Shown here: piece after piece, positions 1-64,000 of the stretch
How positions within the stretch are numbered: the stretch's first letter is position 1
How the letters are laid out: every line of letters begins with the position of its first letter
Notes under the pieces: model-generated
Databases searched by the model: none
What the model was told of the DNA's origin: nothing
The model's input: only the letters and a program-made list of their open reading frames with translations
Assembly (NCBI GenBank): GCA_037951105.1
Contig: JBAMJV010004022.1
Span: forward strand, 39,598 to 103,597
From: Echinarachnius parma
Lineage: Eukaryota > Echinodermata > Echinoidea > Clypeasteroida > Echinarachniidae
Direction: 5' to 3'
DNA: 64,000 bases
Made by a program: the position numbers and the translations under genes

Positions 1-249
1 TAAATTTGAATTGTAAAACAAAAAATCATTCAGATTTTGACCAGGTTCACCCAGGTTAAGCCTATATTGAATGAATGAGATCAGGTTAAATCAAATGATA
101 TTGAATCAAAGCATAGGCATTTCATTCAATAGTAAAGTACATATTTAATATGAATTTGCATAAAACTATTTGTCCTATTTAAATATGTATTTATAGATAT
201 ATATATATATATATACATCAGTTACCACACTCATATATATATATATATA

Positions 250-1133
250 CAGTGTGTCTCAGATAAAACGAAACCGGATTTCATGGCACAAATTTTCTGT
301 CATAATGAATAATTTCTTTGATGAGATACATGAATGAAAAGCTCTGTTTCTCTTCTTTCATTTGATGTACAACTTATGACACATAATTCACGCATGACTG
401 AATTAGAACAATGGAAATTGGTGTTACCAAAATTCCATTTGCATGCAGAAATTGCAGGGTTGGGTGGGTTTTTAGGGTAGTAAACGTACTTATTTTGAAA
501 AAGGACAAACACCGCATACAAATTCATATTTTTATCTTTTATATGACACCTCATGATTAAAAAATAAATGATTTATGCCAGAGAACGAGTACAATGAAAA
601 CATTCTTGATTTCAGCCTAAATTAGTAACTTTCCTGATCTAGCATGTTTCCCATGTTTTCCCTGATCCCCATGTTTGTGTAAATTCACTCATGCATCAAG
701 TCCATTATCATCTGCTAAGTCAGGAAAGCTGAGCGACTTCTTACTCAACTATCTACTCATTTTGGCAGAAATCAGGCATGTTTTCATTTTACTTGTTCTC
801 TGGCATACATCTTTTATTTTTTGTGCATGAGGTGTCATATAAAAGATAAAAATATGAATTTTTATGCAGTGTTTGTCCTTTTTCAAAATAAGTATGTTTA
901 CTACCATAAAAACTCACCCAAACTTGCAATTTCTGCGTGCAAATGGAATTTTGGTAACAAAAATTTCCATTGTTTTAATTCAGTCATGCGTGAATTATGT
1001 GCAATAAGTTGTACATCAAATGAAAGGAGAGAAACAGAGCTTTTCATACGTGTATATCTTATCAAAGAAATTATTCATTATGAAAGAAAATTTCTGCCAT
1101 GAAATCCGGTTTCGTTTTTTCTGGGACACTCTG
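250..1133. mobile_element. foldback MITE with long inverted repeats at TA
   Basis: About 330-base arms at 250-580 and 800-1133 are reverse complements of each other; ends read CAGTGTGTCTCAG and CTGGGACACTCTG, each bordered by TA. This resembles Tc1/mariner-derived non-autonomous elements. No transposase. The similar 84- and 93-residue open frames on the two arms are the same repeat seen twice, not genes. Confidence 0.75.
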
Positions 1134-1304
1134 TAAACATGTATATCTGTTTATTAAACTTAGCCTGTTTTTGCCTTCCTTATCACCTACCACGACCCTT
1201 ATTAAAATTCACCATCATCACTTTTTTTGTGAACGTACCCATTTCTGACTGCCTGCCCCCACTTCCACAGCCTACCTCAATGTGTACCCTTTCTACACCG
1301 ACAG

Positions 1305-1405
1305 GTTCACATCATCAGCTTGTTGGGGGAGAAGCGGTTCAAGTCGTTCACCACGGTGTTGGACACCTACATAGATAACCACTTTGTCAGCACCCTAGCA
1401 CACCA
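1305..1405 (+). CDS. DOCK3/4: DOCK exon 1 of window
   Basis: Acceptor ACCGACAG, donor GTGAGT, phase 0 to 2. Reads [12 protein letters not shown] then [17 protein letters not shown]. This corresponds to the DOCK middle region (DOCK1 has a VLEKYIEQHF-type segment here). Upstream exons lie outside the window. Confidence 0.9.
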
Positions 1406-3816
1406 GTGAGTAGTAGGAGTACTCTACACTACACTTGTCTTGCATGAAATGCATGCCTAAATCAGGGCTCGACACTAGCACTTGCCCGCTTGCCCGGGGC
1501 AAGTAAAAATTGGTTTGGGACAAGGAAAATTATGTACATGTATATCGTCTAATTTGCTTGGCCGATCGGGCAGCTAAATAATTGTTTAGTAAACATACAT
1601 GTATGTTAGTGTATAATCACAGCCATTAACAAGTTTATTTTGTTATATAAATATAAATTGTGATTTGACTTTTTTCCACTTTTTTAGATGGCAGGCATGT
1701 ATGTATTAGTCCAGCTACTATAAAAAAATCTGTACAAGGTGGCTAGTCCAATAAGCAAAAAGGATCCTAATATATCATCACATGTTCAGAAATTATCAAC
1801 CCGTTCAGGACTGACTGATTTTGCTATAACATGTGTTCTCCATTGACCCTAGTATTTTCAGGACCATGCAGTCCTGAATGGGTTAATGGCATAATTAAGA
1901 TTCACTCAATATTGAACTTCAGGCCGCGTAGCCAGGATTTTTCAAGGGGGGTGTCACGGTGTAATTTACAAAAGTGGCCCAATACCAATCATGCCAAGAA
2001 CACTGGTTTAGTTGTTTAAAGGGTGGGGGGGGGGGGGATACGCACCCAACGCACCCCCCCCCCCCCCCCCTTGACTACGGGGCTGAACTTCCATTGTCTT
2101 GTTTCTTTCCTGTTCTATAGGCACCTAGTACACTACCTGATGATCTACATCGAGAAGGCAAACAGCTACAAAGACTCCCACATCACAAACATGCTGGAGG
2201 GTCTACAGTACCTCTTCAAATTCATCTTCAGATCGCATAAACTCTACAAGATGTGAGTAGCTTCATTTTCATGTATCTCACTATCATGATGATTATGATA
2301 TAAGGATAATTTTTTTTATTGTGATACAAGTTAGAGTGTGATAGTGAACCAATGGTACAAGTTGTGTTATAAAAAACCTACAAACAGCTCTACAATGATG
2401 CCCACATCACAAACATGCTGGTGGGACTGCGGTATCTTCAAATTCATATTTAGATTGCATATTAACTATGTGGGATGTGGGTTTGTAAGTTGTTGGAGAA
2501 AGTTGGTTTATTTGTTTACACATATGTATTTGTTTCTTAGACTGTTTCATGTAATGGTGAAAGATCCTTTTCTTATGCTACTTCTTTCCTATGGAACAAT
2601 CTTCACCTCAATATTCACACTTCTCACAATGTTGATACTTTTAAGTCCAGGTTGAAAACTCATTTGTTTAAGTTAGCCTTTTGTCTTTGTTCATACACAT
2701 GTATGTTTATATACCCTAACATTTAGTTTGGTTAATTTGTATGTAAATATTTGTAAGCGCTTAAGAGGCTTTTTGCAATATGCGCTATACAAATGTCTAT
2801 TTTTATTATTAATGGTTTTGTTTTTCTATCTGTTTTGTTACGTTTATGTATATTCTGTATTTATTTGATTGTTATAGGGCAACCGGTGATGTGCATGATG
2901 GTGACATGCAGGACTCCATTCGCAATCTGTTCCAGTCCATCAACGGCCTCATGCAGAGAGACGATGAGAGACTGGAAAAACATCAGGTCAGTCCCATGCA
3001 CAGTCATTTTTGTTGGCCATGACGGGGATCGAAATAGCACTGCATGGTTCAAGGGACCACCCCATAATGTGATTTGGGCTAGTAAAATAATATTGATGTC
3101 AACTTTCACTTGCCTACATATAAGTTTCAATGCTCTCTTTGCTCTTGTTATAAGTGTAAAGCGTTGAGGGATGATTGTGTTTAAATTAAACGTTACAAAA
3201 AGAACAGAAATCTTCATCCTGATTCCTGTGATAATTGTTATTATGACAAATAATATCTCTTTGTACAGCTGGTAGTGTTGAAGAAATTCAGCACCATCTG
3301 CAACGAGCTGATGGCGATGTCGATGTACACCGCTCCAGAAGTGAGCCAGTTCACGGCTGACCTCCTGGAGTGCATCCCACAGAAGCTACGAAGCCTCAAC
3401 GTCCAGAGAACCAAGCTGGAGTGCATCAAGGAAGCCATCAGCGGATCCCTCTTCAAGTCACAGAGTAAGAAAATGGTGGTGGTGATGATGATGGTGGTGG
3501 TGGTGGTGGTGGTGGTGGTGGTGGTGGTGGTGGTGGTGGTGGTGGTGGTGGTGGTGGTGGTGGTGGTGGTGGTGGTGGTGGTGGTGGTGGTGGTGGTGGT
3601 GGTGGTGGTGGTGGTGGTGGTGGTGGTGGTGGTGGTGGTGGTGGTGGTGGTGGTGGTGGTGGTGGTGGTGGTGGTGGTGGTGGTGGTGGTGGTGGTGGTG
3701 GTGGTGGTGGTGGTGATGATGATGGTAGTGATGTGATGATGGGAATTATGATGAGGAGGAGGAGGAAGAGGTCAGTGGAGGTGTTGATGATTTAATTATG
3801 ACTGTAATCATAATAG

Positions 3817-3859
<43 letters not shown>

Positions 3860-6800
3860 AATTTATGTGTAGGTTCCTCAATTCCCTGACTGTCCTGCAT
3901 GTGATGTGATTTGATTTGGTGATAATTATGATGATTATAATTATTTTCATTTACTATCAATATCATAATGACCTCTGTCACCAAGTATAAAGTTTTAACG
4001 TATCATTTGCCATTAAACTCATTGCACTGTCCTTGTTTCTCTCCTTGCAGTGGCAAGACGAGTGTTGCTAGAGCCTTGCCTGACACAGCTCCAGAACCAT
4101 CTGAATGACCAGCATGAGTTCTGTATCACCATCACAGAGGATATCCTGGTAGCTCTAAACAACCTCTCACAGGTACATGTAGATCACTGTTAAAATGAAA
4201 CTTGAATTCATTTGAGTTAAATTTGTTCTCCACTTTCTTGAAAAAATAGCATACAATTATACAGTAATATGACTATCCACAATAACGCTTACATTGCAAT
4301 AAACAACGGTACAGAATTGAAGAGTGGAAGGATCATTTGGAAGTTACAAAGAACTTTTTAAGTGATATTCCTTGCGGCAATGGAACGATTGAAAAAAATG
4401 AGCAAATACAATTGGGCTTGACTGGAAATCGAACCCCAGACCTTCAGATTGCTAGACCGATGCTCTAACCATTGAGCCACAAGCATCTATTTATGATGGT
4501 GCTTCAAAGAAACCCTATCCCATGATCTTACATAAATCAACGCATCAATTTTTTTCCACAAAAACACAGGCCATAGTTTGATATCCATAGGGACTGCAAT
4601 CGTTCCAGAAATGGATTGTAAATGACCTTTCTAAACATACAACATAGATGAATTAAACATGTAATATACATGCAATTGATTACATTGCTGAACTGAAATC
4701 AAGATGATTTGATCTTGTTTAATATAACGTGCATTTTCCATAGACCCCAGCCCAATTTGTTGGGTATCCGTGATGAATGGATTTGTGGTCTTAGCCTGAA
4801 ATTAATGTTATTTGGTTAGATTTTGGCTGGGCCAAGAAGTTTGTACCAATAGGTTAATATGTTATGCACTACATTTTGTCATATGCAGATATTCAACTAA
4901 GGAAAAACTTATAATACTAAGCTCTCAAAATGTTTTTATTTTACAAGTATTCTGTTTCAAAATTGTTAAATGCAAGTCTGATACATGTATACATGTTTCT
5001 GTTGTTATAAAATCTACCATTTGTGTGTTACTTAGTGAGTCAAAAGAATATAAATTATCAGAAAACAAAAGGTACACATGACCAATTTAGAAAACTAACT
5101 TCAACCTATTCAAATTGAGATTTGAAGAAAGAAAAAAGTGCTTGTTTATTGAATATATAAAGCTGTTATTCTCAATTTCTCTAATTTTTGTCTTCGTTTG
5201 TATGGAAAAAAACAGACAGAAAATGCTGACGAAGAGATCAGTCTAACGATGAGATTTCTCTTCATGGACATCTTGAAGACTATTCCAAGTGCCAACAGTT
5301 TGAATGAGTTGAACGTAAGTATCTGACGAAAGCACAGGCTAATTTTTCACCTAGAAAAAGCCATATTAACTATATAATGTTATTATATTAACTTCCATAT
5401 ATATTTGATGTATTATTATTATTAATGCTCATACCGCACTGGTGCCGATTTCCATAGTATCGTTCATATTCACTAAGCAAGTAAACTTTTATTTTATTAT
5501 GATAACTAACTAACTCTTACAGGAAATTACAGTACTGTTGATATTAGAAGAGCTTAGTTCCAAAATGTGCTAAATCCACGTTCCATAAAAGTTGGGTCAA
5601 TGATGTAAGTACATTAATAAGCTACGTAGCTCTCTAGAAATCCACATTTTAGGACAAATTACACAATCATAATCAAAATATGGAACGTTCCATGTTCATA
5701 TTCCCATAGGCATAATTATTACAAAGTTGGACAAAGAAACATGTTTTTCTCCAAAGTTGAAAAAGTGGATGTAGCGCCTTTTGGAATTAAGCACTTCTTT
5801 TCTCAAACACACTTTGCAGTGATATGCTGTTATTAACATAAAGTAAATTTGTTAATATGATTGCATTTATACTAATGACCATTATTCATGCAAAAGAATT
5901 ATTTGTTTAGAATGGCCAACTATCCTTTGTTCTGTGCAATTATATCATAATTAACCATTTAACCCCCTTCGTCATGTTCTTGTTATTTTCCATTAGATAT
6001 TGATGCGTCCATTTAATACATGATATCTTATTTTAGTTAGTTCATCATAAGATTGTGTAAATGTTGATTTCCATTTCAAGGGGTCGCAAAGAGGGTCATT
6101 TAGAGTGAGCAGTTCGAAGGTACTAAATAAATGGTTTGATTGTTTTTTCAGCTGCATTATTTTGTTTTTTCTTTATAATTATTTCTGGAAATGCCCTGTG
6201 ACTTTGTAATGGAATGTTATGAGTTGCATACTGCTTGTAATGCCTCCACAACGAAGTGGCCAGAGGCATTCTGATTCTGAATGCTTTTTTATTTATTTTG
6301 TTTTATTTGTTCACTGATTAAGGGGGATATCCCCTAAAAACAGGGCTCGGTATTTATTGTACTGGCCCAACGTTACATTAAAGGGGACCACCAGGCAAAG
6401 GACAACACATTATTATATGTTTTGGTACCGTTTTGTGATATCAAATAGATACCCAACATTTTGCAAAGGGTTGTGTAATTCATAAACAAAGCAATTAATT
6501 TCCACCACTTACGGAACCACGGCTATCTCGTGGTTCCACACGGGCCAGGCATTTGCGAGTGCGCCAATGCAATTCACGCGTATGTCAATAGAATCCCGGA
6601 TGATTCATTCGCTGTGCACAGAGCGCCGCTGGATCTGCTCGCATAATAGTCTGCGCATTCAGACCGCATGACCGCATGGCTGAGAATGGTGATGCGTTTT
6701 CCATTTTTTTTCTTTCTGAAAACATATTTTTGTGAACTTATTGAAGGAATGGAATACTAAAGATGTTACCTTTCTATAAAAGGATTATTATTTTTGGGTG

Positions 6801-9800
6801 GTGGTACCCTTTAATGCTGAATTTTATTTGCTGGATTTGGAAACCAAGTAAAAGAGACATTTTTCCTATTATTTTGGAGCTACCAAATGTTGGTTTCAGC
6901 TGGCCAGTTTATGGCATGGTTTGCATCATGTGGTTGTTGCTGGAAATCAGGAAACAATCGTTATTATTAGCACTATTTTGTGTTTGGCATGTTTAATATG
7001 CTTGTAATAATGTAATGATTACTATAAACGTCATATGAATAGTGCAGGCCGAAGACCCGCACTGTAGCAGGACAAAGAGCGCACGATAACAAATGTACTT
7101 ACACGACTTTTACAATCGCATGTGTCACATTTTTGTGACAAAAAGCTGCATGAAGTTTGTGAACTTAATTTGACAATTGATGTTAATGTATGTTTTTAAT
7201 TGTACAGTGCATAAATAAGTACGTTCATGTATATTATATACAATTTTTTAATTTAAGCAAAAATATAAAATAATTGCAGCTGTTGTTGAACCGGCCACCT
7301 CCAGATTAACAACATCCTATTTTCAGTAGCTTGTCAGAATCTATCCACCGTGATGTTTAAAATATAGCCAAACCTTTGCATAATGACCACCCAAGAAAAA
7401 CAAGAATAATGGCCACTGTAGGCAGGTGACTTTTATAGACTAGTTTCCGCAACGTTGTTTTTCTCAGCAGGCGATGAGTTTTGCCGCCCACTATAGACAG
7501 GTTGGCTGCTATAAATGGGCCGCTCAGACAGGTCTGACTGTACTATGGTTGTCTTTTTTCGAAACATTTGAATTAAATCTTTCATAATTATGTTATAAGT
7601 TTGAAATCCATGTACATGTCAAAACCCAATTTAGCTGTAATGTTGGCATCACGTAGAGAAGGTTCCGACCTGCAAGATTTATACCAAAATTGACCGACCA
7701 CCCTTCTAACCCTCACCTGACAACATATCCTTTCACCCCTGCTAGACCCGCGCCATCACCTGCCTGATGGAAATGCTACGCCTGATGAAGGAACACCACT
7801 TTGCGGAGCTGGTCGACAGCTTTGACCACCCGACTTACAAGAGGGAGTTCCTCAGCTCCATCTTATCCCTCTTCAGCGAATGCGTGACCAAGGACGTCTA
7901 TTCCAGGGACTGGGTCACCATGCGCATGGTCACAAACATGTGAGTCACTATAGTTTACTAGGGTAGTCACTAGTTATAAGATCATTCACTAGTTACTAGT
8001 TACAAGGTTAGTCACTAGTTATAAGGTTAGTCCTTAGTTCCCTCTTCAGCGAATGTGTGACCAAGGACGTCTATTCCAGGGACTGGGTCACCATGCGCAT
8101 GGTCACAAACATGTGAGTCACTATAGTTTAGGGTAGTCACTAGTTATAAGATCATTCACTAGTTACTAGTTACAAGGTTAGTCACTAGTTATAAGGTTAG
8201 TCACAAGTTACAAGGTTAGTCGTTATGTAAGTACAAATACATGTACTAATTGAGTAATCAGTCAGCATTTATTTTTAGATGTTTGTTCAGATCTAAGCCC
8301 TGTTGCACAAGAGGGACTTTCTCAGCTTTATCATTCTGCTACTCTTTATCAAATGTGTGACCTATGTCTATTTGAGAGAATGGGTGACCATGGGCATGGT
8401 CACTAACAGGTTAGTTACTTGTTTACCAGGTAACTAGTCACAAGCTTAGTCATTATGTTAGTGCAAATACATGTACTAGTTGAATAGTTACATCAGTTAT
8501 TCATTTAGATGTTTAAGGGGTTTTAAGCCCTATCCCACAAGAGTAATTTTCTCAGCTCCATTATGTTACTGTTTTGTGAAATTTGTGACTAAGGACGTCC
8601 ATTCCAGGGACTACATTGTAGGTTACCATGCGTATGGTCACTAATGGGTCAAACACTAGTTTAAATGGTAGTTTGATAGTTAATGACCGATTGATTTAAT
8701 TGGTTGATTATAGAAAGTCCATTGCAAATTATGTACTTAACACGTGTTGTTTTTCTTTTGTTTGACTTCAGGGTACTTCAAACTGCAATAAAGACATTGT
8801 GCTGTGATCTCAATAGTGAAGACGTGAGAAGTGTAAGTGGCATATTTTGATTTCATTGATATTTAGATAAATATTCACAGTACAATTTCCGTAAGTTTAT
8901 GATCAGTGTATGACCACTTGTATGAGAGTTACTCCCAATCTGGTATTACATTAAATTCTGCTCATACCACTCTCTTTCTCTTCAGGCCCGTAGCCAGGAT
9001 TTTTCATGGGGAGATGCATAATTTACAAAAACGGGACCAAGACCACTTGCCAAAAAATTTCGAGGCTGAGATCACTGGCTGAGAGTCGTGTAAGCCGGTT
9101 AAGATGGTCGAGACCAATAAAAAGTGGACTCAAGACCTGTAAAAAGTTGACTCGAGACCGGCAAAAAGTGAACCTTTCTGAATTGGGGGGGGGGGGGGGG
9201 CGTATGCACCCAACGTACCCCCCCCCCCCCCTCCCCCCTGGCTACGGGCCTGCTCTTGTTTATCCTCTGAGTTTGGATGCAGTTCATCAGATGAAACACT
9301 TAATTATCCAACCAACACTACAGTTAGAATCATTTCCTGCTGCAGAACAGGCTTCCTGATAAAGCATAGTTCTGCAGGTGCATGTAATCTATAAATTGTC
9401 TCGTTAAATCTCCAGGTTCGGCATCAGTACTTCCAACTGATGGTGTACTTCATCATTCAGCCGGTCCTCCAGCTGGAGTCCTTCACCGCAGCCAAGCAGG
9501 AAAGACTCAAGGAAAAGTTTGGTGACATGAGGATCGAGATGACGAGGGAACTTATTCAGAAGTGGCACAGTCTAGGTAATTAATCCATTTATGTCATGTA
9601 TTTTTTACTTAAAGGGTACCACCACCCAAAAATAATATTCTTATAAATGAAAGGTAACATATTTAGTATTCCACTCCCTCAACAAGTTCACAAAATGCAT
9701 GCGTTCATGGGTCTGCATATACGAGACTACTTTGTCCAGAGCGAACGAATCGCCCGGGATTCTATTGTCTCCAAACGTACGCGTGAATAGCATTGGCGCA

Positions 9801-12800
9801 CTCGCAAATGTTTTGCCCGTACGGAACCAGGAAATAGTAGTGGTTCCGTAAGTGGTGGAAATTAATTGCTTTGTTTATGAATTACACAACCCTTTGCAAA
9901 ATGTTGGGTATCTATTTGATATCACAAAACGGTACCGAAACATATAATTATGTGTTGTTCTTTGCCTGGTGGTCCCCTTTAATATCTACATTATATTAAT
10001 AATTTATGTTAATGGGGGTGTTTCACTAAACACTAAAATCAATTTTAGCATCAATTCAAGGGGAAAATTATCACAAAAAATTGATGCTAAAATTATTTGT
10101 ATCATGTATTTTTTACTTTCTATCTATATAGATTATATATGGGAACGGAGGGTGTTTCATTAAATACTTACATTGATTTTAGCATCGATACAAGGGGACG
10201 GGTATTCAAAATTGATGATAAAATCATTTGTATAATGTATTTTTACTTCCTATAGATGAAATTCAAGGTGAAGAGGGTGTTTTACTTAACCCGTTCCCTA
10301 CAAGTTTATGAAATCCCCATAGACTTTGTCCACAACCCACTCGATTCCCGTGGTCAAGGTGTTAACATTAAAATCAATGTTAGCGACTCAAGGGGACAAT
10401 TATCACTAAAAATAGATGCCAAAATCAATGTAAGTGTCAGTGATCGAAACACCATATTGGTTCCAGCTGGCATCTGGGTTGCCAAAGTCATATAAAAATA
10501 AAATCATGTATGCACGTTTTTTTTTCAGGGAAAAGCCTGAATTTACATGTAGGTCTCCTAAAAATTCAGGCTCATTCTAATCATTGTTCCAACAAATTGG
10601 GGATCAAGACTATGTTTTCAGGCTTGTTCATAGCCCACTGGCTTTGAGCACTGTAAGATACAATCAAACATGTGTGTTATGACCACCACAGGGATACTGA
10701 AAAGGTGATTGTTAAGGACAGCTGTTTTTAAATATGCATTTTTCTAAAATATAGTTTTTTGTTTCTTGTTAAACTGTTTTTTACAGGTCAACATAAGTAT
10801 CAGTTCACAAACCTGACCCGTCTGTTTCTTGAGGTGACCATGATCCCCCACAGCAAGATACGTCGGGCAAGCCTGCCTCTCATCTTTGACATCATGTGCT
10901 GTGAGATGCAGGGCGGCAAAGCCTCATTCATGGAAGTGAGTAAAAATGTCTCAGCCCCATATGTTAAAAGTTAATTTAAGTTAAGTGTAGTACAACCGGA
11001 ACAATGTCCACTATGACTCAAAACGGTGATGAAAATGAAAGTCATAATTACACAAAATATCTGAAGATAACCGACAAATGTCTGACACTGGTTGATACTC
11101 CATAGTGTTCGCCAATGAGAACTTCAGGTGGCACTGCTTAGGTCTCTATGAGAGCACACCATGCAACTCTGTCTTCTACAAAGTGTGTTACACCCTTCAT
11201 TCCTTCTCCAGACACTCTTTTTTTAAATATTGTCCATCCAAGATATCGGTGGATGATCCCTACCACTTTTACATTCAGTTGCTCCTCAAACTAGTCTTGA
11301 AATTATTCAAAAACACAGATCTATATAACCCAACAATATTCCACACCTCCCACAAAAATAAGGGTAAATACTATGAGTTTTTATTTTGTATTTGTTTCCT
11401 GACTAGCTTGAAGACGAGCTGATTGACAAGCTTGACGAGATGATCTGTACCCAGAATAAAGGAGATGAGAGCTACACGGGTCTCTTCAAGAACATGTGAG
11501 TCAACTTTAAAGATTGCCAAGCGTGGGGATGCTTCACCGCGGCTCGCCATTTTGAATTTATTTGGCTAGTTTATGTACGTAGTGCAAAATATTGAGCCAG
11601 TGTGCATTGTTCTCTGCAAGGCGATTGCAAGATGGCAACGTTCACGCTTCTGATTTACAAATCAGAACTACATGTACCTTTGATATGCCTCTGTCATCTC
11701 CAATTAATGACTGTACCCTTGATATTAGTAGTGCAGTCTACATACATGTAATTAAACAAGGGTTCAGGAGAGAGAATGTTTGTGATCTACATGTACATAT
11801 ATCCTTACATTCAAATCTCTTTGATTGGATTGATTGTTTTATTCATTCATTCATTCATTCATTCATGCATTCATCCATGCATGCATTCATTAATTCATTA
11901 ATTTATTCATTATTGTATTCATACGTTCGTTCGTTCGTTCGTTCGTTCGTTCGTTCGTTCGTTCGTTCGTTCGTTCGTTCATTCATTCATTCATTCATTC
12001 ATGCATTCATTCATTATATGTATTCATTTGTTCATGCATTCATTCATTCATTAATTCATTCATTCATTCATTCATTCATTCATTCATTCATTCATTCATT
12101 CATTCATTCATTCATTCATTCATACTATACTAATTCATTCATTAAGTAACTGCATGATTGATTGAATGATTAAATTATTTGCTTGATTATCTGATTGACT
12201 TTTGATCACTTCTCTAGTTGTCCTATTTGTTTATCCAGTCATTTTTTTCTTCATTTCATACAGTCTTTTGGAGAAAATGGCTACCCAGCCGTGGAGAGAG
12301 CAAGGAGAGCAGTTTGTGGAGAAAGTGACCCAGTTACTGGAGAGACTGATTGACTTCAGGAACGTCTGCAACCGGTCGGTAGAGAACCGATACCTCAAAC
12401 TTAGCTGTGTCTACCAACTCATGGTTAGTTGCTTTTGACCTTTTCCTTGCATTACATTTGTATTGTTTGTTTGTTTGTTTGTTTGTTTGTTTGTTTGTTG
12501 ATGTTTTCATTAATATTTAGATCCTCTTAATTGGAGAAACCATTTTTTGTTAATGCAGAATTGGTAACACTGGTGTACTGATGCCATGAGCTTAAACTCG
12601 GCAGCCTGTTAAACCAATGTTTAAAGTGGACTTCCACACGATTTCAAGATTCTAATGATTGAAAGACAGATATTCTAGGTCAAGAAACACAATTTTGTAT
12701 AAATAAAGTATGATTGTGAGTTCTTATAATTGGCTTTGAAATTCTAATGACACAAATTTGCGAGCGAGCTTGTTCTATCCCACAATGCACAAATTTGTGA

Positions 12801-15800
12801 CGTGCGACCCTCACTATGCGCCTATCTATGTTTTTACACTGCAACGAATGTGTTCTTTTGATCGAACCAATACAATGCTCGATCATGAATAGTTTAGTCC
12901 ACGTTGCGCCACTCAACCGTGCCTTTGAGCATTACAGCATTGTTGAACCGTTTGAAAATACTTGCCTGCCCGAAATTGTAACACGTTTGGCTTTCATTGG
13001 AATTTGAATAGACACAAAGTCCTGTAAACGTGGTTATTGAATTTGTTGGCTCTGCATGACCGGCTATTATGAATGACACATGCAGTGATCACAATGCAGT
13101 GGCACCGGATTCAAGCCTACTCAAGAAATTGAGCAAAGTGAGGGTGCTACGTAAGGGTCTCATGATTGTGTGCAGTAAATTTAATTATTTCCTCAGAGTT
13201 AATGACATTAGAAAAATCTCTTAGAAATCAACCAAAGAGAGTCAAATTCTAAAAATATACAAGCACATCTATAGATTTATTTCCAATATACTGTATTTTG
13301 TTTTAACTAGTCCGGAATTCTCCTTTAATGTTGTGTTGTGATGTCCGCCCTTGCTAGTAAATGTTTGATATGACAATATAGTTTAATTAGTTGCATCATA
13401 ATGATAATAATAATAATGTTTTGGTTTATATAGCGCCTAATATGATTGATAATCATCTCTATTAAAGCGCTTTAGAATGATATTATCACCCCGGTCATCG
13501 GTCACACTCACAATCAATCCGCATATGACGTGCACTTTCTGCTCCCTTGGGAGCAAGGCATTCTGGCAGCCACAGGGCGCACTCAACGGTATAAAAGTAC
13601 AGTTGCATACACGTACATCATGATCAAACCTTATTATGTTTTGTTAATGTGAAAATGAAAAAAAATGCTAACAGAGACGAATCAAATGTTCCTGTTTTTT
13701 CCCTCGTCATTCAGAATTTCTACAAGAACGACGAGCGACGGAAGGACATCTACATGCGCTACATCTACCGGCTGCACGACCACCACCGGGTGGCCGGGGA
13801 CTTCACCGAGGCGGCCATGACACTCATGATGCACGCAGAGACGTTGAAATGGACGGAAGCGATTGTGCCTAGCGATGGAAGACACATCCAGCAGTCAGAG
13901 CGCGAGAGGAAGGAGACACTGTATGGGGAGATTATCGAGTTGGTCAAGAAGGGACAGGTGAGTTAGGGCGCTAACAAAGAAATGCGCATGTGGGACTGGT
14001 GAAGAAAAAATTTACTCTTTTTCTTTTTTCTTTTTTTGTCTGGCTTAGGTGTATTAGAGATTATAGTATGGAATTCTTCTGTGTAAGGAATTTTGAAATA
14101 AAGTGACTAAAATATATCTGTTTCACTTCATGAACCTTATTTTTTTTGTCTGCCATTGGTTAATTTTGTATGTTACCGCTTTTCATTGCCAAACAAAACA
14201 GAAGACCAAATCAAAGATCAAGTTGATAAGAAACATTAATATTTCATCACAAAATAATTTGTTTTGATTATGTATATTAGTTGTGTGAATATGACATCTG
14301 TTAATAAAGGAACTTGCAGCTGCATAGTAAGATATACATGTACATGTATGCACTATATTTATGCCGATTGTTTAATCTGACTCTTTCCTGTTTTTTGTTG
14401 TTTTTTGCTTAGGTTTGGGAGTATGGCATTCCCCTGTGTAAAGAACTGGCAGTGCAGTACGAGAGCAAGCTTTTTGACTACAAAAACCTCAGCGTTCAAC
14501 TGGTAAGACGATTAAGACTTCCTTGTCCCTCTTTTGTGTTCGTTAACGAATTCGAGAATAGATAATGAACTAATTAAGAGGAAACTTAAGTATACCATAT
14601 AACACTTGAATATGTATAGATGGTAGACACTTTTATTTGTATGCCTCTGCAACAAAGTGGCTGGAGGCGTTATCTTTAGTAATCATAAAGCTCAAGTTTC
14701 TTGTATTGCATGCAGTTGGTAAAAAATTAAAAGAAGCTTCCAAATAAACATACTGTATTACTTTGTATCATTAAAAGATAGAAAAGTAACAATGTGTTTT
14801 TTTCTAATTAGGCCTACATTGTGCATATTCAATAGACTACAATTTTAGTTACTGAACAAATAGAGAGTAGAAAGTTGTCTTGAGGATAAAATTGTTCTTG
14901 TTATTAATGGTAGTGATACCTTCTGATATCCTGTTTTTTTGTCTTCAGGTCACCCAAGCGCAGTTCTATGAGAACATCAGGAACCAGCCCAGGCAACCGC
15001 CAACCTTCTTCAGGATCAGATTCTTTGGGGCTTTCCCAATCCTCAGAAAGGTACAAATAACCAACTTAAATTAACTTCATTACAATCATCATACTTACCA
15101 GTGTCTCTTTTAAAGGGCAATGCAACTCAAGAAAAGAGTTAATACTACTTTATACATCGTAATATTCCTGTTTATTATATGTAACATTACGCATAGATGC
15201 GCATCTACCACAAGTATTCAGACAATGGTTTGAATAGGTGCTATTGAAGTGCATTAATGCATGAGGTCCGTACAAACCTAATAATGGCGGCCTCCAGTGT
15301 TCGCGTAAATAGTGGTAAAGCCGATAGTTTTCACATTTTTCTTCCAAAGCAGAAATCTGAGTCGGAGTAATGTTACATATAATAAACAGGAATATTACGA
15401 TGTATAAAGTAGTACTAACTCTTTTCTTGAGGTGCATTGCCCTTTAAGATACACAGGTAAGCATGATAGTCATTAGTAAATCATATACTCACTTCTCTGT
15501 CGGTTGACATCTCAGTTTTGATGAAAACATCAGGAATCAGCCGACGCAACCACCAACCTTCTTTAGGATCAGATGAAAATAACTTCATTACATCATACTT
15601 ACTAGTGTCCCTTTTAAGATACACAGGTAAGCATGATAGTCATTAGTATATCATATACTCACTTTTCTGTCGGTTGACATCTCAGTTTTGATGAAAACAT
15701 CAGGAATCAGCCGACGCAACCACAAACCTTCTTTAGAATCAGATTCTTTGGGGCTGCTTTCCCAATCCCCAGGAAGGTACAAATAACCAACTTCAATTTA

Positions 15801-18800
15801 CCTAAAGGGTTCCACCACCCAAAAATAATATTTGTATAAATAAAAGGTAACATTTTTAGTAGTCCATTCCACCAAAAACCAGAAAAATTATATAGTTGAA
15901 CAAAAAGCATCACCATACTACAACATGTGTTCATGGGTCTGCATACAAAGACTACATTTTGTCTAGAACGAATGCGTCGTCCGTGATTCTATTTTCTCCA
16001 AACGTACGCAAGACGTTCGGGCGCGTACGGAACCATGAGGCCACAATGGTTCCGTAAGAAGTGGTAATCAATTTAATTGTTTATGAATTACACAACCATT
16101 TGCAAAATGTTGGGCATATCACACAACTGTACCAAAACATATAATTATGTGCTTTCCTGGTGGTCTCCTTTAATAACATCAGAATTACCTTTGTCCCTTT
16201 AAGATACACAGGTAAGCATGATAGTCATTAGTAATATTGATAATATACTCACCTTTGAGTATTATGTTCAATAACTTGATTATGTAGCTGGTTATGTTAT
16301 GTAACAGTAATTACGAAATTGATGGTTCAAATCTAGCCTGAGATAAACATATCTCGCCTACCCATTTGTTTTTATTGTTTTATTTATGTTATAATTATGA
16401 TTAGATTTGATTAGTCAAAAATTTGTATTTGTGTTCTGTTTTTTATTAGCACCGTGAGTACATCTACCGGGGCCAGCCCTTTGACCAGACCCAGGTGGTC
16501 ACGCAGCGGTTCCAGGCAGACTTCCCCAAGGCCAAGAAATGGGGCAACCCCCAGCCCCCCACCGACCTGGAACTCCTCAACAACGAGCAGTGTATCCTTA
16601 CAAAATAATTTGTGATTGTTAGATTTGTTTGTGTGGTTGTTAGTTTGTTAATTTGTTTAGTTTGTATGTCACCTGATTTACCCAGAATCAGTGTGTGAAA
16701 CGTGGCAGCTAGAGCTGTTGTCATACTACTAATTGGTTGGGCAGCTCCAGAATCATGTATGACAACTTTTTGATTTTTGTTTGTGTGGTTGGTTGGTTGG
16801 TACTCAGTCGGTCGGTCGGTTTGTGTCGTTGTTAGTTTATTTGTTTAGTTGTATGTCACCTGATTTCAGGATTAATAAATGAAATGTGGCAGCCAGAGCT
16901 GTTGTCATGTAATAATTGGTTGGGCAGCTCCAGAATCATGTGTGACAATTTTTTGTTTTTTCACTGGTTGGTCGGTCAGTCGGTCGAGAGTGCGTGTGCT
17001 CACAACAAGCCATATATTCTTACAAAACAAAATTGGTTTTATAAATAGTTGATTGGTTAAAGAGTGGATTGGTTAATTTATTTATTGGTTAGTTTTTTTT
17101 TTCGCTATAATAAAATTGTCCTTTCCATTTTCATTGTTCTTATCCTTGACCCTCTCGGGTTCAGACATTGAGGTGCGGCTTGTTAACCCTGTCCCCCCAA
17201 AGAGGGCGCACTTGGAGACGCCCACCGTGCCACCTAACATCCGCTACTTTGCAGAGAACTATGATATCAACGTCTTCAGCTTCGACCGACCGTTCCACCG
17301 GGGGGTGAGGGAGAAGAACAAAGAGTTCAAGGTGGGTGCCTTTTGAATTGATTTTGGCGTCTTGACTTTTGACATGTTGCATACCGTTTATACCATGTAC
17401 AGTCAAACCTGTGTATAGTGACCATTTAGGGGAAAGAAAACAAAAGGCCATCATCGATATGCTACCTCTATCAATTTTGGGTGACCGCTCTAGGCGGGTT
17501 GGCTGCTGTAGACAGATGGCCGCTAAGACAGGTTTGACTGTTATTTGACAAAAGTGAAAGTCCTACCCATGCCAATGGGCACAAAGTTTAATTGCAACAT
17601 TCTACATCTGTGTTGCCATAGGCCAAACGGATTCTGTATATAGTTATCGCTTGTGCTCTAAATTCAGATGATTCACACTATCGCATGAATAAACATTGCT
17701 CACAGTGCGTACAAACATGACTGACTCATCGAACAGTAAGTGTTGCCCCATGATAGGGATTTAGGTGACACAGAGATTGGAGATATATATATAGATTATC
17801 ATTTGAAGTATGGTTTGATTGAAGAATAAAAATATGCTATCTGCTGTTTTGTATCTCTGTTGTGTAGACTCTGTGGGTTGAGAGGACTCAGCTGACCACC
17901 TCGCAAGCCCTTCCTGGACTACTGGGCTGGTCCGAGGTCATCAAGACAGAAATGGTAAGAATCATCAGCAACATCTGGGGGGGGGGGGGGGGGGGTGTTT
18001 CACAAAGTTGGACCTAAGTTGGACTTAAAACTTATGGAAAGCAGTTAGTTTCTTTGAAAAATTGTTGTAAAAGTAATTTTTTCAAAGGCATAAAATGTTG
18101 ATTCAAAGCATTAATATGTTCTATTATCATGGAGATTTCATGTTCTTGATGTAACATTTATGAAAACTCTGAAGTATTTGCCTTTTCGCTTTTGAATATA
18201 TTTTATTCCAAGGCTACAAATGGCTTTCCATAATAGTTAGGTCTAACTTAGAGTTAAGTTCAACATAGAATCGTTGTGAAACACTCCCCAGATGGTAACC
18301 AATCACATGGTCGAAACTCATTTGGTATTTGTCCGTTATAATGATTTAGGACTGGGGAATACCGAAGTAGTGAAGTAGTGAGGTCACATGCTTTTGTTAT
18401 GGCATAGTAATGGTTCTAAACAACTTTTCCTTTCATACTGGCCTGTGGCAGTGGGTTGGAGCTGGATGAAAGCCTTCTTAGCAACCGCTGGATCACCAAT
18501 TCATGCGGCTTGCCTGACATTGTTTAGAACCATCACCCATGGCAATGAATAGCTCTGACGTCACACTTCGGTACTCTATGGAGGTTGAGATTAAGTTTAG
18601 GTTTAGGGACCTGGGTCAAATTTGTGGTTAGGGAATTGGACGTTACAGGGACTATATACCTGTACTTGACCTAATGGTATTTGACCAACTACTATTAGGT
18701 AAACCTTAGAGAGATTTATAAGATTACCTAAAAGGTATTTACATCGTTCCCATACAAAAGCCAAGGAAAGATTTAATTTGGACAGAAATTAATTTTGTTT

Positions 18801-21800
18801 TATTTGCTTCATTGTAAATACATCCTAATCCAGAATGCAGTCTTTGAACTTATTTTTTTTACTTGATAATAATAATAATAATATAATATATTTGTATAGC
18901 ACCTACTGCATGCCAGCCTCTAAGCGCTTTGAGAAGAAAGTTGTAGATAGAGTCTATGTTTGAGCTATGACTGATAGTGTTCTTTGAAGAGAAATGATTT
19001 CAGGTTGAGTTTGAAAGAGTCAACAGAAGGAGAGGTTTTGGGAGAGCGTTCCAGAGATAGGGACTGATGAAGGAAATCTGCGCTCACATATGCGTGTTTG
19101 TCATGCTTGTGTGCCATTTCATCGTAGTAAGATGTGATGCATATAGAAGACACTCTCAGCCCCACGAGGAATAAGAATGCCTCCTGCATTCTTCAAACTC
19201 TCAGAAATGTCCTCTAACGCGTTCAGGACTGACTGATTCTGCTACAACATGCATTCTCCATAGACCCAAGCCCGAGTATTTTCAGGGACCAGTCCTGAAT
19301 GGGTTAACATGTTGCAGACAAATTTGAATTTAATATATTTTCGAAATACCCAGGAATATATGATAACTTTGGCTGGGTGTCTATAACGCCCCCCAAAAAT
19401 ACTTTTTTTATTCACTTTTATGACTAGTATGCTCCCCAAGGAGTTGAGAAAATACACAATGTCATGATGTGGGTTTCAACTGTAGCTGATGACCATGGCA
19501 AATAACGCTGGGGTGTCACATCTTGACATACATGAGTAGGATATACAAAAGACTCCACTATACTTGTTATCATTTCACTATCCTCTCCGTTCATTATATG
19601 AATTTGTAGCAAGAGATCAGGCCCATAGACAATGCCATTAACACCATGACCAACAAGAATCTTCAGACAAGGCAGACCATCAAGGAATACCGCTCCCACC
19701 GCAACTCCAGCATCAACCCCCTCAGTATGGTGCTCCAGGGGTCCATTGATGCAGCAGTGCAAGGGGGTCTTAAGGTCTACCAGGAGGTAAGATGGAGGGA
19801 TAGATGGATGGATAGAATGATGGATGGATAGATGGATGGATGGATAGATGATGGTTGGTTGGATGGATGGATAGATGGGTGGATGGATAGATGGGTGAAA
19901 AGATGGATGGATGAATGGATGGATGGCAACGGATGAATGGATGAAATGATAGATGGATGGAATGATCAATGAATGGACAAATGGATAGAGAGGATGTTGG
20001 ATGGATATATCAAATGATAGATTAATTGATGGATTGTTGCAAGAATAGATGATAAATAAAACGTAACCATTTGCAAAAAGTTGTTGGATTTTAATTTTCT
20101 GCAATATATAATAATCGATAGAGATGAGACTTTAAATTTTCATTCTTTTCTTTTCCATTTAACCAGATATTCCTGACTGCTGAGTATGAGGAGAATAATC
20201 CCGATGACAAGGAGGCAATGCAAAGTCTGAGGAAACTCATGAAGGATCAGGTAAGTCGGTCATGGTCCATCCCTATCGGCTGGTTGGTTATTTGGTTTTT
20301 ACAGAATTCTGTGTTCAATCAACCTTGATTATTTTCCTCAGGGTATGATCCTTTATCGTCACCATTGGAATGACTCCGCCGATGTTTGAACCCATGCCAA
20401 TTAGTGCGACGAGCATAGCTCTGACCACTAGACCAGATCACCTCTTAAAGTGATCCAATATTAAAAAGACTTTTTGTTGTTTGGGGAATTACTTTAGTAT
20501 TTCTTTGTTTTTTGATGAAATCAGTTATTAACCATTGTCCAACCATCTTAAACCCAAAATAAATTAATTGCAGTAATTAGAATTTTAAAAAAATGTAGGT
20601 TTCATAAATCCTATGAAGGAAAAACAGAATCTGGTATCAAAAGATATGCAATTCTTCAATGAAAAAACGAAACAACAGGAAGGCAGTGAGTGTCAGGACT
20701 GCATAGCCAATCAAACTAGGCTGGGACTGGAGGGAATGTGCACAGAGAGATGGTTATGTAACTAAGGTCAAAGAAAGTGGAGTTGGGGTGTATGGATTTA
20801 AGGTAAACAAACATTTCTACCAATATTTTCTGCAGGTGAGAATTCTTGATGATGGCGTGCTGCTACACAAGCAGCTCTGCCCTGAATAACTCAATATAAA
20901 TATATGTGCATGGTACACAATGTTTTCCTTAAAAATGACTATTAACAACTTCTTCTAATATCCCCATCAAAGGGTTATATCTTGTGAATGTTTGAAAACA
21001 TTTCTACCAATATTTTCTGCAGGTGAGAATTCTTGATGATGGCGTGCTGCTACACAAGGAGCTGTGCTCCGAGGAACTCAAGGGCTTCCAGGATAACCTG
21101 GAGAAGAAGCTTGCTGAGCTCATGAAGGAATATGATCTGGTTAGTATAATTATCATCATACGGTCAAACATGTCTACAATGACCACACAAAGAAGCTGTC
21201 TTTTTGAGCAGGTGGTCTTAATACACATATATATTCGTTTGTAAACTATGTTTAAGGGGAACAAGAATAGTTATCTCTAAACTAAGGCAGATGATCTCTA
21301 TAGACAGGTGTTCACTAGAGGAGGTTTATCTGTATGTACATGTACTATATTTAGTTAAAATATTATTATTATTATTATTATTTAGTTGAATTATTTTGAT
21401 TTCAATGTTATTTAAATGTAAATTTGTTGAATAAGTCGCTAATTAATTAGATTTTTAGTAAAGAGCATAATGCATTATAAAGTAAATTATTATGATTATT
21501 AATTATTATTACTGTAGAAATATATACAGTCAAACCTGTCTTAGCAGCCACCTGTCTATTTTAGCCAACCTGCCTACAGTGGCCACCAAAAGTGATCCCC
21601 TGCAGAGAAAACAGTTTAATGGAACCTGTCTACAGTGGCCACTTTTCTTGTTTGACTGTTTATTATGCAATAGAAAAACAAAAAATAAGAAGGATTATTT
21701 TTTGCAATTATTCACGTTGGCACCAGTGCACATACATTATTGATATTACACAGCTATTGGTTCATTGAACAAAATGCAATTATCCACTCCCTATGGAGCA

Positions 21801-22328
21801 TTCGAGCTATTCATCTTTTGGGGACATTGAGTGCTGAGGACCTGTATTCCAATCCAACTGCGTACATTGTATAGGTATATATATTCATCATCTTACATAC
21901 GATCCTTTCTTTATACAACAGCGATACTTGCTGACACAGAATTTCATGGTAATCATGACATGTTTTTTTCTTTATTTTCAGGGTGAACCACAAGTGTATC
22001 TGAACCTGAAGAAGTCGGTAGCGCAACCCAAACACATTTCTGGCACGGCGACCGTCGGTCCTCGGACCTTCAGGAAGGGACACTCCGAGACCAATCTTGG
22101 AAATGCTACGTGAGTAACAGGTTAACCATTGGAGAGAACATTGTTAGTGTCTGAGGTGGACGTTGAGGGTGCATGGTTTGATGATGATTGTGATGATTTA
22201 TAAAGAGAATATTTAAAATAATGAGGTTTTAAAGGGATCTAGTAACTTTGTTGACATGTGCAAAAAGTGCTGAATGGTTGATACAATGTATAGCTAGCAA
22301 AAGTGATGATGATGATGATGATGATAAC

Positions 22329-22381
<53 letters not shown>

Positions 22382-25300
22382 CGACGATGAAGTTGATGAT
22401 AACTGTGATGATAAAGATGAATGTAATGATGATAAAGAAGATGATTATGATTGAACCATGTTGTATCAGTTTAAAAATATGTCAAATTGTTTCTACTCAA
22501 CTTCCAGTACTGGGCGGACAACCAGCAAGTTCTACATGCAGACGCCTGACATACCGGTAACGTTGATTACCTCTCTACTATCTCATTATCTATCAATCTT
22601 TTTGTCACTATATCTTTGTTTAAAAAGAGCTGACTTACTGTTTTCATTTGCCCATATTTGGTCTGAAATAAGCGAGTCGTATGCAGTGGTAAACAGATTA
22701 GACTGCTTGGGGGCTGCACCTCTATTAAGGCAAAAATTATTCATTTTGGCCTGAAATTTAGATTATTTGTTTTCATGCGTTTTATTTAAAGCTCTAAAAA
22801 CCCGCTTTTAATACCCAAAGTTCCTTCCGTGAATGGGAGTGACTCTCTCCCCCCACAGCTCTGTTGCTTCCTCTTAAACCTGCCGAAAGTGTTTGCTCGA
22901 TATGCTGATGGTCATAAATGTAATTTATCTCTAGGTATCTTCCAAATTGTGTATAAGAGGTGGCAAAATAACCTCTTCGGTCGTGATTTAATTTATTAAA
23001 TTAAAGTCTAGGTAAAGTTCTAACAAAAAAATTAGTAATTATACTAACATTTGACATTGCCTGAAATGTTTTATGAATTGTTGTGCTTTTATATTTTGTG
23101 TGCTGAATGAAAATACATGAATAAAAATGGGGAGTGATGCAAAGTAATAATTAAAGAAAAAAAAAAATAATAATAATGTACGTTTTGCAATGTTACAAAT
23201 TTTCAGCTAAAATGAATAAATTCAAACTGTCACATTTTGAATGAAGATAAATAATTATGGGGCATAACCAAGTGTACCATTTGAACCTTTTGAAATAATG
23301 TGTACATTTTGTCTTAATTATATAATTTATCTTCACTGCTAATTTATTTTCTGCAAATTTTCAATAAAGGAACATCTTTTGGTAAGAATTGTATCTAAAG
23401 TATGTACATGTATACATGTATGTAGTTGAGTTCACCAATTTACATTAGTTGTAAAACTTACATGGTCATATTATTGTGCATGTGTTGATTTATTTACATT
23501 GGGTTCTAAAATATACATAGTATAGTATTGTACCCATTATTCATTTGTTAGTATTAAATCATACAATTCAAAGCTATACATGTACATACAATTTGGTTCG
23601 TGTAGCTGTACATGCACATTCAGTAGTATGTAGCACACCGTGGAATAGATAATAGAAAATTAGCATCTCTTCAACAGATCAGCATTGTAATAGGATACGT
23701 CAATGCACTTTCAGATTGTTTCCATATTTTTTAGCCATAAATATTGTTTGGTGACGTACTCTGTGTTGCAAAATCTTTGATTTAAAGGGATCTTAGTAAC
23801 TTTGGTGACATGTGCAAAAACCAATGAAGGGTTGAAGAAATGATGTGTGTTTCCGTGATTTGATGTGCCCACTGAGGGATGTGTGAAAATTCCATGGTAA
23901 AGGAATTTCATATGACCGAGTAATGAGCGAAAATGGAAAGTGACATTCGCTTTTATTTGCGCTGACTTTGTACACAGTTGAAATTCTCCACAAGAGAACT
24001 TCAAATTCGAATGCTTCAATCATACATACCTAATAAAGAAAGAGAAATTTGGAAAAACCTAAACCTGTTCCATGCTTCAAATGGTAATATAAATATAACG
24101 AGGGATGTGAGAACCAGTTTTAATGAAGTTTTGTGGATTTCAACAATGTTACTAGATCCCTTTAAAAAGAAGGAAAAAATATCTGAAAGCTACATTATCT
24201 CGAACTGTTTTTGTTTGATTTTATTCTCCTTTTCTCTTTGCACCCCTGATATACCCCCATTGTGTAACTGTGTATGTTCGTGATTGTACTTCTCTGGGAT
24301 TTCAAATCATCTTAATAATCGTGTGTGAAATCTTTACACTGTAACTCATCGTACACCCACCGTGTTCTATTTCCTTTTTCAAACATGTGGATTACCGGGT
24401 ATACCTATTAAATTGTCCACTGTTTATTTGTGCTTCTATTCCATGTGAGAATTTTCCTGTGACCATTCCTTATTCCTCTGGTTGATGTGCCATGACCTTT
24501 GTACCTTTTTGTGCGTGTTCCATCGTCTTTTCGTTTTTGTTCTTGACATTGTGCCGACTCTAATGTCTACACCCCTGCTCCTTCTAATGTGTACCGTTAC
24601 TTTTTCCACCGACTTGCTTCGTTTGATGTTCAACCTAACGTAACCATTTCCCTGTCGTACGTGCCTCCTGCACAAAACCTCCATCTGTTTTCAATCGTGT
24701 GTTGTGACTGGCCAACCTTTTGCACCAACCCCCACACTCTGCATCCTTCTCAATTCAAACTACACTTTACCTCCTCACATCACCTCTTAAAAAAATTACC
24801 CTACTTTCTCTTGGACTGTCTACTGTGTTTCAATCACCCAAACACATGTTCTTCTTAAATTCAAACTACATGCACCACTGTATATCCTTCCCCTCCACCT
24901 GTATTGAAACACCCTCCTACCACTCTATAGAGACGACCAGGGTCTGAGGGGTCCAACTCGCTGCTGAGGGGGCGAGCCACCATCGCCACTACCACCCTCT
25001 CCTCCTCATTCTTGCCCATCACAACATCTCTGTTAGAAGAGGTACAGGAAAAGCTGGAGAAGACCTTTACTCCTTCTCCTCCTCCCCCTCCTGCTCCTAC
25101 TCCTGCTCTTGCAACGAGCCCCAGTCCTCCGAGCCCACCCTCGGGCGAGCACCATCTCATGACGCAATCGCATGTCCAAGTAGATTCAAAGGGATACCTC
25201 CGCCTGCTCATGGTTAGCCTTAGCTAAAGTAACATGCTTTTAATTTGATTTAAATTTTTTTTTTTTTTAATTTGCTTTTTAGAATGATCATTGTTTATTC

Positions 25301-28300
25301 AATTTCAATTTAATTTTGTTGATTTTTCATATAGTTAGTTTCATATAATTTGGTATTATTTTATCAATTTTAAAGTTTGTTTGTTTTTAACTCATGTTTC
25401 AATAGCTGTCAACTTGATTCTGAGATTTTGGTTTGAGTTTCATATCAATTTGCTTTTGTATAATTAGACTTTTTGTTATTGACATTTTCCATGTTTTCAA
25501 TATTATTTCACTTATCTTTGAGTTACTGTATATTGTTTGTCATTGGTTTCATAGTTTTATCATCTGCTTTTTAAAAGACTTTTAATCCCAATTTTGTCTT
25601 ACTCTATAGAGCTGTCTAATTTACTGTACTTTGAGTAATATTATTAGGGAAAATATTTTATATTAGATAAGTTTAAAGCCATGTTGGGCTTACTCATTAA
25701 TTGATGGAATGCTGGATTAGCATCACATAAAACTGTCTACCGTAGTTTGATATCTATGTCTTTTGTGGCTTTCTCTTGTTTTTAAAGTATTTGTTACATG
25801 TATTCTCTGTCTATGCGATATATTGGGTCTATGGAGAATGCATTTTATATCAAACCGAAATGTCCTTTTAATAAGAATAATGTGTTCTTTATTATGAGAA
25901 GCTAGACACATCGTAAATAATATATACAAATGAGTAGCTAAAGATAGATTGGGAATAATTGTTGATTTAGTTATGTTTTTTGTTCACTATTTTGTTTTAA
26001 CATCTGCTTGGTTCTATTTTTGCTTTGTGCTGTATGCTGTCTCATGCTTAATATATCATATATAACATGACTAATACCTCTTCTTTTCCATCAATTGCAT
26101 GTTAATAACAGGCCACTAATGTGCTTGATTGTGATAGGCAATCTATTACCTCGGTGGTCTCAAAATGACTATTACCCTCAGCTATATGCTTCGGGTAATA
26201 ATCATTTGGAGCCCACCTCGGTAATAGATTTGACTATCACAAGAAGCCCATTCGTTAGTTGTATACTAACGCTATTAACAAACTCTATCTTATAGTCTAG
26301 TCAATAGTCAAGGGTAAACAAAAGGGCCACAGTTGTAAAAGTCTTTTAAAACGATATCTATAAATTGGTCATATTGGCAAAAGTACCCGCATGTTTACAA
26401 TTTCAACATGTACATTCCAAATGTATCATTTACAGGGTATAGATATTAAAGATAAAGTTGATTTTCAACTACTGTACATTGTATATTTATTCCAATTTCT
26501 CCCTTAAAGTTTTAATGGGGAAATTTAATGGTAATTCAGATGTAAAATTTATACTAGTTTAATATAAAAACATACAAATAAATGAAGAGATTCAGAATAT
26601 TTGCAAATTTTCCCTGACAAAAAAGTTAAACATTTTCTCTGATAGGACAAAAGTTTAGCAGATAAAGCAAAACAAGATCTTGTATGACTGTATATGGTGT
26701 CTTGGAGGGTACATGTACATTGAATGTGTTTTATTGCATTGAAAGTAGTGTCCCACAAGAGTCGCGTATTGGATGCATCAAATATCCCTTTAATACTCTT
26801 TACTGTATCTTGCAGCTTAATATTTGTAACTACTTTTCACTCATAGTGACTTTTGTTGTCTTTATTGTGACTGGCTTTGACAAAACCAGGCTCTTAGGGG
26901 TATTTCGTGTGTGTTGCAAAAAAAAAAAAATCTTTGAAAAATGAAATATTGGCCTTTATGACTTTTTTAAATTACCAAATAAAAGCTAATAATTAGTAAT
27001 AGTATAACAATCTTAATTTAGATTTTTGCCTTCTATACCCTGATTTTTCCAGAGCCGTTCACGATTAATCTTTGCTTCATGCTTTGCTTTGCTTTGCTTT
27101 GCGCATCTGCCTTGTTCAGTGTTGTTTGCTTCCTATGTACCTAAACCTTGCATATTGTGATGTCGTTATGTCTTGCCTTGCATTTCATGCTCTTTGTGGT
27201 TCATGCTGAATTAACCCATTGCCCATGGGAACCTGGTGGGCCCTTTATAATCTCTATGGGGATGGCTACTGATGTATTGGACTAAAAATAACGGGTCATT
27301 CTGCTTGCTTAATGCTTGCTTAATCTACAGTGTACATTAGTAATATTTTAATGCTTCATTTGTACATACATGTGCCTTGTACTGCAGTGCTGTTTGCTTT
27401 GTCAAAGCTTGCATTTTCATGCTTTTTCGTGCTTTAATAATAGTTTGCTTCAGAAGACGACTCTGACCAGTAAACCCCCCCCCCCCTCTCCTCTCCCTCA
27501 GTCAGCCAAACCCTTCTGCTCCCAGTCTACCCATACCCTTGTCAGGCCTATTGCTCTTAATTGGGTTAACCCCATCTCCCTGGCCCCAATTCATCTTTAT
27601 CCCCTCCCTCTCCCTACCCACTTATTATATGGAATATCTTGACTATTGTCCTTCCACTACAGGCCCCACCCCCTCCCTGTCCACCCATACCCTGGTCAAT
27701 GTATGACCTAGATATACATGTATTGTTCATCTGCAATGCCAATATGAGCAATTCATAGCAAAATAGCTGATTGGTGTGGTCACACTTCACAAAATTGCAT
27801 CTACACATCTACAAATAGAATATTTGGTATTTTTGTGACGTTTGACTGACTGATCGTAGCGGCGCAGCAGCAGATGTAGCTTTAAAGGGTACCACCACCC
27901 AAAAATAATATTCTTATTATAGAAAGGTAACATCTTTAGTATTCCATTCCATCAACAAGCTCACATAAATATGTTTTCAGAAAGAAAAAAATAATTGGAA
28001 AACGCATCACCATTCTAAAGCATGTGTTCATGCGGTCTGAATTCGAAGACTAACGGTGTGCGGAGCGAACAAATCGCTCGGGACTCTATTGCCTACAAAC
28101 GTACGTGTGAATATCATTGGCGCACTCGCAAATGTTTGGCCCGTATGGAACCAGGAAATAGTAGTGGTTCCGTAAGTGGTGGAAATTAATTGCTTTGTTT
28201 TATGAATTACACAACCCTTTGCAAAATGTTGGGTATCTATTTGATATCACAAAACGGTACCAAAACATATAATAATGGGTCGTTCTTTGCCTGGTGGTCC

Positions 28301-31300
28301 CCTTTAAGACAGTTGGAGAACTTTGTCCAAGGAGGGCACATTATTGTGTTGACTTGAGAGGTCTATATATAGCCTACTGTACGTTCTCCACGCATCTATG
28401 TATGCGAATATGACTTCTAGGGTGGTCGATCCTCTGTGTGTTGGCTTAACTGCCGATGATACGTTCTTTGTCTTTGTTTATTATTATTCATGCACAATGT
28501 AGAAATTGATTAGTACATACATGTACATGTAGTGTAGTACAGCGCTTTACATGTAGTTCACTTTTCTGTAATGCGTAGTGTACTACAAGTGTGTTGTTCT
28601 TTTTTTTTTCGGAACATTATACACATAAAATGCACACTTCATTATGTATTATAAACTACATTAGTTACGTAGTTGATTGATAACCATGGACAAGATGAAC
28701 AATATTACAATTTCATCTCGTTTCATTTTATTTCATTTTATGTATACAACATAATTGCTACACGTGTATACCAAACAAAATCATGTGTGATCACTACCAT
28801 TTTATTGTGATAAAACATACAAAACATTAAGAGCACTCATGTCTGCTTCTCATGTTTGTAATTAATCTAGTTTATATTCAAAGTAGCTAGTGCATACATG
28901 CATATATACATATTGTACTTGCACATGTATCATTGTAAAGTATAGTTTCATTTTTATGTATCATTAATTACTTAAGTGTCATGATTTGACAAACAAGGTT
29001 TTAACATTATGGAACCAAACCTATAAATGTTAATTCCAATATTAAGAAGTGATACATTTTCATTTTAATGAGAGTTACAGCATAATCTATCAAGAAATAA
29101 GACAGTAATGACGATTCGCAGTGTATTGTTCATTAGTCAACTTGTTTCATCTTATCATCGTTCTGTATGTTTATCAGCCGGCTAATAAACAATGTGCCAT
29201 GCCATTTGATTTTATACACACATGTAAAGGTATAATAAACCATAATGAGACATTAAATAGGTGTAATTCCTGGAAGAAGAAGATACATTTATGTAGAGAA
29301 AGTAAATGTTCAATAAAATGATTTGTAGACCATGTGACGGGATGAACTAGGTGTAAATTGTGACCGGCTTTAGCAAAACCCTGCACTTGTCGGTAGTAAA
29401 TGTTTTGAAGAAATGGGCATTTTAAAGGGTACCACCACCCAAAAATAATATTCTTATAAATGAAAGGTAACATCTTTAGAATTCCATTCCATCAACAAGT
29501 TCACCAAAATATGTTTCCAGAAAAAAATATATAATCGGAAAACGCATCACTATTCTAAAGCACGGTCTGAATGTACGAGACTAATTTGTGCAGAGCGAAC
29601 GAATCGCCTGGGATTCCATTGTCTCCAAACGTACGCGTGAATAGCATTGGCGCACTCGCAAACCAGGAACCAGGAAATAGTAGTGGTTCCGTAAGTGGTG
29701 GAAATTAATTGCTTTGTTTATGAATTACACAAACCTTTGCAAAATGTTGTGTATCTATTTGATATCACAAAACGGTACCAAAACATATAATTATGTGTTC
29801 TCTGCCTGGTGGTCCCCTTTAAGTTCTCATAATGTGTGTAAAAGACTTATGATGGTAAAATTGAAGCAATCATATCTTCACCAATTATTGACCAAATCGT
29901 TAGAACAAAGCATCAAATTGAAAGCTTGTAATGAGGCCTTTCTAATTGTATGATAATTACATTTTGATTTTTACCGACAAGTGAAGGGTTTTGCTATAAA
30001 TAGCCGGTAACAATTATCTGATGAAATCACATCAGACTAGTATTAAACTGAGTTTTGGATGAACTCGCCAGAGACCAAATTGTATTTTGGCATGAACACG
30101 GATTTGTGAAGGAATTCTTTTTTTTTCTTCAGAGGGATGTTCAGTGGCGTAGCCAGGAATTTTGCAAGGGGGGGGGGGTTCAACCTTTGAGCGTGTATAA
30201 AGTGCGAGCCGCTTTGGGCACATTTTTAGGGTCCAGGAGTCAGAGCCCCTGGAAACTTTTGGAATTTAACTATGCACTGAAGCCCCAAAATCAAAATACA
30301 TGTACGAGCTAACAAGCAAAAAGAAGGCCTAAGGGGGAGAGGCTCGAGCACAGGAGCCCCTCCCCTCGCTACGCCAGTGGGGATGACATACATGTATCAT
30401 CGCATCTCTTTCTGATGTATAGAAATTCCTACATATTGACATGTATTTTAGCCTTTAACCATGCGGTGTCTTCTAATACGTGTATTTTCTTGTTCCCACA
30501 GTCCCGGAATAGATCTCAGTCCGTGTTCACGGTGGAAATGCCCCATCAGGTATACCAAACTAAGGTCAAGGGTCAAGTATACCTAACAACGGGCAAAGGT
30601 CAAATGTCAAAGGGAAAGTCATACTTATTATTAACTAAGCTTAATTTACTCATAACAAATCATAATTACAGTGAGGGCTGTCATGTATTTAAGTACTAAG
30701 TGACACTTATACTAAATTTAGTGATACTTCTGCTATGTCATGCATTGTATATTAAAATCAAATTATTTGTTACAACTTATTTTTTTGTTCATGTAGATTA
30801 GTTAGCAAAAGTATTATCATGCATCAGCATCATATTTTGGAAGTCATTTGTTGACAAAATCATCTACCAAGTATTTTTGCATACATGTAGGCATATTTGT
30901 ACCTAATTTCATCAAACAGAATCAATCAATGTATAAACTGCCATACAAAAAACATAAAAAGGCAAATAAGCAAAGAACATACATCAGTAGTGAATGAAAA
31001 TATTCACCAACTATAATTCAAAGAAACATATTGATTTCAGTCTGTTTTCTTCATTTAATACATACATAATATAAATTATTGTGACAATTATAGACATAAT
31101 TCAAATAATAATTATCTCAAGGATATTTCACAGTACTATTGTTATTGGAAAGTTTATCTGGTATGTCACAGTATCATTGCTTTGCACAATTATTTGTATT
31201 AATGTCATATCTAGAAACTGGTTAAAAAAAAAAATTTAGCATGGAAAAGAAATCTATTGGTAATGTTTTTCATTCTCTCATGATTGGCACATTAAAATGT

Positions 31301-34300
31301 AGTTTTCCTAAAATCCTTTTACTAAATATCATTGGAATCAATATTGCAACTATGGTTTTCACTTGCAATAGTTATCACATTGTAAATGCTTTCAAAATGA
31401 AAACATTCCAAGAAATATTGTAATTGTTTTAGATTCATCTTTAATTTTATAGCTAGCATTATTTTTGAACAATAGAATAGATAGAAGACCTTAGTTTATG
31501 TATGATTTTATATTTGTGCATCTTCAACAAAGTATTATTCTGTCTTACTTCAAAATATTGAGATTTAATGTATGTACTTAATGATCAAATTACACACTTG
31601 TGTACAAATGATTCACCAAATAGCATTATAATGATTTTACAAAACAAAATATAATATTAAGCAATACTGGATTTTATAAAAACATAAATATAACAAAAAT
31701 TATGCAGTATATGCTTTAGATTTGATTGGAATGCTAGAATAATCTTGTGAGTCTATTGCTAAATGTTTATTACGTTGGTATGTTATATGCATGGCTGTGC
31801 ATTCTACGTGACATGCGCAAGATATTTTCAGCAACTCTCATTATACTTATTGCTTCTTTTGTTCACACCATATAATATTGGGCTGCCAATGCTTTTATTA
31901 ACCCTCTACTAAAGTTTACTTCAACTCTGGGCTGGCGCATATTTCTTAATTGGATGATTCCAGACTCTTCTCTCTTTGGGGGAATATTTGTGATTATATC
32001 CCTCATAAGATCGTTTTACCATTGTATTTGACAAATGATAGTTTTGGACAACACGCGCAATCCCCGCGCAATCATGTGACCGGGCTGTTAGCAAAAAATT
32101 AACACTAAAAGTTCGTTACGCGTTCGTCCCATAGATCATGTGTTTAAGCAAAATGCACACGCGATCAAATTTGTGCAGTACTCTATGGCGCACACGTTCT
32201 AGTCACGTGATTGACATTACTGGTAAAAACTAACACCCTGGGAAGAAGAACGCCAAGACAGCCAATAAGCACATCCGTGGGAGCGCTAGCACGCATTCAT
32301 CGCGTATGTGCGCAACTGCCAGCGCGTTGGTGCGCACTCAGTTTTGCGTCTTTGTGATTGTGTGCGCAAAATAACAATGACTTTAAGCGTATTAGATGCG
32401 CCGTGGTTCTGGAGGCTCATACTGGCTTCATTAATGTCGATTGATTTTTATATCAAAATTTACAAGCGATTTTATGAAATATTCAGAGATTATCACTTAT
32501 TTTGCTATAAGCTGAACACAATCACTGATATTGATGAGTGATATAAAACAACTAACGAATGTGCTTGATTGTGATAGGCAATCTATTACCTCGGTGGGCT
32601 CAAAATGACTATTACCCTCAGCTACGCTTCGGGTAATAATCATTTTGAGCCCACCTCGGTAATAGATTTGACTATCACAAGAAGCCCATTCGTTAGTTGT
32701 ATACTAATAATCTAATGTTCTCAGGGCCCATATTGATGGAAACCTCCTAGCTTTAACTCATTCAGGAAAATACTTGTTCAATTTAGTGTTTATTGGCCAA
32801 TTACTGTAACTATTGGATCAACAGCCAATCAACACGGATCATTATAGCTGCCGCCATGGTAGTTATGATAATTGGACACTTACAACAACCGGAAAACTTT
32901 TATGAAGCAGGGCCCTGGACTTCTTCTGAAAACACTCGGCTGGAGTTGGCAACTAAAGGGACCGTTTTTTGCGTACCTATTTCTTAAATTTAAAAAAATG
33001 ACTTTGCAAAACTAGCAGAGTTGCATGAATATCGGCCAATATTCCTAGGCTGGGTTGATTAATCCTTTTGAGAAAAAAGAGTTTTAGAAAGTTATGCATT
33101 TGGATGAATTCATTGTTGCAACTAAACATATTCAGTTGGTTTTATATACAATTATTTGAACGAATAGTGAGGTTTGCGTCGACATGAAAGGAAAAGGGTA
33201 CCTATAGTCATTGTAAAATACTTTTAACCATGTGTTGGTATACTATGTACACCGGATGTGGTTGATAATCCTCGTAAGTGCTATTAATCCATTGCCTACG
33301 GGAACCGGGTGGGCCCTGTATTATCACTATGGGGATTGCAAAATCTAGTAGGGAACAGGTTTAATACAAAGTATAATTATTCTAGTCATCAGACACACAT
33401 TCTTTAGTGTGCATGTGATGTGCACGTTCTGCTCCATTGGGAGCAATACATTCTGGCAGCCGTAAGGCAGCATTATGGTATACAGTTGTACAATCTGTTT
33501 GAATGTATTGATCATGTTTTTTAATGAATGGTCTTTCTACTCTTTTTGGAGCAATGCATTCTGGCAGCCATAAGGCCTCAATTATGGGGTACTGTTGTAC
33601 AGTATGTTAGAACATATTGATCATGTTTTTAATAATGAATGGTCGTAAATTGCAATTATGATTGTCAAAGTTAATGCTTAGATGGTTCAGAGCCCAGATT
33701 CATAAAACTGTTTAAGCTGTCGTAAATGTCCAATGATTGTCCAATTATTGTCCAATTATTGTAACAACTGGACCCTTAAACAATTGCAAAAGTTTTATAA
33801 AAACCGGGCACAGCTCTCTCCATTTGTAAATAATTCAAGTTGATGGTAAATCTATATACTGGACATCTCTCTTGCAGCGGTGAAATATACTGTACATGTA
33901 TGTATGTTACAACGAAAAATCTACTGAAATTCATTATGTGCTGCGAATCGATATAAACCAACGTACATAATATTGTATCTATCTGCAGAATCTTTACATC
34001 GCTCAGTCTGTCTGTAAGCCTAGGTTTTTTACTCAGTGTTCTTTGTTCCTCAATCTGTCTTCATAATGAAGGAAATGTCTGAGCACTGTAAAATATTCAT
34101 CTACTTTTGAAAAATAAAACTGCTTCATTGAAATAATAATGATAATAATATAGAATTTTTATAATGAGCCAATTCCTTATTTTATAAGATGCTCAGGGCA
34201 TGGGTACATGAAATTTAAATGGCATAGTTTTTTATCCATACATAATCTTGATCAGGGTGTATTATTTTTGATTATAATTTTTTGTTTACATTATATTCTT

Positions 34301-37300
34301 GTCTTGGTATACTCTGATATTCACTGCATCGTGTAGAAAGAATAATTATCATATATTTATATTTTATTTATTGGCATGTTCCCTTTTTGTATCCCATTTT
34401 ATATCCTATTCCATACACTGTTGTCTCACCCCAATCTTTATTCCTCAATCTGTCTTCATAATGAAGGAAATGTCTGAGCACTGTAAAATATTCATCTACT
34501 TTTGAAAAATAAAACTGCTTCATTGAAATAATAATGATAATAATATAGAATTTTTATAATGAGCCAATTCCTTATTTTATAAGATGCTCAGGGCATGGGT
34601 ACATGAAATTTAAAGGGCATATTTTGTTATCCTTACAGAATCTTGATCAGGGTGTATTATTCTTGATTATAATTTTTTGTTTACATTATATTCTTGTCTT
34701 GGTATACTCTGATATTCACTGCATCTTGTAGAAAGAATAATTATCATATATTTATATTTTATTTATTGGCATGTTCCCTTTTTGTATCCCATTTTATATC
34801 CTTTTCCATACACTGTTGTCTCACCCCAATATCTATCTAAATTTATCAGAATGTTTTTGTTTTGTTTAAATCTCTGAAAGCTTGTTTTCGACTACATATA
34901 GTATGTGTGCATCCTGAATTTACAAATATGCATGTCACACTTTTTGATATTTAACATTTGATATTAAACCCCTTGACTACGGGAACCGGGTGGGTTGTGT
35001 GCAAAGTCTATGGGAATTTCACAAACACAAAGAGAATGGGATAACATAAAGTGTACCTTGTCAATGTTTATGCTCAATTAATTTTGTAGTTTGCATGTCT
35101 GTGTGTTTGTAAAATAATAATTTGGATTTCTGACTCTTTGTTGCATGTTTACACTGATGGTCTTGCTCATTGGTGCAAGATTTTTTTCACAATTTGTATA
35201 CAAGAGCACAATTTTCTAGATATTGTTTTTCAGAACCATCACAAAGGGATATCAAAAGTATTGATTTTGTTTGGGTCATTCAATATCGGTGCTGTGAAAG
35301 TGACATTTACCTTGTCTAATACGTCAAAATCTTCAGAGTTTACTTGTACAAACTATCTGAAACACATGTGACAGGTTTTTCTTTTCTTCAGAGATATCCA
35401 ATTCTGATTTTTTAGCCATTGAAATACGAAAAGTTGTGATTTTGCCTTCTCATTCAGGCCATCCGAAGAATAAATGAATGTATTGATTTTGGTATTACAT
35501 GCATTTTCCATAGACCTTAGTCCCAGTATGCATGAGCATTGCGATGATTGCAATCTAAAGTAAAGCATAATGGATACTAAAAAACAACAATTAAATAAAG
35601 AATACTGTCAAACCTGTATTAGTGGCCACCTGTCTGTAGGAGCAAACCTGCCTATACTGGTCACCTAAAGTGATCCCCTGCAGAGAAAAACAAGGTTACA
35701 GAACCTGACTGTAGAGGTCACCTGCATACAGTGGCCACTTTTCTTGTTTCCCCTTTAATTGGTGGTCACTATACACAGGTTTGACTGTATGTGTATATCA
35801 CGTCATCTTTTAAACTGTCATCATTTTTTGTACTTCTTTGTTTGATTCTAGAAGCCACCATCCAAGCGCAAGGACTCACTCCCGACGCTTCTCTCACCCC
35901 TCATCACTACAGGTATGTACTGATACAATTATTGAAATTCAAATATCAGGGAAACTGACCAGAGATATAAATGAAAAATTAGCAAAGAAAATTTGTCTTT
36001 CCCGGGATTTACTTTATATAAAAAGCTGCACAACCTCGATGATCCCTCACACCCCTCACATACATGTATCACTAAAAAGTTGTTTTCTTATCCTTAGGGT
36101 TTGGGTCAGGTATATATAATGTAGCTTCTGACTGTCGTGAGCATTAAAAAGGGTTTCCGGGACGAACAACCATCATGATCCCTCACATACATGTTTCACT
36201 AAAAGTTGATTTCTTATCCTTAGGGTTTGGGTCAGGTACATGTATATATAGCTTCTGACTGTCGTGAGCATTGAAAAGGGTTTCTGGGACGAACAACCAT
36301 CACAAGGACTTTCTAGCTAAGTTGGTAGAGCACTGGTCTAGGGGTCCTGAGGTCTTGAGTTTTTATATCCTTGGGAAGCCCATCGCTCATTTTCATTTAT
36401 TTACAATTATATTTACAATTATTTTTCCATTGTTCTAGCATTTTATTGTATAAATCTCAATGTACATGTATTCTTTCATTTATATGCTTTTAATGATTTT
36501 TCATTTTAATATAAATATCTATCTTTTAAAGAAGACTTGGGTACTAAATGTAAACATTGTGAATGTGTCTATAATAGCATTTATTGAAACAGTAAAATAT
36601 AATAAAAAGCTTGTTGCCCTTATGTTTGTGACTAAATTTAAAGTAATATCAATAACGACAGCAAGAGTATGAAATATTTTTAAAAGACAGTCTTGTTCAT
36701 GCTATAGTCAATGTATGTGTCTGTCAGTTGTATACTGAATGTACATATATGTATATGTTTGTGTAAGTTTTTTGTTTGGCGGTTTGTTTCTGTCTGTTTA
36801 AATACAGTCATGTATTTCACAAGATGCAAATTGTTATAGAAATTATATATGTTTATGTTTAATAATGTCTATGTTTATACATGTTGGTTTAATTTATCTG
36901 TATTAGTTTGTTTGTTTATTTGTGTTTTAAAACCTATATGTATATTTATATACCGTGGTAATGAAATATGATCATTATTAATAATCAAACATAATAAATA
37001 TATATAAAATCAAATTGTCATTAAAAATACATTCAAATATCCCTAATCTGTCCACCATGTGCCTTTGTGCTTAAAACGTATATCATCATTTATAAAATTA
37101 CATGGTAAGTATAATCATTATTAATAATCATTCATAACTGATATATATATTTAAAATCAAATTGTTGTTAAAAATCAATTCAGATATCCCTAATCTGTCC
37201 ATCTTGTGTCTTTGTACTTAAAAACCTATATCATTATTCATATAATTACATGTATATATAATCAATATAATCTCAAATTGAATTGTTATTAAAAAAATCA

Positions 37301-40300
37301 AAGCAGATATCCCCAATCTGTCCACCATGACAGCAATCAACGAGTTCACGATGGAAGCAATAGACACCCCGCCGCCCTCATCGTCATCGACATCGTCCAG
37401 CAACCGCACCAGCGCGAGCCCTTCGCTGTCGTCATCGGTGGGCCGTCTCTCCCAGGATAGCCAGGGGTCATCGACCTTGGATGAACCACGCCCCGCCCTG
37501 CCACCCCGCAAGGCCTCCTCCCGCCCCAACTCATCAGGCTCAGGTATCGACATCTTACGTACGTTTTCAGTTCGTAGGATAATATAACGAGTATGAAATT
37601 CTCAGACTCGGGTATCAACATCTTGCGTAGGTTTTCAGTTCGTAGGATAATATAACGAGTATGACATTCTCAGGCTCAGGTATCAACATCTTGCGTAGGT
37701 TTTCAGTTCGTAGGATAATATAACGAGTATGAAATTCTCAGTCTCGGGTATCAACATCTTGCGTAGGTTTTCAGTTCGTAGGATAATATATTAAACGAGT
37801 ATGAAATTCTCAGGCTCAGGTATCAACATCTTGCGTAGGTTTTCAGTTTGTAGGATAATATAACAAGAACAAAATTCTCAGACTCGGGTACATGTATTAT
37901 CATCTTGTGTAGGTTTTCAGGCTGTAGGTTATATAAATAGTATAATTTCTTGGGGCATGAGTTCAATCTCAAATTCGTACATGAAAGCTGAAAACTTGGG
38001 TATCGACATCTTAGGTAGGTTTTCAGGCCGTAGGGTAATAGAAGAATAATGTAGTTGTCAGGGCACAAGTAACTTGTCGATAAGATTTAGCAATGTGAGT
38101 CAACTTTAAAATGCAATCATGAAATCTGTATTGTATTATTGTGCTAATTAGACTACACAATTGGCTTGCGGTAGCACCATGCATAAAGAAGAGAGGGATT
38201 GGATAGTAGGTACTGTTCGTATTCTCTTTTGGGTAGTCCAACAAAACTTTATTGAGTTTGTAGTTCTAAAAGAAGTATAGAGCAGGTATGAGTTAATTGT
38301 ATGTAGGGGGATGTGTGGAAATTTGACTATAGTCCTATGGGTCGCTGTTAGTGTATTTTCTCAGTATGTACATTGCATGTCCTACATTACATCTGTACAG
38401 GTACATGAAGCTTATTACCAAACATAATTATATAATCCATAGCAGCATGGTGTCTTATATTATATCTTTTCTTGGAGGGCATATTTAACACATGTATAAT
38501 CATTTACAATTTCAGCATCTATAGAAATGATTTAGCCTGTACTTCAATGCCATAGTGTCTACTGCTTTATTTTCCTTTCACTTTTTCCTGGGAGATATAT
38601 GTGGATGATTAATAATATTAATTGAGCCATTTTATACTATAGTCGTGAAGACAACAAATACTTGTATCCATTTGTTTAAGTGCATTGAATCAGAAGCGGG
38701 TATAAAACCGTTGTACAAAACTAACTGGCATTACAAGAGATGCTTTTGCAAGTCATACATCTGATTAAGTACGATTTGTATATAGTTTGCTCTTTATATC
38801 TATTATTCTATATCTATTATATGGAATGAGAATATCAAGTTCAGTATCAATTTAACTAGAAATAATCAAAATTCAACTCAAGTATTGCATCCTCCCCCCT
38901 TTTCCCCACACAATGGATGGGGGGGGGGGGGGGGGTGAGGGCTCCATCCCCTGTCAGATTTGTTGCCCCTCCCCCACATTGCCTCCACCTTTCCAACCAT
39001 ATTTTAAGATATATAAGACATATATACTCACATATAATGTACACTCAAAAGTTCACTTAAAAACACCCGTACACCTAATCAGATCATGCACTTTTTATTT
39101 TCATGGCATTTAACCATTTTCTTGATCACTTTTGTTAGAATTCTCTGCAAAGAGCACTACCATGATGTTTAAGTACATGAACAGATACACATATTCACAC
39201 ACTTCTACACATCTCAATTTCATAATCTAGCTATGGTAATATTCAAATTATTTCCCCTCCAAATCCAACAACTTCTTAAACCACCATCCTGCCCGTCAAC
39301 CATCCATCATCAGAATTCTCCGGGTTCACTACGTTGTCTCGTATTAGCGAGAGTCCCACTTTAAAAATACATGAACAAGCATACTTTATGTATACACATA
39401 CTAATACACTTCTCAGTTGCATAATTACACTTTATATACTAAACATTCAAATTATTTTCCCTCCAAATTCACCAACCATCCCTCCCACCAACCATCCATC
39501 CATCGTCAGAATTCTCCGGGGGCACTCCGTCGTCTCGTATTAGCGAGAGTCCCTCCGTCTCGTCCCTGATGAGCAGGATGTCCGCCGACAGCCAGGCCTC
39601 CTTTGCGGAGGACCGCCCCCCTCAGCTGCCCCCCAGGAAGATGAGCTCGCGCCCCAGCTCCGCCGGCTCTGGCGTCGACCCCAACCGTAGGTTGCACTCT
39701 GCACTCTTGCGTGTGCCTGCCAGTCCCCAACTGTTTAACCCCGGCCGTCTGTTCATAAGCATGGCATTGATGTGTTTATCTTTTTCTACAGATGCTTTTT
39801 AATACACATATCGCCTTTCTGTCTGAAAGTCCCCACTGTTAACCCTTCTACATTTAGCATGGCTTAGATGTGTGTATCCCTTTCTACAGATGCTTTTAAC
39901 ACAAATCGCCTTTCTGTCTGAAAGTCCTCACTGTTAACCCTTCTACATTTAGCATGGCTTAGATGTGTGTATCCCCTTCTACAGATGCTTCAACACATAT
40001 CGCCTTTCTGTCTGAAAGCCCCACAGTTAACCCTTCTTTATTAGCATGGCATAGATCCCCTTCTATAGATGCTTTTAACATATATCGCCTTTCTGTCTGA
40101 AAGTCCCCACTGTTAACCCTTCTACATTTAGCATATGGCTTAGATGTGTGTATCCCTTTCTACAGATGCTTTTAACACATCTATCGCCTTTCTGTCTGAA
40201 AGTCCCCACTGTTAACCCTTCTACATTTAGCATGGCTTAGATGTGTGTATCCCTTTCTATAGATGCTTTTAAATTAAACATATATCGCCTTTCTGTCTGA

Positions 40301-43300
40301 AAGTCCCCACTGTTAACCCTTCTACATTTAGCATGGCTTAGATGTGTGTATCCCTTTCTACAGACGCTTTTAACACATATCGCCTTTCTGTCTGCAAGTC
40401 CCCACTGTTAACCCTTCTACATTTAATAGCATGGCTTAGATGTGTGTATCCCCTTCTACAGATGCTTTTTAATACACATATCGCCTTTCTGTCTGAAAGT
40501 CCTCACTGTTAAAGGAACTACAGCGTCTAGATGGCCTAATTTTCACAATTCGGCTCTCTATATGTAATTTTTCCCGAAGAAAAAGAATTTGGTAGTCATT
40601 TCTCATGAAATCAATAAATTTTGGTGTAATTAGTAAATATCTAATTGTCCTGGGAACGCCCCTTTTAAATCGCCAAAATGTGACATCATCTAAAGAACAG
40701 ACTAATGAACTAAATTCTGTAGATGACGCGTCATGACATAAGCCAATGAATTGTCAATCACATGTCAATCACGCTGCCGATTCCGGACCCTAAATGTGGG
40801 TGGGGAGTAAACTGGCTGCTAAGTGAGATTTGGCATCAGAAAATTAGTCTTAAATCACTACTGTGTTTATTTTCATGGATTTTTTTTCGGCAGACCTTTG
40901 GAATAAGTGTCAAAGTACGTTATATTCTTTAGGTCCTTTAACCCTTCTATATTAGCATGGCATAGATGTGTGTATCCCTTTCTACAGATGCTGTTAACAC
41001 ATATATTGCCTTTCTGTCTGAAAGTCCCCACTGTTATTTAAACCCTTCTATTTGTTAGCATGGCATGATGTTACTGGTTTTGTATTGACGGGATTCACTA
41101 ACCTTCACCAGTGTACCTGCATGTTAAAGGCGCCATCTTGCGAACGCCGTGTGCATGTTGCGCAATATGCACTGGCTCAGTGTTCAAAATGGCAACCCGC
41201 ATGATAGCATCCCTACACTTTTCACTCTTTACTGCATATACAGTGTATTGCCTTTCTGTGTGCCAGCCTCAAATGTGAACTGTTCTATTTTAGCTTAGCT
41301 ATTAAATATGCATGTGTTTCAGCAGTGGCTTTAATTCTACTGATTTGGTTCTGGGAGAATTAACCAGCTTTCATCCGTGGCGGGCACTCAAATTATTTTT
41401 TGACGGGGGTGTACTCTGAAATGGGGGTCTTAAGAGCTGACTACAAGCACAAAATATAGGGTCTTTGGAGCTACAAAAACCCTGAAACGGGAGTTAAGGA
41501 GTTAAGGAGCAGACTAAAACTACAAAATACATGGACTTGGAGCTACCAAAGACCTATGGAAACCCTCAAATGGTGGTCCAAGGAGCTGACTAGAAGAAGA
41601 ATAATGGACTTGGCACTACTCAACTACCTAGCCAAGTCATTCCGGGGGTCTATGGAGCGGCAACTTTTGAAAATCGGGTATCTGGAGAGCGGCAATCGGG
41701 TGTGAAAGCGGCACATACCCGTCTTACATTATACATGAGTGCCCTCCCCCAAAGGCCTCACCCCCTCCCCAATACAAATACATTCCTGCATATTTACAAA
41801 AATGAACTTTCTGCTCTTGCAGTTCTTTCCGCTTTTTATTCTTTCTGCCTAAAGATGTGTATTTGTACTTTATACAAGGTTACAATGTGTAGGCATGTTC
41901 AACCCGTTCAGGACTGATTGACGTTGCTATAACATGTATTCTCCATGGACCCAAGCCCAAGAGTATTTTCAGGACCAGTCCTGAATGGGTGAATAATACA
42001 TGTACCTCTTTCATGAAACATCATATTTGTGTCTGTTTTGCTAACCATTAACCAACTATTAACAATACTAAAATATTATGTATCCATGTTTGATGTGCAC
42101 CTAATTATTTTTTTGCTGGAAATCTCTTGACCACAACTCAATTGCATGTACATGTGTGTTGCCCCCCTCCCCCCTAACAAAAAAAAAAAGATTTGAACCA
42201 GAAAAATGATAGAAAATAAAAAATGATTCAGCCAAAAGGGGGATGATTTTGCCCAGAGGATGATGTGTACAACTTACAAGTTTCAAATTAGGGTTAGGGT
42301 TAGGGTTAGGGTTGGGACTGGTACATCTAGATGTGTGGCCTAGGGGCACAGTATCAGGGGCAGAGACTATTCATTCCCCCTATGCTTTCATCCCTCTAGA
42401 TGGCCGCAAACCCAATGATTCCAATTAAAGGGACCTAGTAACATTGTCAAAAGCTTCACAAAATGACTTGGAATGCTACCGGTTCTCATGCACATACCTC
42501 ATTGTATTTGTATTACCCATATAGAAACATGGAACAACTTTTGGTTTTCCAAATTTCTGTTCCGTTTAAATACAAAGATATGTATGTTGATTGAAGTTTT
42601 TCAGATTTATTATTATCTACTGGATAATGTTAAAAAAGTCAGTGCAATGAGGTCGCCAATATCACTTTGCATTTTCGCTCATTACCCGGTCATACATGTA
42701 TTACATTCACTTACCATGGTATTTTCACGCTTCACTCAGTGGACATATCAGATCACAGTATTACACATTTTATCAAGTTGAACCCTTCGCCAGCTTTTAC
42801 TAGATCCCTTTAACGAGAGTGGTCTTGATGTGGTTGTAAGTGGATTTTGTGGAGTTCGTCACCATCTTGCGGCAAGAGCATGCAATAAGAATAAATTAAC
42901 CACAGTCAAAACTGGACTGACATATGTGCCAAATTAAGCACGGGAAGACTTTTGTATAATAATAATAATAATATGACGTATTTATATAGCGCCCCAATGC
43001 AAACAAGCTTCTTAGCGCTTTAGAGGAGAAGATAAGATTATACAGGGTGTAAAAACAGAGAAGAGTTTGAGCTATGACTGATAATGTTGTTTGGGAAAGA
43101 AAAAAAATTCTTCTTATTTGTCTGTTTTAATTTGAAACTGATTTGCCCTCTGTAATTCCTCCAGGTATGAGTAGCTCCAGTTCCTGCTCAGGGACGGACA
43201 TATCGGAGGACCTGGGTGCTCCACCCATACCCCAGAGAACGGTAAGCATCACCATTCAGGTCCGTAGCCAGGATTTTTCAAGGGGGGGTGCATAATTAAC

Positions 43301-46300
43301 AAAAGTGGTCCGAGACCACTGGTTACGTGTGTAAACGAGGGGAGGGGGGGGGGGGGGGGGGGTGTGAACGTGGCCAACACCTGTTATGGCCTAGATTGAT
43401 GAAAAGTGGACCTTTCTGTATTTCGCGGGGGGGGGGGGAGATGCAAACGCACCGACCCCCTCTTACCCCCTGGCTATGGGCCTGTCATTTAACCATTGGT
43501 AGGGAAATAATGTGTATATTACCTTGCAAATTTCGTTGTCTATTAACAAATTTTAATGTGATTTAAACTTCAACATTGTTATGTGCCTTTTTAAAAATTG
43601 TATTGATACTGATTAGTTCTCTTTGTTTTATACATGCGTGTACAACTTGCATTGAAATGGAACTACATGAAGGTATTTTGATCAATGTTATGGAAAACCT
43701 AAACCTTTTATACCAAAAGCTTTTATATCCCTATAACCAAATGTAGTATAAGTAGTATTGAATGTGCATGAACCCAAATAGCTGAGCTTTATAAACAAAT
43801 TTTAAAAAAAGCTTGTCTTGTAATTGATAACAAGTCCTTTAAAATCACTGCTAAAAATCTGGCATCCATAGGGTAAGTTAGCCGGGTGGAACTTATGATG
43901 AAGGGAATCAAATAGTGTTTTATTGTGAACCTATGAAATATGATCTTCATTATTAAAAGAAGGTTTGTCTTGTAAAATATACAAGTCCTCTGATGTGTTA
44001 ATAACAGTTTTGTTAAATGATGTGCCATTACAGTCCTTTAGGAAATCACTACTAAAAACATGGGATTCCCTTGGGTAAGTGGACCCGGTGGAACTGGAAA
44101 GCAAAACAAATTTATAATTCACGGGTCACTTTTTTTATTGAAAGTTGACTTTCAGGTTTCCTATCTGATTAACTCTTAACGTGCCAGGGATTGTAATGCT
44201 CTATGACATTTGTGTGCATTGTAACTCCAAAAAATGCGAGCTTGGCACGTTAGGAGTTAAAAGCCAACTTGCAAGCTGCTGTGCACATTTTGTTATTCTA
44301 TATTTATTCTAGCTTTGATGCCATACAACCTTTGACACCTATCCTTTTCACATATAGATTATACCCTGATAAACTTGAAAGAAAGAAAAAATGATATTCA
44401 CAGATCATTTTATAGTGGAAATTTACTTTCACAATCCCCTCTGATTTGAAGGCAACTTGCAAGCTACGCATAATTGTTCCCAATTTGATTTTAGCTTTTA
44501 CCCCACATCATATAAATTTCACCACCACATATAGATTATACCCTTATAAACTTGAAAGAAAGAAAAAATGATATTCACAGGTCATTTTATAGTGGAAATT
44601 TACTTTCACAATCCCCTCTGATTTAAAGACAACTTGCAAGCTACGCATAATTGTTCCTAATTTGATTTTAGCTTTGACCCCACGTCATATAACCTTCAAC
44701 ACCATTTCTGTTCTTTATCTATTATCTGTTACACTTGTATTTTTTTCAAAAGAGGCAAAATGTGAATTCAAAGTCGATTTTATAGTTGTGTACATGTAGT
44801 CCTTTAGTATGAAAGGTGAGTTTAGTTAGTACACTGATGCAGATCAACATCTTTCACTATCATGTATTCATGACTGTTATGTAGCAAATATTTGGTGACC
44901 CCGGGCCAGTGGACCAGTGCTAATTTCATGCCTTATTTTTATCTTAGAAGGAAAAATAAGTTCTTTGTAAACACCCGTGTGATAACTGATCTCTCCTATA
45001 TATAGGTAACATGGAATGATTGAGGTAAAACAGTTAAAGAAACAAACATAAAAATAAAATAATTGTCACATCCTCATTTCATGAAAGATAGCTGAGAAAT
45101 CGCGCCATTTGCCTGAATGTTTAGTACTAGTTTTCTCATTGCATTGCAGTGAGTTTAGTTAGAATAATGTACATTTATAGTCAGGGTTTAATTTTTTAAA
45201 GGGTTTCTTTAAATAATTTTGAGTTATATTGATTCGATTTTATATGATTTTATTTGCACCTTTATTCAAATAAGTGTATAACCAAAGCATAGTATAAAAT
45301 ACACACACAAATATAACATTGTTTTAATTTGTTACAGACAGTAACATAGTTTTATCGTATAATACATGTGCAACTAAAAAACGTGTATTCTAGGTCTTTT
45401 TGTTTGATTAACCAGTTCACTTCGAGACTCTGAAATCCCCATAGACTTTGTACTTAGCCCACCCTGTTCCCCTAAGCAATGGGTTATATGCATATTTTGT
45501 CATTTTGAATAAATTTAAATCACTGGTTGTTTTAATTGATTTAAATCGTAAAGTCACACTAGCATTGGTTATGTTTCCACTCATTATGTTGTTTTCTGTA
45601 CTCTTTACATATTAAATTGAAAGATGAAAATAATTGGTCTATGCAAAACACCAATACCTATTGATACTTAATAGTTCTTGCATTAACAGATATGTCATGT
45701 TTTTCTCAAAACTATTGAGTTACTGGATGCAAATACATTGTAAGTTATATTTTAAAATATATATATATATTTTTGTCAATTTACAGTTCAGGCCCTTCTT
45801 GCACAGAGACTTTTAGTCATAGTTTTTTTTCCATATACATGCACAGTATACTTGCACATATCCATACAATTTTTTGTAAAAACACAATTTTATGCCTCAA
45901 AAACATTTGCATGCAACAGGGTACACATATGCACTTACTTTTAAGGGAAGAAGAACGAGTATTATATGATTTTTCAGGGTTTACATCAGATATTTTGTCA
46001 TATTCGATACATATTTTCTTTATTTGCTTTGATTTGTTTTTTTATTTAACTGTACATTCATTTTATATTGCCGAATCTTGGTTTATAATGATTTACTCGG
46101 GCAACTTTCATTTATTTCTTTTTTATTTATATATCTTATTTTATGCAGCCCCTATAGACATGCAGTATATATTTTTTCTCAGGTCATTCCCATGAGTTAC
46201 AAACCGAAGTTATTTCCTTGACTTATAAACCTTTGGAACAACTTTGATATAAGTCTATGAAATGGCTTGAAAGTCAAGAGAATGGCTTATACATGTATAC

Positions 46301-49225: not shown

Positions 49226-49445
49226 TAATGGGAGCTCATTTTTTGTTGTTAAAGACTGGAAACTCGTTGCCTGTTTTGTTTTGCTTGTTCTATATCAGAG
49301 CATCAAGTCGTCTCGTCAGTTTTGGCAGCTACTGTAATATTTTTAAAAAATGTTCTCATCATGGAACTATTTCTCCTTGAATCCAATTGGAAAATGGCCA
49401 CTACAGGAAACATACTCAAACAATGTATATGTGCAAAGAAAGTGG

Positions 49446-49520
49446 GGCTCTGAGTGGCATTGAACCGGCGAACTGTGGATTGCTTGCCTGGTACTCCTAC
49501 CACTGAGTTTCTGTGATCAC
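49446..49520 (-). repeat. tRNA-derived sequence
   Basis: The minus strand has AACTCAGTGGTAGGAGTACC (A box) and CGCCGGTTCAATGCCA (B-box-like). Not a complete tRNA. Confidence 0.45.
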
Positions 49521-51151
49521 TTAATGGTGGCTCTTCCCTAAAAGCCCTTTTCAATTCTTCTCTAGTCCGAGACTTATAAACGTGGCACACCCTCGTAATA
49601 AGAAATCCATTTACGAAAGTGTGCTTTGAAGTGTAAAGGGATATTGTATTTTGTCTTAATTCAATATTAAACACACGGGAACGGATTAGATACAAACTTG
49701 ATGAATATACCCCTTAGATTAGATACAAACTTGATGAATAAACCCCTTGACTACTGTAACCGGGTGGGTTGTGTACAACGTCTATAGGGATTTCAGAAAC
49801 TCGAAGGGTACAGGTTCAGAATGAGCATCATGTGATGGTGTGTGTTGATAACATATGATTTTTTGTTTTTAAAAAATGTTACGTAAAATTCAAAATGATC
49901 ATTATGACTTAATGACATGCCTGGAAAATATGTGTTTAGTCAGACCTCAGTTATCCGTAAACTCTTAGCAGATGCGATCTCACAGTTTAGTAATAGAGAT
50001 TAAAAAAGTGATAACGATAGAAATTAATCATTAATTAGTTCATATAGATATAAAAACATCTGAATATCATATTATGTTGATATTCAGATGTGTTTAACTG
50101 CGATATTATGAACCCGAAACAATTTTCCATTAAGTTGGACCAATAAGATATTGAATTGAATTAACTTGAATTGATAATAACAATGATGATAATACTGTAA
50201 CATAATGATAATAATAAAAAGAAGAACACAACAAATAATCAAACTATTATAATTCTAATCTTGCTATTGTGCTTCACTTCAATCACTACACAGTTCATAT
50301 GCGGATAAACCCTTTTGCTTGTAAGGTCTGCAGATGTCAATTGTGGGACGGCATAGTACACAAAGTACAACAGCAGTGGGTTTGTAGATAATATCAAAAT
50401 GGTTGCATAAGATATTGGAATCCAGTGTTGTTTTTGTTACAGTTTTGTCGACATGAAATGAAAATGTACATTAATTCTGTGATCCAAGCTTTGGGAAAGC
50501 ATTCCAGCAATAATGTGTTTATATTGAGTAACATTATATAATTAGTTTAGTTTCTTTATGTGAAGATTTAATGTGGTATGATTATTTTGTCGAGAAAAGT
50601 TCGTGCGAATACGAGTTGACAGAAGATTCTATGCAGTTATCATGTGTACATAATATAGAGGTAGCAATTATAACCGGGTGAGCTTTAAGATATATTAGCG
50701 CAAATAGTCCAGCTTTTTTTGCTTAGACTAGTTTATGATATAACCTAGTTCTTTCTCATTGTACCTGTACTTTGTACAGTTGTATCAGTTCTATTTCATT
50801 GTTTAAAGGTTTATTTCGTTTATATCCTGAGTGCACTTTCTTAATTAATTGATTGTGATTGATTTCCGTCTTCCTAGCCTTCCCAGATTGCAAATCTTCC
50901 ACATTCAATAGAATTATATTATATGAGATATAGAATTATTCATTTATTATCTGAAACGCATGGAAATTCATTTTGTGTACAATTTAATTCAATTCATAAC
51001 ATTTTATTTCATGTTCATTTTTCCATAGAAAATACAAACATAGTAATCAAGTAAAGATATCATGCCTGGGGATGCTACACAGCGGGTCGCCATTTTCAAC
51101 TAGGCTAGTTTGCATTATGCACCCTGCGCAAGGCGTTTGCAAGATGGCACC

Positions 51152-51305
51152 AGCCCATTTCATAAAACACTTGCAATTGTTGTAAATGTCCAATTATTGT
51201 AACTATTTGGTCAACAGCCAATCAGCATGGAGCATTACAGCTGTAACCATGGTAGTTACAATAATTGGACACTTGCAACAATTGCAAGTGTTTTATAAAA
51301 TGGGC
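51152..51305. mobile_element. complete foldback MITE, ATAATTGGACACTTGCAA family
   Basis: GCCCATTTCATAAAACACTT then GCAATTGTTG at the left pair with CAACAATTGCAAGTGTTTTA and TAAAATGGGC at the right. Central AGCCAATCAGCATGGAGCAT. Confidence 0.85.
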
Positions 51306-51500
51306 CAATGTTTTATGTCTCGTAAACTAATCCGAACTACCTACCAACATGAAATTGTACATATAATACAAAAACATAAATTCTTACTCTATAGATAGTA
51401 CATTTATACTATGAATATGTCATGTCTGAAACTAACATCTTCTTTCCTGTTCCCTCTTTATAAATCACTTTCTCTCTTTGTATCTCATTTTGCACTGAAA

Positions 51501-51669
51501 TACAATCAAACCTGTGTATAGTGACCACCTTAGGGGAACAAGAAACATGGTCAATGAAGACAGGGGACCCGTTTAGACAGGTTCCATAACTAGTTTTCTC
51601 TGTAGGGAATCGCTTTTGGTGGCCACTATACTATAGGCAGGTTGGGTGCTATAGACAGGTTTGGCTGTT
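51501..51669. mobile_element. CAGTCAAACCTG-family TIR element
   Basis: TACAATCAAACCTGTGTATA at the left and ATAGACAGGTTTGGCTGT at the right; internal GGTTCCATAACTAGTTTTC. Confidence 0.72.
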
Positions 51670-54600
51670 CTATTACACTTGAGAAGGTGCTACATATTCA
51701 GCTTTTTTCTTTGAGGTGAAGATTGATTGCCAATGTTATACCCAAAAAAAGATGTTTAAATAGGGGTTTTAGATGTTTTACGTCTTGTCAATATAAAGTT
51801 TAAATGACGGCAGAGAGAACATTGATGTTTTATAATTCATAAATTGAACATCTACTAACAAGTTAATACGATTTTAAAAATTAAAAAAATTTCTGTTAAA
51901 AAATTTCATTTCATTTGGTTTGATTTGATTTTCCAATTAAATGGCAATTGTTTTTCCTCATAATTCTATATGAAGCAAAAATGTCCAAAAGAAGACATTT
52001 ATTCACTATGTAATCCATTTATGAGAGAATGCATGTGAGGCTAAAAGAAATAAGTGGGAGTCTTGAATGTCAAATATCAAATTAATTATGTTGCCTATTT
52101 TACACATAACTTTAATTTGTGAGATGTCTAGCAGTAAAACCTTTGAAAGGAATATTCTTGCCGTTTGGATGAAGGTGTTAATTTGAGAAAAAGTAACTAT
52201 TCTATAAGTCTCTTTTGAAGTGTCTTTCAAGTGTACCAAATTCAAGTGTTGCTATTTTTTACAATGCTACGACTGTATTTAATACTATATTTTGTTTGCT
52301 CTTTTTCTAGATTTGCACACTAAATAACTACAAACTAATTTTGATGGTTTTATGACATGGCGGTTCTAATGACATGGGTTAATGTTGGTTTGATAGTTAT
52401 GGTATATATGGGAATAGTATGTTTGTGCTGGGGTTATAGTCAATATTTGCTTATACATATATTCTATTTTGTTTAATTCATCATTTGGAAGCACTGAGAC
52501 AAAATGTTTAAATTCAAAACCCTGTTTTTGTGCAAACATTTCATTGTTTATTTTACTTTCATAATAAAAACTTCCTGTATTTCATTTGGTGCTTTCTTAT
52601 TATGAGGATGTTAATAATTCCAAAACATATACAATTTCAGTGTTGGTTTTATCCATTCTCTAAAAAAAGGTATGATATGAACAATATTACATACAGTATG
52701 TTTTATGAACAGAATATTGATGGTTGGGATTTATTTTGGGAAAAAATAGCTTTTACATACGTGTAGATAGTGGACTGATAGCAACTTGGAAATAATTTAC
52801 ATACAGTATTACACAAAATTAACCTACTGAAATATGTGAATAATAGTAGGATAAGATTGTTTAAAACAATTTCATTAAGATTGAAGAGACAGAATCTCGA
52901 AATATCAATATGAAAAACTTAATTTTGCACCCGCAAAACATGAGACATTTGAATGTAATACTTGTTTTTCACTAAAACAAAATTAACTGAGCCTTTTTAA
53001 TAAGGTTTGTCATGATAAACTCAAACACTATTTTTGTATTTTGTTAATATAAGCACATTCAAATGTGAACAAGGGTTGCATAGATATGTTTTAATAAAAT
53101 CTCTTATACAAGCACTTATAAACCACATTTTATTGAAGCACAATTTTTGACTACTAGTTCTTAAATACACAAGTAATGGACAAGTTGTAAATCTATAGCA
53201 GCCTTTTATTGTGTGTAATATAAGAAATCTTGCCTTCAAATACTTGTTTGAAATATAAACTTATGTCTACTTATCTACAAACTATGACAGAAAGAAATTA
53301 TTACTTTCCTAACAAAGCTGCAAATTGAGAAAGTTTGCCCTAGTCCAAGTACATGCTACAGTGTATATTAAAAATAAGAGTTGATATCAAAATAAAAACT
53401 GAAATTTGAGTTTAATATCGTCTTCCTTCCATGAACTGCAGCACATTTTGTATTTGTGTACAGCAATATAGCTTTATAGGTAGTTGTATGTTGCTTTAAA
53501 GGGATATACAGTGGACCCTCTGTATAATAAGGTACATGTATCTGATATAACAAGGCTATTTCACAGGTCCAGGTTCTATGGATTATTTTCAAGCCCTGAT
53601 ATGAGATATCTGATAAAAAACAAGGTAAATTCAATGAGGTTTTGCTGTACCACCATAGAATGAGTGATGCTATTGAATTGTCTGTAATTTTCGTCACATT
53701 CGTCCACTTCTATCTTATTAAGTAAAGTGTAAAATAAATTGTGTCTTTTCAATGTTGGCTGTTGCCAATATGGCATTTGGATGTATCTGATCAAATTAAT
53801 GTCTGATCAATTTAGTTATTTGTTGCACAATGTGGAGAAAACAGCAATGTGTATGATCAAAGTACATCATATTTTCTCTGTGAAAACAAGTTGCAAAGTT
53901 CAGATTATCATTTATAGAAATCTAAACAGTAATCAGCATTGTGCATGAAATACATTACCAAAGATTTTAGGGAAAGGAATTTGTAAGAATACTCTCAGTG
54001 ATTTTTAGGTGTAGTTTGTGTTGGATTCTAAAAACTTATTTGATATCTACCATAACAAATGACTGAACAAATTGAGTAAGTGGTTTAGAAAAAAATCTAT
54101 TCAAAAGGCTGGCTTGGTTTTAGTTTACTAATTATAGTTTTGATCCAATGATGTTGTGTGCATTATGTGCTTACATTATGTAGTCTAATTCCACAATGAG
54201 CATTCCTTGAGTGTTGATATATCGATGTTATGATTATGTTATATATTTTTGTTATTCTTCCAAACGTGATGCTAATACAATAGATCACACAACACCATTG
54301 TTTTGTATTTGGCACTTTATTATGCAAGGGTTTGTGGGATTTGCACAATTCTTATTAGACCTTCAACGACCTGTAAACCACAAATATGTCTGTAAATATT
54401 TTACTTTTATCATATTTGCCAGTGTTTATATAAAATTGTGAAACCAACTCTATCTACCAACGCACAGTGGCCTTCAAAATCATGTCAAGCATTTGTGTGT
54501 GTGTGTATATTATGTGTGTGTAATGTAATAAGAAATACCAATATATGTGTCGGTTGGTGTGTGTAAAATCATGGAATGTCTGTGTGTATATTATTGATAT

Positions 54601-55046
54601 ATCTATATATTAATAGAAAAGAGAGAGAGAGAAACTTTTTTCTTTTTGAAGGAAAGCTCTAGCTGTAACTAGATGTACATGAATTGGGATTAGTACAAGA
54701 CTAAAATTGGATGTACAGTATATTGTTGAAACTCAAGAAATAGTATGTATAAAATAAGTGACACGTGTGAAATATTCCGATCTGCTGTGAATATTCTGCT
54801 CTATTAAAAGCAGGATAGAAATTATCTTGGTTTCGACAAGATTTAAATGCTGGGTATGTATAGTTTTGCACAGTTTTATATTTTATGATGTCCAAATTAT
54901 CAGAATGAAATATGGACCTGAACATTGAATAAGCTGAGATACATTATGCTTCCACATCAGTAAAAGAATTTATATTATAATGATGTATTAAGATGTTAGT
55001 GGATCCGATTAAAAGGAAACAAAACCTGTTGTATATTTGATCATAG

Positions 55047-57053
55047 TTATTGTATGAAGAATTATATAATATTGTCAAGGTTGAGAATGCATTTCTATAT
55101 ATTGATAGTCTTGAGAATATATTTGGGATTAAGGGAAAAGGTGTGTTTTATTTTTATACAAACTGAATTACATGTTCATATTATAATCATGGCATTTACT
55201 TAAATAAAATTTATTATCAGTCTTACATACATCTTTGATCTTGTCTTTATGTTGTGAATCATGGGTGTCAACAGGGGGGAATATGGGTGGGGGAGGGGGG
55301 GGTGAGTGACTGAGCAGAAAAGTTATAAAATATGAGTGTGGATGGTGATAAATTGATTGATTGATTAAATGATTTTTTATAATAAACTGCTGGATGGCTC
55401 TTAACCAGGAATGCCCGCATGGCACTCCTGATTTTCTTATACAAAGTAGTCAAGGGGACATGGGGGCACTTCCCCCTTGCAAAGACAAATCAAAATAAAC
55501 AGAGAATAAGACTGAGAGTGCCCCCCTCCCCCCCCCCCCCTGTCCCATAACAACAGTAAAGCCAACACTATCAAAATCTATTTATGATAGGTTTGACACA
55601 ACTCCTTCATCCCGTATTCCTCATCCTCCCTAAGTCACAGCCCCCCGATCTCCCCTCATGTGACAAATTATTTCATTAATTTCCATAATTTGAAAAAAAA
55701 CAATAGGAAACTTAAGGGGACCTTTTTTTTTTTAAACAAAGAAATACATAGGGTGTTTTGAAAAAACAAAGAATAAGGTATGCCTCACCCCCCCCCCCCC
55801 CCCCAAATCAGTCTGACCATGCAACGCCACTTCCCTTGTTTCTTCATCCATACCCCCCCCCCCCCCCCCCCCCTGCGAGGGTACTCCCTATATATACCTG
55901 GCACTATAGGTATATGTGCCCTCCTTAAGACCGACCCCCTTCAGCTCAATTTTTTGTTCCGGAGACCCCCAAAATCCTAAATATTAGCCGTTGCGCTGTT
56001 CTGCAGACCCCCAAATCCTAATTACAGGCCGTTCCGACCATTCCGACCATTCTGCCCTTATTGTATGAAGAATTATATAATATTGTCAAGGTTGAGAATG
56101 CATTTCTATATATTGATAGTCTTGAGAATATATTTGGGATTAAGGGAAAAGGTGTGTTTTATTTTTTACAAACTGAATTACATGTTCATATTATAATCAT
56201 GGCATTTACTTAAATAAAATTTATTATCAGTCTTACATACATCTTTGATCTTGTCTTTATGTTGTGAATCATGGGTGTCAACAGGGGGGAATATGGGTGG
56301 GGGAGGGGGGGGGGGGGGGTGAGTGACTGAGCAGAAAAGTTATAAAATATGAGTGTGGATGGTGATAAATTGATTGATTGATTAAATGATTTTTTATAAT
56401 AAACTGCTGGATGGCTCTTAACCAGGAATGCCCGCATGGCACTCCTGATTTTCTTATACAAAGTAGTCAAGGGGACATGGGGGCACTTCCCCCTTGCAAA
56501 GACAAATCAAAATAAACAGAGAATAAGACTGAGAGTGCCCCCCTCCCCCCCCCCCCTGTCCCATAACAACAGTAAAGCCAACACTATCAAAATCTATTTA
56601 TGATAGGTTTGACACAACTCCTTCATCCCGTATTCCTCATCCTCCCTAAGTCACAGCCCCCCGATCTCCCCTCATGTGACAAATTATTTCATTAATTTCC
56701 ATAATTTGAAAAAAAACAATAGGAAACTTAAGGGGACCTTTTTTTTTTTAAACAAAGAAATACATAGGGTGTTTTGAAAAAACAAAGAATAAGGTATGCC
56801 TCCCCCCCCCCCCCCCAAATCAGTCTGACCATGCAACGCCACTTCCCTTGTTTCTTCATCCATACCCCCCCCCCCCCCCCTGCGAGGGTACTCCCTATAT
56901 ATACCTGGCACTATAGGTATATGTGCCCTCCTTAAGACCGACCCCCTTCAGCTCAATTTTTTGTTCCGGAGACCCCCAAAATCCTAAATATTAGCCGTTG
57001 CGCTGTTCTGCAGACCCCCAAATCCTAATTACAGGCCGTTCCGACCATTCTGC
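55047..57053. repeat. 1-kb near-identical tandem duplication
   Basis: 55047-56057 and 56058-57053 match throughout (start TTATTGTATGAAGAATTATA, end CCGTTCCGACCATTCTGCC). The differences are mostly in the lengths of G and C runs. No gene; the repeated open frames in the two copies are the same sequence. Confidence 0.95.
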
Positions 57054-57939
57054 CTTTCTTCGGCATTACCTGGCGATTCGCTCCGGAGACCCCCCTTGCA
57101 AACGGAGCTATCTGCTCTGGATTCCCCTACATATTGGAATCCTGGGAGGGCACATATGTCTACCTACCAAAAATGTGGTGAAATGCCCCCCCCCCCCCCC
57201 CCCCCCCCCGGTTCCCCCCTTCCTTACCACTATAAACAACATGCACCCAGTCCAATTCAGCATCTTTTCAACTTTGTTAGCTTTACATGAAAGGTAAACT
57301 AATGTACACGTTTTGGTCACTTGTCAAAATTTATAGGTGTTGTTTTCTCGAGTGAAAACACTGTAGGGTAATTTAAAAACAACAATAAAGCCTCATTATT
57401 CTGCCTTCAGTCTCTATTTCGATTTTTAGCAATTATAATTAGCAAATTTTTGACAATTTTTATGTAATTGATGAAAACAAAATATATCCAAATACCCCCG
57501 CGCTCCTTCCTTGTTGTTATTTCTCGAATTTCTCGACCAAATTACACAAAAGGGAGGTACTGTATACAAGTTCAGCCTGGAATTCAGACTAAATCGCACT
57601 GGTCTTGCGTAACACTACAGTCTACACAACAGTGTTCTGCTCGTGAAGATTTCATCATCAATTTGAACATCTATTACCTGGAAGTTGAGAGAGAAACTGG
57701 AGAAATCAAAATCATTTTGAATTTTGTTGTGTCATAATTAGTTAGAAATACGTGTATATAACCATTATACTGTTTTAAATCATGAATCGACATCAAATTT
57801 TGAACTGTAGTTTTTCTTCGTGGTACGCAAACTTCGTAGAGCACACGATTGAGAGGTAAGCAGTAACGTATTGTGAATACATGTGCGAAACTAATTGAAT
57901 TCGCTTCTGAAGCTCTTGGCTCTTTTTCTATTATGGTTG
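57054..57939. other. gene-free stretch
   Basis: A C-run of about 25 at 57187-57211 and otherwise AT-rich sequence. No exon or element recognised. Confidence 0.5.
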
Positions 57940-58545
57940 AGAGGTACACATCGGCACCCTAATACATTTCCGACAGATTTAGACTTAGAAATCGTACAAA
58001 TTTCTTAAAACTTTACTCATACATTGAGAAAATAGTGCAGATTTCGATGCCATGATCAGATTTGCGATTTATAAGTTATATTTTGAGATATCGACATCGT
58101 CTTCGAACGTGCGCATTATTTTTTGGCTTCACGAGATCGAGATCGCTTTGTTTTTTTAAACCGGCACCCCTCAAATCTCATAGACAATGCAAGCAACTCA
58201 ACATTTCTTGTGCGATGTTGGCATCATTCACAAATTTACTCATAGTGGATGATCTATGCATGATTTCTCTTCTGACCAGTTCAGCCGCATCATCACTAGA
58301 TCGACAAATCTAGCTCTTTCATGGCCTCTTGCTCTTTGACATTATTATTAGTGACATAATTTACTGTTGGCATTATCTATAATGCCGACAGTAAAATATG
58401 TCACTAATAATGTCAAAGAGGCCATGAAAGTGCTAGATTTGTCGATCTACATTGATCACATGCGCGATTTTTCACAACACGCGCAAAAACAAATTTTACG
58501 CGGGGTGCCGATATTAAAAAACAGTGCCGATGTGTCACGTAGAAC
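57940..58545. mobile_element. large foldback (about 600 bases)
   Basis: The centre at 58377-58383 is flanked by inverted arms: ATTTACTGTTGGCATTAT against AATGCCGACAGTAAAAT, then AGTGACATAAT, TGACATTATTATTAGTGAC, CATGGCCTC and ATCGACAAATCTAGC. Outer ends TACACATCGGCACCC and GTGCCGATGTGTCACG are also inverted. Confidence 0.75.
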
Positions 58546-58557
58546 TTATCGCACTTA

Positions 58558-58818
58558 GCCATGTACAGTGAGTTTGCGAGCTCCCATTGGTTGATCGCCC
58601 GATCTCCGGTCAAACGTCAGAGCGCTCTCTCCCTGACTGGGCTCAGTCAAGCAGAGAGCGCAGTGATGTTTCACCTTGTGGGCGGAGCCTTGCTCTACTG
58701 CTCGGGTCTAATACATGCAGAGCGCTATGCCTGGCTTCGGCTCTTGCGCGAAGCCACGCCCCATCTGTCAATCTTCATCCGTGCCAAGCAAAAACGGTGA
58801 CCAAAACTCACTGACATG
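58558..58818. mobile_element. GC-rich element with inverted ends
   Basis: GCCATGTACAGTGAGTTT at the left and AAACTCACTGACATGCC at the right. Inside is an inverted GAGCGCTCTCT ... AGAGAGCGC hairpin and CCATTGGTTGATCG. CpG-rich; it may instead be part of a promoter. Confidence 0.5.
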
Positions 58819-59119
58819 CCATACATTATACACGTGTCGAATCTCACCCATAGGTGTCGCACACTAATCATCGGTACACATAGACAATAGAAAAATCAAA
58901 GAATCATTCAAAACAACTCGCGAATTTATAAGTTAAATATTACGAAAATGAGAACTTACCAAACTGCTGAGAAGCCGATTAGTAGGAAGAATATCTCAGC
59001 TTTCGAATGGTGCAAAAAAATTCGTCAAAAATCGAAATTTGACTGGAATATCACGAGTTTGGTATCAGAATGTAGGGGCCATCGACAGCTTTCTCCTCGC
59101 ATACAAATGGTATAACGTT

Positions 59120-59240
59120 GAGTCTATGGCAGCATGCGAAAGCCAATCAGAAGGCGCCTTCTAGCTGCAGCGTGAGTTGGCTTATGCAAATGAGGCCGAT
59201 CGGATCGCGAGCCGGTTTGAACGTAACGCGCATGCGCGAA
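59120..59240. promoter_or_regulatory. putative promoter region upstream of CDC123
   Basis: CpG-rich block with a CCAAT box (AGCCAATCAG near 59139), an octamer-like ATGCAAAT near 59185 and the palindrome GCGCATGCGC (NRF-1-type) near 59228, about 550 bases before the first recognised CDC123 exon. Orientation and start site cannot be fixed; a consensus GTAAGT donor on the minus strand near 58964 would also allow a divergent transcript. Confidence 0.45.
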
Positions 59241-59352
59241 TGGGAGCAATAGTTCTACGTGTGTGTATAGTACACCTACCATACATGGATTCTGGGCTAA
59301 TTATTAAGAAATACTTTTAAGTCAAACATTATTTGAAAGAGAATATATATAC

Positions 59353-59402
59353 AATGCAATTCTTAAGAACTAATATTATTAGTTCTAAAGAATTGAATTG
59401 TA
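59353..59402. repeat. 50-base hairpin
   Basis: ACAATGCAATTCTTAAGAAC then TAATATTA and GTTCTAAAGAATTGAATTGT: nearly perfect inverted arms. Confidence 0.8.
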
Positions 59403-59786
59403 TAAATGCAGACTTCAGTTTAACAAACAATGTCTACACTTATCTTAGCTCTGCATCTTCGTCTGCAGTTCAAAAACATTTCATCATTAAAAAATAATAT
59501 TATTCCTTTGGGCCTTTGAGTGTGACTTGACTTTATCCCTTTTTGGGACTTGTCCCCAAAATATTCAGACTGGAGTCTATAAAGAAAACATGTAATACTA
59601 AAATCAACCAGTCTTGTAGGAGTTGATTGTTATTTGTTTATTCTGGTAGATTCCTTTAAAATGTGATGAATTATGAAATTTTAATTTTCACTTTATCATT
59701 AATATTGGACAAGAACAATGCAAAGATGGTAATACTTATTTTATCACTCTATATTAATCTAAAATATTGCCTTTATTTTCTACCAG

Positions 59787-59855
59787 TGAAATCATCAAGT
59801 TGCCTCAAAACTTTGTTGATTATCTTCATGCGGATGGAGTGTATCTTCCTCCGAG
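59787..59855 (+). CDS. CDC123: CDC123 exon 2 (first recognised)
   Basis: Acceptor TTCTACCAG, donor GAG|GTAAGA; the first base completes a split codon. Reads [20 protein letters not shown] then PP, like 'KSVILPLPQNVKDYLLDDG' of human CDC123. Confidence 0.93.
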
Positions 59856-62800
59856 GTAAGAATAAAGTATGTTTTTTTGTAAATATGTTACCGAAAGTAT
59901 CTTTATTGGCCAAACTAATTGATCAGTATTGTTGAAATAGTATAAAAACGGCTTGTGTGGAAAAATCATTACCTTAGTATTGTTAAATGCAGAAATATCA
60001 GTTGAAATCTTAATGGATGCTGCTAACATTGGGCCTAAATTCACTGCCAGTTTGGCTCGTATACGCCGGTCCCTGGCCACATCATCCCCCGAAAAATAAA
60101 TATTAATTTTTTTCCCTGCGTTCGCATACGAAACCACGTAGGCAGCATTTGCCATAGTTTTTGCACGCAGCGCAAAGGGTGCATATCAAAATACAACTGT
60201 CGGCGATATGGATCAATGCATTGATCGTTTTCTAATTTTGCAAATACAATTAGTAGGTGGTTTCCTGGCCAAATTTGTATAATCCCATATTAATAATGCA
60301 TCCTTCACATGGTTTGTAATAAGAGCGTACATTAATTTTTTGGGTGTGGGGCATTTCCTATTACTGTGTATACTTTTTTTTATGTATGTATCTGTTATAA
60401 TTTTTGCTCTACAGTAAAGATGAAATGCATGAACAGAACCAGGAGCCATCACCAAATGTAAGTCTGATAAAAAATTGAACTACCCACTAATTGTAATGGG
60501 CATTAAATCATTCAGTTCAGTATACTGGTCCTAAAAATACTCTGGCTGGATTTTGTAGAGAATGCTAAAATAGTTTTAAATTGGTTAAAAGGTAGAATGC
60601 TCGAAATTAGCATAGGCCCGATGGCCCGGGGCCACCAAAAATTGTTGTCGGGCCAGTAAAAAACTCATATTTCAAAGTTTGGTGGCCCGATTGGGCCAGC
60701 AAAAAAAAAGAAAAAAAGTTTAGTCCTGTCTAGGGCATGACAAGAGCTTGCTTTTAAATGTAGCATTCAGCAACTTATACTCTTTTCTCACATACAAAAT
60801 ATTGGTAGTTAAAAAGTTGCAAGTTAATTGTGCAAGTAACACTGCTGCTAATGAATATTTATACATTCTTCAGCAGCAGTACTCATTTTCTAACCAGTTA
60901 TAAAAAAAAGTTTCATATTAAAAACCGTTGTTAGTAATTTCAGTTATTTTGCTTATTTTGCATATCTAATGAGCATCATGAATATTCATATATGCTGCTC
61001 ATGAATATTCATATATTACTACTATATATCACAATTTTAAAATATGTCTTTTGTCTAAGGTGTTCAGACAACACTGTACAGAATTTTGTCACCTAGACAG
61101 TAGACCCTGACTATGTATGACTGGAAGTGAAATTGTCACTCGTGTGTATTCAATCGCTGTGATTTTTTGATGAAGACAATGAATAAAAAGACATGACAAA
61201 TGATGACACACACACATTCATCCTAATTCATGTTTATTTAATTCATCTTACAATGAAACAAAGGGGAATGAAAAATAAAAAGTATTGCCTAGTACCAAAG
61301 ACTGTAGTAGCCTAAAACTATTCATATGGTTATTGTATTCATTTTACTTTTGTTTTTCCTTATTTTTTTCGGGCCACCAAATTTGGAAAAATACTAATTT
61401 CACTGGCCCGACCGGGCCACCAGTAAAAAAAGTTAATTTCGAGCATTGAGTAAGGTATTGTTATTTTACATGCTATGTTTTGTCTAATAATGTAAGGACA
61501 TCATACCTATAAACGAAATTAATTCATGTCTCACTGTCCACCTTTTTATTATTCATTTAATGTTTGGAGATCTCAGTTTTTACTTGTAATATGGTCTCCA
61601 TTATAAATGTATTCCACTTTATATTTGTAGGGGTTATAGGCCTTATAGGTTCAGTGCACATGTACATTGTTATTGCATTCTTTTATTGGATACATTAATT
61701 AATTTTGTTCATTAGTCTTTGCTTCTGAGTTCAACCTTGTTATGATAAATATTATTTCCTAATTTGATCTGTATAGGTACCATCATTCCCTGAGCTGTAT
61801 GCCAAGATAGAACGTGCAATCAACCAGCTTGGAGGGGCAGTGTTTCCCAAGCTCAACTGGAGTGCGCCAAGGGTGAGTCTATCCTTTGCTGGGTTGGTAG
61901 CTAGAAATGTTTTTTAAATTTAACAATTTCCAAAAATTCCAAAATATATAATATATAGCGCACATTCCGCCTTTCGACACTCGCCACACATCACTAGTAT
62001 TACGTTGGTCATTGTATGCACACTGCAATCAGTCCAGCACACAAGGTGCACATTTTCCACCCCCTGGTGAGCATTCCAGTAATCTCATAGGAGCACAGAG
62101 TGCTAAGGAACAACGTTCCTATCCTTCTAGGTAACCACTTGCACACCCGGGTCGAGACCAGCAAATATAGATAAAAATAGGCTTCAGAGTCAAGATTATG
62201 GGTGGTCACAGTGTCTAATTTTCGCTCTGACAAGATGCATCCTGGAGTGCATGTGGTGATTCCCTGAACGACATTCTTCTGCTTCTCAAAAGACACTGTT
62301 CTAGAACCTCTACAGTGGCCCCTTTTCTTGTTTCTCCTTTGGTGCCTTTCACTATGCCCAGGTCTGACTGTATTTCAACATGCCATTGTCACTGATAATG
62401 TCTAATTGTTTGTTTTTTTACAGGATGCCTCCTGGATTGCATGCGGTAATTCCCTGAAGTGTCACTCCATGAACGACATCCTTCTGCTCCTGAAGAGCTC
62501 AAACTTCATCTCACACGACCTCACACAGCCGTAAGTGTGCTTGTATGTACAGGCATTTTCGCTTACTGATGAAAGTAACGTCATCTGACCTTGCATTAAC
62601 AAAGCGCGTATAGAACCACTGACACAGCAGCAGTTTTTTGCAACTTTTCAAACCTCAAACTGTACTCAATTATATCTTTATTTCATTTTAGTGAAAGTTA
62701 AATTTGGGGTTTAGGTTTACTGTTAGCCTACTATGATAAGAGTAAGGGGTAGCATTGGTGTTTGGATTTGGTTAGGGTTTGAAATCCTTTTTTTTGGGGG

Positions 62801-63852
62801 GGGGGGTTATGAACAATTAATAATAGTTGAGCAACTATAGCCAAAGTAAATGTAATAGAATCATGCATGCTTGTCTTAAAATAATTGTTTGTTGTAATCC
62901 AAAACCCAAATTTTTAAAAAATGATGAAAGTTTGTGTAAAGTCAGTCAAAAAATTAGAATGTTATGACAGTGAAATTTCTGCCAGCATGTAATTATTTGA
63001 TGATACCCCATACAAATTTGTGTTTATGCTTTAATATAAATAATATGACCTCTAAATTATCAAGTTCAGGCCTGACTTCTTTCTTTTGAATTCTTTTTTC
63101 TCCAGCTTTCAACTGTGTCCCGAGGATGAGCAGTCAACAGAACAAGTCCAATATGAGGTTAGTCATGATAATAATAATAATGATACATAGCATTCATAGA
63201 GCACCATGTATCTAGGTGCCTTATTCAGAGACGCATTATTACCCTTACGTCATTAGGTACAGTTAAAACCCGCACAATTATCTTGCACACCATCTCAACT
63301 AGCCCAATCTGCTGTACTATATATGGCCTACAGGCTATTAATCTAACACCCAACCAAGTACTCATTTATCTGCACATTTTAGACACAACGAAAGCTATTG
63401 CGAAACATTATGTTGTTCCAATCTCAGCAGCGCAGACATTTTTGCAGAGCTGCATTTAAATTTTGCCATCTAAATTTGTTCTTATACATTAATAAGTAGG
63501 GCCAGTATACATTGTACATGTACACACTTTCTGTAACTTTGCCAAACGTAGCTATTTAGTTTTAAATATATATAGACAACATAATCATAAACCTGTAGGG
63601 TACAATACTTCATTTTACTATTTGATTTTTCCATTTTCATCTTTCGTCTGCAGCTGGTTTTACGGCGATGGATGGAGATCCCTCCGTCGATGGAATTCCG
63701 AGTGTATGTGGCGAACCAGGAGGTGATCGCCATTTCACAGCGCGATAGCACCAGTTTCTTCCCCTGCTTGCCGCCCATGGTCGACGACATCACCTACGAG
63801 ATAATCAACTTTCACGATAGACACGTTGCCAGCTCGTTTCCAGACGATCATT
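59787..63852 (+). CDS. CDC123: CDC123 (D123 family) eIF2 assembly factor, 5' portion (6 exons seen)
   Basis: Six exons with consistent phase give [80 protein letters not shown], and [20 protein letters not shown] with IAISQRD. These are the hallmark blocks of Cdc123/D123 ([37 protein letters not shown]). Family knowledge: Cdc123 is an ATP-grasp-fold protein that binds eIF2-gamma and promotes eIF2 heterotrimer assembly in the cytoplasm. About 189 residues are in the window, against about 336 in the human protein. The exon carrying the start codon was not recognised, and the last exons are beyond 64000. Confidence 0.95.
60415..60457 (+). CDS. CDC123: CDC123 exon 3
   Basis: Acceptor GCTCTACAG, donor GTAAGT. 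Reads [14 protein letters not shown], in the position of the variable acidic linker of the human protein. Only 43 bases, fixed by phase on both sides. Confidence 0.85.
60598..61446. mobile_element. 850-base element with GGCCCG-rich terminal inverted repeats
   Basis: TGCTCGAAATTAGC, GGGCCAGTAAAAAA and GGTGGCCCGATTGGGCCAGC at the left match inverted CGGGCCACCAAATTTGG, CTGGCCCGACCGGGCCACCA and AATTTCGAGCA at the right. No transposase inside. In CDC123 intron 3. Confidence 0.78.
61777..61872 (+). CDS. CDC123: CDC123 exon 4
   Basis: Acceptor CTGTATAG, donor AGG|GTGAGT, phase 0 to 0. Reads [20 protein letters not shown] then [12 protein letters not shown], matching '[29 protein letters not shown]' of human CDC123. 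Confidence 0.97.
62234..62292 (+). pseudogene. decayed partial copy of CDC123 exon 5
   Basis: GATGCATCCTGGAGTGCATG, TGGTGATTCCCTGAACGACA and TTCTTCTGCTTCTCAAAAG follow exon 5 with substitutions and loss of 18 bases (the AAGTGTCACTCCATG region). No AG acceptor directly in front. Confidence 0.88.
62300..62372. mobile_element. partial CAGTCAAACCTG-family element
   Basis: CTACAGTGGCCCCTTTTCTT and CCCAGGTCTGACTGTA match the right half of this family. It abuts the exon 5 copy. Confidence 0.65.
62424..62530 (+). CDS. CDC123: CDC123 exon 5
   Basis: Acceptor TTTTTACAG, donor GTAAGT, phase 0 to 2. Reads [20 protein letters not shown] then [17 protein letters not shown] decayed copy with a deletion lies upstream at 62234-62292. 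Confidence 0.97.
63106..63157 (+). CDS. CDC123: CDC123 exon 6
   Basis: Acceptor TTCTCCAG, donor GTTAGT, phase 2 to 0. Reads [17 protein letters not shown], like 'PFIHCTDDSPDPCIEYE' in human CDC123. Confidence 0.93.
63168..63360 (-). mobile_element. LINE/SINE 3' tail remnant
   Basis: ATAATAATAATAATGATACA then TAGAGCACC and AGGTGCCTTATTCAGAGACG: weak match to the reversed GCGC...(ATT)n tail. Confidence 0.4.
63654..63852 (+). CDS. CDC123: CDC123 exon 7
   Basis: Acceptor CGTCTGCAG, donor CATT|GTAAGT, phase 0 to 1. Reads [37 protein letters not shown] and [17 protein letters not shown], corresponding to the 'EFRCFVKENKLIGISQRD' core of the family. A copy of part of it starts about 95 bases downstream and runs off the window. 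Confidence 0.96.
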
Positions 63853-63944
63853 GTAAGTTAAATAGCCATCACAATTTACTTTGCTTTAAAATGCTTTGGC
63901 ATTGTCTTGTCATTGGGACAGTGCATATGATAGAAGAGTTGATG

Positions 63945-64000
63945 AGATTTCACAAGTGGATAGCTCCAGTTTCCTCCCCTGCTTGCCGCCCATGGTCGAC
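63945..64000 (+). pseudogene. partial copy of CDC123 exon 7, running off the window
   Basis: GATTTCACAAGTGGATAGCT then CCAGTTTCCTCCCCTGCTTG and CCGCCCATGGTCGAC match 63733-63785 with few changes. No acceptor is visible in front. The end of the copy is outside the window. Confidence 0.9.

Follow-up and report, generated by a model that had tools for sequence, protein, structure and literature searches.

Partial exon copies lie close to many exons in the genome of Echinarachnius parma

Among all the exon sets examined in the Echinarachnius parma genome, 36 of 87 tested exons carry a nearby partial copy of themselves, called an echo throughout this report. We consider it probable that these echoes are explained by local duplication that is blind to exons, combined with selection that holds the exon side of each pair. 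The mirages of lancelet genes and the pseudogenic exons of mammals are known relatives of the echoes, and it is their density and spacing that are novel here.

The window is a 64,000-nucleotide stretch of contig JBAMJV010004022.1 carrying exons of a DOCK gene and of CDC123. From the 36 exons listed in a preliminary description, 31 were pinned, with border shifts of 1-3 bases in some cases. No count includes the exons left unpinned, namely CDC123 exons 3 and 6, DOCK exon 6, and some of the tail exons. Pinned exons were compared with 1 kb on each side, and 40 reversed stretches served as the control for the window. Tests beyond the window were run in the 1.2-Gb assembly of the same species, which holds many loci twice.

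All eight exons previously named as having local copies (DOCK exons 2, 7, 15, 21, 27, and 28, and CDC123 exons 5 and 7) indeed have them, with scores above those of the controls (Table 1). Beyond these, DOCK exon 9 and, weakly, exon 14 also have local copies. The exon 14 echo scores 21 compared to 13 for its control and carries a stop. The exon 9 echo reaches a DNA score of just 15 versus 13 for the control, yet gives a protein z of 8.1.

Table 1. Exons, echoes, and other duplicated features of the window, with the score of each exon's echo and of the top control.
Feature	Position	Strand	Echo score / top control	Remarks
DOCK exon 2	2121..2252	+	51 / 13	tblastn, splice sites
Exon 2 echo	2381..2482	+		copy of 2159-2258, shift 222
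DOCK exon 7	7746..7939	+	72 / 15	
Exon 7 tandem copy	8039..8209	+		copy of 7866-8039, unit 173; last 74 bp of exon, donor, and intron
Second exon 7 echo	8307..8408	+		decayed
Third exon 7 echo	8537..8644	+		decayed; tandem with second echo, unit about 230
Exon 9 echo	9285..9351	+		absent from the preliminary description
DOCK exon 9	9416..9575	+		
Exon 14 echo	14065..14137	+		weak, decayed; absent from the preliminary description
DOCK exon 14	14413..14502	+		
Exon 15 copy A	14930..15130	+		diverged; entire exon, donor, and intron
Exon 15 copy B	15440..15617	+		acceptor and first 59 bp of exon
DOCK exon 15 (copy C)	15686..15776	+	58 / 12	member of eroded three-copy array
Dispersed element	15803..16173	+		interrupts intron 3' of exon 15
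Exon 21 echo	20809..20894	+		acceptor and first 59 bp, shift 187
DOCK exon 21	21023..21139	+	47 / 12	
Array 5' of exon 27	36927..37329	+		units of about 143 bp, crossing acceptor 23 bp into exon 27
DOCK exon 27	37307..37543	+	21 / 15 (5' side)	proline-rich tail, LPPRK motif
Array 3' of exon 27	37534..38061	+		68-bp units from last 10 bases of exon and donor; decayed outlying copy
Tandem unit at exon 28	39171..39364	+		194 bp; acceptor and first 44 bp of exon 28
DOCK exon 28	39510..39690	+	36 / 13	paralogue of exon 27 retained as exon
Youngest large tandem duplication	55047..57059	+		unit 1011 bp; no exon called inside
CDC123 exon 5 echo	62230..62290	+		upstream; lacks about 15 bp
CDC123 exon 5	62424..62530	+	27 / 14	
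CDC123 exon 7	63654..63852	+	44 / 13	
CDC123 exon 7 echo	63936..64000	+		clipped by window/contig end

The three copies ascribed earlier to exon 7 were recovered as exonic matches at 8039-8112, 8307-8408, and 8537-8644, and the tandem copy is identical to the exon at 73 of 74 exonic bases. The two echoes claimed for exon 15 match it at 14968-15050 and 15516-15574. Erosion can be seen directly in this array: an alignment gap of about 48 bp removes the exon end and donor from copy B, and copy C picks up again at about 16170, beyond the dispersed element. The same array contains one inverted repeat. Exon 27 is copied at both borders, as had been proposed, by a 143-bp array on the 5' side and a 68-bp array on the 3' side, the latter with about five copies whose exonic part is only the last 10 bases. 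Exons 27 and 28 suggest that a duplicated border has turned into a new exon. The repeat unit spans an intron/exon boundary at exons 7, 15, 27 (both borders), and 28, and elsewhere at loci L041, L058, and L059; the cores of the exon 9 and CDC123 exon 7 echoes stop short of any border. Multi-copy arrays are found at exon 27 and exon 15 (three copies), many other echoes are two-copy, and the D2 echo is gapped.

Duplication in the window also extends to introns. The five intronic duplications reported previously are real, with starts at 16627, 34040, 36053, 44349, and 55047, and the 1011-bp unit of the last has an identity of 0.998 across 995 bases. Local direct matches scoring at least 100 number 56, compared to 6.5 local inverted ones, and the reversed control gave 0.

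For echo frequency, a copy scoring at least 20 within 600 bp of the exon was counted. Such copies accompany 9 of the 31 exons pinned in the window, 3 of 13 DOCK exons held out upstream of it, and 24 of the 43 distinct exons from myosin/kinesin loci, the last set representing 43 of 60 loci once L008, whose flank was cut, and 16 nearly identical second copies had been dropped. Unrelated flanks gave 0 matches in 342 at this score.

A survey of 242 kb of the same genome yielded 120 duplication events, of which 36 touch exons and 84 are intronic. Copy-to-copy distances cluster near 190 bp: 29 of the 36 exon events lie at 155-245 bp, and the 170-214 bp range takes in 42 of all 120 events, compared to 16 and 12 for the 45-bp ranges on either side. 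The range of 140-240 bp holds 81% of exon events versus 43% of intron events. With 8 of the 120 events at about 365-409 bp, there is a hint of a second step, which would fit a nucleosome ladder. Matched length is anticorrelated with spacer length (r of -0.76 for exon and -0.71 for intron events), as is expected for a fixed unit that was later truncated. Adjacent pairs remain in 7 of the 36 exon-touching events and 30 of the 84 intronic ones, and at identities of at least 90%, spaced and adjacent pairs each account for 17 of 39.

We propose that local duplications, most commonly at a distance near 190 bp, would arise genome-wide regardless of exons. When a unit crosses an exon border, a copy without the full exon and its splice partners would remain unused and decay, and the parent exon would be held by selection, such that the pair diverges mostly on one side. 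Given this one-sided divergence, an exon pair would stay recognizable longer than a pair of intron copies. Units could later be truncated by deletion, split by insertion, or lost. Most echoes probably began as adjacent tandem units, as 37 of 120 events still are, and the machinery may be replication-linked, stepping one nucleosome or Okazaki length.

A different birth step, compatible with the persistence of exon pairs proposed above, would be the writing back of a copy some distance away during replication, through template switching or re-ligation of a flap, giving duplications with an internal spacer like those described for FEN1-deficient cells, instead of tandem duplication followed by erosion. 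This is possible, and we give it the lesser chance. Spaced pairs outnumber the 37 adjacent ones, 60 of the 120 events having spacers of 26-200 bp and 23 having spacers above 200 bp, and the ends are abrupt on both sides at exon 21, whose echo carries a stop and is separated by a 101-bp dissimilar spacer, and at L016 and L037. At L037, the other haplotype has a different 194-bp stretch, which fits a copy having been inserted some distance away. The distance is also near nucleosome length, and in published work such events are tied to the ends of Okazaki fragments, located at nucleosome midpoints (PMC13334657, PMC13202174). However, inverted copies inside spacers were found in 1 of 71 spaced pairs versus 0 of 71 controls, with no FEN1-type triplication and unlike the inverted triplications described. 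Moreover, the anticorrelation between length and spacer is that of a truncated tandem unit, and the genome has FEN1-like exons, which speaks against a loss of FEN1.

In the window, the duplicated share is 9.4-13.0% of exon bases versus 9.5-11.6% of intron bases over five thresholds (rotation p 0.37-0.47, not significant), and 7-9 exons are touched versus 4.2-5.7 expected by rotation (p 0.08-0.10). The exon and intron shares are uneven, at 26.5% versus 2.6% in the CDC123 region and 5.7% versus 12.5% in the DOCK tail. When window exons with a copy are compared to intron segments of the same length, the counts are 10 versus 12.4, 9 versus 7.4, and 9 versus 5.8 at thresholds 14, 16, and 18 (p 0.87, 0.31, and 0.11), and 9 versus 4.8, 7 versus 4.3, and 6 versus 3.9 at thresholds 20, 25, and 30 (p 0.04, 0.13, and 0.19). 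For myosin/kinesin exons the same comparison gives 24 versus 12.8 expected at scores of at least 20 and 18 versus 7.4 at scores of at least 30, which may be conservative given that the intron control left exon parts outside the family match unmasked.

Across the 242 kb, 36 of 120 events touch exons versus 21.2 under random placement, and 31 of 110 versus 19.3 (about 1.6-fold) after removal of repeats (four whose sequence occurred at two loci, and six similar to events elsewhere). The generally high local duplication rate offered previously as the simpler explanation is supported, with exon-touching events exceeding random placement. The excess sits at 80-95% identity (7 of 19 versus 3.1 at 90-95%, and 16 of 44 versus 7.8 at 80-90%). 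There is no excess below 80% (5 of 31 versus 5.2) or at 93% and above (4 of 21 versus 4.2, a class too small to distinguish factors of 1.0 and 1.5). Three of the 120 events, one of them exon-touching, have less than 70% identity and fall outside all three coarse identity bins. The idea that the excess grows with age was dropped, as finer identity bins place it only at 80-95%.

With 35% of exon sites degenerate, which is our own estimate from site counts, one-sided change predicts about a 2/1.35 = 1.5-fold visibility. The size of the exon excess is what one-sided decay alone predicts, and thus a process aimed at exons is not required, although a mild one is conceivable. Duplication could be directed to exons from birth, for example if transcription, positioned nucleosomes, or the ends of lagging-strand fragments placed breakpoints in exons. 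The overall excess, its presence already at 90-95% identity, the much tighter distances of exon events, and the many matched myosin/kinesin exons all argue for such targeting. We judge it unlikely in view of the lack of excess at 93% identity and above, the share of duplicated exon bases in the window, which is not significantly raised, and an overall factor near the value for one-sided decay. The tight distances could instead reflect selection against short units that place a second splice site near the true one.

Several observations sit uneasily with the preferred reading of exon-blind duplication and one-sided decay. Steady one-sided decay predicts a similar factor at every identity, whereas the excess is found only at 80-95%, and the contrast between myosin/kinesin exons and introns exceeds the predicted factor. 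The low number of pairs still adjacent, the abrupt ends at exon 21, L016, and L037, the strong synonymous bias of some echoes, and the uneven shares within the window also speak against it. The age pattern is no proof of blindness at birth.

That the copies were made repeatedly over time, as originally stated, holds, but divergence does not tell time cleanly, given the constraint on the exon side and the divergence between the haplotypes themselves. Mismatches favor degenerate codon sites. Those in window pairs other than exon 9 affect 45 of 516 nonsynonymous versus 62 of 274 degenerate sites, and in 24 genome-wide pairs they affect 147 of 1480 versus 191 of 798. The synonymous bias is stronger than one-sided decay predicts for the exon 9 echo (8 of 44 versus 18 of 23) and for several others, such as L024 (1 of 91 versus 11 of 50). 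Allele capture, in which an echo derives from another haplotype, was considered as a source of strong bias in some echoes.

Many echoes might instead be functional, serving as alternative (mutually exclusive) exons or splice decoys. Consistent with this, the exon 9 echo has kept its peptide with synonymous sites near saturation, genome-wide echoes such as L054, L029, L057, and L030 are open and conserved, and exons 27 and 28 offer a precedent for a retained duplicated exon. We nonetheless find this reading improbable. Overall, the codon-site ratio comes close to the value for one-sided decay, and many echoes are incomplete or interrupted by frameshifts or stops, with several young or partial ones still open. 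The exon 9 echo meets an in-frame TGA at 9357, and a search by eye found neither a right-phase acceptor nor a donor for it. Apart from exon 15 copy A, which spans the exon, every echo in the window is missing one or both splice borders. Echoes are presumably unspliced, and exon 15 copy A, L054, and L029 are candidate mutually exclusive exons.

An assembly artefact, whether from unmerged haplotypes or tandem-stitched repeats, is highly improbable despite the many loci duplicated in the assembly, as most copies are diverged, many have their own indels and stops, and 6 of 10 echoes recur in the second copy of the locus (3 are absent and 1 is ambiguous, assuming that these are haplotypes and not paralogues). 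The three absent echoes point to turnover, and L059/L062 provides a clean presence/absence of 158 bp. Transposon or cDNA capture was rejected for border-crossing copies, as these contain intron sequence along with splice sites.

Intron gain by tandem genomic duplication is said to involve duplications that make extra splice borders. Unlike in that process, no new intron is demonstrated here. Mirages of the lancelet Adh gene, as described, share units of tens to about 160 bp over either splice border, imperfect copies, and haplotype-variable copy number, and reportedly leave splicing undisturbed. Those descriptions concern single genes, whereas we sampled the genome and measured exon overlap; the echoes are usually two-copy, often truncated or spaced, with a distance mode near 190 bp. 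Mammalian pseudogenic exons, reported in 0.4-1.0% of genes, likewise lie near their own gene, are disabled by stops or frameshifts, and include old and young copies (Morais & Harrison 2009, PMC2718932). By comparison, our 36 of 87 exons come from a more permissive DNA search and have mostly partial copies; at the tblastn cut-off of that report (E<=1e-4), 7 of 31 window exons (D2, D7, D9, D15, D21, C5, and C7), plus the 27/28 pair, have a copy near the gene. The study of tandem exon duplications by Ivanov & Pervouchine (2022, PMC9013439) also searched exons against their own gene, and gives the exonic bases with a copy of at least 80% over the whole gene as about 2% in human, 0.08% in fly, and 0.06% in worm. 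Our three exon sets give 9.4%, 12.7%, and 17.9% within only 600 bp, with a different aligner. FEN1-linked duplications and small inverted triplications in yeast and cancer share a nucleosome-scale unit (148/160/148 bp there) and duplicates with an internal spacer (PMC13334657, PMC13202174). Spacers here lack an inverted copy, and the events are germline, on an evolutionary time scale.

We tentatively raise the possibility that the main structural mutation in this lineage duplicates about 190 bp, the length of one nucleosome or Okazaki fragment, that chromatin dictates both breakpoints, and that echoes are the fossil record of this mutation. Such a record would be readable because selection freezes one copy, and exons would thus act as reference clocks for the process. 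If echoes are widespread, each stage of a small duplication (birth, decay, and loss), along with its length and breakpoints, would be measurable in the germline. The same record would show how frequently copied splice borders are tolerated, die out, or turn into new exons. Through its closeness to one nucleosome repeat, the distance would tie a common structural mutation to lagging-strand replication.

Partial copies of exons in neighboring noncoding DNA, here termed echoes, are real and are present in every exon set sampled. The preliminary description had named eight exons with such copies (DOCK exons 2, 7, 15, 21, 27, and 28 and CDC123 exons 5 and 7), and all eight are confirmed by scores above those of reversed-sequence controls. 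Local copies of DOCK exon 9 and, more weakly, exon 14 bring two further cases. For the gene models, Pfam scores exceed the cut-offs for TPR_DOCK and D123 but fall under them for the DHR-2 lobes, the PDB match for the DOCK-family gene is to DOCK5/DOCK2, and the tblastn queries were human proteins. We pinned 31 of the 36 exons first described, on which our counts rest; for DOCK tail exons 23, 26 to 28, and 30, the calls rely on splice sites together with coding score, not on homology.

Features of the window, with coordinates and basis or remarks
Feature	Coordinates	Strand	Basis or remarks
DOCK-family gene, 3′ part	exons 1305 to about 49222	+	Pfam, PDB, tblastn, splice sites
CDC123, 5′ part	57782 to window end	+	Pfam, tblastn, splice sites
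Exon 15 copies A, B, C	14930-15130, 15440-15617, 15686-15776		C is the used exon
Inverted duplication in exon 15 array	15088-15190, 15367-15467		93%
Exons 27, 28	37307-37543, 39510-39690		paralogues
Dispersed element, five copies	6377-6818, 9604-9984, 15797-16175, 27878-28308, 29421-29823	both	sequence likeness, 67-89%; about 400-450 bp
Inverted repeat	250-627, 754-1133		arms of 380 bp with 90.5% likeness, separated by about 126 bp
(TGG)n run	3474-3730		about 86 units; starts about 10 bases past DOCK exon 4 donor
tRNA-like match	4415-4484	-	Rfam 33.6 bits; not reported by ARAGORN; perhaps a SINE head
(TTAGGG) run	42288-42313		short, about four units, between exons

Local direct duplications are frequent all along the window, with 56 pairs scoring at least 100 compared to 0 in the reversed control. 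The clearest intronic examples are adjacent units, and several of the exon pairs show truncation or a spacer. The exon 15 array, three copies of a unit that contains the whole exon, shows how such units erode: copy B lacks about 48 bp, including the exon end and donor, and the unit of copy C is split downstream by one of the five copies of the dispersed element. In the 194-bp exon 28 unit, the exon part is 91.7% preserved, versus 75.3% for the intron part. Exons 27 and 28 also resemble each other (protein score 132, compared to 68 for the top of 200 shuffles), and both are kept as exons and carry an LPPRK motif. To judge from their sequences, this pair is a duplicated exon retained as an exon. 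The motifs are possibly SH3 ligands.

Enrichment of copies at exons was assessed in the window against predictions from same-length intron segments at six score thresholds, and by rotation. At a score of at least 20, 9 of 31 exons have a copy versus 4.8 predicted (p 0.04); at 16 or more, the same 9 of 31 compare with 7.4 (p 0.31), and at the loosest threshold 10 were found versus 12.4 predicted. Under rotation, 7-9 exons are touched versus 4.2-5.7 expected (p 0.08-0.10), and covered exon bases show no significant excess (p 0.37-0.47).

The host assembly comprises 1,200,326,526 bases in 14,790 contigs, and the window takes up the final 64 kb of its contig, which is 103,597 bp long. Thirteen DOCK exons lying upstream, beyond the region first described, were located using DOCK1/DOCK4 sequences; 3 have copies at a score of at least 20 and 4 at 16 or more. 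We also sampled 60 loci, the best 30 of 82 myosin-head and the best 30 of 134 kinesin-motor exon matches; 16 near-identical copies and a single locus whose flank was cut were removed, which left 43. In this sample, which consists of long, strongly conserved exons rather than random ones, a copy lies within 600 bp of 24 exons out of 43, versus 12.8 expected from intron segments. Copies were found in 0 of 129 reversed controls for this set, and in 0 of 342 unrelated flanks for all exon sets together. Exonic bases with a copy of at least 80% identity within 600 bp number 438/4659, 193/1522, and 1717/9612 in the three sets. Elsewhere in the assembly, HECT genes or exons are clustered locally on contig C2731, where 12 kb (48212-60786) contain several HECT-domain matches, one of them with stops.

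A tile scan of 242,209 bases (the host contig plus the 43 exon-centered loci) yielded 120 non-overlapping duplication events, 36 of which touch exons versus 21.2 by random placement (p 0.001). After removal of four events with the same sequence in two loci and six resembling events elsewhere, 31 of 110 touch exons versus 19.3 (p 0.0045). Exon overlap is 3/16 versus 3.4 expected at 95% identity or more, 4/21 versus 4.2 at 93% or more, 7/19 versus 3.1 at 90-95%, 16/44 versus 7.8 at 80-90%, and 5/31 versus 5.2 under 80%. By our own calculation, duplications that arise irrespective of exons and then decay on one side only would raise exon overlap about 1.5-fold, whatever the identity. The overall factor is 1.6, and the identity bins scatter around the prediction, the youngest holding too few events to tell 1.0 from 1.5. 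The preliminary description had preferred a generally high local duplication rate as the explanation. That reading is supported; echoes are mainly attributable to such a rate together with longer survival of exon-containing pairs.

Differences by codon site bear on this survival. Excluding exon 9, exons and echoes in the window mismatch at 45/516 nonsynonymous versus 62/274 degenerate sites, and 24 genome-wide pairs at 147/1480 versus 191/798. This asymmetry is expected for a constrained exon and a freely changing copy, provided that third positions rich in G/C have a somewhat higher mutation rate. Exon 9 differs: mismatches at 8/44 versus 18/23 sites indicate that its echo was probably coding through much of its history. 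Today the echo meets a TGA at 9357, and inspection by eye found no in-phase splice sites for it. Exon 7 echoes 2 and 3 (13/133 versus 27/66) lean the same way, as do some genome-wide echoes. A kinesin exon (L054, contig C4289) and a myosin exon (L024, C660) each have a nearby copy with an almost unchanged peptide, and the L024 copy has a one-base frameshift; both copies could be alternative exons, either still living or only recently dead.

Many loci, such as those on C5007/C5926 and C4543/C2695, are present twice in the assembly. The two versions are 93-99% identical where flanks align and differ by large indels over distances of a few kb, perhaps reflecting a very diverse, uncollapsed diploid. 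Taking second copies by assumption as alleles rather than recent paralogues, ten echoes can be compared: six are in both (L015, L020, with different spacing, L023, L041, L044, and L051), three in one only (L037, L058, and L059), and one (L049) is ambiguous. L059 and its counterpart L062 show a clean 158-bp difference; because the two units diverge more than haplotypes do, L062 may have lost one copy. At L037, the other haplotype carries a different 194-bp stretch in place of the echo, and the flank of L058 is too rearranged for a clean empty site.

Among the copy-to-copy distances visible to the tile scan (about 80-900 bp), 42 of 120 events fall at 170-214 bp, with 16 at 125-169 bp and 12 at 215-259 bp. 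Exon events concentrate at 155-245 bp (29 of 36, none under 158 bp), whereas intron events spread more widely (43% at 140-240 bp). Adjacent units make up 37 of 120 events (7/36 with exons, 30/84 without); the copies are separated by spacers of 26-200 bp in 60 events and by longer spacers in 23. Spacer and matched length are anticorrelated, and thus it is the start-to-start distance that varies less. The mode approximates a nucleosome repeat or Okazaki fragment length, and may be linked to either. FEN1-linked duplications have been tied to the ends of Okazaki fragments located at the midpoints of nucleosomes (PMC13334657, PMC13202174).

Lancelet “mirages” are described as tandem duplications spanning intron/exon borders (PMC3087553, PMC3902484), and decaying exon copies are on record in mammals (PMC2718932). 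Our literature search, with subscription papers mostly outside its reach, found no genome-wide tally of echoes that cross exon borders and have a distance mode near 190 bp. This kind of phenomenon is already known, and its density and distance mode are the new part.
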